A stretch of 64,000 nucleotides of DNA from Liolophura sinensis (Eukaryota; Mollusca; Polyplacophora; Chitonida; Chitonidae), in NCBI RefSeq assembly GCF_032854445.1, contig NC_088295.1, forward strand, positions 37,311,385 to 37,375,384, written 5' to 3'. Every line of letters begins with the position of its first letter. Positions within the stretch are counted from its first letter, which is position 1. The notes under the pieces were generated by a model. It was not told the DNA's origin and searched no databases. It was given only the letters and a program-made list of their open reading frames with translations. Both the position numbers and the translations under genes were made by a program. This document shows, in pieces, positions 1 through 64,000 of this stretch.

Positions 1-800
1 CTTGATTCAACCGTACCATCTGTGGTACACCCGCCTAGGAAGGTGCCAATAGCACTTAAGGCCAAGATCAAAGATGAACTTAATAGGATGCTTTAACTGG
101 GTGTAATTGTTAGACAGGAGGAGCCGACTTGGTAACAGTGGTCAAGCAAGATAAAGTCAAGATATGTATTGACCCAGGAGACTTATATCGGGCAAAACAG
201 CGGGAACACCACCCAATGAAAACAATCGAAGAGGTTGTATCAGACATGCCCGGAGCCAAGGTATTTTCAGTTTTAGACGCCAAGTGCGGTTTTTGGCAGA
301 TAAAGCTGGATGAAGAAAGTTCCAAGTTGTGCACATTCAACTCTCCAATTTGGTCTTTTCAGATTTACCATATTGCCCCTCGGCATAAAATCGGCACCAG
401 AAGTCTTCCAGCGCATTGTGTCCCAAATGTTAGAGACTGTTCCAGTTGCTGATTCGCTAATGGACGACATCCTGGTATAGGCAACCAATGACCAGGAACA
501 TGATGAACGACTGAGGAATATTTTGGAGAGAGCGTCAGAGTACAACATGAAGTTAAACATCATCAAGTGCAAGGAGCGACAATCTGAAGTCGCATATTTT
601 TTTAATTCATACAGTGCTTGGCTAAATTCATGCCAAATCTTTCAGATGTTACAGCACCCTTACGTGAGTTAGAACTGAAGGATGTTGAGTGGCACTGGGA
701 CAAGCCACAAGAGGACAGTTTCCAGAAACTGAAAGAATTGGCCATAACTGCTCCTGTGATCCTGGGTAAGGCAATGTTTAGTGTGCTTGGACTCTAACGT
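1..800 (+). pseudogene. Decayed Gypsy (Ty3-like) LTR retrotransposon pol fragment (reverse transcriptase)
   Basis: The plus strand reads as the start of a Ty3/Gypsy reverse transcriptase. A PPRKVP-like motif lies near base 30-50, followed by a GVIV..EEPT stretch. From base 129 come KICIDP, then HPMKTIEE, then the FSVLDAKCGFWQIKL block, which is the first aspartate region of Gypsy RT fingers and palm. Further pieces continue in shifting frames to about base 780. In-frame stops (for example near 93 and 478) and frame changes show that it is dead. It is cut by the window edge, so LTRs, gag and integrase are not visible. Family assignment rests on motif recognition only. Confidence 0.85.
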
Positions 801-2260
801 AAAATGTTTCAGGCACATTATAGTTTTCAATTCCTGAAAAGAATTCAGTGAATTTTACTTCTGTATTAAGTTCAATTCTACTTCTTTATGAACACATCTG
901 TGGTCTAAGGACAGCTGGCAAGGACGGAGTCTGTTTTGTTTTTTCAGTTGTATTCCATGCATGTGTGTATTTGTTTCGCTTGCAGATTTATTAATCTAGG
1001 TGCTGTTTTATGCCATGGACTTTAAGGCACAAAGTGATCCCTTCTGTGTACTGGATTAGATCATAAACGGTAAGAGTAACTGTAAAGAAAATGGGATGTA
1101 ATGTAAGTTCATACACCAGGGTGCGATACCCATAATGTAAAGCCTCGTCTCGCGGGACGTGGGTTGCAACGAGAGAAAATACAGATTACCGAACATGACA
1201 GACAGCTGTGGCCTGCGTCAGTATCTTACACTCCCCGTTCACACGATTAGGGATGGAAAAACTCGCGATGTCATTTTCTCGTGATTTTGCGAAATCCTTT
1301 GCGAAAATTGCAGGCTAGGGTGCGCTAGTAGCGTACATCAGCACAATGGCAGCAAAGTAAACTGTGTTGTACAAATAAGGCAGCTGCAAAGAAAAACGGA
1401 GACTTTTATATGGGTATTGCGGCCATGACAGTGAACTTTGAGACTAGCTATGTCGACTGTAACTTGTTCATCATGTCATTGTTATGTGCTGACATGTTAG
1501 TTACAATCATCAAAGCCTACGATCGTCATAGGCTTTTATCGATTGGTGCTAATTATCTTTCCAGGCAATAATTTACAGCCATTTTCCCTCTCCTGCTCTA
1601 ATGATTAGTGCTACGGAGTTGTTATTAGCGGGTACAGTAGCATTGCTCATGCGTATCTGTGCAATGTAGGGAAACCTACTGCAGGTTTTCAGGACAGGAA
1701 AATACATGCCGTAATTAGTGCGGCTGTCTTAAAATCATTTAATACCAAACCATGAAAAGGACAATTGCTAGAGTTTTTCTGAATGTAACATATTAAGGGC
1801 TGCTATAGTAATTTGTACCTGAATTTTACCTGTCCTGTGGGGTGACGGCCGCAGAGAGGACGGCACCTGAGAGGACGGTCTGTCTTATAGTAGGCACTGG
1901 GGGTGGTCAAGGTCAGTTGAAATCTCAGCTGCATGTTTTTTCCAGTGTTAGTTCACTCCGAGAATTAGTCCTTAGTATATAATAAATCACACCTGTTTTC
2001 ATCCAAAGCAAATCGGCCTTGAGTGTAGTCGGGCGCCATTTTTGTAAAGGAGATTACCCTGAGCTATTTACCCATATACATGTGTTAATTAAAATACCCA
2101 CAAACAACAGCAATTAACAGCAAGTAGTTTATTGGTTTGGATAGATATGGCCGCGACTTTAATTCAAAAGTTACATTGCTAAGGTTGACAGGACACCCGG
2201 TGAGCGAACCGAACGTTAACCGCTATGCGGGCGAAGAAACGGGGCTTCAAATAACCACGC
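801..2260. other. Anonymous non-coding stretch
   Basis: No convincing exon, RNA gene or known repeat was recognised. The region is AT-rich with short open frames only. It may contain more degraded retroelement sequence from the Gypsy fragment upstream, but no motif supports this. Confidence 0.4.
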
Positions 2261-2282
2261 CTTGTGTCCCCCCAAAGGGTAA

Positions 2283-2640
2283 TCCACATCACTATGTAGC
2301 ATTTGTGAATAAGTGACAAAACCTCCCGACACCCTTGAGTAATCAATCACGCTAGCCCACATCCCTATGTAGCCCTAGGGAATTAGGGTTAGACACCTCC
2401 GTCAAACAGACACCTGTGCACTCTGCAGGAAAGCCCCACATCTCTATGTAACAGTAGAAAATAAACCACGGTCAATAATTGAAATAACTCTCTGCCCCGT
2501 TCGTAAGTCAATCACGCAAGCTCACACCCCTATGTAGCACTAGGGAATTAGGTTTTCAGATCTCCGTTTAACAGCCCCCTGTGCATCCTCACAGGAAACA
2601 TCTCTACGCAACACTAGAGACAATTTAGACTATACCTGCA
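2283..2640. repeat. Degenerate dimeric tandem repeat (about 80-bp monomer, about 160-bp dimer)
   Basis: Each unit begins with a motif like CACATCCCTATGTAG (near 2284, 2361, 2440 and 2524, with a shorter copy near 2608). Units alternate. The first and third carry a GTAATCAATCACGCTAGC-like tail. The second and fourth carry CTAGGGAATTAGG, then CTCCGT, then CCTGTGCA, then CAGGAAA. This gives an A-B-A-B arrangement of about 160 bp. Confidence 0.65.
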
Positions 2641-3056
2641 AATCTAAAGGTAAGTACCAATCGTTATGCTTTGAGCATAAGCGACCGCCTTGAAGTCCAA
2701 CAGTGCCCGCCAGGATCCCGCCACCCGACAATGTCTCTACATCTCGTCCCACAGAGCGATAAGGGAAATGTAATTCTAAATAAACAGGGATTCTAATGTG
2801 TCTTAAAGTGAACTGATGAAAATATCCTTACCACCATCATGTCTGTATAATCCAATTATTTCTGGGAGATGAATAACTTTACCCCCAACCCGACGGACGG
2901 CAACTGCCACCTATCCATTTACTACCTTTCTCCCCTCTCCATAGCGGCGATAGTAGCATAGTGTATCACTTTCATGTCAGATTGCGGTGGTGTCATGTCG
3001 TTGAGCCCGCGCTCTAAGACTATAGTATAGTATACTATATTGCCTGGGTTGAAGAG

Positions 3057-3877
3057 ATGAGTGAAACAAGTCGGGTTGTGCATTGTCAAGTGACTGCTGT
3101 GTCCCACCAAAACAGACCAATGGTCGACTGGTATGTTCCTACGCGAATTTCGTTGAGGTCCGCGTCAGTGGGTGGGTTGGATGTTTCCGCTCGGATTTCG
3201 TTGACGTCCCCGCCGCGTCCTCCAATTAGAGGTAAATAGAGGCGTGGGTGCCGTAAAGGAGCAAGCTACTGCTATACCTGCCTACTCAACTCCACGCCAC
3301 GCTAGCCAAGATGCTTTTTGGATAGACGCTGCCGTTATGTCGAAACGATCCGCTTCTGCCAACCCTCTGCCAGCAGAGCTTATCGAGAAGGTGTGCACAT
3401 CCCTCATCGAGACCGTGGTTAAACTTCACCTCACACTGTAGCTCTTGGAAGAGGTGCGTAAAGACAAGGCTGAAATTCTACAATGTCCCGCAGACAACGA
3501 GTCCCCACCACAGTGTGGTGTTTCTGGATGGTCACGGATGGGCGGGGTTGAAGAAACTGGATCCAGGTCTCTCTTAGGCCGGCTTGACGGTGCGTTAGTC
3601 GTTATCTGACAGGTTGTATCTCACCACTGACGTCCCCCAAAGGTGTCATGTTGGTGCACATGAAGAAATGGAGAGCATCCCGACCCGGCGGTCCCCTCTA
3701 CCAGACCAAAGAAGGTGTCACCCTCAGTTACCGCACCAACGGCAAGACTTCGTGCGAGCCCTCCCAGACATCGCCTTGTTGATGCGAGACGATGCGTACG
3801 ACGGGGCTCTCCAGTCCCACATCCTACAGTTGCAGCGCAAAGCGTACGCTCTGGGCCTAGCTATGGGCATCAGGTAG
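3057..3877 (+). other. GC-richer patch with short open frames, function not recognised
   Basis: Three short plus-strand frames (3057-3239, 3244-3441, 3614-3877) lie in DNA that is richer in GC than its flanks. Two similar 22-bp segments with a GATTTCGTTGA-like core occur at about 3150 and 3195. The frame from 3244 continues past a stop at 3439 into LLEEVRKDKAE-like sequence, as if one coding region had been broken. The product matches no family I recognise. It could be a decayed retroelement or a remnant of a host gene. No splice structure was established. Confidence 0.3.
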
Positions 3878-3879
3878 TC

Positions 3880-4430
3880 AACCGTAAGTGATTGATTGAT
3901 GGATGTGTTGCTCAGTCGGTGACAACACTACAATGACAAAGTTTGTCAAAGATGACAAAGACTGAGTGTTGTTGATACAGTGCTGTAGCCTATCATGTAT
4001 CCGTGAGCTGTGGTTGAGTAAGAATTTTTATTATTAATTAGCGTACTGAACTAAGTAATAATTCCACTGCAGTGTGGAATGTACACGCACTTGTTTGTTA
4101 AGCAATTTAATAGGTTTATATGTGCCAATAGAATGCTTTATTAAGTTTATAATTATTAAGGTTTTAAACAGATCTATCCTTTGTGAGTACGTTGTTGAAA
4201 TATTTTTTTTTTTTTTTTGCTGAAATTCATAGTACAAATTTATTTGCTTTAATTGCTAAAATGTATACATATAAATATGTTTGACATATATGTAAATGTG
4301 AATTTATGTAGCTGTATGTGCAAATGTATAATGTATTGAACTCGTACCCTTTGGTTTGTTTTAGGCATGCCACTGCCTTCTATTTCTACTTCAAGGTCTA
4401 TGTTATAACATAGATACCCAACAGTTACAA
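3880..4430. other. Non-coding stretch, AT-rich
   Basis: Nothing recognisable was found apart from a poly-T run at about 4201-4218. It lies between the unexplained patch upstream and the 20-bp minisatellite downstream. Confidence 0.4.
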
Positions 4431-4439
4431 GTACATGTA

Positions 4440-4619
4440 ACAATGCTGAAGTACACGCACCAATGTTGAAGTACATGTACCAATGTTGAAGTGCATGTAC
4501 CAATGTTGAAGTGCATGTACCAATGCTGAAGTACATGTACCAATGTTGAAGTACATGTACCAATGTTGAAGTACATGTACCAATGCTGAAGTACATGTAC
4601 CAATGTTGAAGTACATGCA
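4440..4619. repeat. 20-bp minisatellite, about nine copies
   Basis: The unit CAATGTTGAAGTACATGTAC is repeated head to tail with few changes (mostly T/C in GTTG/GCTG and A/G in GTACA/GTGCA). Because 20 is not a multiple of three and the unit has no stop on the minus strand, all three minus frames stay open and encode the same Tyr/His/Thr-rich 20-residue repeat. Those open frames are artefacts of the array. Each unit ends in the palindrome GTACATGTAC. Confidence 0.95.
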
Positions 4620-5379
4620 TTTGTGGCTCAGCATCGTGAAGCCACATTTAATAAAGCTTAGCTTAAATTGTGTGGCCATATTTCCTGAACATGGTTAATT
4701 AATAATTCCCAAGGAAGTTGGTATATTTTAAAACAGTCAACCATGGTTTTTTGTTAAAATAAAAATTCCAATGGTTAGAAACAAATTTAGACCAGTTGTG
4801 TCAGAAAACAGCTCTAAAGTAAAGATTAAGTCAATGCTAAACAGGCTTGGCATTGTCATAATGCTTAGTTTTTGGTAATGGAGGTTCTAATTTTGACAAA
4901 CTTGTCTCGGGTGAGTTCGATGAGGTGGTCAAAATTTTAATTTACAAGGGTTCGAAAGTAAGCCCAAATCATATTTCAAATTCTGACTGAAGTCAAAGCT
5001 GGTTTTGTGAAATCGGCTTAAGGTACAGGTACGTATGGAAAATCTCCATTATACGAAATTCTTCGCTACCTAAAAACTAACAGCATGTACGCATATACAC
5101 ATAAGACATACACATGCCTGCATTGGAAATAGACGGGAATGTCATTCATCTCCATGAGAGCATGTAATATGACAAACAAGCCCATGACCATCGACGTGTT
5201 CAACATTGCACTTCTTGTGTTAGGTAAGTCGCTAAATCTATATGAGAAGAAGCATATCTCCCTTGAGGCATCTGATACTAGGGCAAAAGGGAAGTAACCA
5301 ACTCTGTTTGTCTGGTCAAACAGACTAAAAAGCACCCTTGTCACTGTCTCCACATCAGGATCAACTCATATGTGTGACC

Positions 5380-5672
5380 ACTTAATACTACGTCTTTGCA
5401 CACATGTACACAAGAAGACATGCATCCGAGTGTACTCTGATTTTCTCATGATAACAGCTCATACAGGTGTACGTTACTGTCTTTCCCTTAACAAAACCAT
5501 GTATCCGTTATTATGTTTTAGGTTTACCACAAATCAAACATCTATCTGTTATTGTCTCCTCAACCAGAACTCATATGTGTCTGTTATGGTGTCTTTCCTC
5601 GACCACTGTTCACACATCTGTACGTTACCATGGCTACTGTGTTTTTTCCCTCACCACAGCTTATACACATAT
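5380..5672. repeat. Degenerate ~35-55-bp tandem repeat just beyond the 3' end of the Tudor/AlbA gene
   Basis: On the plus strand, loosely repeated units contain a CTGTTATTGT-like segment, then a CTTTCCTCAACCAC-like segment, then CACAT. Examples start near 5470, 5505, 5546, 5577 and 5616. The array touches the stop codon of the minus-strand gene at 5674, and the last coding bases resemble the unit. It probably forms part of that gene's 3' UTR. Confidence 0.5.
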
Positions 5673-5673
5673 G

Positions 5674-5787
5674 TCATTGCTCTTTTTCCTTGACTAGACG
5701 CCTTAATGTTTCTAAATCTTTCTGAAGCTTTCGGACTTCAGCCTTACATTTAGCTTCTTCTTCCATCTCAACCATCTGACGCATTTC
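5674..5787 (-). CDS. Terminal exon of the Tudor/AlbA gene: coiled coil and stop
   Basis: The acceptor TTTTTGGACAG precedes an open frame of 37 codons and TGA at 5674-5676. The peptide starts EMRQMVEMEEEAK and continues with heptad-like Leu/Val spacing (VRKLQKDLETLRRL), typical of a short coiled coil. Phase 0 matches the preceding exon. Schlafen-like proteins often end in such a charged helix. This exon fixes the 3' end of the gene. Confidence 0.8.
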   Translation of the reverse strand, partial: EMRQMVEMEEEAKCKAEVRKLQKDLETLRRLVKEKEQ

Positions 5788-8700
5788 CTGTCCAAAAAGA
5801 CAGAGATTAACAGATCAAAACTCATTTGAAAATGCAGTTTTAAAACTCCATTGCTTTTCAACACTTGTGAGTGACATTGTTTTCATCAAACTGAGATCAA
5901 TGACAGAAATGACTAACACATTCAACTGTATAAGGATTTCACAGTATCAAATAAGTACAATTTATCTTCTTCCAACATCTTTTAATAACACATTTTAAAT
6001 CAAAATAACATTTCGTGAGATAGTTCTGTCTGCATAAATTTCTAGAAATTTTTTTCATTCATATATTACATTAACCGTACTGCTCGTCAAATGCCTTATT
6101 TATTTTGGGATCATTTATTTTTAACTTTCTTTTATGTGAAAGAAGTCACTGACCAGGCAAACCTCCTAACATAAGGCTGCGGCCTTTACCCCTCTACATG
6201 TAAGGACCTCTGATGTAATATATTACCATGATTACCCTGTACAGTATTCAACATGTAGGAAATCTTTCTTACCAGTGAGTCACCGATGAAATGAGAAAAT
6301 ACTTACCTGAGTGTTCAAGTGAACAGTTTTGGGACCTAATCTATAATAGAGCATTCCATTTCTCAAAGTGTACACTGTTCCTGGGCTGCACTTCAAAAGA
6401 ATTTCTGACAAGAACAAACATGAAAAGAACAAATTCAATTCATATGAAGCGTACAAAATCTTTAAACACATGAATTATATCCTTTCAGACATTACTTATC
6501 AATTTATTTATTTGATTGGTGTTTTACGCGATAATTGAGAATATTTCACTTATACAATAGCGGGAAGCATTATGGTTGAAAGCAGGCAGAGTTCTGGGGG
6601 AAACCATGACAATTTGCAGGCTGCTGACCAACCTTCCCAAGTAGGCTACAGCCGGAGAGGAAGCCTGCATGACCCAAGGCCTGTTTCACAAAAAGTCTAA
6701 AGGCTAAGCTTTTAACTCCGATGGATAACTCAGTTAACTGATTAGCAATTTTGTCTAACCTTAACAAAGAAAATATTTGGATATCGGCTAAAGCTTTTAG
6801 TCTCAGATTTTGAAAATTAGTCCAAAATCTCTATTTAAGGAGGCAAAATTGACATTAAAACTGTTGTGTGTCCGAGTTTTAAAGTTTACTAATTGATTCT
6901 ATAAAAATATGAATAAATCACCTTTTAACAGCACACAAAATTGTTTTTAAAGTTCACAAACCACTGAAATGTGTACTGCTATGTTGTATTTGTTTCGCTT
7001 TTACCATCTGTTGTGAGAGTTATAGCCCTTTGTTAACAAACTGTGTCAAAATGAAACTGAAGGAGAAATTATCACCCTTTTCTGTGATTTATACATGGTA
7101 ATGTAATATATATATTTTGGATATGATTTAACAATTACCAGCATTGATTCAACCAATCAGTTTGATGCAGAGCTGCCACATAGCAGGCTATGGTAAGCCA
7201 GGCTATGGCAAGCCTACTAAGCTTTAGACTTTAGGCTAAGCTTGTTTACTTTTGTAAAACAGCCTGGTCAATTTTTTTCATAGTCTACTTATGGTAGTCG
7301 GCTAAATGTCACTTAGCCAACTACAGAAGTTTTGCGAAATGGGCCAAAAAACTTTGGATATGTCAACTTGTCATGTAACAAGACATTTCAACCTTTCTTT
7401 CCTCTCAGAGGTCAATACATCAAACAAGCAGTGAAACATTCAACCATAATGACATCTAGCTAGTGAAGTTCAAGCACAAAGAAAAAATAAAACTCCTACC
7501 GGGTACATTTTGTAAATCTTTTATATTCTTTTTATATTAGCAAGATATTTCTTAAATTTATTGATGATTAGCTCAACAATGCACATATTTCTATCAAGAC
7601 TCACCCACAACAAAGACATCCTTTAATAGCTTTCTGGTCAGTGGGTCAGCATGACCTTGCGGCCTCACAACGGGACAGTAGACGATTTCGTACATAGAGT
7701 AGATGACAAGAGGTGTTAGCTTGTCAACCATCATACGATCCACTCCAAGGCGGAACTGGTCCCGCTCCTCTCTGTTCACACTCACTCCATGAACTCGGCC
7801 GTCCGGGCGAACCCCAAACACAATTCTGCCATCTCTACCTACAACAATCATATAAGTACCGGTAAGGGTTATGGAAAACCAAATTATGCATTAAACTGTA
7901 AAACCAGACAAAAACCTTAAAATTGACCTGCTGAAATCCGTCACACACATGTTTTTAGGTTCATCAACTTTATTTCTGTTTTATGGGCAAGAGGAAATGA
8001 AAATTCAGCTTTTTACATTGTTTGATCTTGATGTCTTTATGGCTTGGCAGTTTTTCAAGGCTTTCCGATTATGTAAGTTGGCCTTAAACAGGAAAAGAAT
8101 TGCTTGGACATGAAGTCAACATTTCCCTTTAATTAGACGATTTTCAAGTTTTATTTTGATTTCAATACCCTCCTACAACAATGAAAAATATTTATTCCAA
8201 CTGTAAAGCAATGATTTCCATTTATGTAACCTTAGGAGAAACGGACTATGTGAGCTGCCACTTATATAGTGAATTTGATTTCTACACGAGACTTTGCAGC
8301 TCGTGGGATTCAAGCAAGAACTAGTGCTAAAAGACATCAGAATAAACTGACCACAGTTGAGAAATCCACAGACAATCTGAGAGATGATTTCTGTTGAGGC
8401 ATGGGCTATACTCATCGAAGTTTGAAGCTCATTTTCTGCATCCTGCTCGTAATCCACTGGTGAGTCTATCCAAAATAAGTGTCAAACTTTACTCAAATAT
8501 TCACACTGAACAAGCATTATTCTGAAAACATTCTTCACATCCCTCCGTCAAGACATAGTTTAAGCCTTAAAAACACTGGACCAAACTAAAAGTCATTGAA
8601 CAGCCATGGAAATGTGGTTAAAAACTTACTGGTTTTAAAACTGGCAAGGGCTATACTGTGAACTCCATCAAATCTACTGACAACTCAATAACAGGTGTAT

Positions 8701-11700
8701 GTGATTATACTGAAATGCTGAAGTTCCTCAAGGTTCAATGAGCCTGTCTTTCTTTGTGTAGCTGGTCGATCAGAAGTGTATTGGTAAAAACCTCGCCATA
8801 TGGTATACTAATCAAGTATCGAAACACAAAAATTCATTAACTGGGTTTAAAGCCAATTAGCACAGAAGAATTAGATGCCTTTCTTACCTACGACATAATA
8901 TCTGTCTGAGCCCACATATTCTAATGTCGCATCTACTGGAAAAATGGCAGGAGACGATTCTACAAAAGAAAAGCAGTTTTTCATAGCTGGGATTACGAGA
9001 CGGAGGGATATGAAACTCGGCTGTTAGAGCCCATGGTGTTAGCCCAGGCAGTGTCACCACAAAGTCTGGGTAGCCCACGGCAAACCCGAGCAAGTCAACC
9101 GCTTCGGAAACTATTGCTGGCTGCTGGAGTGAGCCAATGTCTGGACAGAGCTGATGTCATATCCAAAAGACCTGATAAATACAGTCACTACGCCATTTGC
9201 CATAATGCCCGATAAGATATGATGTTGGCCGCTGTCTTGTAAGTGAAATATTCTTGCACACAGTGTAAAACATCAATCAAATAAATAAATAGTAACAGGT
9301 ATAAAAGTCCTTCTCTGTACATGACCCTTAATTTCTACATGATCTCCGATTGTTAACCCACTTTCCCGATCCCTGTTTGGATTTAAAAACATAGGTGTTA
9401 AAGCAAATCTCTAAGTCAATAAAATACACCCTCTTAAATCAAAACAGTATTTTAACTTCAAAAATTGTGTACACATAATTTACCTTACAGCTGATATACA
9501 CATAAGAGTTGTCTTAATTCTTCAACCACCACTGCAATAACTATTTTATAACACTTTTCTATGGTGTAACAGCACCTCTAGCATAAACCATGCTGATAAG
9601 ATCACAAATAAATTAAAGCGGTTGTCCTGAGAAGATATCGAAAGAACGTAAGCAAATATCAAGGTTGAATTCAGTGTCCATACAGAAGTCTCTTTTATTA
9701 TATCAACACAAGGCACAAGCATAGCAGCTAAATATTCACACTGGACTCTATACACAAATGATGATGATGTTACATATTGCAGAAGACTGTGAAACTGTAA
9801 CAACAGAAATACATCACCTTGGATGTTTCATAAAACAGCAACACGATCAAACTTACAGAAAATGAAAATACATCCCTCAGTGAAGCTTTCACATGGCATA
9901 GGCTACACATATAAACAAGTTAAATCGGTAGATGTTACAATAAAACAATACTTTCACGTACGATTATGAGCCCAATTTTAACTCAATTATGAGTTCCCAA
10001 CTACTAATTTCACTTTGCGGAGGGGCTGATCCTCTTCTGGATAAACTTCCGTTATTTGGGCAAGGTGCCAGTGGTCGCAGGACACACTGTCATTTTTCAC
10101 AAGTATTACATCTCCGATCTGTATGTTGTGTCGAGGAATGTTCCATTTCTGCCGTGGTGTAATGTTCTGCAGGTATTCTTTCCTCCATCTGATCCAGAGC
10201 TTGTTAGCGAAGGTACTGGACTCTTTTCCAACGCTTTCTTGTGCACAAGTCGGTCCTTTGGAATACTCCTGGAGGTGGCAAGAGTACACCAGGTTTCAAT
10301 GAAATGTAACTAATTCGGAGTCAATGGTTTCAGAGATGTAGGATCTTTAAATTGTCCACGGTGAGAGGACGACTGTTTATGATTGCATCTACTTCAAACA
10401 TCAAAGTTCTCAACAGTTCATCATCCAGCTGATTTCCGGCTTGATGCATAATAGTTGCTAGTATATTCCGCACGGAACGAATCTCCCGCTCCTATCTGCC
10501 GCCCATGTGACTTGCTGACGGCACATTCATTATGAAGCTGAAGCAGTCATAATTCTTCTCCTCCAAGTAACTGGGTTATGTGATCATGATCCATTTCCTC
10601 CCAAGCCCATTTTAACTCAGTTTCCGCTCCAACAAAGTTGGTCCCTCGATCATATTGGGGTTATCGGATTGAGCCTCTCATGGAAATGAAACGCGGCAGC
10701 GCATTGGTGAAAGCATCAGTCTTTAGTGAGTTTGCTGTCTATGTGGATGGCTCTGGATTCAAGACAGATGAATCTGCAGGTCTATCTACAGGTACGTCAG
10801 CCATCTTCTGTTGCTACACATTTGCCCTAAGCCTTCTGCACATCACACATTTGCAAATATAGCTCGAAACAGATGCAGTGGCTCCAATTATCCAGAAGCA
10901 ATTGGATCTGATTTCGCTGATCATCATGCTTCTTTCTTGATGGCTTCCTTTCTCATAAAAATGTCAGATAATCAAAGTCGTGACATGATGGTTTCGAGGA
11001 AGGATGTCCGGATGTCTCAAATCAGGATCACCTGAAGGCGTCCACCAACTCTCAATATTCCTTCACTGTCCACGAAAGATTCTAAGTGTTGAAGTTTACT
11101 ATTTCACTTGGGATCTTTCTTCCTCAAAGTTGTGCACTCCCTGTTTGTTCCAACACTGAATCTGGATTTCTGCACGTGCAGCAGTTCAATTTCTTCAGGA
11201 AAAAATTTCAATTAAATTTGCTTGATGATTTCAGATTCTCCAATCTTCAGTTCTTGCACATTCAACAATGCACTGGAAGGCACACTTGATTTCAGCTGAT
11301 CACTTTGGTTTGTAGAAGATAAAGCTGCTCTAAACTTTGTCTTACCTCTCAGGCAGTTGCTCGTTTCATACTCCTCCAACTGGAAAATCTATGGGGACAA
11401 TCAAGAATGTTCACTGGTTGACTTCTGTCAACTGTAAGTTGGGTAACAAACACTCTCTTCACTTCAGCATCGTCTGGGTCCAGTGTAGTCTCTGCCTTGT
11501 CAATAGGAGTCATTTCCATTTCTCAATTCCATAAATTCTTCATCGGCTGGATTGACTTCCCCAGATACATAGCTCCATTGATATGGACTCGAATGTTCAC
11601 CATGCAAACATGGAGCCTTTTGTTGTTGCTAGCAATACATCCAAGGACAACCTTGCTATCAGTCCAAAACACGTCATTCAGGTCGGCATCTCCAACTCTT

Positions 11701-14700
11701 TGCCAAGCAAGGCGCTCACTCTTATTGAAACAACAGCAGCATTCACTTCTAGGCGTGGAACTGTGATGGTCTTTATTGGAGCCACATGAGCCTTTCCCAT
11801 CAAGCAGGAGCAGCGCACTTGTTCGGAGTTGATCTCTACACATCTCTTGAAGTATATGCTTCACCACCGAGATAACTGGTGCAGCGAATCCTAATCCCAA
11901 ACGCACTTTTGACAAAATACCATGTCTTATTAGAGGTTGGTCTTTTAGATGTCACAAGAAAACAATACTTTCACATACATTTATGAGCTCAATTTCAGAT
12001 CATACTTATTAATAAAGAGAAAATGTAACATACCACTTTAGCTTCTCTTGGTTCTAAAGATGCTTGATGTTAATAAAACCGTTAAATATTTTGGCTGTGA
12101 CAGGAAGCTTTCCTACTAGTCGGACAGCCTAAGGTCAACAACCGAGAGTATTAAACAAGGGAGGTTACTCTAACAATAGAGCAGGATGCTGTTTCATATG
12201 AGGAGTAGAGAAATAATTTGTGCAGTTTGCAGCTTTAGTGACACAAACAAATCATTTTTAGCATCATTTTCATAATAATTCTAGCTATAGATATCTCTGG
12301 AAAATGTGCTTTAGTGGTAGAAAAGGTTAAAGATTTACTGTATACATGACATCTTAATTTTCAATTTTATATTTTACAGACTCCATTTCAGACAAAGACT
12401 ATATCATATGAAGCAAATTTCAAACCCTGTTTTCTCCCATCATCATACTGGCCTTTGCCATATAAGTGCAATATTCTTGAGTACGGTGTGAAACACCAAT
12501 CAATTAAATTTTAAAAATGGTGTGCATTTTTTTTGTGCTTGCCAAAAGCCTTGGTCTTTGCATTGCTTATTAGCTATCATTTATTGCATTTTTCTCTTTT
12601 GACTGGTGTTTGGAATAAATCCTAATGTTCATAATTCTAAAAACCTTGCTGCAGGTTTTCTGACTGATAGATTTTGTTGCGCAGAAGAATATTTTACTTA
12701 CGACGATTCTTCTCACAATTTTTAAATGTGAGCATCCGGTGAACCGGTTCTGATCAAATAGAAAGAAAAAGCACATAAAAAAATCCAGGTCACTCAGAAT
12801 TAGTCCTCATTCCAGTGAGATGTCTGAAGAGTTATGGCCATTTTGGTAAATTAGAGAATGGCTTCCTCATTTTTTCTATTAAGAAGCCACTCCTTATTGT
12901 ACCCACTGAGTAAGGATGACATCTAACAAGCTCAATTTGCTCAGGGTACAACTTGTCTGGTTGAAGATGGCCAATTGGCTTTTTCCTTCTGGATTTTCGA
13001 GGCATAAGTAATCAACTCCACCAAAAGAAAAAAAAATGCTTTGTAAAGACAGTTTACAATAACAGAGGGGGCTAAAATGTTAAATCAGCATTTAAGCTCA
13101 GAACCTGTGTGTACAAATTTTGCTTCACCACTCACATGAACATCAACAATATTTCAATCAGACTTGAATGGCACATTTTAAAAGAACTTTTCCATTTTCT
13201 TCCCTTTAATATATACATAAGTAGCCTGCCCAATCCACATGCTCTATCAACATCAAATGGAACCAACCTCTACCAGCCATACACCTGCTGACAGGTAATT
13301 ATTCTTCTGCGCTATAAACTATAAACATAAAATTATGCAATTTAATTTTTGCATTACCGCTTGGTTTTCATTTTACATGCTATACTGTGGTAAATAAATG
13401 CAAAAAACACTAAAATAATTGAAGACATTCCCAGCAATATTGAATGCGTCTTGTTGCTGAAATAGAGATCTAAAATTCAAATAGTTCTATTACTGAATGT
13501 CTGCTAGTGCAGGATTGCACTCTGGAATTAGAAATTACAACAAAACAGCTGACTTCTTACAGCTGTTCACATATTAACAAAAAAAGTATAACAAAGAAAT
13601 TAATCAAAAAACCAGGTCCAAATATGACTATTCAATGTTAACAAAACATGCTTTCTTGGTTTGTTCATTTTTTTTTGTTAGTTTTTTTCAAAGCCACTGA
13701 GGACAAAGAACACTACTCACAAACGTAAAATTATTTACATGCCAATTACAATCTGTAATCTACCAGGTTTTAATCACTGGGCATGGTGACTGAATTTTGG
13801 ACGGTTCGTCTTGGTCAGTTGATCGGACGAATAAACCTTTGCAATTTTTAAGTGTGATTTCCATAGCATTTTTATTCACTTGTGTTGAAGGTAGCTCTTC
13901 CAAACTTTAAAGGTACATGCACCACAGTGTAATGAAAGTTCTACATAAGTCCGATGCCTAAACAAAACAAAATCGGAATCTTCTTTTAAATATTAAAGGG
14001 CTACGGTGAAAACTCAAACATGAAAGAAAAACTTATTGACTTTTTCAAACAACAGAAAAAATGCATCAAATTTCATTATCCAAACATATATTTACTATAA
14101 ATAGGCACATTCCAAAATCATGCTGATCAAAAGCCAGCATTGTTCAGGCTTGGAGTGAACTAATGTTTCCTTCAGTAAAACTGAAAAAAGACCCTGCAGC
14201 TAGATCCAGCCGACATTTGAGAAGACATCATTTTGATAACAGTCTCGATCATACCACAAGAAGTGAAAAATTAATTTCGGTGGTAATACCTTTCGATTTT
14301 AGGATAGTTAATATGTAGAATTAATAAAATTAATAGAATAGAATTAATATGTAAGCAGACATATACTGTACTAACCTCAGTAACCTTTTCCGGAATCTGG
14401 TTGATGATTTTAGGCGTATTTTGACTGTTATATAGCAAAGCTTAAGCGATGTCCTCTTTAAAATTCTGTTGCTGGTGAGTTAATCTCGTGAAGTCTTGGA
14501 CTGCCGTGTGATCAAGCAAAGCGAGTACATGGTTCTCAAGCCTGACTGAACAAGAACAACAGAGTTTCATATCCCTCCGTCCCTCACAGTTTTTAGCGTG
14601 ACACAGTAGACGACGATAAAGTACATGTATAAAATATGCAAATATACACGCCCTGATCCATATATCAAAGCGAAATTCAGCTTCGGATTAATCTTTGTAA

Positions 14701-17700
14701 TGCAAATACTTGCCACAATACAGCTTGATTGCAGAATAAAGTAAATCCTGAACTTAAAAGTTAAAATGGCTTCCTGGCTAGTTAGTGTCTCTCAATAAAG
14801 CATGCCAGATACAATTCTACTCTGTTTACAGCACTACTTTACTGCTTAACAGTTAGTGTCTCTCCATAAAGCATGCCAGGCACAATTCTACTCTGTTTAC
14901 AGCATTACTTTGCTACTTAACAGTTAGTGTCTCTCCATAAAGCATGCCAGACGCAATTCTAGTCTGTTTACAGCATTACTTTGCTACTTAACAGTTAGTG
15001 CCTCTCCATAAAGCATGCCAGACACAATTTTACTCTGTTTACAGCATTACTTTGCTACTTAACAGTTAGTGTCTCTCCATAAAGCATGCCAGACACAATT
15101 CTACTCTGTTTACAGCATTACTTTGCTACTTAACAGTTAGTGACTCTTAATAAAGCATACCAGACACAATTCTACACTGTTTACAGCATTACTTTGCTAC
15201 TTAACAGTTAGTGTCTCTCCATAAAGCATGCCAGACACAATTCTACTCTGTTTACAGCACTACTTTGCTACTTAACAGTTAGTGTCTCTCCATAAAGCAT
15301 GCCAATTCTACTGTTTACAGCATTACTTTGCTACTTAACAGTTAGTGACTCTTAATAAAGCATACCAGACACAATTCTACACTGTGTACAGCACTACTTT
15401 GCTACAGTACATGTGCAATGCTAAAAAGCACAGATGGCAATACTTTACCTGACCACAAATTACAAAATATACAAATACCCAACTGGCAAGTATTTTGCCC
15501 ATACCCTAATTCTTAAACCTTTTTGCATATGAAAGATTAACTTTCAGTGGAATATATGCATATTTTCAATCTGTTTTCGTTGACAAAACTACACTGCTTG
15601 GATTGGCCATTTTCAGGGCTTCACAAAAGTATAGCTTTATCAGTCAACACAGAATAATGCCTTCAGAATATACCTGAATAAACACCTTGCAAATATGCGA
15701 AAAGGTTAAAGAATTACAGTATCCTTAATTTAAGACCATTAACCACTATTCTATTACCCTTCGATTCCTTTTTATTACATACAATGCACTGCTTGGATCT
15801 GTGCCAAGTGCACATTATCTAAATCATTAGATACCCCCCATCACGAGACAGAAGCGTTTGACTTCTGGACGGGTCTACTGTAGTTCTATAGGTGGAGAGG
15901 TTGTTGTTTACATTGAATAAAGCACACGACAAATATAAACAAAGAAACAAAATGGCTATTTTATCTGTCGGAGTGAACGTTTATTTTAAAGAAGAAAAGT
16001 ATCAGGTTACAGATAATTTAAAGCCCAGAGGGATGTTTAAATGCTAAAAAATAAGAGAAAATAATGGTTTCACGAAAAGTTTTTTTTTTTACATATGGGC
16101 CTGATAATTCTTCCCGCGAGTCTTTCTTTCAGCGGCCCTTCCTAAACGTCCCCAGTTGACCACAAACCATGGTATGGCATTCAACCATTGGGTCACAAAA
16201 CAATCGGATCCATGATGTCTGATATTTCCCGCGATACAAAACTCAGCCACCGGTACACGAATCACTGCGTCCGGCTACAACAACCACAGTTCTTGCTGAT
16301 GCCGGGGTTTCTGTGATGGACGTTATCTCTGTGACAAGCCAACGCAATGAATCCAGTATACGGAGTTATGTCACCAAACCATCCGTTTCAAAACGCCGTG
16401 AAATCAGCAATATCGTGCATGCTTCAAGTGTGTTATCAGAAAATGCTGAAAGTGAAAATGCCATTGAGTGGGTGATCTTCAAATTTGGTACATCATATGA
16501 TCTTTATGCATGCGTGTGACGTGTATATTTTATGTAACTGGTACGGCGCACTGAGTGAAACATGTGCACGTGGCTGGTTTAATGTACATATAACTTTGTA
16601 CAGATTGCGTCATTACAAATTTAAATTGTGATAGCCATCCACTGTATTTCACAATACTGTAAATGCAAATCATATTTATCCTCATGATACCTTGAACATA
16701 TAAATTATAATACATTTATTTGCTTACTTATAATAAGCATAAACACATGTCTATGATGTTACTGTTTTAGTTATTTATCAACATATGTTGAGAAATTAAT
16801 ATTGAATTGAAAATATGTGAACTGAAGTGTTCCATTATTTCAACATTCCTTACCCAGTGTTTATGAATTTGATACAGAATACAACACCACCGCAAAGCAT
16901 TTATGCAAGTATACCAAATAAAATTCAGTATCAAACTATTGTTAACCTAATTTTGTGTGTTTCAATTAATTTTTTTTCGTACGTAATTCAAACTTTAATT
17001 ACGTTTGAACAGTTGAGCTCCCCTCTTTCGTTGTTGTTTTGCTGATGCCAGAGGTTTCCAGCTCCTTTAGCTCTGTCAGACAGAGTTTGGGAAAACTTTT
17101 GATCTGCCCGAACTCTCGCTGCCAGGAACAAGCGACCTCCCCGGCTCTCTGTCAGTGTGGTTGCTGTTTGACACCATGCCTGCCTACCCTGACAACAGCG
17201 TCTTAGCTGAAATATGACAGCAACCCTGCAGATATTTTATTTTATAGTGCTATTTTTTATAGTCGGAACTGTTTTCAAGAAACAAACATATTCTTTTTAT
17301 TATTCTATCCTAGTTGTGAATCACGTTCGTAATATTTAGCATCGCATTTTAACACCCCCTGTAAAACACATTATGGTTTCGTCCAAAATTAGGTCACGCC
17401 ACTATAGAGCATTCGGTTGGACGAAAACAACGTGTCCAGGAAAGTGGGGGCGTTTTTTGCTGTAAATCTATACCACAATGGCGTTTTTGTTATAATTACG
17501 AAAACATTTTGCTGCTACCAAGGTAATAGAATAGAAATAATGTTCGCATCAGGGTAGTCTAACGGTAGTTTTACATCAAATCATACATTACATTGATGTA
17601 AAACTACTGTTAGACTACCATGATGCGAACATTATTTCTTAAATAATCCATGATATGCACATACATGTACAAGTATGTTCACTATACCTGACTGTACATG

Positions 17701-20700
17701 TACAAGTATGTTTACTATACCTGACTGTACATCTACAAGTATGTTTACCATACCTGGCTGTATTTGTACAAAAGAACTTGTAGAAGATTTTTTTCTAGAG
17801 AATAACCAGCACACCACAAACATTTCAGCAAGATGCTCAAAAGTCTGACCTTTAAAGACAGAAAAAAGACAGTAGACAAGCATAAGCTTGATTCTACATC
17901 ACAGGCTCATTTTGGACTAGCATGACTTACTTGAGACTGAGTCAGCTGTGCTGGCATCTTCCCTCTGTTGTGTTAGCCACTCCACATTCTCCAGAACCCA
18001 TTCTGAGGCTTTGTCTAAATCATCATCCTGGTCAACAAGAAATGTACACATAAGTACATGCATGTTTGTAATGGTGAGTTAAACAAGAATTCGAAACCTT
18101 CAGTCGGGATCCATTTTCAATAAGCTTTTGGGCCAATGGTAAGTATATGTACATGTTCGTGAGCATCGGAAATCAAGTGGTTCTGTAGATACTATCAATG
18201 GTGGGCATATAAAATGTGTTTGCACATAATTCTTCAATTCATGTTTAATCAGGTATATTTCTAGTTCATTTCCTTGAGAAGGCTAAAAAAGAAATTAGAT
18301 TTCAAATTGGCTATATAACCAGCCCGTTGCCAGATCAGAGAATACAAAGTATCTCTCTGCGTCTGCCTTACCCCAGCTTGAAGTGCCAGCCTGGCCTGGT
18401 CTTGTGTGGTCCCCAAGGACATGATTACAGCCAGCTTCTCATGATCAGGCTCCCACAGACCCTCACCGGGCTCAAACTTCACTGGCTCAGCTCTCAAAAC
18501 AGGCATTGCTGAGCAGTCTGCAGCAAAACACTATAATGTTAATGGTGAGCCATTCATGAAATTTCCTTAACTACAACCATAACGTCACAATGTATAATTT
18601 ACTAACTCACAGTTTCAATTTAACAACAATTTCAAGATTTAGCCTAAAACTGTAATCCAAATTAAATTCCAAAATATATGCATCAAACTGATAACATACT
18701 AATGGCCAACTCTCTGCTGTGGTAATACAATTTCAGCCAATTTAATTTATTTAATTGACTGGAGTTTTACGCCAGACTCAAGAATAGTTCACCTATATGA
18801 CGGAGGCGAGCATTTTATGCTTACATGATGTCAGTCAGTTTCATGCATGGGGGAGGAAACCTGAGTGACACGGCCAACAACGTTTAACAAGCCAATGGCA
18901 AGTGAGGACAAAAGCTATTTGTTGCATGTGACAGGTCTGTTTAGCACCCTTTTTGGAAATTTCTGAAATATTTTTAGCCATGTGTATCAAACTGTTTATT
19001 ATCACCAATGTTCCCAGAACATTAAAAGCAGGAGAAATCTACATATTCTCTTCCTAGGCTGGGTTTGAAACCACACCTCTTCTGTTCTAGTGTTTGACAG
19101 GCAAGCACCTTGTCAGCTTGGCTGGATAAGTTTTGATTTGATTGACTGATTGGTGTTTTACACCCTCCTCAAGAATATTTCACTTGTACTATGGCAGCCG
19201 GCATTATGGTGGGAGGAAAACGGGCAAAGCCCGGGGGAAAACTGCAACCGTCCACATGTTGCTGACAGTCCTTCCCACGTATCCAGCATGAGCTGGACTT
19301 GAACTCACAGCAACTGCATTGGTGAGAGGCTCCTGCGTCATTGCGCTGTGCTGCCATGCTAACCCCCTATGGGCAGGATGAGAATAGTTAATACAAAGGC
19401 AATGAACCATAAATTTAGCAGTTTTTGAAATTCTCATGCCATACACACAAATATATGCCTTAATACATGCAATAAATGTTCAACAAAATCAAAAGAAAAG
19501 ACCTATGTCATTCTGGAGATACCATAATGTGGTGAACTGGTACAAACGCCGCCTTTGTTCGAGAGATGTACTCTTTGTTTCCAGAAACAGGTCACTCGGA
19601 GTTTCGTCATCACTCTCACTGGTTCTCTGAAAATCCCAATTATACATATTAAATAATCTGGGAATTACAACATTCTTCTTCATCTCATATGGAAATCATA
19701 TTAATGTAAATTCAGTTCAAGCAATATCCTTTAAATGATAGAGAACTTCAGCAAGACTGGTTGTGGGTAATCTAACCAGTGCTAACAATTACAACCAAAA
19801 ACCAAGCCAACAGTCAGTGTCTTTGCAACCACTGCTCTGATTACTTGTTTGGGGTAAACTTTGAAAACTGACAGGTAAGGTCTTTATGTTAACACAGGAC
19901 GAGCTTGTTCTAAATCTACTGGTACCCATATTTACACACTTGTAGCTACACCTATACATATAGATGAGATAAATTATGCAAACCACATGATGAAGCTTCC
20001 TTCTATCCACCAAAGACATCTTAAACCAAGACACCACTTCCTAAACTGGTCACTAGATCACTGTCACCTTAAACAAAATTTCCACACAACAGCAAGGTCT
20101 CGGGGGCCATGGTGATAGGGTCGGATGTAATGTTATAAAAAACAAAAGGTCTGTATTTTTTCTTGGTATATATCATACATCGGCATCTGTGGATTCAAAT
20201 TCATTGCAACCATACTCAACATGATTATTGCTCAGTGCTGACAAGGTGCTGAGGATGAGTTTGAACAAACCTATGACTTGAGAAGTACATGTATGACCTG
20301 GATCAACAATATTAAAGGAAATGAGAGTAAAAGTAAAACTGTTGTTGCATGAAAACAAAAATACAATTACAATTGTATTTTTAATTGAAATATAATTGCA
20401 TTTTCTCTGTAATTGAAATACAATTGCATTTTCTCCTCTTTGGACTCAATAGCGATATAAGTTAGTTTATGTCCATTGCCGTATTGATATCAAATGTGAT
20501 GAACATGGACCTGTCATGCAGCCACTCATCTGAGACTAGAGGGAGACGTCACTATCAACTTAAACTGTGATGTAATTACAGCAATGGCCCAAGTAAACAG
20601 CCCAAGCCTAAACCTTATCCTTTTTGCATGTTTGTGGTTTTCTGAATTGAGCCTTAGATAATTCAGAAAATTTGACATATGTAGCTACATATACATACTT

Positions 20701-23700
20701 GGCTTAGTCACACTCTTACCCGTTAGTCACACTCTTACCCGTCGGAGATGGCGTTCACTCAACTGGACCTCGTGATATCGTACACTAGTCTCGACTGACT
20801 GACTCCTCCTCAGACTACTTCTGGTGTCACCACGAGATAAACTGCGACTACGGCTTCTTCTGTAAACGTGATATATGAAACAGCAATTTAAATTTAATAA
20901 CAAAAATTTGACTCCTGACATAGACTTACATATCCTGATAAGATTACTTCACTGCTGCCAAATGAAACTCCTTATAGTCCACACAGGTACATGTTCTGAA
21001 CTCAATCTGTGCGTCACCAGTGAAAAAATAACTGTAATGCACACAATACCACAAACTTTTCCCAGTTGATTCTTTACATACACGTAAAAAAACTGAGAAC
21101 CAATTTAAGTATGTAAAAACTGGACAGAATATTTTTTGCCCGGGAAAAAAAAAAATTCTCTATGTGACATTTATGAAGTATGTAACATAACGGAGACAGC
21201 GTAAAATCTGTACCAAGTTAAAAAAACAAAAACAAACAAAAAAAAAAAAAAAAAAAAAAAAAACAACAACAAATTATACAAAGTCTGTTTTTCCATACAC
21301 AGGGTTAGATCTTCTCCTCAAGGGTTTCACTTCTCCCTCAATCTCAAATCCTCTATCTCCCAATATTCGAGCCATCCTATCCTTCCTTGACCCACAGGAA
21401 TTGAGTGGCACATCCCTGAGGAAGATGCGCAGTAATCTGACCACAAACTGGTAAACTGTCTGTGAAGGACTGGAGGACAGCAGACGCAGAACCACTGTCA
21501 GGCCTGTCAAGATAGTTCCGCAGTTTTTAAATACTTTTAAAAACAGATTTTTTTTATCAATTATGCCTAGGCATTTAACAAAGTACTGCAAAGGTATTTA
21601 GCATTCAAAATCTTAAGGTTTCATTCACATCTTATTACCTCTGCAGATGAGGATATGTTTTTGCCAGCATGTCACCAATTTTACAGAAAAAGGCTTCATC
21701 ACATTTGGATGTGCACAGCTTGGCCTTGGTCCAAACACCAACACTTTAAACTTTTGAGGTAATCTGCATTCAGATCACTGCTTCCTTCACAACTGCCATG
21801 CAGAACACATGTGCACTGACAATGAATACTGCATGTGGAAAATTTGTACATTAGTAGTGATGGCTGAAGTTGCACTCATCCAGTGCCTTCTTGTCTTTAT
21901 ATTTCTGATTAGTAAACGTACTTTAAGATTTTTACTATTTTACAACAGCAATCAGGATAAGGGTAAAGGACAAGGAGCTGAGGAAAAAATGCCCTACACC
22001 AGGCCCTAGACTGACTCTATAATATAAACCCACAGTACAAAGGATATGAATGTGCACCCAATGTTCAACCACTAAGAAACATCTAGTAGAAGCTAGCCTA
22101 TTTGCATGTTTCGGCATACCAAAGTCTAAAAAGTCTGATTACAATCGAAATGGGACTTTGTGTAGTCAGCCCTGTAGCTTTATGAGTGGGAGCAAAATTT
22201 CTGAGAGCAGCGAAATGCTCAAGTGATTTATATTTGGTGAATGACAGCCCGCCCTAAATTTCCTCTGCCAAAAGTATTTGGTTGAGCAGCATACTTTGAG
22301 TTAATCAACTGTTTCATGAGGTAAGCACAGAAGAATGCGTACTGCATCACAAACTTGCCCATCAATTTGACTGTTTAGTTAAAAAAAAGTATCACCCATA
22401 CTACAAGTGTCAAGGAACTAAAGTTTCCATCTGACTGACATACACATGTAAAGAGACCCATGAATCTTACCATCATACTGGTAAAAAATCTCCCGGTAAC
22501 TCTTTGCCAGAGTCAACAGTGTGGACAGAGTCACCAGACAAGACTCCACCTGACTCTGTCTTACCTCATCTACATTAGATGTCATGCAGTCCACCAGGAT
22601 GTCTGTCAACACAAGCATATATTGTTTTAAAGGCAAAGAAAACATAAAAATCATGCCAAAAGCACATGAAACAGACTGAAATCTTATCTGCAAATATGGT
22701 CTTTAAGATTTTTTTCCATTTTTTCTTTCAGGAAAAAAGGGTATATGAAAATTTTTTTGTATGGTGAGTATTGGGACTAAAACTTGGTACATGTCATTTT
22801 TGCTTAATAATGTTCTAAATAAGGATGTGAAGTATATGTAATAAATTTATTTGACTGTAATGTTTTTGCTTATATCCAAACACATGCCTTTAACCTGAAT
22901 TATGGTAATATTTATGATTACATTAAAAATATAAATGTGATCAAAACCTACGTTGAACACATTTGTCAGCTGACCAAATTCTAGTTCAAATGTATTTATT
23001 CAACATATGCTACACCCTTATTTATAACGTACATTATTAAACAAAGACCATATACATGTATACCAAGAGGTGGTCCTATATACCCACTGTACAAAACTTA
23101 TTTTCAAATGTGTTTTTCTCTTTAGAGAAAAATCGAAAACAGTATTGAAGACCATATTTACAACTAATTTTTCACACTCTTTCATCTGAAATTTATATAA
23201 TTTTTAAAGGACAAGACCAATGAATTTTGACTGGGTTTCAGTTGTTTCGAGATGCCTTTTCACTAACAAAAGATCGACGCCCATGTAAAAATCAGTGTTA
23301 ATATAAGCAAGTAATTAATTAACCTTAAAATGGAAGTGACCCATGTGGTGCATAAAGGCAGAGCACCAATAACATAATACTACTGTCAGCACACAAGTAT
23401 GTCAATCATGGGGTATACAGTAAATTAACTGTTGTTTACATAAACCTGCATAAATTCACATCTTGCTCATAACATGTAACCAATTTGTACATACAGCTAC
23501 AGACCTGTACATTGTCATGTTTTATGACTGCTGATTATTTTGGCTGGCAGAAATCCTATATGTTGCTCAATATATAGGCTACTAGCCACACAGCTGTTTT
23601 TTTTATGTCATTTAAAAAGTGACACGTAAGCACTTAGTATCAGTAATTTTAACAAACGTTTTTTCGACCAAATATGGTCAACACCTATTCAAGGGAGAAA

Positions 23701-26700
23701 AAAATGCTATCTGACAGTTGTATAGGAATTATTCACCTTCAGTAAAGTTGTCCACAGTCATACATGTACCTGATTTACATACATTACACCAGTATGTAAA
23801 TATACTTTGATCTATAGATTACATCCTGCTCAGAAACATTTCACTTATATCGTATAGGGCTTACCCTTACTACGCATGTGTTTAATGTCATGAAAACGGG
23901 AATCAAGCAACCTGGCTTCACATATATCTGACAAACCCTAATTATTGTACTTCACCTAAAGTTTGGCATGTCAAAATGTACTTCCAGAAGCACATAAAGC
24001 TCTTAAAATGAATCTTTTGCTATCAACACTCAAGTTTTTGTGAAAAGGGATTAATCACAATTCACACTCTCAACTGGCATTATAAGGTTAATTAAGGTAC
24101 ATGTATCAATCTGAATCAAGCAAAATATGTCACTTGGAAAATGCTCAACTTTAGGTGAAATGCAGTATTCACAAACTGACATCATTCTTATTTGATGGTG
24201 ATTACAAGGAATTTATTACATGTATGATTGCATCGTGACTGCTTTCAGAAGGTAACTTGCCTACTCTTCCTTACAAATATTCCACCCACTGCTCTGCCCC
24301 CAAGGAAACTAAAATAACCTCCAGACAGGCCTCTCACCCATCACAACTGGCACAGTCTTAGAGGGCTCCAAGTTCTTCTGTACAGAGGTATTACAGGCCA
24401 GATTGTTGAGGAGCTGTATGGCCTGCACTGATACCCTCCTGTCTGGATACCTCAGTAGTGCACACAGCAATGGCACACCTGACAGAGTCTTAGCGAAAAT
24501 TTCACCTGCAGACACACAGACAAATAATATTCACAAAATACGCAGGAAAAATAAAAAAAAAAGTCAGAAATTAAAACTTACGACTGAGCATTTGATATTA
24601 TTGCTGGGGAATTTCTTTTCTTATTTGTTATAACTTGTTCTAATATATCACAGATCATTTATTCCTTGAATTGTTGTTTTACACCCCTCTCAAAAACTTT
24701 TCACTCATACTTGTACATTGGCGGTCAGTTTTGGGGTTGGAGGTGCCCTGGGCAAACCACTGACCTTTGGCCTGATTAGAACCAGGTTTAACTGTACATC
24801 GTAATATCGACTGAAAGACAAACATCTCTAACTTCTTTAACAGCCAAGACAGCACCTGACTAAAACATATTTCAATCGAAAACAGGAAAATCAAGCTTTC
24901 CAAAAAATGTCATACGTTATTATTTTAATCAGATTTCACCGAATAACGTGTAGAACCAACTGACAATAGTGTTGGAGTGGAGACAATACCAATGGCTTGA
25001 GTGAATTTGTTGTTGCTATTACGTTGCTACCAGATAGTGCAGTCTAAGCTGTGACGTAGGCTTTACCCATTCACTCCACAAAGTGACATATGATAACAAA
25101 GCACTACTGCATAAGACATCATTTTCGGATCATTTCAACAATTTAGTTATGTGCAGCTGAAGGGTCACCTCAAACATTGTTGTGAGACAGGTCTCATTTA
25201 CAGACCACCACAGACATAAAATCAGTTGATTTTCATGTACAAGCCATGTAATATTCAACTGCACTATCACAAATTAGGTAATACAGTAGCATACTGCCCG
25301 AACCGCATTCATCTCCCCAATAGACCCTAGGCCTACTTAGTCACTGTGTTCAAATTATTCAAATACACTTTTTGTCACTAATTTTAGCATTTAGTCAACA
25401 GTTTCTAAGTAACAAATATCAGAGTCAGTGCAAAATTCATGGAGGATGCTGAAGGTATATGGAAATGAGAAGACAACAAATGAGAAGACAGCAATGCTTA
25501 AAATTAATTAAATCTTACGATACAATTTTTTCTCTCTGAATTTATTACAACTGAAGAATTTAAATTTTGATTCATTGCCTTTGTCGCATACAAACGATGT
25601 TTTTTCTTTCTGTTCTCTTTTATAAAATACAGTATAATTATTGTATCGCTGTGATCAAGCCGAGATGCTTTCTCTGACATTCACAGTAACTAGGTCAGTA
25701 GTGCTCTCATCTTAAAAGCCGCCACTACAAAATAGAAGCATAAAATCCAGCGACAGTCAAATGCTTAGATTAGTCTCAGTGGTGCTTAGATTTATTTCCA
25801 TTTGTTTCAGTATTGAGCATGAATCTAGTTGTACAACAATACTGTTAACATTTAACAGGTGTCAAAATTACCAGCATATCATACCCCTCCAGAGGCTAAG
25901 ACCTGAACTAGGAATATCCCCACCAAGCATCTTCAGGCTATTTAAACAGGGTCGCTTGAGTTCCTTGTAAATGACATAGTAGGAATAAGGTATCAACACT
26001 TCAAGCAGCAGCAGAATTATTCTTCCAGTGTGTCCAATTTCCCAGAAAACTATTCATCACTTGGGCCTTCATCCCTGAAGTCAACAAATTCTATCTGCTA
26101 TAGACTACTGCTTTAGACTATTATACAGAAAATACCTTCAACATAAGAAAGCTAGAGTAAATGTGATGTCACCTTGCTCTCAATAAAGGGGAATAAAGTG
26201 CTGAATCACGATAAAGATTCACTAATCTTTTACTGGGTTGACCAAAATATGTTAAAAAAACACTTAATGCCAGTTTAAGATACTTTGAATGGTAGTCTTT
26301 CAGTGGACATAAACATTAGCCAGGTGCTGTCTTTCACTTCAACTATGTTCATTCCACTCTAGGCATTACCAATGGGTGAAACAGACTTACCGGCAGGTAC
26401 ACTGTATCTGCAGAGATTCACCAGACTGGCTATGGCAAGCTGAGGAAGCTGTGGAAACTTCGCAGGAGCTTGCACACCTGTACAGGTAGCAAAACCAACA
26501 GACATCAAATCTACAGGTGTCAGAGCTAGAATATATTGAATATTGAATTCGTGACTAGAGGTGAGGTTTTATGTGTAGAGGAAACCAGTATGTCAAGTGT
26601 AAATTTGTAAATTGTAAACTGATGACCTTTCACCTGATTTAAGTCATATTTGTGGAAGTGGTCTACGAAGTGAGAGATGGAAAATATTTATATATTTATT

Positions 26701-28795
26701 TATTTTATTGGTGTTTTACCATACTCAAGAATATTTCACTTATATGACGGCCGCCATCATTATGGTCGGCGGAAACCGGGCACAGCTCGGGGGAAAGCCA
26801 CGACCATCTGCAGGTTGCTGGCAGACCTTCCCATGTACGGCTGGAGAGGAAGCCAGCATGAGCTGGACTTGAACTCACAGCGACCGCTTTGGTGAGAGGC
26901 TTCTGGGTCATTACGCGAGATGGAAAATACACAAATTCCGTATCAAGGTATGGATTGAACTCACACCTCCACATGTGCCTTTAGGTTACTTAGGGATGTC
27001 ACTAGCAGTCTTATTCACTGAGCTTAACAGCCCACTCCGTATCATCAAAAAACTCTAAATCTTCAACTTTTTCCGCCTCTAAAGCACTATTTTCATTGGA
27101 ACTTGTGCGTCCAATAATAATGAAAATGATTCCAAGCAAAATTTATTTGTCGCTAAAGATGCAAGATTCATAAAACTCTGCACATTATTTCTCTATACCC
27201 CATAATTCTCTCAGAATGTTTCAGATTATTTGTTGCAGTGGTTGCTGAAAAGGTTGGAGAAATAGGGTATATGGCTTATCATGAGTAAACACATTGTAAT
27301 ACTGAGGAGATGAAAACATATCAACATGAATTTTGATGATTTCATTTACCCGCTTTCCATAAAAAAATGAACACTTAAGTTTTTATATTCTCAAACAAAG
27401 GAAAAATGGCTTCTGGATATCAAAGAACAGAATCTGATTCTGCCATCCTGGGTTTCTTAATCTGTTTCTTAATCTCTGTGCTATCAACTATAAACTCAAT
27501 TTCTTACACGCCTATACATCATTTGTGTGACTGTGCTTACAGTTCTCAAAAACTAAATTTAATTCAGGACATTTTTGATTTACCACATAGGACTTTGGAA
27601 AGTCAAGAACACTTAAAATGCCAGAAGACAACTTTACCATGGAGCATACAGAGTGATGCTAGTGGCGGCTGATCCTGAACACAGACTTCCTGGGGCAGAT
27701 GATACAGACTTGAGGTAGAGACTGAGGATAGCACCACACCCATGTCAATGGCAAACACCTCAAAGTTGTCTCCCCTTACATCTACTATACGCGCTCGGTA
27801 GAAATAAGACTCTGTAGTCGACCTTTCTGGGCGTTTCCTGACCATAACATGATCACCAATGTCGGGTGATGTCACAAGAGTTACACTTTCCGATAAGCTG
27901 ATCATTTTGTTATGTAAGTCCTGCATGGTCTTCACATATTGATTCATTTCACCCACGTGTGCCCAGAAGATGTGTCCTCCAACAACTTGCAGAACGTGAA
28001 TTTCGCTTTCCTCTAGCACATCAGAACTGAAATCAATCAGATTCAGCCAAGCTAAGTTATCTCCTATCAAAGCTTCTCCAATATTAACATCCTCATCTGG
28101 ATCACTTGTATCATACAGTATACAGCTATAGATCGTGTCAGCTAATGACATCCTATGTGAAAACAGTTTACAAGAATGTCTGTCAGCCTGTTCGTTGATC
28201 AAATTGATGACACTGGTATTTAAGGTTTTGCGTCTTATTTGAGCAAACAGGGTCTTGCCTTGGGTGTACGTGCGGAGTCTCTTAAACATAGCTGATGGAA
28301 ATTGATAAATTTGTGGGAGAGAAGGATCGAGAAAAGCCATAAGGCGCCGAATAACAGGCTCGGTGATTAAGGCATACTGCTGACAAATAGGCAGCTGTGA
28401 GAGATGCCAGAAGAGCTTTAGCGAAGTCTGGCAAAGCAACAGGGACAGTGTTCGGCAGTGAAAACTCCCATTCTTGTCAGACTTATCCGTAGGTAAAATG
28501 AAGTCATCCAGGAGTTCAAGAAGTACAGGAAGGACGTTCTGTTCAATGGCAGCAAAACGAACAATCTGATGCGAGTCTTGCTCAAACATCTGATTCAGAA
28601 ATGAGAGCGCTGCAAGCTTTGATTCTGGTGGGATGGATGCCTCAGATATCTTTAGGAGGTATGTGGTGATGTTTACAGCCTGATGTTTAGAGCATACCAC
28701 TGGGAAATTTTGGTCTGTGCTCCTTAACATTATATCTCCAGACTCCTCACTGTCTATGTCATCCCACATGGCTGCTGTCACACCATAAGTAAGCC
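5674..28795 (-). CDS. Multi-domain gene: armadillo repeats, Tudor, armadillo repeats, UBA-like, Schlafen-type AlbA_2, coiled coil (5' end not found)
   Basis: Thirteen exons on the minus strand were joined by hand: 28795-27638, 26477-26391, 24505-24338, 22602-22471, 21503-21299, 20859-20739, 19626-19523, 18517-18372, 18027-17931, 8456-8352, 7838-7605, 6404-6307 and 5787-5674. Nearly all have clear AG and GT borders and matching phases, giving about 920 residues. Domain order is armadillo-like helices, an extended Tudor domain, further armadillo repeats, an Arg/Ser-rich segment, a UBA-like domain, an AlbA_2 (Schlafen) domain and a Lys/Glu-rich coiled coil before the stop. Tudor domains bind methylated arginine, and many Tudor proteins act in germline granules and the piRNA pathway. 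AlbA_2 domains of Schlafen-like proteins act on RNA. A role in small-RNA or germline RNA metabolism is therefore an inference. One junction (19523 to 18517) has mismatched phase, so a small exon may be missing or the donor misplaced. The first exon upstream of 28795 was not found. A split into two genes across the 9.5-kb intron cannot be excluded, although the phase is continuous there. Confidence 0.75.
6307..6404 (-). CDS. Exon of the Tudor/AlbA gene: end of the AlbA_2 domain
   Basis: It is bordered by acceptor CTTGTCAG and donor CAG/GTAAGT, entering in phase 1 and leaving in phase 0. The peptide reads GEILLKCSPGTVYTLRNG, then MLYYRLGPKTVHLN. This is the usual last part of a Schlafen AlbA fold, where a strand with Tyr/Arg-x-Gly-x-x-Thr follows a variable loop. 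Confidence 0.8.
6500..6676 (-). mobile_element. SINE family 1 copy (reverse orientation)
   Basis: It begins with the reverse complement of the family's AATAAATAAA-type tail and the GTGTTTTACGC block. It continues through GAATATTTCACTTATA, GCATTATGG, a GGGGGAAACC-like segment and the CCTTCCCA...GGAGAGGAAGCC block. The tRNA-like head is missing. It abuts the candidate MITE that follows. Confidence 0.75.
6678..7346. mobile_element. Candidate MITE with imperfect terminal inverted repeats
   Basis: The left end GGCCTGTTTCACAAAAAGTC is an imperfect inverted match to the right end, which reads GACTTTTGTGAAACAGGCC-like as AGTTTTGCGAAATGGGCC. Subterminal GGCTAAGCTT-type segments occur in inverted order on both sides (near 6703 and 7200-7240). 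There is no open reading frame. Borders and target duplication were not resolved, so this is a structural call only. Confidence 0.5.
7605..7838 (-). CDS. Exon of the Tudor/AlbA gene: core of the Schlafen-type AlbA_2 domain
   Basis: The acceptor TTGTTGTAG and donor G/GTGAGT flank 234 bases in phase 1-1. With the preceding exon it forms FLNCGRDGRIVFGVRPDG, then RVHGV. This is the hallmark AlbA_2 pattern of a hydrophobic helix, Asn, Gly-rich turn, I-x-F-G-V and a D-G-x-V-x-G strand. DQFRLGVDRMMVDKLTPLV and EIVYCPVV follow, as in Schlafen and Schlafen-like proteins. The assignment is strong at motif level. Whether it is an active nuclease is not shown. Confidence 0.85.
8352..8456 (-). CDS. Exon of the Tudor/AlbA gene: start of the AlbA_2 domain
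   Basis: The acceptor ACTCACCAG and donor G/GTCAGT flank 105 bases in phase 1-1. The peptide is DYEQDAENELQTS, then the helix IISQIVCGFLNCG. The EQDAENELQ segment aligns in position with the E-x(n)-E-F-K motif that begins Schlafen AlbA domains, with Gln where Lys is usual. The helix before FLN is the expected one. The exon joins exon 18027-17931 in phase across 9.5 kb, the split codon becoming ATG. Confidence 0.75.
9200..9290 (+). mobile_element. SINE family 1 tail fragment
   Basis: The 3' part of the family is seen: GGCCGCTGTCTTGTAAGTGA, then ATATTCTTG, then GTGTAAAACATCAATCAAAT and the ATAAATAAAT tail. The head is absent or unrecognisable. It lies in the large intron. Confidence 0.65.
9985..11920 (-). 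pseudogene. Decayed BEL/Pao retrotransposon pol (RT/RNase H to integrase C-terminus)
   Basis: On the minus strand, 11915-11523 contains LGLGFAAPVISVVKHILQ and FWTDSKVVLGCI, typical of the Pao protease/RT-to-RNase H region. Between 10640 and 10330 it reads PSASHMGG, then IRSVRNILATIM, then ELLRTLMFEVDAIINSRPLT, which is diagnostic for BEL/Pao integrase. From 10289 to 9987 it reads RWRKEYL, QKWNIPRHNIQIGDVILVK and W.LAQITEVYP, the integrase C-terminal (DUF5641-like) end. Stops and frame changes break it. No LTRs were recognised. It sits in the host gene's large intron in the same orientation. Confidence 0.85.
12000..14770. other. Intronic AT-rich DNA without recognised genes
   Basis: It lies inside the 9.5-kb intron. 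A SINE family 1 tail (ATATAAGTGCAATATTCTTG, then GTGTGAAACACCAATCAA) is visible near 12455-12512. Otherwise only short open frames without domain features were seen. Confidence 0.5.
14780..15412. repeat. 71-bp tandem repeat, about nine copies
   Basis: Units start with TTAGTGTCTCTCCATAAAGC, pass through ATGCCAGACACAATTCTACT, and end CTGTTTACAGCATTACTTTG, then CTACTTAACAG. Starts fall near 14783, 14853, 14923 and then about every 70-71 bases. Copies differ by a few substitutions (for example TGACTCTTAATAAAGCATAC in two units), and one is shortened near 15300. It lies within the host gene's large intron. Confidence 0.95.
16090..16500 (+). pseudogene. C-terminal fragment of a Crypton-like tyrosine recombinase
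   Basis: The plus-strand frame around 16265-16470 reads HSLRPATTTVLADAGVSVMD, then VISVTSQRNESSIRSYVTK, then KRREISNIV. This matches the C-terminal half of eukaryotic tyrosine recombinases of the Crypton/DUF3504 type: a His-x-x-Arg box, an A-G-x-x-x-x-x-x-x-x-T-G-H-x-x block (here the GH is replaced by SQ) and the serine-tyrosine of the catalytic site in RSY. Upstream sequence is frameshifted. It is an old fragment within the host intron, on the opposite strand. Confidence 0.65.
17533..17638. repeat. Near-perfect long hairpin (about 45-bp arms)
   Basis: The left arm runs from AATAATGTTCGCATCAGGGT to GGTAGTTTTACATCA. The right arm is its reverse complement with about two mismatches, running from TGATGTAAAACTACTGTTAG to GATGCGAACATTATT. 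The short spacer contains ATACATTAC. No coding content was seen. It may be a foldback element or the core of a MITE. Confidence 0.9.
17650..17775. repeat. 33-34-bp tandem repeat, about 3.5 copies
   Basis: The unit CATGTACAAGTATGTTTACT followed by ATACCTGACTGTA is repeated starting near 17664, 17697 and 17730 with a partial last copy. It directly follows the long hairpin. A minus-strand open frame across it (17883-17632) is a by-product of the array. Confidence 0.85.
17931..18027 (-). CDS. Exon of the Tudor/AlbA gene: second half of the UBA-like domain
   Basis: The acceptor TTGACCAG and donor A/GTAAGT flank 97 bases entering in phase 0 and leaving in phase 1. The peptide DDDLDKASEWVLENVEWLTQ is the third UBA helix, with the typical A-x-x-W-[VLI]-x-x-[NH] pattern, followed by a Ser/Asp-rich linker. 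Confidence 0.8.
18372..18517 (-). CDS. Exon of the Tudor/AlbA gene: first half of the UBA-like domain
   Basis: The acceptor GCTGCAG and donor GGG/GTAAGG flank 146 bases entering in phase 1 and leaving in phase 0. After a linker, the peptide reads EKLAVIMSLGTTQDQARLAL, then QAG, the usual first two helices of a UBA domain with M-S-L-G in place of the common M-G-F or M-G-Y. Such domains bind ubiquitin. Its entering phase does not match the exon proposed upstream. Confidence 0.75.
18741..18910 (-). mobile_element. SINE family 1 fragment (reverse)
   Basis: It starts with the reverse tail and TTTATTTAATTGACTGG, then GTTTTACGCC, then CAAGAATAGTTCACCTATAT and GACGGAGGCGAGCATTTTAT. It then becomes diverged. 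It lies in an intron. Confidence 0.65.
19135..19368 (-). mobile_element. SINE family 1 copy, nearly full length (reverse)
   Basis: It reads GATTGGTGTTTTACACC, then AAGAATATTTCACTTGTAC, GGCAGCCGGCATTATGG, GGAGGAAAACGGGCAAAGCC, CGGGGGAAAACTGCAACCGT, CCTTCCCACGTATCC and CATGAGCTGGACTTGAACTC, ending GCATTGGTGAGAGGCTCCTG. The last part, reversed, corresponds to a tRNA-like head. It lies in an intron. Confidence 0.85.
19523..19626 (-). CDS. Exon of the Tudor/AlbA gene: acidic linker
   Basis: The acceptor ATTTTCAG precedes RTSESDDETPSDLFLETK, then SLEQRRRLYQFTT. The proposed donor TG/GTATCT leaves in phase 2, but the next exon needs phase 1. A weaker donor G/GTCTTT at about 19508 would restore phase. 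Alternatively a short exon between 19520 and 18520 was missed. Entry in phase 0 fits the exon before it. Confidence 0.55.
20739..20859 (-). CDS. Exon of the Tudor/AlbA gene: Arg/Ser-rich segment
   Basis: The acceptor CGTTTACAG and donor CGG/GTAAGA flank 121 bases. Translation gives RSRSRSLSRGDTRSSLRRSQ, then SVETSVRYHEVQL. Arg-Ser and Arg-Gly steps such as these are common phosphorylation or methylation substrates, but that is inference. The donor lies in a 19-bp tandem duplication, so a second identical donor sits 19 bases downstream (see findings). Confidence 0.75.
21226..21273. repeat. Poly-A tract
   Basis: A run of A with few interruptions lies just downstream, in the minus-strand sense, of exon 21503-21299. 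It is low-complexity intronic sequence. Confidence 0.9.
21299..21503 (-). CDS. Exon of the Tudor/AlbA gene: armadillo-like repeat
   Basis: The acceptor ATCTTGACAG and donor GT/GTATGG flank 205 bases entering in phase 1 and leaving in phase 2. The peptide GLTVVLRLLSSSPSQTVYQF, then VVRLLRIFLRDVPLN looks like two amphipathic helices of an armadillo unit. It is followed by a basic segment (RKDRMARIL, VKPLRRRSNP) leading into the Arg/Ser-rich exon. Confidence 0.75.
22471..22602 (-). CDS. Exon of the Tudor/AlbA gene: armadillo-like repeat
   Basis: The acceptor TTGTGTTGACAG and donor GATG/GTAAG flank 132 bases in phase 1-1. The peptide is DILVDCMTSNVDEVRQSQVE, then SCLVTLSTLLTLAKSYREIF. Helix-turn-helix hydrophobic spacing fits an armadillo or HEAT unit. 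Confidence 0.8.
22700..24300. other. Intron without recognised features
   Basis: AT-rich intronic DNA. A weak SINE family 1-like patch (CATTTCACTTATATCGTATA) is seen near 23836. Nothing else was supported. Confidence 0.5.
24338..24505 (-). CDS. Exon of the Tudor/AlbA gene: armadillo-like repeat
   Basis: The acceptor GTCTGCAG and donor ATGG/GTGAGA flank 168 bases in phase 1-1. The peptide GEIFAKTLSGVPLLCALLRY, then SVQAIQLLNNLACN has the classic armadillo pattern, including the A-x-x-x-L-x-N-L-A-x-N helix 3. Confidence 0.85.
24660..24800 (-). mobile_element. Diverged SINE family 1 fragment (reverse)
   Basis: TTGTTGTTTTACACCCCTCT, then CTTTTCACTCATACTTGTAC, GGCGGTCAGTTTTGGGGTTG and GCCCTGGGCAAACC follow the family's order with many changes. 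Confidence 0.45.
26391..26477 (-). CDS. Exon of the Tudor/AlbA gene: link from Tudor to armadillo repeats
   Basis: The acceptor CCTGTACAG and donor G/GTAAGT flank 87 bases in phase 1-1. The peptide GVQAPAKFPQLPQLAIASLV, then NLCRYSVPA completes the conserved end of the Tudor fold and begins the second armadillo block. Confidence 0.8.
26690..26915 (-). mobile_element. SINE family 1 copy, nearly full length (reverse)
   Basis: From the TTTATTTATTTTATTGGTG tail it continues GAATATTTCACTTATATGAC, GGCCGCCATCATTATGGTCG, ACCGGGCACAGCTCGGGGGA, CCACGACCATCTGCAGGTTG and CATGAGCTGGACTTGAACTC, to GGTGAGAGGCTTCTGGGTCA. It is intronic in the Tudor/AlbA gene. Confidence 0.9.
27638..28795 (-). CDS. Largest exon of the Tudor/AlbA gene: armadillo-like region plus extended Tudor domain
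   Basis: The acceptor ATGTTTACAG (phase 1) begins the exon, and CATG/GTAAAG ends it. The first ~250 residues are helical with armadillo/HEAT-like spacing (SKLAALSFLNQMFEQD, QNVLPVLLELLDD, TSLKLFWHLSQLP). The last ~120 residues form an extended Tudor domain: IHVLQVVGGHIFWAHVGEM, then IGDHVMVRK, YFYRARIVDVRGDNFEVFAI, DMG, LYHLP and QPPLASLCMLHG. This matches the OB-like half, the Tudor barrel with Y-x-R-A and D-x-G, and the closing P-P-x-A-x-x-C-x-L motif. One aromatic cage position seems substituted, since V.AIDMG replaces the usual F.DYG. An upstream exon is required but was not found. Confidence 0.85.
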
Positions 28796-29560
28796 CTGTA
28801 AACATCAGGTAATTTGTATAGAGTAGGACACATAGTAAAAGGCAAAATGAACACAACCATGATTACAAAGGTGGTCTGTAGCGAACGAGATGGTATCAGT
28901 GACCTCACTTCACAGACAAGGTTTAATGGTCTTTCATCTGACATATACAGTACATCACATTATCATTTTCTTTGATCATAACAAATACCATCCTCTTGAC
29001 TTCTGATGGAGGGACACTTCACACACAAATCGGTTTATCTAAGTTGTTCTGAAGTGTTCTGAGTAATTCAATGTGATCTCAGCTGGCTGTTTCAGAAACC
29101 CGATCAGATTTTTCTCAAAAAATTCTTGAAAATACCTTAATACTGCATACATGTATATGAACAAGGGGTTTGCCATGTTAACTAATAGTTCTAAATTTGA
29201 AGAAGTTTTGGAATGAGTGAATGAAACCTATTTAAGAGGGTAGCTCTGTCATATTGAACAATTTGCTCTTCCCAGAAGCAATCTATAACAATACATGAAG
29301 ATTAAACAAGTACTAACAGTATATACAATTCCATTTTTTAAAAGCATGAAAACAGTCAATAATACATAACTACATATATCGGCTTATATAAAATTTACTG
29401 GTTGAAATAATTTTTCAAATAACCAGACTTAAGAGCAGAAAATGATTAAGAAAAAGTTTTTTTGTCTTCAAATCCAGATAAATCTTGTTCTGCTTTAAAA
29501 TTCCAAGAACTCTGAACATTTTTGTGCACACAAAATCAGTATGATCTTGCCATGTAATTG
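28796..29560. other. Stretch upstream of the large Tudor exon, no assigned feature
   Basis: An acceptor-preceded open frame at about 28940-28870 on the minus strand could be part of an upstream exon, but its phase does not fit 28795. No promoter or start exon was identified. Confidence 0.35.
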
Positions 29561-31330
29561 TTTCATTGATGAAAACACCAAGCAAATTTTGTTACTAAGA
29601 CTTGTTCAGTTGAAGAGTCTTAATTTTTATATTTAAGGTACCATATTTACACTTCTGAGACGCCGTCAGTCAAGAACGTATTGACATAACTGGATAGTTG
29701 TGTCATCAGTTAAGTTCTCAGCATGAGAAGTACATGTATTAATATATTGTGGAAGGTAATTTGCATGATGAAACGTACTGGTTCCAATACTGAGCCTTGT
29801 GGAACACCTGTTTCTGTTGTTATCTCCCCTGCAGCCTTTCCTGCTACATTAACTACACAATTTCTGATCAGGAAACTTAAAGAATGTCTAAAGACTGTGT
29901 TATGAAACTTATACACTTTTAACTTATCTAGTAGGATTAAGTACATGTAGTTTACCATATCAAAGCTTTTTTGAAATCAAGCATAAGAGATCCAGCTATA
30001 TTTCCATTATAAATTGATCTACACCAACATTCAGCAATTTTGATTAAAGCAGTTTCACAGGAATGTGACTCATGAAACCCAGATTGATTCTTGTCTAATA
30101 TCAGAAATGTTTCCAGGTACACACAGAGAGTTTTGCACATGCCTTTCCATTAGTTTGGATAATAATGGAAGTATTGATATGGGCCAATAATGTTTGATGA
30201 ATGATTTACTTCCTCCTTTGTGGAGAGGTATGAGCTATTTTCCAAAACACCGGGATAGGTATTACTGAAGCCAATGATTTTGTGATGACTGGTGCAGAAT
30301 ATCTTAAAAATTTAGCATTTATACAGTCAAGACCACAGGCTTTTGACTCATCTAATGCACATAATTAGGAATAGATGAAGTATAATATTCTTGTACTTTT
30401 TCACTGATAACACATTTTAATTTACTAAGGTTTGACTTTACTCTGGAAAATCTTGATTGTGAAATACTTCTGGTACAATTTTCAAAGAAGTTCTTAAATA
30501 AATTGGGAATCTGTTCAAAAGCATCACTAACATCATTTTCAACAGTTATAATTTGATTAGGAATGGAGTGGTTTGGATTTATTTTCTGCAGTACATTCAA
30601 AATATCATTAGGATTTTTTTCATTACTCTTCTTATTTATTTCTGAATTTAACACATTCTTTTTCACCGAAAAAATGTTGCTGTTAACTGTGCTATTCCAG
30701 TATTTGCAGCTTTTCTCATTATTTTTTTTAGCCAAATCACGTTCATACACAACTGATGTTATCTCTTCAGTTATCCATAAGGTTTTGAAATATGCTTAAC
30801 ACAGCAATGTTTTAAAGGGCCCTATATATTGAGAATATTCTGAAAATAACTTATCCATCCTTCATTTGCAATATTTGGATCTTCCATTTGTTCAAAAGTA
30901 CTCAGAGGTGAATAAATTAAGTTTGAAATGAAGGTACTTTTGTCAAAATGTTTACAGTCTCTATACTGAATAGTGGTGTGCTCGTGTTTTTTTGCAATAA
31001 TTTCAAATTTTATTTCCATGTAAATACATACTGGAAAATGATCACTGTGGAACACTCACAGAAAGTACTTTGTCAGTTGATGTCTATGTTAATATCACCT
31101 CACATTATAATATCCTTGTTTTCTGAATAAACTTTTTCCATGATGTTTTCAAACTCATTCACCCATTGATTAGGGGAGTTTGGAGGTCCATAAACAATGT
31201 ATTCAAGAAAGGATTTTGACTTATGAGGCTTATATCAAACAAAATAATTTCTAAAAAATCATTTTGAAGATCATGGAGTTGTGTGTATGGCAAAATATGT
31301 GAAATATATACCATAATCCTGTCTCCTTTT
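29560..31330 (-). pseudogene. Decayed non-LTR retrotransposon (LINE, CR1/L2/jockey-like RT) with endonuclease part
   Basis: On the minus strand, 31330-30830 has endonuclease-like features: an HSDHFPV motif, preceded by GDINID-like sequence near 31090. The block 30750-30352 is a Lys/Asn-rich linker with NDILNVLQKINPNHS. From 30140 it reads QSGFHESHSCETALIKI, then GSLMLDFKKA, the usual RT fingers motif. From 29900 it reads VYKFHN, then the thumb-side GVPQGSVL motif. Stops and frameshifts interrupt it, the catalytic DD box is not intact, and it lies upstream of the Tudor gene's known exons. Confidence 0.85.
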
Positions 31331-31534
31331 TTCGATTGTCTGTATAGAGTGGTTTGGATTTATTTTCCGCTGCTCTGCTCCATAGCTATGTGTATTTATT
31401 AAAGAATCTGACAAGCTTTCATTTTAAAAAGTTTCAGTCAGCCCTAGTATACCTACCTCCTTACCTGGTATGTGTAACTAAAGTCAAAAGTCTTTCAGTC
31501 AAAACCCCCCCCAAAAGTCCAAATTTATTACGTA

Positions 31535-31595
31535 TACATGTATGTATGTATGTATGTATGTATGTATGTATGTATGTATGTATGTATGTATGTAT
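31535..31595. repeat. (GTAT)n microsatellite
   Basis: About 13 repeats of the tetranucleotide GTAT form a pure run between 31541 and 31594, immediately before a SINE family 2 end (TTGAGGTTTTACTTAATAAT). Confidence 0.98.
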
Positions 31596-31599
31596 GCTT

Positions 31600-31870
31600 G
31601 AGGTTTTACTTAATAATTTTTTAGTCATATGACAATGAGGAGTCAATAGGTGTTCATATACTGTGTCTTCTTGTGGCAGGGTGAGTCCATGCCACCAAAA
31701 TGATGCCGCCACTCAAGCATCCTGCCAAAGACCCCAGACATGACACCCCACCCAGTCACATTATGCTGACACTGGGCCAATCAGTCCTGTTTCCTTGCTC
31801 TACCCTCTCCGTGCCGATCACCGAGTGGGGCAGTAAGTACGATTTTTACAAGTCTTTGGTATGACCTGAC
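31600..31870 (-). mobile_element. SINE family 2-like element (reverse)
   Basis: The sequence GGTTTTACTTAATAATTTTT, then AGTCATATGACAATGAGGAG, TTCTTGTGGCAGGGTGAGTC, GCCGCCACTCAAGCATCCTG and CCAGTCACATTATGCTGACA is laid out like the reverse complement of family 2 copies at 46720 and 39705. Head borders are unclear. Confidence 0.65.
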
Positions 31871-32856
31871 GCAAGTTAGAAAATTTATAATGTACATGTG
31901 ACGATATAGTGCTGGCCACACTATATATTGAGTGCTGGCCGCATTGGCTGCATTGTCCGCTAGTTGCATTTTCCGTTGTGACGGCTCCTGCCTCGAGATG
32001 CAACCTTGGTTTTAATTTTTAACAAGGTGCCTTTTACCGCCAATTCCACCACCTGCCCATCAGAGGCTAGATTAGGCCCTGCATTATTCATCTGCTCTTG
32101 TTTCTAATTAGTTGTCTTATTTTTGTCCATTCATATCTGCTAACCCACAAGAATACCTTGGCACATGTTTTGATTAAAAATAGCACACATTATGGTAGAA
32201 GGCATTTTGGCTAGTTTTGATCTACATGTTTTGTTAGTCCCTGAGCCCCTTTTCAGATGTTCATTCTATTCTATTCTAAATGATACCAGCGATGTTTTAT
32301 GAGAGAAATAAACTATGAAGTATAATTTGGAATGGGTTTGAGACTGTTTATCTGGCTGAAAGGTATTACTTAACCAGCGACAACAAAGACAAAGATCAGG
32401 TGGTCGGGTACAGGTAAAGCCTTTGCGATCTGGCCTCAGATGCAGGTGGGGCTGGATCAGGTAGGTTTGATCAGCTAGGTAGTTGAAAGCTGTTGTTGTT
32501 GTACACTTGCGTCGCCCCAAAATAGAAACTGTGAAACTGAAAGTGTCCTAATACTCACAAGAATGTCCACTTATGTGTCCTCGTTAACTGAAAAAGTGAA
32601 CTGATGCGTAATCACCACAGTTCAATCATTGCATACGTAAGAATATTGAAATCATCCTCAGGAATTCACCCTTCCTTTTCTACAATACCTTGCAGTTTCT
32701 TTTTCGGGCGCTTTTCATGACATAAGAGAGGGAGAGTTACATCGTGAAGGGGAATAATCCTTATAGATCAAGACGACGTATCGTTGCACAGCATGAATTA
32801 TAATGCAGGCCTATTAGGTGTGTCCTGATAAATCGTTAATATCCCAGAAATTCAGT

Positions 32857-33197
32857 CAGTTATAGTCTATTTCTTGTAGCGAGTCGCCTGTATTCAATCA
32901 GTCATACTTGCTACCCAAATAGTCTCTAGTCAGTGACACGTAACAACATTAGCTATACACGTGGGTAGCCTATGTTGGATCTTCATGTTCTTGCACGGAA
33001 AATCAAGTTAGAACACTTTGTCTAATTCATAACGTTAAAGTTCATAAGCTCGGTTTCGACGGCAAGAACCCGTTGACTCGCGTGACGTCAGAATTATTTA
33101 AAAACTAGTGGCATGCTAGATTTTGGGCCAAGTTCAACATATTTTGACGGAGGGCGACACCACTTACCTAAACTGTTATCGACTCTATTTGAAATAG
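32857..33197 (+). repeat. Dispersed ~340-bp repeat, copy A
   Basis: It matches the reverse complement of 46110-46460 over most of its length. Shared blocks include GTTAGAACACTTT, TCTAATTCATAA, TAAGCTCGGTTTCGACGG, AAGAACC, GTGACGTCA, AGTGGCATGCT and GACGGAGG.GCGACACCA. No open frame was seen. The copies differ by many substitutions and small indels. Confidence 0.85.
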
Positions 33198-33589
33198 CTT
33201 GCACGTTTTAATGTAATATAACATTAATAAATGAATTTTATTTTATCTCTTGTAGCATAGATTTACAGACGGATGTTAAGAAATTAAAGCGATGTAGTCT
33301 CTTTTGATGTTGTTCTCAAAATGGTTCGTAGAAAATACAATTAGGCTACCTACATTAGGACATCCAGGTACTTGACCTCAACTACTTTAGACAATAAAAG
33401 ACCACTCATGTGATAGTTAACACATAATTTATCTTAACATCATATTTAGTTTTCATTTATCGCATTGCATAAACCACTTAATAAAGCTGTGTATGTCGAC
33501 TTAAAGTTAGTTCCAATAATCAATATCTTGTATCGGCTTTAATAAATCTGGTTGTGGTCAGTTATATACGAATATTAAAGGGACGCAGC

Positions 33590-33720
33590 TATATAGATCA
33601 TATACAAATATTACAAAAAGAAATCTGCTCAAAATGGAATCACTGGGTACTCCTAATAGAACAATTGTCCATTTTGAATAATTACCATTTACAGCCTTAA
33701 AGTATATCCGGTATAATCTG
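33590..33720 (-). pseudogene. LINE reverse transcriptase scrap
   Basis: The minus frame reads FKAVNGNYSKWTIVLLGVPS, then DSILSRFLFVIFVYDLYS. This corresponds to the S-x-x-x-x-x-x-x-G-V-P-Q-G-S-I-L-G-P-L-L-F-x-I-x-I-N-D-L block of RTs with several replaced residues. It is a very short relic. Confidence 0.6.
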
Positions 33721-33929
33721 GCAAGATCATTGAAGGCAGCAATACTAGTATTCATTTTGACAGATCTGCACTGTTCGCCACGCAATAGTGGAGCAACAGT
33801 AAAAGAAATTAATCGGTTAATTTTAACAGAAACTCTAGAATGTGATCTGTTATCACAGCATTCAATAATACTGTGTTTTATTCAACATAAAATCGTGTTC
33901 CTATAGCTTTCTGGCTGGCGAAAACTTGA

Positions 33930-34095
33930 TTAAGCTTTATGATACGTTTCTGTCGACTGGAAATTGAATAAGCACTTGTATGGCCTTTCCGTGAGAAATT
34001 TTGTGGATCTGGATCTATTATGTATGCTGCATAGCAAGTGTTAGAAATGCGAACCTAGGTGTTCCACAAGGAGTGTTCCAGATATTCAAACCGTT
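33930..34095 (+). pseudogene. Second RT scrap, plus strand
   Basis: Near 34045-34090 the plus strand reads VRNANLGVPQG, followed by FQIFKPFTM-like sequence. This is the GVPQG motif of non-LTR RTs. The upstream part is degraded. Confidence 0.4.
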
Positions 34096-34149
34096 TACCA
34101 TGCTATATTACATAAGCTGTCGATGATATGTAGGCTATCTCAGTAGCGC

Positions 34150-34425
34150 TTTGCCACTTCGGTGGGCTAATGGTTAGAGCGCCCCGCCTCGAAGTCGGAA
34201 GATCCGGGATCAAACCCGGCTCGGATCATACCAGACTTAATCGTACGTATTGCTGTCTGGCTTGGTGTTCAGCACTGAGAGGTTAGAGCAAGGAAAAAGA
34301 ACTTGTTGGCCCGGTGTAAGTATATAATGAGCGAGTTAGGTGTCATGTCCAATGTCTTCGGCATAGCACTTCAGTAACTTCGGCGGCATGGGCTCGCCCT
34401 GCTACAAGGAAACACAGCATATGTA
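34150..34425 (+). mobile_element. tRNA-headed SINE (family 2 type)
   Basis: The head GGTGGGCTAATGGTTAGAGC, then GCCCCGCCTCGAAGTCGGAA, then GATCCGGGATCAAACCCGG resembles tRNA A and B boxes. The body GCTGTCTGGCTTGGTGTTCA, then GCACTGAGAGGTTAGAGCAA is shared with the copy at 45296. Confidence 0.8.
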
Positions 34426-34429
34426 CACG

Positions 34430-35890
34430 CCATGCTATATGTCTGCCACAGTAAAACGGATTTGTCTCGTCTCGCCTGTGTTACAGGTAAGATTCAGAGG
34501 CCATCTGCCCCTCGGTAGCACGCCATTTAGTTCTTGTTGTGTTGTAGTTCCTAGCTGATCTATAAAACCTGACATAATGCGGTTAGCTTTGAAGATATTT
34601 TTGGAAGAATAGTTCATAAATCTAAAAGTGCGTGTTCGCTTACTGTTTAGCAGGGGGTTGTTGTTGTTACAAGCCCAAGAGCGTTAAATCCTTGCTAGAG
34701 ATAGTCTGAGATATAATGGTACACTAGTATGGCAGATTTCATAGTTTTTGATGCATTTGTATTCTTAATACAAGTAAGCCTAAGAGCTCAGTGTAGTTAC
34801 GTGTGTAATAAAGTAACTTAATTCAGTCAGTGTTTGAACGGGTGTACATCAACCCGGTAGAGAGTGTAGCGATTCAGGGGAGACAACTCTCAATGACATT
34901 CTAATTCAGGGGGAAATATTCTGTCCGGAATTATGATGTGATATCATTGTACACGTTGTATTAAGACTGGTTGTCCGCCATCTTCCATTAAAAGTTCTAT
35001 GACGTCTAAATAATTTGTCTCTTCTCGTCTGTGTTACAGTCCTACACTGAGCCAGACCATAGGAAGGACAACACCTTCACCCGTCTAGACAATTTTTTTT
35101 CCTCTGCAGAATTTTCAAGTTTTCGAAAGGACAGTTTTCTTATTACCTCACATATTTGTGTTTCTTGGCTCTCTATTCTTCATAGGTCATCATTTTTTAC
35201 AATATGAAGGTTATCAGTCTGTTTTTTTTCTTAAAGGAGAACCCCGACGACTTGATTTTCACACTAAATGTTCATTAAACACAATATTTGTGCTATGTTA
35301 ATATGTAAACTGCATTTGAATAACTATTATATTAACTAGTTCTGTGAAAAAAATATTAAAGTTTGGCCTATCTTGTCGACCGTGGAGCCCTGGCCGGATG
35401 ATCTCATGCTGTGAATACCTGCCGGGATGATGTAGGTGATGAAAAAGGCCTACGAAGCATAGCCAATTCAATGCGTTACTCCTACCCACTGTGTGGTTTT
35501 CCAGAAGCTGCCGTTTGACATAACCTATAATTACCCCTACATGTACACCTCTTATAATTAACACCCTGAAAGTAATATAAGTAAAACAGTTTTACAGCAT
35601 ATATTTTGAAAGATAGGCAACCGGAGTTGTAGGCCTATTAGATCTTGGTGAAACGTGCCTACAGCATAGCAACTGGGCAATACGATGACCAATTTTCGCT
35701 CAGATATCAGCCACGTAGATGGCACAAACTCCAGTCTTTTTTGTCTGACACGAATTGGACATCCACCGAATTATGGTAGTACCTGTGCAGAATTTGCCAG
35801 ACAATTAACAGGCAATACATTTTTATAGCCAAGTTGAGCGATAACGGCGACACGAGGATCCATGCAGTCGGGCCAGCCCATTGTGAGTTG
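34430..35890. other. Non-coding stretch
   Basis: No gene was recognised. Two short similar segments, TTTGTCTC.TCTCG.CTGTGTTACAG, occur at about 34451 and 35010. They may be diverged repeat copies. Confidence 0.4.
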
Positions 35891-35895
35891 CACTT

Positions 35896-35939
35896 ACCTG
35901 TTTTCAGTGACAGACACCAGTCTGTCACTGAAAACAGGT
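35896..35939. repeat. Perfect 20-bp inverted repeat with 4-base loop
   Basis: The left arm ACCTGTTTTCAGTGACAGAC is followed by ACCA and then its exact reverse complement. No T-run follows, and no gene is adjacent. Confidence 0.97.
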
Positions 35940-37640
35940 GAAACTTACAATCGAGGTAATCCTTTATGGTTTAAGAAGTATCACCGGCAAAAATAAATAA
36001 GGTTTGAATGATCCTGAATGGAAACAGCGCTTCGTAACACATAGAAACGCCAGTTTAAAATTTGTCTGTGTTCCCGTTATGGGCTTCAGGGTACAGCATG
36101 CTGTGGGGTATCACGCGCATACAGCGGCCTGCAGGCGTGGTGTGAACTGAGCTGGAGGGCTGCCCCGTCATGCCTGTAGCCTTGGGGCCGTTGTTTCTAA
36201 GGCTTGCGGCTCCTTAGAATCGGTGTTACAGCCTTCTGTTTCAAACAAGTAAGAAGCTAAACAACTCCTGCATTCAGGGAGTGAAAACCCGGACGTCTTT
36301 TCCGTTTCTCTTTTTGGCGGGATATTATAAGGCTCGTCCGTCGGCGTTTTTTTCAGAAGTTATGGCTGATTAGCAAATCTCACACGACTACAGTCGAATT
36401 CCCTGTACGCGTTAATCAAAGGGCGTTCTTGACGAGATGTGGTCCATATTTTGTAAATCTGTGCCATTTTAAGCCATGCTGTGTTAGTGCAGTCGCAAGC
36501 CACACATGAGCATAGAATAATCTCGAAATTATCTGTAATAGTATAACGATGTTTCCTGCTGTCTGTGTTGCACGCATGGAGAAGCCTGTATCAGATGTCT
36601 GCAGTGAATGTACTGATGTGATGTCAGAAGGTCCACAGTGGCTCGATCGTAGCGGAGTAGATTTTCTGGTGTTTGATGACCAAATTCTGTCGAGTTTCTT
36701 CCGCTTTCGACCTTTTAAACGATGGGAATGGATTCAGGGGATGTCAAACTATCAGCCTGCAGTTTTGAAAGCTCAGCATTGGTGATTTACTTTAATATAC
36801 ATATAAATAAAGATCCACATGTGCTTGCATGGACAGAGATAGGTACAAAGGTTAGAGACGCATGTTAGCATGAGGCTGTAGACATTGAGCAGAGAGATAT
36901 GTATTCACAACAGGTAATCACAGCTCCATAAGTTACTCCCTTAATCAGTGGGAAATAAGAAAACAGTACTGCTTTGGTTCACCACAAGTTATGTGTTTGG
37001 TTAAATTTATAATTCAAGTTTGGTTTAATTAATAGAAAAGTTGGAGAATCAAAATTAGACATATAAAATAAATGGATAAATTCCACCCCGAGGGTTTTAG
37101 TATCTTTAAATATTTCACAATTACAGGTAAGTAAGGCCTCAAGTGTAGTGGTGGAGCTGAGAGATGTGCTTTAAACATATCTCAGAAACTGCGACCATAA
37201 TGTGAATGTTTATTTCACGAATAATGTCCTTAATCTAGCCCAGATTGCCTGACTTCCGCTTATGACAGTATTGATCCTGGTAAGAAATATGACACGAATA
37301 GTAACAATTAAAGCAGTCATAATAACATAACTTAAATACATATAAAGTATACGCCTTCGCCCTTCTGTTAGTTTATTACAGTAACAAAATCGAAAGCTAT
37401 TAATTAAAGCTTCAAAATGTAACAGAAAATAATTGATAAGAACAATTAAAATGCACCATGGTTTTGAAAATGTTCCTGAAAAACTTGGAAAAGCTGTTTC
37501 GTACATGTTACATAAACGTGATGAAAAATAGCTTGTAGAAATGTGACACAAGCGCATAATTGGAAACTGTAAGACGTACTGTGACGACGGAGTCTTAGGG
37601 GTCATTTTCCGGAACTAAGGTTTCCATTCCGTTCCGAACA
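35940..37640. other. Non-coding stretch
   Basis: A 78-codon plus frame at 36549-36785 and a 131-codon minus frame at 37605-37210 were inspected. Neither shows recognisable domains, good splice context or codon character, so no gene is called. Confidence 0.4.
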
Positions 37641-37644
37641 CAAG

Positions 37645-37870
37645 CGGAAAGGGAGCCTCCGTGGCCAATCTGGTCAGCGTGTCAGCGTGGCGCAAATGGC
37701 CCAGGAGCTTCTCATGGAGTTCAAGTCCATGCAAGTCATACTGGTCTCCTCCCCGGCCGTACATGCGAATGGTCGTGGGTTTCCCCTGGGCTCTTCTCAC
37801 CATCATGCTGTGTCGTATAAGTAAAATATTCTTGAGCACGGCGTAAAACACCAATCAAATAAATAAATAA
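37645..37870 (+). mobile_element. SINE family 1 copy, full length
   Basis: The tRNA-like head is GGAGCCTCCGTGGCCAATCT, then GGTCAGCGTGTCAGCG. The body is CCAGGAGCTTCTCATGGAGT, then TCAAGTCCATGCAAGTC. The 3' part is TATAAGTAAAATATTCTTGA, then GCACGGCGTAAAACACCAAT, then CAAATAAATAAATAA. This gives the forward orientation of the family. Confidence 0.88.
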
Positions 37871-39479
37871 AGAGAGTGGAAAGGACTCGCAGCTTATATG
37901 TCTCTCGCTTGTTTCCAACCCATTTCAGTCTTCAGAAACCTAATTACGCCGTTACTGGCTTTAATGTTAGCTGGCTTTAAATGTATTGTTGTGCGAATAA
38001 TTCACATGTTTGTTTCCTTGGTGTTTGACGGTGTACATAAGACTATTTCAATGAAACAAGACTGGCAACGATATTTTGAGTGGAGGAAAGATGATTTGAC
38101 GCATTCCTTTGGAAAACAATTTCATTCGCCGGGTTGATTTCTGACAGATCTCCCGAAAGACCCCACCGAAATAGCGGAGGTTATCATCAGACAACTTTTA
38201 TGTTATATTACTGCATAAACCTTCATTCTGCTGGTGGACGATGAGTCTCGAATCCCTGGTGCTCTAAAAATATTTCTTTAAATTGAACAGAAAGTGTGTT
38301 ATCTGAGTGATGATAGAATGTATTCTGTCACTGCTGCAGATTATTCTGTTAAATATAGCACTCATATCCTGTACAGGAGTTTATGACGAAAAGTATTGTG
38401 TTGTAATTACAGAGCACATCCTAGCATTACTCAGATAATAAACTAACAGATTATTTTTAAGTGTCCCTCTGCGTTGTTCCATATGCCTAAATATGTATGT
38501 ATTAAACGTGATGACAGCACATTTCAAGTAATTCTAGACAGTACATTTAACAATATACCTTATTACAATGAAGGCCTATATAGGCCTAATGTTTATATAA
38601 GAACTTTTCCTAGCCATCCACTTAAGGACTGAAAAACAAAGAACTTAGTTTCACGAGTATACATGTACATAAACGTTGGTCATTCGAGTATCACACGTAT
38701 TGCATAGGCCTACATATAATGAGAGCTAGCCGCCCAGATCCTGTTATCAGCCCGTGTTCCCTGTATTTAAGATCCGGTTTTATACAAGCTGGCCAACATC
38801 ATACCATCATGCATCACGCAAACAAACAGCCGGATGCATTCAACAGTATGTAAACAAAACTACTGACGAAACACAAAGCTGATTCAGAGCTAGATTGCTT
38901 AGAAATACAGGGAAGGAGAGGCACACAAGAGCGTTTGTTTCGCTTTTAAACTCGTTTCGTCGGAAGACAACACGGAAGCATCGACCCTAACTGAAGTAAT
39001 GACATATGAAAACAGCCATCCCGCTTGCAAAAGTAGAGTGTATATTGTATACAGTACATGGGATTGTTTGTCTGAAGTTGCGGTGAATAACTAGAACTGA
39101 AAAGACGGCGCACGAAAGACGTACATTTATTCAAAACAGGTGTTATTATTCAACGGTAAGCATACTTACTGTCTACTTTGTCAATGGTCCGTTGTCGAAT
39201 GCCCAGTTCCGTTATACCTTTAACTACCCGTCCTTCTGTGTATGAAATAAGAGAGTTATAATACTGTATTCCGTTTCCTATCACCATAATCCTGGCCGCC
39301 GTCGTGTGAATGGAAATCTCTTTAACAGGGCGTAAATAAATAAATAAACAAACATAATACCCTATCTATAAGCATAACGTAAATATATATTCTGCCATGG
39401 GGAATTGTTGGCATCACGGACATTCTCTTAAATCTAGGAATTGGTTGCAATTCTGCTGGATTTTTACCCAACTTCAAAG

Positions 39480-39521
39480 TGTAGGAAGCGGTAATCTGCA
39501 ATGGATGGTTATGTCATACAG
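39480..39521 (+). promoter_or_regulatory. Possible 5' UTR exon end of the Toll-like receptor (donor at 39521)
   Basis: The sequence GTCATACAG/GTAAGTGTC is a consensus splice donor. A good acceptor, CTATCTATACAG, lies at 40200, eight bases before the receptor's ATG. Joining them would give a 7-codon upstream open frame that starts at ATG 39501 and stops with TGA just before the main start. The transcription start is not seen. Confidence 0.45.
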
Positions 39522-39699
39522 GTAAGTGTCTTGCATTCAAATTGCTTTTATATTAGCTAGGTAAATCGTAGAACGGGAAAGAAGGTAGTATGTGTTTAAA
39601 TGTATTTATAGTGGGACATTAGAATTATACATCCCCACGCCTCTTTGCTCTTCTACATTGTCAATAGAATTTCAGGTTGTCGTCATACTTTCCTCGACC

Positions 39700-39990
39700 G
39701 CCTCAATGGCTCAGTTGGCAGAGCGTTTGGGGACGGTAGATCCAGGGTCAATCCTGAGTCGGGTCACACCTGAGGCCTTAAAATAGGACAACTGGTTGAC
39801 CCGTATCAGTATGATGGCTCGAGTGGGGCATCTTACTTGTCTTCGGTAAGACGTCTCAGTGAAACAGCACTAGATAAAACAGCGGTCCTGCAACAAGGAG
39901 GCACACTACATGCACTCAAAGGACTCCTTCATCGTCATATGGCTGAAAAATTGTTAAGTACAACGTTAAACCCTAAGCACTAACCCATTC
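39700..39990 (+). mobile_element. SINE family 2 copy
   Basis: The head CCTCAATGGCTCAGTTGGCA, then GAGCGT, then GTAGATCCAGGGTCAATCCT, is tRNA-like. The body contains GACAACTGGTTGACCCGTAT, CTTCGGTAAGACGTCTCAGT and CTGCAACAAGGAGGCACACT. The end is GTTAAGTACAACGTTAAACC, then CTAAGCACTAACCCATTCAC. An inverted copy lies at 46720-47030. It falls within the presumed 5' UTR intron of the receptor gene. Confidence 0.88.
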
Positions 39991-40207
39991 ACTCCTCTTA
40001 CTCAAATAAAAGGTATAAATATATCAAAATAATTTAACATCTGAAAAGTTAATTTTCACATGCGTTGTCCATCGATGCTGGTTTTATTTGAGGTACAGGG
40101 AAATGGGGAAAAATAATGAGATAGTATTGTAAGAAAACGATTTTGTCCATACGCTTACCGGCAAGGTAGTTTACTTTGTTTTATTTTCCTATCTATACAG
40201 TGAAAAG

Positions 40208-42976
40208 ATGTCGTGGACATGGACAGGCTACTCAACGTTCTACCTCTGTAAAAGAACATTTGCAATGCTTCCGACTGCGGTGACACCTTTCTTGCTGATA
40301 ATGAACTTGTTCATGTGTGGCTTAGCCAGCACTGTAACTGACGGACAGCTATTTCGAACCAACGATCAGACAACTACGGTACCAATGAAGGGAGTTCAGA
40401 GCGGAACGCTCGGACTGAGTATCATTACAGAAAACAACTGTAATTTGACTCTTCCTTTTCCATGTGAATGTTTGAAGTCTGCCCATGTTTTCTTGGTGAA
40501 TTGCTCTCACCGAAATTTAACCTCGGTTCCGCATGGTATTCCAGGAGGTGCTACCAAACTAATTCTCAACCACAACGGTTTGCGCCATATCCCTGCAGGG
40601 GCATTCCGGAATTGCGTTAATGTGGAAACACTGGACCTCTCCCATAATTATATCTCCCAACTGGGGTCTGGCATCTTCGATGGTTTACGGCGTCTCAAAA
40701 CGCTACTGATAAACGAGAATTTGTTGAATATGTCAAAGACAACATTTGCTGCCGACGTCTTCACTAATATAACAAACCTAACGTATTTAAACATAAAATC
40801 AAAATTGATATCTTTTACGTCTGAAAGTGAATACCCGGATGTTGCGCTGGGCAAATTAACCTCCCTAGATACACTTCTAATCAGTGGCCTGTCCAACACC
40901 ACATTTGGAGTAGGCGTTAAGAAAATGGTGTCGCTACGAACATTGGATCTGTCTCATACAGCTTCATTTACAACATTATACAAAAACACGTTTTTAAATT
41001 TTAAGAACATTACCCTGAAAAATTTGTACTTAAATCATTGTAATCTATCTTGGATTCATAAAAAAGCCTTGAGTTATCTCCCATACATAGACACCATTGA
41101 CTACAGCTACAATGAGTATTTGGAGATTAAAGGTTTAGCATTAAGTACATATGGTTTACAGAATTCCTCAATACGCAAAATAGTGATGCAACGAATTCAT
41201 GCACCTCCGTCTATGACGATTATAACCAAAGAAGACGTGCAGTATCTTACCCATACCAAGCTAGAGGAACTCCATGCGGAAAACAACTCCATCGGGCAAA
41301 TAATGGGACTAGAGCCCATTTTGGGATTGCCGCTGTCCCTGAAGGTCATCCGCGTTTCTTGGAACAACATACAAACCTATAAGCAACAGGTATTTCATTG
41401 TCTGCGATTGATTAATTTAGAGCAGGCTGATGCGAGCAACCAAGAGGTTTACGGGACGAACATGGATAGCACTAGAGATTTGTATGCGGATGCCTTCCAA
41501 AGTGTTATTTCACAACCTGACATCCTTAAGGACAATACCGCTTGGGGAAAAGTTAACACGGCCTATAATGCGACCAAATCTAATTCCATGGACAAACAGG
41601 ATATGCAGATTTATTCTGAGGAGCGAATGTTACCAGTTTTTAACCTCCCACCAAAATTATGGTTGTTGAACTCGAGCCACACTTATAAACTAAAGTTTAC
41701 AGTTCCGGCTCTAGAAGTCGCCAACTGCTCTCTGACATACGTGAACTTTGCAGACAACCAGCTGACGAAATGGGAAGGTCCTATTAAAGGCGCACAAAGG
41801 GTCCTTTACCTCGATCTGAGCGGAAATGACTGCGTCAGTGTATCGGATTATTTCTTCGCTTACTTCACGGGTCTGAGCACGCTTCTCATTGGAAGGAACA
41901 AATTGGGCAAGAGTTTTGCAAATGGCAGAACGTTTTATAATTTAACTGGCCTGAGGCATCTAGATATGAGGGATAACCAACTTGAAGACTTAGGCTATAA
42001 CCTTTTCGCTAGAATGACCAACCTCACTACCTTGCAGTTGTCACAAAACTACCTGACAGATTTTAATGTGAACATATCTGGCCTGGTCAAATTAAAGTCT
42101 CTGGATTTGTCTGGAAACAAACTCCGTGCGCTCCCGTCGTCGCTTTGTCGAGATCTGGATGAGATTCAGAAGTTGTCTAATGTCGAGGTTGACATTCGAA
42201 ATAACCCTATCCAGTGCAACTGCGACAACCAGTATTTCTTTGGCTGGCTAACAGAAACCAAAGTCCGATTCCAAAACTTTTCTTCTACTTTCTGTACTTT
42301 CACAAACGGAACAGCTATGTCTCTTACGGCCAGTAAGTCAATATTTAGCCTGCTTCAACGGAACTGTCGATCTTACACATTATTAACTGGTGTATTATCT
42401 GTGGGTTTGTCTTTAGTTGTTATAGCCTTAATAGTGAAAGTCATCCATCAACAGCGATGGAAAATCCGATACCTGTGCTATATGGCTTCTAACTGGAGAA
42501 AGAGAACTGGATACCAGCGCCTTGATAGTACTGAAGACAATCCGTATGGCTTTGACGCCTTTGTTTCGTATGAAGACTCTTCTCGAGCTTTCATTCGTGA
42601 GCAGGTGATTCCACGTTTGGAGACGGAAACAGGTCTTAGGTTATGCATTGATAAGAGGGACTTTGTTCCTGGGCTTTACATAACGGACAACATTCTACAC
42701 GCCATACAGAACAGTAGGAAAACAGTCGTCTTCTTATCTTGCGAGTTTCTCAAAAGCAAGTGGTGCATGTACGAATTGAATATGGCGCGGATGGAAGGAA
42801 TTTACACGGGAAGACAACTCTTGCTGGTTGTTCTGATGGAGGAAATACCCTCTAAGCAGCTAACCTCGGAGCTCATAGACGTAATTCATAAGCAGACGTA
42901 CATCAAGATGACAAACAACAGATACGGCGAGGCACTCTTCTGGGAAAGACTTGTGTCGGCTATTAAATCAAACTGA
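40208..42976 (+). CDS. Toll-like receptor (LRR ectodomain, one transmembrane segment, TIR domain), single coding exon
   Basis: The 922-residue open frame codes a type I receptor that would sense microbial or endogenous ligands and signal through MyD88-type adaptors. A hydrophobic signal segment lies at about residues 27-43, so translation might start at Met20 instead of Met1. An N-terminal cysteine cap (PFPCECLK, residues ~77-110) is followed by leucine-rich repeats such as VETLDLSHNYISQLGSGIF, LRTLDLSHT, LRHLDMRDNQLEDLGYNLF and LKSLDLSGNKLRALPSSL. One C-terminal cap (NPIQCNCDNQYFFGWL, ~665-719) precedes a single membrane span (~722-747). The TIR domain (~779-922) shows box 1 FDAFVSYE, a BB loop with RDFVPG, and box 3 FWERL. 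The single cysteine cluster near the membrane is the vertebrate-like type. Acceptor TATACAG at 40200 implies an upstream non-coding exon. No frame break was seen. Confidence 0.96.
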   Translation: MSWTWTGYSTFYLCKRTFAMLPTAVTPFLLIMNLFMCGLASTVTDGQLFRTNDQTTTVPMKGVQSGTLGLSIITENNCNLTLPFPCECLKSAHVFLVNCSHRNLTSVPHGIPGGATKLILNHNGLRHIPAGAFRNCVNVETLDLSHNYISQLGSGIFDGLRRLKTLLINENLLNMSKTTFAADVFTNITNLTYLNIKSKLISFTSESEYPDVALGKLTSLDTLLISGLSNTTFGVGVKKMVSLRTLDLSHTASFTTLYKNTFLNFKNITLKNLYLNHCNLSWIHKKALSYLPYIDTIDYSYNEYLEIKGLALSTYGLQNSSIRKIVMQRIHAPPSMTIITKEDVQYLTHTKLEELHAENNSIGQIMGLEPILGLPLSLKVIRVSWNNIQTYKQQVFHCLRLINLEQADASNQEVYGTNMDSTRDLYADAFQSVISQPDILKDNTAWGKVNTAYNATKSNSMDKQDMQIYSEERMLPVFNLPPKLWLLNSSHTYKLKFTVPALEVANCSLTYVNFADNQLTKWEGPIKGAQRVLYLDLSGNDCVSVSDYFFAYFTGLSTLLIGRNKLGKSFANGRTFYNLTGLRHLDMRDNQLEDLGYNLFARMTNLTTLQLSQNYLTDFNVNISGLVKLKSLDLSGNKLRALPSSLCRDLDEIQKLSNVEVDIRNNPIQCNCDNQYFFGWLTETKVRFQNFSSTFCTFTNGTAMSLTASKSIFSLLQRNCRSYTLLTGVLSVGLSLVVIALIVKVIHQQRWKIRYLCYMASNWRKRTGYQRLDSTEDNPYGFDAFVSYEDSSRAFIREQVIPRLETETGLRLCIDKRDFVPGLYITDNILHAIQNSRKTVVFLSCEFLKSKWCMYELNMARMEGIYTGRQLLLVVLMEEIPSKQLTSELIDVIHKQTYIKMTNNRYGEALFWERLVSAIKSN

Positions 42977-43860
42977 ATTAATTAAAGCACAGCTGAAACA
43001 TTGCGTCACACAAGCAGGCCACATTTATGGTCTTCTTAGGCCAGGCGATTCAAAAGATTTGTATGAGTTATGATCGCTATTAACTCGACGGAAGAGTCAT
43101 TTGGATTGTATTAAAATAAAAATGATGTTGGTAGTAGAATTTAAAGCTGACTTGATATTTCATAAAGTCTTAAAATACCGGCAACTGTAGTGTGGCCATT
43201 AAATCTCCTTAAGTTTTCATAGGAATATTTCTCAATGTCCTTCTTACCTTAGTGGCGGTGCTTTTTTGAACTTATATATTTTAATTCTTATGATTGTTTG
43301 ATATATTAGACTGCTATTGATTGCACGCAGGCAACTGTTACCTTGCGCCGTTACATGGTGATTAAGTAAAGTGAGTATGGTTCCCCATTATATATTATGA
43401 CAATGTACTTTTTATTTTTTATATATACCCTTGAAATTGTTAAAGCTGTTAAACTTGCCCATTATTTATAGTTACGTGTATGGCAACTTCAAATTGACGG
43501 ATATTAACCCACGCCCAAAAAATACATTGTGCTAGCCTTAGCTCTATAGGCCGTGTTATTTCAGCCCTGATTTTCTCCACGCTCTCATCATACTCTTATT
43601 CAAAAGAATGGAGACAGTGGTACTATGGACACAATTTTTATTTTCCTGTATATATGTATACATGTATACTTTCACATGTTTTTGTACAGGCTGCCCCAAT
43701 GATTCATATAAGTGTACTTTTCCACACTCCTGCTGGGTTTTGGGAATTGGAAGAAATGAAACCCCAACAGCTGAACGTTCGTGAAATCGGCCAAGGGGAG
43801 CACAGGTTCTCTTGTTACAAAGTCTTACCTGCATTAAATTTTAAAATTTTTGTTGGGGGA
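42977..43860. other. 3' flank of the TLR gene
   Basis: AT-rich, no gene. AATAAAA at about 43114-43120 is a possible polyadenylation signal, about 140 bases after the stop codon. Confidence 0.45.
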
Positions 43861-43861
43861 G

Positions 43862-43965
43862 GGTGTTTACGCCGTGCTCGAGAATATTTCACTTATGCGA
43901 CTGCGGACAGCATTTTGGTGGAAAGAAAGCAGGCAGAACCCTGGGGAAACTCTGTGACCACTAGA
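43862..43965 (-). mobile_element. SINE family 1 fragment (reverse)
   Basis: GTTTACGCCGTGCTCGAGAA, then TATTTCACTTATGCGACTGC, GACAGCATTTTGGTGGAAAG and GGCAGAACCCTGGGGAAAC match the family's 3' two thirds in reverse orientation. Confidence 0.8.
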
Positions 43966-43999
43966 CCTAACTACGCGTAAACAATGAGACAGAAGTATA

Positions 44000-45080
44000 A
44001 CCAGAATTGTGCAAACATGATGGCTTTCTTTTAACAGATTGTAAAGGGAGTAAAAAAGGGCGTTTGTTTCCTGGGACGTACGGACAATTAACTTTGTCCA
44101 GTTGCACACAATACCCACAAAATACACGACACTGAGTTGCACTCGCACTTCGCGCACTTTCATAACATCAGGTTCAGAGGTATACAGAAGTGATAAAAAA
44201 TAGCGATACAGAAAACACGGACTGAACCTCAGTATCAAATTGAACACTTGAGCCAAGTGCATCTAAGTTGCTCGATAACCACTGAATTTATTTGTGGTTA
44301 ACCGGAACTGATGTTTTTCCTGGAGTCTGCTCGGTTGCCTCTGTCGGTATAACGGGGTTAGGCCTACAAAAACCTGACCTCGGTCGCATGTTTGTTACCT
44401 CAACCAAAAGTTATGTGTTTTATCTGCCTCTTGGTCCGTTAGTCTGTCAGCAACTTTACTCAAAAATTTACACGGATTTGGATGAAACGTTGGCCTGTGG
44501 TAAATGAACAGATCATTACATTTTCCTGGTGACACACGAAATCAGTAATTTTTTTAAAATGATTTTCCACAATTAGGAGATAGACAAATAATGCAGAGTA
44601 TTGTCCCCTTGTCGGCAGTAATCGAGTAAAAGTTATTCATACACTGGCGCTGTAAGATTAGCTACATGTTTTATCTATGGAAAGCACAATATCATGTATT
44701 TTGACGGAATATGTTTATTCGACTTCGGCTTTCGTTTTCAGATTGTAAAGTATATCTTAATTTACCTTGGTGTCTATACATTTTTAAAAGGATAACCTGC
44801 CTGGGATTTTACTCGCAAGTGTTTTGTAGTTCTTAACTGACAGATAAGTTAATATATAAAAATAAAAAAAAATAAAAACTGATATAAAAATTGATTAAAA
44901 GTCATTCCAACTTCAACAGTTATACTTCAGTTATACGATTGCAACTTAATCTGTACATAATATTTTCCCAACCTTTTCTCTTTACCCTGGGTCATATTTA
45001 TCCAGAATGAAAGTATTCTCAAGGATACACAACATAAACTATATACGTTGGGTTAGCTTCAAGATGTTGAAAGGCTATGC
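44000..45080. other. Non-coding stretch
   Basis: A 71-codon plus frame at 44292-44507 and a 131-codon minus frame at 44262-43867 show no recognisable domain or splice support. No gene is called. Confidence 0.4.
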
Positions 45081-45089
45081 AATTTGCAA

Positions 45090-45215
45090 TTTCTGTATGT
45101 ATGTATGTATGTATGTATGTATGTATGGATGGATGGATGTATGGATGCATGCATGTATGTATGTAGCACGTGTGTGTGTGTGTATGCATGTATGTATGTA
45201 TGCATGCATGCTTGG
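45090..45215. repeat. (GTAT)n-derived microsatellite
   Basis: Runs of GTAT, GGAT and GCAT tetranucleotides are interrupted by a short GT run (GTGTGTGTGTGTAT). It is followed by GGGGTTTAACGTGGAGGTTA, part of a SINE family 2-like reverse tail, as also seen at 31595. Confidence 0.95.
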
Positions 45216-45295
45216 GGTTTAACGTGGAGGTTAATAATTTTCAGTCATGTATCGACGAGGAGTTATTCGGTGTGAGTACTTATATTGTGTGTAAC

Positions 45296-45595
45296 CGCTT
45301 CGATGGCCTAATTGCTTGAGCGTCATCCTTAAAGTCGGTATATCCGGGATCAAGCCCGGGCTTGGTAAGACCAAAGACTTGTTGGTACTTGTTGCTGCCT
45401 CGCTTGGCGCTCAGCACTGAACGGTTAGAGCAAGGAGTTAGAACTTCCACTATCAGGACTGATTAGTCCGCTGTCAGGATAATGTGAATGGCTGGGATAT
45501 CATGTCTGCTGTCTGCAGCATGATGCTTTACTGATTCCTCGTCGTCATATGACTGAAAAAATTCCAAGCATACATTGATTCATTCATTCATATAG
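45296..45595 (+). mobile_element. tRNA-headed SINE (family 2 type)
   Basis: The head CGCTTCGATGGCCTAATTGC, then TTGAGCG, then GATCAAGCCCGGGCTTGG resembles the copy at 34150. GCTGCCTCGCTTGGCGCTCA, then GCACTGAACGGTTAGAGC and an ending like CCTCGTCGTCATATGACTGA, then AAAAATTCCAAGCATACATT, follow. Confidence 0.8.
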
Positions 45596-45759
45596 TGTGT
45601 AGGTATATAAGCCCAAATAGTTTTAAAAGAAAGCGAAACACTGCGTGAGCATCATTGGAAAAGTATCTTTCCAAAAGGTAAGGACAAACTCCAGGCAGAA
45701 ACACAACCTACACTACACTCTCAGCGAATAGACTACATTGTTTTTTTTATAACAAAATT

Positions 45760-45995
45760 GGGAACCTCCGTGGCTCAGTGGGTTAGCGCGTTAGCGCAGC
45801 GAAGTGACCCAGAAGCCTCTCACCAATGCGGTCGCTGTGAGCTCAAGCCCAGCTCATATCCTCTTCCTCTCCGGCCGTACGTGGGAAGGTCTGCGGATGG
45901 TCGGGGGTTTCGTTTCCACCCACCACAATACTGGCCGCCGTCGTATAAGTGAAATATTCTTAAGTACGGCGTAAAACAATCAAATAAATAAATAA
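45760..45995 (+). mobile_element. SINE family 1 copy, full length
   Basis: The head GAACCTCCGTGGCTCAGTGG, then GTTAGCGCGTTAGCGC is a good tRNA A-box-like region. The body is CCAGAAGCCTCTCACCAATG, CGGTCGCTGTGAGCTCAAGC and CCGTACGTGGGAAGGTCTGC. The tail is TATAAGTGAAATATTCTTAA, then GTACGGCGTAAAACAATCAA, then ATAAATAAATAA. Confidence 0.92.
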
Positions 45996-46109
45996 CAAAA
46001 TTTCTTAACATCCAGATTTAAAACCATACTGCTGTGAGATAATATACTATAACGGATAAATTATATTCATTTATTAAGGTTATATAATACAGTTTATAAT
46101 ATGACAGGG

Positions 46110-46460
46110 TTAACAGTAAGATCGATAGCACTTTAGGAAACTGGTGTCGCCCCTCCGTCAAGACGTTGAACTCCGCTAAAATTTTCAGCATGCCACTGGT
46201 TTTTAATGATGATGACGTCACTCGAGACAATAGGTTCTTACCGTCGAAACCGAGCTTATGGACTTCAACATTATGAATTAGAAAAAGTGTTCTAACTTCA
46301 TTTTCCATGCAATAATGTAAACTTTAAACATATCAATGCGTAGAGCTTATGTTGTTACGTATCACTGACTAAAGGCAATTTTGGTAGCGAGTATGATTGA
46401 ATTTACAGGCTACTGGAGATAGGCGACTCTCCAAAAGAAATAGACTATAGTTGATTCTAA
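46110..46460 (-). repeat. Dispersed ~340-bp repeat, copy B (inverted relative to copy A)
   Basis: The reverse complement aligns with 32857-33197 through AGTCTATTTCTT, GAGTCGCCT, AATCATACT.GCTACC, TCAGTGA.ACGTAACAACAT, GTTAGAACACTTT, AGCTCGGTTTCGACGG and GTGACGTCA. With copy A it brackets a 13-kb interval that includes the Toll-like receptor. Confidence 0.85.
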
Positions 46461-46719
46461 CAAATTTGTAGCGTTATATCGAATTTTTGTTCACATAATT
46501 TTGTTACGTGTTAGGGCGTGTACCTGTCAACCAGTTCTGCTTTTTCTGTGATGCTGTAGTTTCAGTTCAGTTTATCACTATATTTAACATTGAATCTCTG
46601 AAAAATACTTAAATGCAAAGCATTGTATAAACAAAATTGACACCATGAATACATACTTTGGCCTAGCACAACTCTGGACACATGTACATGTATAACTTTA
46701 AACGGTGGATAAATGTAAG

Positions 46720-47030
46720 TGAGTGAGTGCTTAGGGTTTAACGTGGTACTTAACAATTTTTCAGTCATATGACGACGAAGGAGGCATGTAATGTGCCTTC
46801 TTGTTGCAGGACGGATTTCCGTCGCTGTTTAATCTAGTGCTCTTCACTGAGACGACTTACCGAAGGCAAGTAAGCCGCCACGCACGAGCTATTATACTGA
46901 TATGGGTCAACCAGTGGTTGCACCATCCTGACCGTACCTAAGACCTTAGGTGTGACCCAACACCGGATTCACCCAGGATCTACCGTCCCAAAAGTGGACG
47001 CTCTAATAACTGAGCTATCGGGGCCGGTAT
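46720..47030 (-). mobile_element. SINE family 2 copy (reverse)
   Basis: It starts AGTGAGTGAGTGCTTAGGGT, then TTAACGTGGTACTTAACAAT, TTTCAGTCATATGACGACGA and CTTCTTGTTGCAGGACGG. It continues GAGACGACTTACCGAAGGCA and GGTCAACCAGTGGTTG. It ends with the reversed tRNA-like head GGATCTACCGTCCC, then ACTGAGCTATCGGGG. It is the inverted partner of 39700-39990. Confidence 0.92.
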
Positions 47031-47329
47031 GTATAAATGTGACAGTTACATGTACAAGGATGTACGTTCAGTTCTACCCCCATCTATCCCACATAGCTCA
47101 ATTACTGTGTCATTAACATATACGCGAATGGGTATAAATCGCAGAAATGACTCACACAATTAATCTTAAACGCTCTTTCTTAAAATCTAAAACATCATTT
47201 GTATTTATATTTTGACAGGGTATTCCCGGATATTAGCAATTTCCTCTGTTTTGTCTGATAAATCTTCACACTGTAACCTGCGCCACCAAGCGCTGCTTGT
47301 GAGACAGGATGTCTCTCTTGATTAAGGTA

Positions 47330-47460
47330 CTTTTATTTATGTATTTATTTCATTAGTATTTTAAGCCGTACTCCTAATATTTTCCTTATACCACGGCGGC
47401 CCACATTACGGTTTGAGGAAATCAGGCTTAGCCCGGGGAAAACCCAGGACCATTTAAGGT
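47330..47460 (-). mobile_element. SINE family 1 fragment (reverse)
   Basis: TTTATTTATGTATTTATTTC, then ATTAGTATTTTAAGCCGTAC, ATTTTCCTTATACCACGGCG and CAGGCTTAGCCCGGGGAAAA follow the family order. It is cut after the CCAGGACCAT block. Confidence 0.75.
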
Positions 47461-47608
47461 ATTTTTATCGCGCTTACAGATTGACTAGGGATAATTTGGG
47501 AGGCGAGCCGTCGATCGGTCAATTCACCAAGGCAACTAAGTATCGTGCTTACTCCATAGAATTCTCCGAGTCTTCAGTAGACTTTTAGGTAGGTTTACTT
47601 TATATTAC

Positions 47609-49197
47609 TGTAAGGGTACCACTATCAGAGAGTGAAGATGAGAAACAATTGGCTTGTTTAACTTTGAGATCAGCGATAGGCCTTAGGACACGATCAAAGA
47701 AAGAAACACGAAGACGCCTGAATAAGTTCAATACATATATTTGAACAAAATAGACAAATAATACAAATAACAATAATATACAAAACAATACAAATATACA
47801 CAAAGTCACTTTCAGGGTAAACTGGGATGAAATGTACGTAATCGCACAAAGAGACAATGGGCGATACAAGCTCCAAAATAACGTCTCCAGAAAATAGAAA
47901 GTGGCGAACACACAAGCTCACAAAGTGCTCTGTACAGAAAATGAGAGTACAAACGAGGAATGTCGAAAGGGGTGAAAGCCGATATCTTCTAACCGAGCAA
48001 AATCCTTCACAGTAGATAACAGTAAATATGACTGCTCTCAGATGGATTTGAGTAAATAATTGCTTTTGAGTATAGACTAACGTAAAAGAAAATTCAGGAT
48101 GGTTTGATCGTAAACATGTTTAAAACACAAATACATATTTCCAGAAAATACACTCTGTTTACAATGACGCTAAACTCAAAACAACGAAGCCTCGAGAACG
48201 CTCCACTGAATTACAGTGCAGGCTATAACGTACACAAAGTTGAAAATGTAGGTCAGACACTGACAAGTAAAAACTATTAAGAAGTGAGAATTCGGGGATA
48301 GGATCTAAATCTACAATAAGACTGAATAATCTGAGAGGTATGGCTTTAAAGCGCTCCTTTTATATTATATTCGTTGGCAATATTTTCATTTTTCAAAGCA
48401 CCTGTTACGACACAAGCTGTCTGTATTATAAAGAGATGGCTTGTTCGAAATACACGACAGTTTAGCCGCACAAAAATGTAACCAAAACCAGCAGATTTTA
48501 TTTTACAACAATTTATTAGCTTTAACAAGAACAGATAATAAGACTTATACAAATACTAAAGTACTTAAGTTTAACAAGATAGGATAGCAGTATCTATACA
48601 AATACTTACGGTGTCAAGTCCAAACGGACGCATATATTCCACAATATATACCAAACAGGCATAAATGCTCAGAGGCAAATTCACAAGAGGGAAAATCCAC
48701 AGTATAACTGAGTGTATGACGAAATATACACAAAATTCCACAGACAGGGTCCATGTACTTATAAGCACTGTGTACACAAGAGCACGAATCAAATATACAA
48801 GCTCGGACTGAACAATCGCTCGGTGGAGATAGGATATAACAAAGCCAGAGGCTATAAAGACACCAAAATTCAGCACAAAAGGCCTACTAAAGTAATACAC
48901 AGCGAAAGCATCCAAACTCTCAATAATTCCCCTTTCTCTCCTTTGACCTGCTTTCATAGGTCTTATATAGCCTGGTGGAATTGTCTAGAATAAGAAAATT
49001 CCTGAACACTCGATGTCAACAAACAGGCACCGAACTGAGCGCATTCTGGAACATTCTAAGGCAGAGGCAGACAGCAGGCGCCGAACTCAGCGTATGTAAA
49101 CAGTGGCAAGCTAAATTTAGAAACTGACGGAAGTCGTGCACATAACAGCACCTTTACTGTTTTTCTGGGAATTAATTGCACCTTGACTGATTCAGCA
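47609..49197 (-). mobile_element. Candidate solo LTR (about 1.6 kb) with promoter motifs
   Basis: The segment begins TGTAAGGGTACC and ends CTGATTCAGCA on the plus strand, so it has TG...CA ends. It is flanked by TTAC on both sides (47605-47608 and 49198-49201), as expected for a 4-bp target duplication. On the minus strand it carries a heat-shock-like element (GAATGTTCCAGAATGC, near 49050), then a TATA box (GGCTATATAAGACC, near 48965), then a possible splice donor (GACACC/GTAAGT, near 48612). Hydrophobic open frames at 48957-48571 and 47911-47600 are low-complexity T/G-rich readings and not convincing proteins. No internal retroelement domain is present. The LTR call is structural inference. 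Confidence 0.45.
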
Positions 49198-49744
49198 TTA
49201 CATTTCGTTCAGCGGCATTTGACACAACGTTTCTCTCTTAAAAGTAATTATGTAGTAAAAGACAATAACTGGAACTTGGAACTTCCTCGTCTGTGCATCC
49301 CAATTTCCTTCATCCAAAAAAACTGGCCACAAGAGGAACGTTCATAAGTGTTGTTTTAAACAAAAATAAAAATAAGCATTATAAGCATCAATTATGGTTT
49401 GGGACAGTGAACTTCCATTTACCTCGATGTACCTATGTGAATATGCCTCTGCGTATATAAATCAACTTGTTTTGAGATGTTGTTTATATTTTTGCTAGAT
49501 TTTTCTAAGTTTGATTTTTTTCTGCTTTTTTAAAATTGGTTCCAGCATTCTTTATCAAATCAAGGTTTATGAATGCCTTTGTCATAGGCTACATGTCTGC
49601 CGTACATGTCTGCTCATGAGGTTATCTGTGATATAGTCTGCTGATCCATTGATTCTTTTAAGCCACTTACTGTAGGTTATCCAGGTCACCTTTAATATCG
49701 CTAGACGCTAATCTTCGCTAAATATTGTCAACAACATTGAGATT

Positions 49745-49830
49745 AATATTATCAACACGCTTCTGGTGGCCAAATGGTTAGAGCGTGTGCCTAGAAGTCA
49801 GAGAAATCAAACCGTAGTTTGAGTTTAAAT
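49745..49830 (+). mobile_element. Short tRNA-like SINE head
   Basis: CTTCTGGTGGCCAAATGGTT, then AGAGCGTGTGCCTAGAAGTC, then AATCAAACCGTAGTTTGAG resembles the A and B box region of the family 2 heads. No body follows, as the 28-bp satellite begins soon after. Confidence 0.5.
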
Positions 49831-49904
49831 GTGGCAATTGTTGCTCACTACCCGACAGTGCCACACACGTGTATATATTATCCTTTTCGTTTTGTCATTT
49901 ATAT

Positions 49905-50515
49905 GGTGCATAGTCTCTATAACCATGTGTACGGTGCATAGTCTCTATACCCATGCACATGACGTATAGCTTCTATAACCATGTATACGATGCGTAGTCT
50001 CTGAACCCATGTATATGGTGCAGTCAGTATACCCATGGATATGATGTATAGTCTCTATACCCATGGATATGATGTATAGTCTCTATACCCATGGATATGA
50101 TGTATAGTCTCTATACCCATGGATATGATGTATAGTCTCTATACCCATGGATATGATGTATAGTCTCTATACCCATGGATATGATGCATACTTTCTATAC
50201 CCATGTACATGGTCTCGACACCCGTATATATAGTGCATAGTTTCTACACCCATATATATGATGCATAGTTTATACTCCCATGCATATGACGCAGAGTTTC
50301 TATACCCATGTATATGGTGCCTAGTCTCTATACCCATGCATACGATGCATAGTTTCTACACCCATATATATGATGCATAGTTTATACTCCCATGCATATG
50401 ACGCAGAGTTTCTATACCCATGTATATAGTGCCTAGTCTCTATACCCATGCATACGATGCATAGTTTCTACACCCATATATATGATGCATAGTCTCTATA
50501 CACATGTATATGACG
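49905..50515. repeat. 28-bp satellite, about 21 copies, with ~112-bp higher-order period
   Basis: The unit CATAGTCTCTATACCCATGG followed by ATATGATG is repeated. Around 50035-50175 several consecutive units are identical. From about 50225 to 50515 a four-unit block (variants with TTTCTACACCC, TTTATACTCCC, GTTTCTATACCC and CTAGTCTCTATACCC) recurs at about 112-bp spacing. Confidence 0.95.
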
Positions 50516-50629
50516 CATCTGACGTATGACCAAGTCATGATTCAAGCCGCTGTGCCAGTACCAAGAGCATTCTAGATTTGGTGGATGCTTAACAACTCTG
50601 AACTCACGACTGGCTGACAGTTAAGTTTG

Positions 50630-50870
50630 AATGAAAATTTCGAAATGCACACCAACCCAGGAACCTCTCATCAATGCAGTGCCTGTGAGCTCAAGTCCAG
50701 CTTATGCTGGCTACCTCTTCCGTAATACTTGGGAAGGTCTACCAGCAACCTGCGGACGGTCGTGGGTTTCTCCCAGACTGTGCCTGTTATCCACCATAAC
50801 ACCGTCGTTTAAGTGAAATATTCTTGAGAACGGCTTAAAACACCAATCAGATAAATAAACAAATAATTAT
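50630..50870 (+). mobile_element. SINE family 1 copy (head diverged)
   Basis: CCCAGGAACCTCTCATCAAT, then GCAGTGCCTGTGAGCTCAAG, CTTGGGAAGGTCTACCAGCA, ACCTGCGGACGGTCGTGGGT, AGTGAAATATTCTTGAGAAC and GGCTTAAAACACCAATCAGA, then TAAATAAACAAA, match the family. Confidence 0.88.
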
Positions 50871-51625
50871 AACATTTAAAAGAAATATCAACATAAACTG
50901 GAAATCCCCTATTTGTTAAAAAATTATAGAGTTATTAGTATTAATCCCTGAGAAAAAATGACATTCTGTATTCCTTGGATGCCATTTAACTCCCTAGTTC
51001 ATTTTGCGATGTCCAAATTTTTCCATGTTCCTTTTTCGCTCCATGGTTGAACAAATAAGCACCTAAAATTTGAATTCCTGGCGGCTGAAGATTGATCGTA
51101 ATTTACACAATAGGCCTGCGCTTAAATTCCTGTAGTTGTATTTTACGCCTGTTGCTTATTTAATACAACAAACAATCCACTCATAATGGGTCACATTACA
51201 TGCAATAAATGAGATTGATTCAGAAAAGATAACCTATTTCTCTCTTTTCTCTGAGAACAAGAATTTATGAAATAAGCCCATAAATCCAAGTGTGAAGTTC
51301 GAAACCTTGTTCAAAAAGATGTTTCAACAAAGCCATGGTGGTATCTGTTTTCCTTGCAGCTTACGGTAAATCCATAGTTCTAAGACGTCATCATTCGATC
51401 TTTCAGAAGATGTGGGCGGGTAAGCTCAGGACATGGCGTTGTTTATTGATCAACATCGTTCTTTTAAATCAGCGAAATTCAAAACTGTGAACAGCTGGAC
51501 AACCAGCTGTTACGAAACTATTGTCTTGCCAGTGTATCAGTGACCTTGACAAGGATACGTTTGCATATATTAAGGAAGTTAATATACATTCGAGTTATTG
51601 CAACGATGAAAGTCGGAGGGGAAGA

Positions 51626-52020
51626 ATGGTTGGCGTGAAAGATTTGGTGTTGTTGGCGCTTTTGGGCCGTCTAGCCCAAGCGGCAGTGATTCAAACAACA
51701 ACACCCCCACCTCAAACTACAACGCCTGGGCACGACACAATACCGCCTCACCAAGACACAACAACGACTCCACCCGACACAACAACGACTCCACCCGACA
51801 CAACAACGACTCCACCCGACACAACAACGCCTCAACAGGACTGTTTTTGGGATGGGGAATATTACCCTGCGGGGACAGGACTTCACTCCGTCACCATGTG
51901 CCTTTTGCCACTGCCCAGAAACGGGCGGTGAGGCCATGTGTGCTATGATGTCATGCATGTTGCCAGCATGTGTCGATTTCACCACAGAACCAGGACAGTG
52001 CTGTCCAACCTGTCCAAATG
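51626..52020 (+). CDS. VWC gene exon 1: signal peptide, Thr/Pro repeats, VWC module 1 (frame break near 51873)
   Basis: After the signal peptide come three to four copies of a 21-base unit coding TTTPPDT (51766-51831), a likely O-glycosylated spacer. The VWC module starts CFWDGEYYPAG. One extra base in GCGGGGACAGG (near 51873) shifts the frame, after which the next frame reads QDFTPSPCAFCHCPETGGEA and CVDFTTEPGQCCPTCPNG. The donor is AATG/GTAAGG. Confidence 0.75.
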
Positions 52021-55000
52021 GTAAGGCTGAAACACGAAATGAAGTAAATTAGATGAAAGTCTCTATTACAAGAAATGAAATTTAAAGGGTTAGTGTCCAG
52101 ATTTATCATTTACTCATAATTAGCTACCCAAGTATATACTTTTAAATAGAGTTAAAAAATTATTTAGAAGGATACATTAATCAAAGTAATATGGCACTTA
52201 AAATCACTAAATAATGAGGCTGGTTTTATGCATTTTTTCGGCCAAGACTTGGCAGTGTCTGCCGAATTACGTCATACAAGTCCAACCGTTGCGAGCTGTC
52301 AGACCTTCGCCATTTAGTTTAGTGCCAAAAAAGCTACGACAAACATGTTCGATTTCTCTACGAAATGGTTTGCTGCTCTGCATGCGGTTGTGAAAAAACA
52401 GGTCGTCGAAAACCCTGGAGTTATTTCTTTCAAGTTTCCAGACAATTTGACGCAGGAAGTCGTGGAGGATTTTGTACCCGCATAAGATAGCCGGATCTGC
52501 TCTGGCAATTTTTCATCTGAATGCCATCTGGGTTAGAAAGATTTTGCTACTATGGAGGACACAGTCGACATAAACTTCAATTAAACTTCATCGAGAGCTA
52601 ATAGATTTTTCACGTGACAGCCAATTATCACGTGACCCTTTCAGCGCTAGTGACGGGCAAACTTCACAAAAGCTTCTACAACATGGCTACTCTGGGTGAA
52701 TTGTTCGTCAGTGCCATATCCCCATTGCTGAACTTTGATTCATCGGCTTTCAAAGCTTTATAGAATTTTTACATATGTTTTGTGATAACAGTGTCCTATG
52801 TCATATTGTCCATGTATATGTAATGGCAGACTTCATGTTCCCTTTGAACAAACTGTTCACCTGCCTCGGCATTTTTCTGGGTCTAGTCTATAGTCTAAAG
52901 TTCACAAAGGCGTAGATCGTCAACTTTCTCCATTGTTCGTTTATTCTAAATAAAATTGTTTTATTTTTCGGAAACTTGTTTCGGCCGCTCATGGAAAATA
53001 GTTTCCTAACATTTCTGTCAGGTCACGCGATACAGTAGGACGTTTTTCACCTTCAGCGATAAAGCCATACACAATTAGCTATTACATTAAAGGAGATCTG
53101 TATATATCCTTAGTATCCAATCGTTCTTAATGTCGGCTTGTCACAATTTGGCTGTAATATTGCCAAAATGATATTGTTGAAAAAACAAAATAATCCTAAA
53201 AACGATGGAGATATTTTTAAAAAAGATAATGTTAAAACCGACCAAAATAATGTTGAAAATGACAAGGATACTGTTGAAAAAGGCCGAAATAATGTTGAAA
53301 ATGACGGAGATAGTGTTGAAAAGACGAAGAGGCCACAGGCTATCAAACAAGCGGTCAATAAATTAAAGTAGCTTTTCTAGGTGGTGTTATTCAAATAATG
53401 TAGATAACTCTTTTTGGTGGATAACAAGTTGATAACACAAAAGTTTATGCTCAGTGGTTGTCAAATTCAGGTAATAACTGTTACGTAGGAGAAACAATAA
53501 TTCCTGCTGAGGAAGATGTGAAGATTGACGGTATGGTATGCAGATGTCCTGACCCATGGTCTGGTAACGGGCACCTCCACCAGGAGGCTGAATGTCGACC
53601 AGACGGGTGTCCTGCATTACGATGGTAACCTCTACCCCTGTTGGAGAATTTCAACCGTCACCTTGTGAGTTTTGTCACTGCCCGGAAGGAGGAGGAGAAG
53701 CTTTCTGTGCCATCGCCGACTGTTTCATAACCCCATGTGTGGACTTTGTAAGAGATCCAAATCAGTGTTGTCCCACGTGTCCAAACGGTAAGATGTATTT
53801 TTGATGTAACGATTAAATAACCCGCTTGGTCGAGTGGCTAAAGGCACAAAGCCATCGGCCGTATGTGGACATTTGTCAGTCATTGGACAAAGTCTTCATT
53901 ATGTGAGTGAAATTTTCTCAAATATAACGTAAAACCCTAAAAAGCTAGTGGTGTAAAGTAGTGACACGTATGCATGGATAAAAACGGACACTTGCGAACG
54001 TATGTATGTACAGCTCCTAGCATAAGCGCATGATCAGTGAAAGAAATAGTACGTTCATATGGCAAATTTTCACCTGCACGTGTTACGAGAGAAAAACAAA
54101 ATGTTCGAAACTGTCGTCTGAATGATATGCGAGACTCCCGCGTAGTTCCCGCGTGTTTTCCTTTGTGCATGTAAGATATTCGGAGCTTTTATGGTCTTTG
54201 CCAAGCGTGCATGGGATTCGGATATGATAAGGACGACGAGTGTACAATATCAGTAGGAGTCTGCCTATTTTGATTGCCACAAATATTTAAAGTGTAAAGA
54301 TTTCAGTCAGACAAGACAGTTATCAACACTAAAGCTCAAACGATTAATTGTTGTCAAAGTTATTTACATAATATGAAGCACGAGATTTCCTAAATGGTCT
54401 TCCCTACATACTACATGTACCGTGACTTTTTTCATATATTCCAGGCCCTAACTGCTATGTGGGAGAAAAGATAATTCCTGCTGAGAAAGATGTGAAAATA
54501 GATGGTATGGTATGTAGATGTCCCGACCCATGGTCCTATGACGGACACCTTCACCAGCAAGCCGTGTGTCGACCAGACGGCTGTCTCCATTACGATGGTA
54601 AACTCTATCCTCCGGGAGACTTCAAACCCTCGCCGTGTGAGTGGTGTCATTGTCCACCAGAAGGAGGAGAAGCTTTCTGTGCCATTGCTGCCTGTGCCAT
54701 GCCCATGTGTGTAGACTCTGTGAGAGAGCCAGATCAGTGTTGTCCCACGTGTCCTAATGGTAAGATGTTTTTCTGTATGTACTGACTTAACCCGGGCGAA
54801 AAACGACTTGCGATCATGAGCAACGTTTAGCGTGTAGATGGATGAATCTTGAAAGACCTGGAGGTTTCGAGTCGCAGAAAAGTAGAACTTCGAGTAACAG
54901 TGATTAACAGTTGGCTGTGATTGAAAGCCGTACGGGACTTGGAAGAGAATCGCAAGGGCATCGTATGATACTGGTACGATAATCATGGAAATAGTATAGG

Positions 55001-57001
55001 AGCTGTGCAGTTTGAGGGATCCAAAAATCTGTTCCAAATCGTACGGCATCTGCACACATGCTGTGCCGTGACAATCGCTCTATGACGCGTTTATAGGCTT
55101 AAGGACAGTGAATATTTCGAGGTCACATCGGGATATTTGAATTCTGCGCCAATATCACCAGATGCGTCTTACAGTGAGGAAGGAATTCCAAGGTGGCCAC
55201 AGGATAGCCACGGTAACTTGCGGCCTGTATGGTGATACCGTATCGGTGGATATGTGACATAGGCGTATGAAAACATTGTTGAAAGAAAGAAAGGGTATCT
55301 AAGGATATTCGCATAATGTGAAGCAAACGCCACACATCCTAAACGCCCTCATTGCTTGGCAAATTGTTCTCATGTCCTCTGTTAAATTTCAGGCCCTAAC
55401 TGTTTTGTGGGTGAAAAGATCATTCCTGCTGAGAAAGATGTGAAGATTGATGGTAAGGTATGTAGATGTCCTGACCCGTGGTCTGGTAACGGACAGCTTC
55501 ACCAGCAAGCCGTGTGTCGACCAGACGGCTGTCTCCATTACGATGGTAAACTCTATCCTCCGGGAGACTTCAAACCCTCGCCGTGTGAGTGGTGTCATTG
55601 TCCACCAGAAGGAGGAGAAGCTTTCTGTGCCATTGCTGACTGCGCCATGCCCATGTGTGTAGACTCTGTGAGAGAGCCAGATCAGTGTTGTCCCAGGTGT
55701 CCTAATGGTAAGATGTTTTGTTGATTGATTGACTGACTGATTGACTGGTATTTAACACTGTATACATACATATTTGTCTCTGATGCTGGCGCTCAGGAAA
55801 CCGAATGACCAAAACAACTTGAACCCTTCACAAGTGGCAAATAACTGCCGACGATTTCTCTACATGCTCAGTTTGTGTGTCACATTAGTGGAAGACAAGA
55901 TATTCCAAAGAACGTCATGAAAGACCACGTAAACTGCTAACAGCTTATTGTCACCAAGGACATAAGACAAGATGTATCAGAGGAACGGGGAAATATACAC
56001 CTATGTGTATTCTATATACAGGGACGTTAACTGACCGAGTAGGTAATGACAGGAAATCTTAGATGGCTACAACTAGATAGCTAGATGTCATCACTTTAAA
56101 AATTTCCTACTGTGGTGTCAGTAAATATATGTAGAGATGCCATAAAATTAAGATTAAATTTACAGATATAACAGGCGTCAAGAGGCAGTACATAATCGGA
56201 CACATATGCCATTATTTTCTCGCATCAAGAATTAGGCCACTTTCTGTTCTTCTAGACCTTAGTCATGAGCGCTTATGAAGTCTTTATAACTTGTATAGAA
56301 CAGTTTTATTTCAAATGTTTCTGTATTCTATATTTGAAATTCTTTGGGGAATGACGGTTAGAACACATGCATTCTTTAAAGAACAACGCTTGTTTAGTTA
56401 ACAAGATAAAGGCTAGGGCATAATGTAGCTAAATTTAAACTGAAAACATTTTAACACCATTAACGTAATAGTCGTGGGTAAGAGCCTCAGTGTAAGGACT
56501 AATATAACTTAACAAAAGTATCAATATGGCAAAATTTAAGCGGGCTCCAAGACCCGATTTGTACGTTAACATCTCAGTTGAGATGAGATGCCAGTATATT
56601 GGAGCAAAGTATACATGTATATAAAATTCTTTTAATCTAAAAACTGTTCTGTATTACCTACCATTGCTTTTTGATTTGCTACCTGCAACGTATATAGGAA
56701 AACTTCTGAGTTTGAAAAGGAAGCGATGTTTCCCAACCGAATGTTCGTGCCAACGCTGGGAAGAAATTATTTTAAACAAAAAATAATTTTTTGTGGCACT
56801 AATGCGCTTTTGTGTTATTGTTTAGGTCCAAACTGTTACTATGGTGAGGAGATTGTCCCGGCTGGGGAAGAGTTCAAGCGGAACGGCACGATTTGCCGAT
56901 GTCCGGATCATCATTATGGATTTGGCTGGGAATCCTCCGCTGTGCAGGCCGAGTGTGTTGATCCCTCCAAGAAAATAAAGAAAGCATCCAGTCTTAAATA
57001 A
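51626..57001 (+). CDS. Secreted VWC-module protein gene, five exons, frame breaks in modules 1 and 2
   Basis: The exons are 51626-52020, 53471-53787, 54445-54759, 55393-55707 and 56826-57001. All internal junctions are phase 1-1 (a final G joined to GTAATAAC, GCCCTAAC or GTCCAAAC), the symmetric class used in exon shuffling. The product would have a signal peptide (VGVKDLVLLALLGRLAQA), a Thr/Pro mucin-like stretch, a VWC module and three repeats of a 4-Cys piece plus a VWC module. It ends with a lone 4-Cys piece and a basic tail. VWC modules bind growth factors or matrix partners outside cells, so a secreted matrix or signalling-modulator role is likely but inferred. Single-base insertions break modules 1 and 2 while modules 3 and 4 are intact. 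This could be assembly error or a decaying gene. The start at 51626 was chosen for the signal peptide; an in-frame ATG at 51521 also exists. Confidence 0.75.
52021..53470. other. Intron 1 of the VWC gene, with a repetitive Asn/Asp/Lys open frame
   Basis: Non-coding overall. At 53138-53371 a 77-codon plus frame reads as repeats of D-x-V-E-K/N (NNVENDKDTVEKGRNNVEND). It comes from a 15-30-base periodic sequence with GTTGAAAATGAC-like units. It is probably a degenerate minisatellite. No splice link to the gene was found. Confidence 0.5.
53471..53787 (+). CDS. VWC gene exon 2: 4-Cys piece plus VWC module, two single-base insertions
   Basis: Acceptor AAATTCAG, donor ACG/GTAAGA. It starts NNCYVGETIIPAEEDVKIDG, then VCRCPDPWSGNG. 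Compared with exons 3 and 4, there is an extra C near 53611 (GGTGTCCTGCATTACG) and an extra T near 53641 (CCCTGTTGGAG). The first breaks the frame into a stop, and after the second the proper frame resumes with FQPSPCEFCHCPEGGGEAF. Its length is 317, against 315 in its two siblings, exactly two bases longer. Confidence 0.75.
53822..53945 (+). mobile_element. Truncated SINE-like fragment
   Basis: A tRNA-like start GCTTGGTCGAGTGGCTAAAG is followed, after a short body, by GTGAGTGAAATTTTCTCAAA, then TATAACGTAAAACCC, close to the SINE 3' ends in this window. It lies in intron 2. Confidence 0.5.
54445..54759 (+). CDS. VWC gene exon 3: 4-Cys piece plus VWC module, intact
   Basis: The 315-base exon is in phase 1-1. 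It codes GPNCYVGEKIIPAEKDVKID, then VCRCPDPWSYDGHLHQQAVC, then DGCLHYDGKLYPPGDFKPSP, CEWCHCPPEGGEAFC and CVDSVREPDQCCPTCPNG. The acceptor is ATATTCCAG. Its last two thirds are almost identical to exon 4. Confidence 0.9.
55393..55707 (+). CDS. VWC gene exon 4: 4-Cys piece plus VWC module, intact
   Basis: It is the same length and phase as exon 3, with acceptor AATTTCAG and donor AATG/GTAAGA. It differs from exon 3 in a few residues (SGNGQ for SYDGH, ADCAM for AACAM, PRCPNG for PTCPNG). The near-identity from CRPDGCLHYDGK to DQCC points to recent duplication or gene conversion. Confidence 0.9.
55708..56825. other. Intron 4 of the VWC gene
   Basis: AT-rich with no recognised element. It ends in the acceptor TTGTTTAG. 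Confidence 0.6.
56826..57001 (+). CDS. VWC gene exon 5: terminal 4-Cys piece and stop
   Basis: It enters in phase 1 as GPNCYYGEEIVPAGEEFKRN, then TICRCPDHHYGFGWESSAVQ, then AECVDPSKK and a Lys/Ser tail before TAA at 56999-57001. It has the first half of the repeated unit only, so it caps the protein. Confidence 0.85.
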
Positions 57002-58940
57002 ATTGTTATACAGTTGCAACTGTAAAAAACTATCCTTTCTTGCTAAATTTTATGGTATTATTGGTCTATATAAGTAGGATTTATTTAAGATGCCAGGGAG
57101 CAGTAGAATAACAAACAAAAACTCGAGTAGGCTTATATATGTCTTTCTGTGTGTTCTGTACATTTGCATTCCGACTGCATTTTCAAATAATTTAGTGTCA
57201 TTTCCGATACACCTCTGACCTAAGAAATCAGATACTTAAAATTATGCTGCTTCTTAAGTAATTTTCCATTTTTTTGTGTAGCTATGAGCTGACCTGATGA
57301 AGGATTGTGGAGTGTGTCATAAGCGCTGACTATAAAGACAAGAGAAACTGAATAGTCTACCTGTTATTTATACTTAGCCGTTTGACAGAATGAATACTTA
57401 TATAATTGGATATATGAAATTGTGTTTAAAAATTTCATATTTTATTGAGTACAGGTCGATGGCTCTACGCTGGTATACTTTGGTTGTGTGTTGAAGTGGC
57501 AGAATGGCAAAATACGAATAAGCAATACTGTGTTCTCTAAACCATTGTTTTTCGTGTGCAGTTCGAGGGCATTTTTCTGATTATCAAGTAATTTATGTGG
57601 TTGTTAAGCTCCCTTGTTCATGAAGGTAATAAACTGTATTTGCTGTTGTCATTAAGTATTTATTTCACAGGCAAGACAGGACTGCTTGTGTATCGCCCTT
57701 GTGATGGCTAACAACAGTCTGACGCGGTAAAAGTGAAAGCCATGTGCAATCAATACATTTTATTTGCTTATTTCTATCATATTTAAATACAAAAATTAAT
57801 AAAGAAAACCTGTATCAGTTAACATGGTTTTGTGAGACCCTTTCTTGAGGAATTTACGTAGATCACTATGAATCTGTTGTGGGAATGTTCACAAAATGCA
57901 CTCATTCATTTCATTTTCACTATAAGTATCACTGCTTGTGAAAAAATGACAGTTCCTATTTACACGCGTGAAAGTGGATGCCACTTCACAATTGAAGAGC
58001 CACTTGTCATTACTTTTCCACACACTCACTAAACTGTGTGAGTATGGGGTTAAACGATGTTTATGTAGAGTGTCCATGCACACGGGGTGTACCTGTGTCA
58101 TGTGTGAAAACTACAATAAACTTATTAGTACAATAAATTAATATTAATAAAAACCTAACGTGTGATCATTAAAACATACAAGAAAGCACCCCTTCATATT
58201 TCCCGAAGAAAAATTGGCTAACTATTAGATAGAATTAGAATCTGAATTCAAGTTCCTTAGCGTTGTCGTCAGCGAAAATTTGCCATCGATATATTTTCAA
58301 TAAATTTTCTCATAACGCATGAATTATAAAATATATAAAGAACTCAATTCACACAAAAACACTGCTAGTACTCTATTTCTTCCTCATTTTACCATATCTT
58401 TCCAGTGCTAATGCTCTGTAACATCATAGAACCTACCCAACTTTCTTGTATATTTTGCAAAAGCGGGCAGTTGGCATCATCACTTCATTACACAAACTTG
58501 CCCACACCCTGCCCTTATTCCAACATTCAAAGATCCTTGATATTGATCAGTACATTCTAATTAAGACGAGCAGCATAAAGAGAAAAACCAGACCAGCGAC
58601 GACAGTATGACAGTTGTGAAATAGTCACACGTAGGCTGGTGAAATACAAATTTTTTTCAATTTACCTCAGTTAGAGTTTTATCCTGATTATTCTTGTAAA
58701 TGCATAAATAGTAACAAATTACATGTATTTACAATAATTTCACTTGACAAGTTAACTTCCATTACTTCATATAGAAAATCCCCCTCAAATTTCTAGGAAC
58801 CTTTTAAATATTTTTTCAAAATACGGTCTGATGCACACTCTTATCCTGCACGAAATGAAAGATTAAATCTTCATAAGAACTAATCTAATATTAATATTAA
58901 TTAATAATACTATGCTATAATATTATTAGATTATATTAAT
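57002..58940. other. Intergenic stretch between the VWC gene and the Tc1 element
   Basis: No gene was recognised. Candidate polyadenylation signals AATAAA are seen near 57628 and 57798, too far from the stop to assign. Just before the transposon the sequence is almost pure A/T (58890-58950). Confidence 0.45.
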
Positions 58941-58948
58941 CATATTAT

Positions 58949-60490
58949 AATATACTATCCAAAAAAAGAAACGCATAACCCGGTTTTTTGCGGAGGTGAT
59001 GCAGTCTTTTCAATTATGCATAACTAAATAAGGAATTGCTATTTTGCAAATATTTTTTTACACAGATTAAGGAAGGGTCCATATCTAGACAACAAGGCCA
59101 TCAACTTGAGGTAAGACACTCACAATGAGTCTCCCACTTGAGTGGAATGTCAGTATCTGTTGTGACCACCACGGGCACGAATAACAGTTCTGACACGCCT
59201 TTTCATGGACTGGATGAGACGCTGGATAGAGGCCTGGGGAATGTTCTGCCACTCCTCCTGCAAACATGCAACTTGCTCTTGAAGCGTTTGGGGTTGAGGT
59301 TGACGTTGGCGTAGACGTCGATCAAGTTCATCCCACAGATGCTCAATTGGGTTAAGATCCGGGGAACGGGACGGCCAGGGTAGCACATTTACATTGTTTT
59401 CGGCGAGGAAGTCCCTTGTGACACGTGCCGTGTGCGGTCTGGCGTTGTCCTGCTGGAACAACTCCCGCTGAACGTCAATGACAGGTAAGAGGTGTGGCTG
59501 CAGGATGGTGTCTCGGTAGCGTACGGCCGTAAGATTTCCCTGAACGTGGAAAAGATTTGTACGACCAGTATACGATATTGCTGCCCACATCATCACACTC
59601 CCTCCACCAAATCTGTCCACTTGGCGTACGCAGTTAGGGGCATAACGTTCGTGAGCACGTCTGTAAACCCGGTTTCTACCATCACGTCTCTGCAATAGGA
59701 ATCTGGACTCATCACTGAACCAAATGCGTCGCCAGTTGCGTAGATTCCATGCAGTCACGTTGTTACACCATCGGAGGCGATTGGCGCGATGGTGAGGACG
59801 CAGCACGATCCCAACATAGGGCCTCCTGGCTCTCAGTCCATGTTCCCTCAGTCTGTTCCGCACTGTCTGACCTGATATCCTCCTCAGTCCCGGTATGCTG
59901 GCTGCTGTACTTTCAGCTGTAGCACAACGGTCACGCAAATGGAGGACCCTTATGTAGCGATCTTGGGCTGCTGTAGTGACACGTGGTCGACCTGAACGCC
60001 GACGGTCATTTGTTGTCCCGGTATTGTTGTAGCGGGCAGCAAGCCGTGAAATCGTGCTCTGGCTGACGTGTAGACGCCTAGAAATGGACGATTGGGACTC
60101 TCCAGCTTGAAGTCTTCCAATGGCAATATTTCTTGTGACAGTGTCAAGACGTGGCATGTTGAATCAGCTTGAAAACACCACTTGAAAGACGCCGATTTCC
60201 GGCCCGAAGTTGCGGTTTTATAGTCACACACTGCATGCTTTCCATGCGTAAGTTCGGCGTGTAAGACTGCACGTGATGCAATGTGGTGCTGTATTTTTTA
60301 CTTCTTCCAAAAACGGCCTCCAAACTCAACATTTTCAACCAAGAAATGTTTTGAGGAATAAAATGTGTGCTAACTGTGACTATTAACAATATTAAAACAC
60401 ATTTTGCTCATGAAATGAAGACAAAATGTATTTATTTCATTTTAAAATAAAACAAAACACCTATGCGTTTCTTTTTTTGGATAGTATATT
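58949..60490 (-). mobile_element. Complete Tc1-type DNA transposon
   Basis: Terminal inverted repeats match exactly over about 25 bases. The left end starts TACTATCCAAAAAAAGAAAC (from 58952), and the right end is the reverse complement (to about 60487). Flanking TA/ATA is consistent with the TA target duplication of the Tc1/mariner group. One gene, in reverse orientation, fills most of the element. Perfect ends and an open gene suggest a recent insertion. Confidence 0.95.
59150..60157 (-). CDS. Tc1-family transposase, DD34E, uninterrupted
   Basis: A 335-residue frame of normal length for the family, which cuts and pastes the element at TA sites. The N-terminus holds a paired-like DNA-binding region: the first helix-turn-helix includes GRLQAGESQSSISRRLHVSQ, then a GRPR AT-hook-like motif, then a second helix-turn-helix with ISGQTVRNRLREHGLRARRP. 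Catalytic residues are D in FSDESRF (~150), D in QQDNARPHTA (~240) and E in NPIEHLWDEL. The last two are separated by 34 residues (DD34E). It starts at MPRLDTVTRN, and no frame break was seen. Confidence 0.97.
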   Translation of the reverse strand: MPRLDTVTRNIAIGRLQAGESQSSISRRLHVSQSTISRLAARYNNTGTTNDRRRSGRPRVTTAAQDRYIRVLHLRDRCATAESTAASIPGLRRISGQTVRNRLREHGLRARRPYVGIVLRPHHRANRLRWCNNVTAWNLRNWRRIWFSDESRFLLQRRDGRNRVYRRAHERYAPNCVRQVDRFGGGSVMMWAAISYTGRTNLFHVQGNLTAVRYRDTILQPHLLPVIDVQRELFQQDNARPHTARVTRDFLAENNVNVLPWPSRSPDLNPIEHLWDELDRRLRQRQPQPQTLQEQVACLQEEWQNIPQASIQRLIQSMKRRVRTVIRARGGHNRY

Positions 60491-60639
60491 TCAAACGGGA
60501 TAGAACATATCCTGTCGGGCGTTACCAACGCCTCACAATAATCTAACTATTTGTTCATAATTCAAAATGCCTACTCTTATCTGCTGTATTATATTTTATG
60601 TTGGTGAATAAACAAACAAGCAATCAAATAACTTAACAT

Positions 60640-60735
60640 CACTTACGGACTACATTTGCTTGCGCCTTGATCGACGAATGGAGTGATCAGGTACTGCAGT
60701 GTCATGATTGAATTTGTGTACATATATAAATGTGT
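60640..60735 (+). repeat. Local duplicated segment, copy 1
   Basis: It shares with 62518-62615 the blocks TTAACATC, ACTA..TTTGCTTGC, TTGAT.GACGA, GTGATCAGG.ACT, CAGTGT.ATG.TTGAATTTGT. The copies have diverged but are collinear. Confidence 0.75.
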
Positions 60736-61079
60736 TATTTCATATTGGTTGAGTTCGTTGAATAAAGATATCTATCTCGTTCTTTGAGGTCGGACTGTAG
60801 CAACAGTATCGCTCTTCAAACACACAGCTGATGTGACGGTACGAAAAATTTAATTAATTCTTTTTCCCTGGTAGTCTATGTGACAGTGTTTATTAGGCAA
60901 GATTGTCAAGTATAAATTTCGGAAAAGTGTATACGTCAGTGCAAATAATAAGGTGGTGTAATGTAGGAAGATTATCTTACACACCCAATCCTCCGGTTAT
61001 CAACCACCATCATCTTGATGAAACTGTGTTAATGTGACTAACACTCTTAATGAAATATTACAGCGAAGATCTGTGCAGT

Positions 61080-61285
61080 TGTTACGCAATTCTCGTGCAG
61101 CTGTTAAGAGTCAATTCTCTGCTGATCAGCAACCGTCGTGAACCACGACAAACAGCCTACCTGTAAATTAAAGTGTCCAAAATTACTGGCTAGTTATTTC
61201 AACGAGGAAAGTCGGGGTTAAAGTGACTGGTTCAATAACTTTGGTGCTGTTGGCACTTCCTGCTCATCTAAGGAATTGCTAATTA
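61080..61285 (+). pseudogene. Relic resembling exon 1 of the VWC gene (signal peptide region)
   Basis: AGTTATTTCAACGAGGAAAG, then TCGGGGTTAAAGTGACTGG, then TTTGGTGCTGTTGGCACTTC aligns with 51592-51665 (GAGTTATTGCAACGATGAAA, then GTCGGAGGGGAAGAATGG, then TTTGGTGTTGTTGGCGCTTT). The ATG is lost and no Thr/Pro repeat or VWC module follows, since a MITE begins at 61312. It is a dead partial duplicate. Confidence 0.6.
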
Positions 61286-61311
61286 AACTGAAACTGAATT
61301 AAAACTGAATA

Positions 61312-61711
61312 AAAAATAACACTATAAAACTGTTCTACTGGACAATGTATATTATTTACTGACGTTACGGGGGACAACCTATCACCTTCAACAGAGTAAA
61401 CAAAAAGAATTCCTATTTATATAGAAAAAAAATTATTCACTCATGCAAAGCTGTATATTCAAATTCGGTCACTATATACCAGCTCCTGTTGTCTCATTGT
61501 TTTAAACTGTATAGACCCATTGTATACTTCGACCATGAACGTGAAATGTGTTCACCATGAAACCTGTACGTACTGGTTTGTTCACTTTGTTTTTGTATGT
61601 AACAACATAAATAAGAATTCTTTTTGTCTAACACCTTACTCTGTTGAAGGCGATAGGTTGTCGCCGCAACGTCTGTAAATAATGTACATTGTCACAGTTT
61701 TATTGTGTTAT
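61312..61711. mobile_element. MITE or foldback element with ~100-bp inverted arms
   Basis: The left arm (61314-61421) contains AATAACACTATAAAACTGTT, ACAATGTATATTATTTACTG, GACAACCTATCACCTTCAAC and CAAAAAGAATTCCTATTTAT. The right arm (61604-61711) is its imperfect reverse complement: AAATAAGAATTCTTTTTGTC, GTTGAAGGCGATAGGTTGTC, GTAAATAATGTACATTGTCA and GTTTTATTGTGTTAT. The ~180-bp centre has no open frame. Confidence 0.85.
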
Positions 61712-61764
61712 CTTTCTATTAGTATACTAACCTGGATTTCTGAAAATCCACATTCTATCAATTA

Positions 61765-61960
61765 TTACATAGTTATTTATTTATTTATTTGATTGATGTT
61801 TTACGCCGTACTCAAGAATATTTCACGTATACCACGGCGGTATTATGGTGGAAGGAAACCGGGCAGAGCCCGGGGGAAATCCACGACCATCCGCAGGTTG
61901 CTGGAAGACTTTCCCACGTATGGCCAGAGAGGAAGCCAGCATGAGCTGGAGTTGTATTAG
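61765..61960 (-). mobile_element. SINE family 1 copy (reverse), head missing
   Basis: TTATTTATTTATTTGATTGA, then TGTTTTACGCCGTACTCAAG, AATATTTCACGTATACCACG, GGAAACCGGGCAGAGCCCGG and CATCCGCAGGTTGCTGGAAG to CATGAGCTGGAGTTG match the family. Truncation lies before the tRNA-like part. Confidence 0.9.
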
Positions 61961-61999
61961 TTAATGAATACATCTAAATACAGTGCACTGGCTATTAAA

Positions 62000-64000
62000 T
62001 GCACGTCATTTGGTGCACGATCAGAAGATCTGGTGTCTGGCGACAGTAGTTTGGTGTCCATCGTCTGGTTGCTCTTACGGAATTACTTATTAATCCTACA
62101 TTTACCAGTCTAAAATTAATAACAATGACTCGATAAAGAGTCATTATTACTATTCTGTTATATCTGCTCTAATCCTGTACATTTTTATTTTACATGGAAA
62201 TGACGCAAACACATGACAAATGACACAACCATCCTCCTCCATTTCACTGCAGTCTCTCCCTTGCACTCAAAACCTGCTCGAGAGCGTCATGGAAGGACCA
62301 TACACACGCAAAGTAGAGGGATGAAGAGCGTTAGTATCAAACCATTTGTCTTTATATGTTTCTTCAGGTTTTAATCAGCTTGTATGTTCCGAAGCGTACG
62401 TCTCCGATTTTAGACCCGTTGACATTCAACGTTGCATGTAGTAGGAAATTCCAAAGTTTAATAGAATTTCAGATAAGTCGGTTTTATTATCTGCATTTAC
62501 TTGCTATGTCATAATTTAACATCTTTTACGAACTATGTTTGCTTGCAGCTTTGATGGACGAGTGACGTGATCAGGCACTTCAGTGTTATGGTTGAATTTG
62601 TATGATATGAAATGAGCAAAGCCTAATTGAGTAAGCAGTACATGACTTAGCATAATGACTTCTAGACTCTGTCTGCTAGCAATACAATGCATTCTGTTCT
62701 ATAGATAACTCTGATTAACTGTATAAATGTATAATTTTCAAGAGCTTGATCTTTTCATTCATACCTCTTCCTTACCCGATAAGATAGCCCTTGGCTTTTT
62801 CCAAAGACCCACTACATATATATACTTCCCCTAACGAGGTATTCTAGAAGTATACCTACTTGAGGTACAACAGACATGTACCACTGAGGTGTAGCATATC
62901 TGAACTGAGGTGTACTGAGGTGTGAGGTACTAGTATACTGACGGTGTAGCACAATATAGGGACATTGTATATGTTAATTAATCTTTGTTTATGTTGTGTG
63001 TATTCTCTATGTGGTAAGGATTATTTTAGCTTCAGTAATGTTCAGTATAAACAAGATATAGCTGAACACAAATTTGCAGAAATATCACATCAGGAGACCC
63101 TTAAAAACAGTTGTTCAATCTTTTAGGTGTATGGATGGCGGAAGTTAGAATGTCTGGAGTAAACCACTATCATTTGACAAGTTACTAACAAACTATTATT
63201 CCCACAAGTGATGTGCGGGTATGCAAACCACATTGAGGTTTTCAACAAACGTTCAGCTGTGTTAACCACTTATCGCCACCAAAGTTTATATTTAAGTCTG
63301 GGATTAAACCTCACCTCATGTACATTCTAGCCTAGCCAATCCTAGTATGGTTAATAACAGACATGTATAGATACGATCATCAGTGGGCGTCTTTTCCATG
63401 TGTGTGATTGTATCAATTGTGATACAGATGAAGTTTCGTGACTATACTCGGTTATTTTATTTTGTAATAAACTTTCAATGGCTTAGAATATGTTTGCATT
63501 TGTTTAAGCTTATGGTTGTACTTGGAAATTAAGATCATATCTCAGTGAGTTGTTTTTGCTCTCAAGTTTTTAAAATTTATTTGGATTGAGAGGAATTGTG
63601 CTTGATGGAGTTTATTTGATTGGTACTCAAGAATGTTATGAGGGCAGTCAACATTATGGTGGGTGGTGTTTGATGGAGTATAACGAGTAGGCCCTCAGCC
63701 TGAAATTCTGATATACATTATATAAACGTTTGTGTTAATAATTATTTCCATGCAGTCAAAAATATTTTTTCTTAATAAAGAAAACACATTTTCCTTCAGT
63801 GGAGATGACAGAAAGGAAAATCTATTTAATATACTTTTTCACTTGCAAGGACTGTAAACAGAGTAGATATCTCTTTCTGTTTCTCTATTTTCTCCCATTT
63901 CCCTATTTTCACCTGTGAGTTAAACTGCGTTGAGAGAGAGAGAGAGGTCTTTCCATCTCGTTATTTGAGATGGGACTGATGCAACAGCTTAGCCCGTCCG
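62000..64000. other. Intergenic stretch with duplicated segments, no gene
   Basis: It contains copy 2 of the local duplicate (62518-62615), short TGAGGTGTA-type repeats (62825-62945), a SINE family 1 scrap (about 63605-63668), a GA run (63934-63946), and near the right edge a segment (63955-63990) resembling 60765-60800. No exon was identified. Confidence 0.5.

Follow-up and report, generated by a model that had tools for sequence, protein, structure and literature searches.

The ribonuclease complex PUCH has been described in C. elegans, which raises the question of how far Schlafen-type nucleases participate in small-RNA processing in other animals. A locus of the chiton Liolophura sinensis bears on it, since an earlier note had read there one protein joining a Tudor domain to a Schlafen-type AlbA_2 domain through armadillo repeats and a UBA-like module. 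Is this a single chain, and would such a chain cut RNA? The window referred to below is the whole analysed stretch of 64,000 nucleotides, and all positions are counted from its first letter. At a rough probability of 0.44, the locus is read here as one 14-exon gene for a 932-residue Tudor, armadillo-like, UBA-like and AlbA_2 protein that would act as a non-catalytic scaffold and pair with a catalytic Schlafen-like protein.

The gene model runs on the minus strand from 28769 to 5674 and consists of 14 exons and 13 GT-AG introns with 932 open codons and a TGA stop at 5674 (Table 1). The single predicted reading frame with Tudor, armadillo-like, UBA-like and AlbA_2 parts in that order, as originally proposed, is carried by this model, and the open frame as such is established at the level of sequence. 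Phases are compatible at all 13 junctions, a figure that is no independent statistic, since the exons were partly picked by phase. The phase-compatible minus-strand exons first described for the locus were thus recovered; their number is 14 instead of 13 because the exon at 6404-6307 is required by phase. The support of this exon is more independent of the phase choice. It is the best splice-scored candidate within 7600-5800 with the phases required, and the AlbA_2 profile match crosses it and reaches profile position 117 of 118.

Table 1. Positions of the predicted gene, of other features of the window and of the two further Schlafen-like genes
Feature	Position	Strand	Content and support
Exon 1	27638-28769	-	ATG at 28769; 377-codon open frame; aa 1 to about 240 without recognised domain, most of Tudor domain from aa about 255
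Exon 2	26391-26477	-	Tudor end (CMLHG-VQAP), armadillo-like start; acceptor 4.2, donor 10.7
Exon 3	24338-24505	-	Armadillo-like; fraction 0.010 of 104 open intron windows as good in codon use
Exon 4	22471-22602	-	Armadillo-like; 0 of 204 open intron windows as good
Exon 5	21299-21503	-	Armadillo-like and linker; weak donor TGT/gtatgg; codon use 0.055
Exon 6	20739-20859	-	Arg/Ser-rich linker; codon use 0.426
Exon 7 (uncertain)	19548-19626	-	Acidic linker; poor donor GGC/gtttgt; codon use 0.007 of 541 windows
Exon 8	18372-18517	-	UBA-like module, first half
Exon 9	17931-18027	-	UBA-like module, second half; donor CAA/gtaagt; codon use 0.003 of 387 windows
Intron between the halves	8960-17930	-	8,971 bases; retroelement remnants and minisatellite
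Exon 10	8888-8959	-	Link into Schlafen part; 72 bases, frame-neutral; acceptor 3.8, donor 10.0; codon use 0.241
Exon 11	8352-8465	-	AlbA_2; position of the SLFN catalytic Glu/Glu/Lys reads DYEQDAENELQ; codon use 0.080
Exon 12	7605-7838	-	AlbA_2 core (GRIVFGVRPDG...); 0 of 33 open intron windows as good
Exon 13	6307-6404	-	AlbA_2 end; found by phase search; codon use 0.481
Exon 14	5674-5787	-	Charged tail and TGA stop; codon use 0.017 of 301 windows
Reverse transcriptase fragment	114-452	+	RVT_1, below cut-off
Reverse transcriptase fragment	29713-29976	-	RVT_1, below cut-off
Toll-like receptor	40133-42976	+	LRR and TIR domains; 947-codon frame (stop to stop)
Repeated cysteine-rich stretches	51491-57001	+	VWC-like by eye; tandem repeat at 51695-51833
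Tc1/mariner-like transposase	59150-60163	-	DDE_3, HTH_Tnp_Tc3_2; 337-codon frame
Schlafen-like gene C3	L001 = G000:C3:23236500-23244000		E, E, K kept
Schlafen-like gene C5	L002 = G000:C5:1928500-1936000		E, E, K kept

Codon use of each exon was compared with overlapping open intron windows, exon 1 being part of the training set and having no comparison windows of its own. It is distinctive for exons 3, 4, 7, 8, 9, 12 and 14 (fractions 0 to 0.017), moderate for exons 2, 5 and 11 (0.055-0.080) and not distinctive for exons 6, 10 and 13 (0.24-0.48). When exon 7 is omitted and the acceptor at 18530 is taken, the frame is still kept and gives 910 residues. A perfect 19-base tandem duplication at 20704-20742 spans the donor of exon 6 (20739), and use of the second donor copy would lead to a stop codon. 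For the C-terminal tail no coiled coil is claimed, since its crude coiled-coil score of 1.025 lies within the range of 50 shuffles, which reach 1.113.

Two candidate exons were discarded. The one at 9372-9297 mismatches in phase. The other, at 27078-27019, had been included in the first, 963-residue model and was removed owing to its poor splice sites and its position in a dispersed repeat (DNA matches of 76% over 183 bases in the C3 locus, L001, and 74% over 199 bases in the C5 locus, L002); the frame is intact without it, exon 2 joining exon 1 directly. Copies of this repeat lie at about 27050-27260 and at 12227-12337 of the window, at 5458-5640 of L001 and at 749-934 of L002, with 70-76% DNA identity. 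The repeat mimics a coding exon and is a trap for gene prediction.

The chief doubt concerns the 8,971-base intron between the two halves. The intron contains retroelement remnants at about 9990-10963 (DUF5641, E 5.1e-20, above cut-off, and Integrase_H2C2, E 1e-4, below cut-off), which we take to be of the BEL/Pao type, as well as a minisatellite with a 71-base unit at 14780-15405. Its size and its retroelement remnant would agree with a pair of adjacent same-strand genes, the first (armadillo-Tudor-UBA) terminating around 17.9 kb and the second, a short Schlafen-like one, beginning around 9 kb. Such an arrangement would also make use of the in-frame stop 11 bases past the donor of exon 9, of the AATAAA at 17301, the first of the intron's 14 AATAAA/ATTAAA sites, and of the in-frame ATG at 8984, a short way ahead of exon 10. 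Past the final stop of the model, the nearest AATAAA/ATTAAA site is at 4941, 733 bases away. However, a good donor and acceptor meet at this join with matching phase, and the frame fits even if exon 10 is skipped. The donor of exon 9 scores 9.3, with 0.22 sites as good per kb, and the acceptor of exon 10 scores 3.8, with 2.27 as good per kb; if there were two genes, a near-consensus donor 11 bases ahead of the stop would have to be there by chance. Two genes are considered rather unlikely. Judged from the splice sites and frame, both halves probably belong to one gene, with a single transcript presumably crossing the intron.

In the single predicted chain, the Tudor domain follows an N-terminal region in which no Pfam family was found at E≤10 (residues 1-243). 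The domain itself was borne out on a 171-residue fragment by PF00567 (34.0 bits against a cut-off of 23, E 3.4e-8) and by a profile derived from 14 of this genome's Tudor domains, to which it scored 35.8 bits (200 shuffles gave no more than 4.4). It was absent from the full-length Pfam scan at E≤1, and the Tudor part gave no Tudor match among PDB sequences. Exon 1, folded from its sequence alone, gave an uninformative model, with a mean pLDDT of 36.4 and every residue below 70. The DYGN block provides the aromatic cage and asparagine of extended Tudor domains that read sDMA. Here it reads DMGV, against D[YF]G[NC] in the 14 same-genome domains, themselves chosen by a motif of that type. The cage and asparagine of an sDMA reader are accordingly not present at these positions, and the loss of the DYGN signature, like the Tudor domain, is established by comparison of sequences.

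After the Tudor domain, the chain continues with an armadillo-like block, in part agreement with the earlier note; armadillo repeats ahead of Tudor are unproven because of the lack of any Pfam family at E≤10 in residues 1-243. Arm_2 exceeded its cut-off of 20.4 (22.2 bits) solely when a fragment from an earlier set of exons was scanned; there it was outscored by V-ATPase_H_N, which yet stayed below its own cut-off; in the full-length chain Arm_2 reached 17.6 bits, under the cut-off. Among PDB sequences, the block shows similarity to importin alpha-3, at an E of 9.5e-5 that adds up weak stretches, and a fainter one to ZYG11B (E 0.09). The UBA-like module likewise stands as a weak resemblance, to the UBA of USP5 (E 1.9e-4), the top PDB-sequence row being a designed repeat protein that sums many weak matches. 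Pfam UBA_7 stays below its cut-off of 27 both on the fragment (22.8 bits, E 8.7e-5) and in the full-length chain (15 bits).

The likeness to importin alpha-3, ZYG11B and USP5 could also point to one protein with an ordinary adaptor role outside small-RNA biology, such as a scaffold of the ubiquitin or importin type. The MGF/Y loop of UBA domains makes the contact with ubiquitin. Against such an adaptor, the MGF of the USP5 UBA aligns to LGT in the module; Tudor and Schlafen modules, moreover, are better known from RNA biology, which is background and not a test. The adaptor is regarded as unlikely.

The Schlafen AlbA_2 domain (PF04326) postulated for the C-terminal part was confirmed in the full chain, with 31.6 bits against a cut-off of 25.3 (E 2.7e-7, profile positions 10-117 of 118). 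AlbA_2 was the only family above its own cut-off in the full-length Pfam scan, and no helicase family was found in that scan. Pairwise, the Schlafen part of the window protein gives 32.5 bits against the Schlafen region of gene C3 and 31.6 bits against that of C5. When it alone was compared with PDB sequences, no Schlafen match appeared at E≤10, and it came up in a genome search with C3 at no better than E 0.99. A profile including C3 and C5 matches Schlafen structures; as it contains both, this is no test of the window part.

The genome contains at least three Schlafen-like genes, and further ones may exist, as the own-genome searches were incomplete. C3 gives an AlbA_2 match of 77 bits and matches a SLFN11 chain at E 7e-9. 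Its ETRNVEFK aligns with ESQLVEFK of SLFN11, with the E-x4-E-x-K spacing of residues 209, 214 and 216; C5 reads EEDFLHEFK at the same position. The equivalent of K216 in both genes was assigned by spacing. A candidate charged 3' exon was also seen in C3.

In SLFN11, residues E209, E214 and K216 are described as essential, whereas D252A is tolerated, and SLFN members without an equivalent of one of the three residues are described as nuclease-deficient (PMC9482658). In the window protein these equivalents are not all present. MAFFT alignment to C3 places E753, E757 and E759 at the E, E and K positions, and the ungapped alignment to C5 places Q754, E759 and Q761 there. Since the two alignments disagree (E753 vs Q754), the first residue is Glu or Gln depending on the alignment. 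No Glu pair with five-residue spacing occurs in residues 745-790, and no lysine occurs in residues 724-823; none of the alignments places one at the K216 position. The lysine loss, established like the Schlafen domain from sequence, is the only predicted catalytic change independent of the alignment.

These residues weigh on the suggestion of a PUCH nuclease and its Tudor partner combined in one chain, and on the related reading of a fused protein with an active Schlafen ribonuclease. The AlbA_2 score above the curated cut-off would be in keeping with such an enzyme, as would the second position, which is Glu in both alignments, and the first, which is Glu in one of them (E753, against C3). 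The absence of lysine, the Gln residues at both the first and third positions in the ungapped C5 alignment, and the single AlbA_2 stretch of the chain argue against it. The SLFN endoribonucleases have two lobes, and one AlbA_2 stretch was detected in the 932 residues, although a divergent second SLFN lobe would escape detection by the AlbA_2 profile. As the lysine required in SLFN11 is missing, the original suggestion is unsupported as far as an enzyme is concerned; the enzyme reading is unlikely, and a true one-chain PUCH with Tudor factor very improbable. The window protein would probably lack nuclease activity. With a Schlafen part devoid of the RNA-cutting lysine of its relatives, a scaffold is more likely than a nuclease, and the scaffold reading is plausible. 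The altered ligand sites (the Schlafen residues, DMGV and LGT) would suit a scaffold.

The own-genome searches provide the context of this putative scaffold. No second copy of the gene was found with the first, 963-residue model as the query; the 16 matches were 15 of its own exons (the dropped one included) and a weak match on C4 (E 1.04). Outside this genome, exon 1 had no homologue in the genome_contigs and viral_contigs collections; neither is designed to cover animals, and the result is no sign that homologues are lacking. The Tudor search gave at least 36 matches and the AlbA_2 family search at least two places, the window's own domain being absent from both sets. The PIWI-domain search gave nine matching stretches across two contigs, with no distinction between PIWI and Argonaute proteins, and PLDc_2 matches were recorded as counts, without Zucchini being singled out. 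PIWI-domain genes and 36 Tudor matches are ordinary for an animal. The window gene is a concrete candidate for Schlafen-Tudor coupling in other animals, and its genome also shows two Schlafen-like genes retaining E, E and K, PIWI-domain genes and many Tudor matches.

The following mechanism can be proposed for the non-catalytic scaffold. The N-terminal region, the Tudor domain, the armadillo-like repeats, the Arg/Ser-rich and acidic linkers, the UBA-like module and the C-terminal AlbA_2 domain would form one chain, whose armadillo and Tudor surfaces would bind partner proteins. The inactive Schlafen domain could pair with a catalytic Schlafen-like protein, for example the product of C3 or C5, and this pairing would position or activate the partner nuclease, which the window protein would bring to its site. 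Three systems serve as the analogy. PUCH is a trimer of single-SLFN chains with catalytic residues in TOFU-2 and not in TOFU-1, and C. elegans TOFU-1 contacts the eTudor domain of TOFU-6 outside the aromatic cage (PMC10567574). In Bombyx Vreteno, an eTudor pocket distinct from the cage binds Gtsf1L (PMC10711660), and an inactive SLFN11 protomer, when added, increases wild-type activity (PMC9482658). Partner binding, any RNA target and any germline or piRNA role are inferred. A more specific version is improbable: a single-chain docking subunit, whose dead Schlafen domain and Tudor domain lacking the typical cage signature would capture a separate active nuclease (C3 or C5) on small-RNA precursors in germ granules, as an independently evolved counterpart of TOFU-1/TOFU-6 outside nematodes.

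The Tudor-armadillo-UBA-AlbA_2 protein is a credible, unusual domain combination assembled from known parts. That no family with this domain order had been described holds among the matches listed in the open PMC literature; subscription papers and proteome databases lay outside the search, and relatives entered under plain database names may have been missed. Like the germline TDRD proteins, it has a Tudor domain, recognised by PF00567 on a fragment and by the own-genome profile. Unlike them, it has DMGV for DYGN and one detected Tudor domain with armadillo-like repeats directly after it. With the endoribonucleases SLFN11, SLFN12, SLFN13 and SLFN14 it shares AlbA_2, C3 aligning with their catalytic lobe and the window part with C3; it differs in its single AlbA_2 stretch where they have two lobes, in the absence of any helicase family match and of an equivalent of K216, and in an E209 that is lost or shifted. 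A single C-terminal SLFN fold is also described for mammalian SLFNL1 (PMC10567574), which was compared by description only. Because C3 matches AlbA_2 far better, it is the likelier SLFNL1-type gene.

The comparison with PUCH (TOFU-1, TOFU-2 and SLFL-3/4) and the PETISCO subunit TOFU-6 shows both likeness and difference, as far as the sections of PMC10567574 drawn on here describe them. One SLFN-type fold per chain is common to PUCH and the window protein, where it is represented by one AlbA_2 stretch as judged by sequence, and an eTudor-type domain stands in the same functional setting. In contrast, the Schlafen and Tudor parts are separate polypeptides in C. elegans, the catalytic residues of PUCH are located in TOFU-2, and those sections mention no Tudor, armadillo or UBA module for TOFU-1. 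TOFU-1 is, like the window protein, an SLFN chain without catalytic residues (PMC10567574). At most, the window protein would resemble such a non-catalytic PUCH subunit joined to a Tudor domain.
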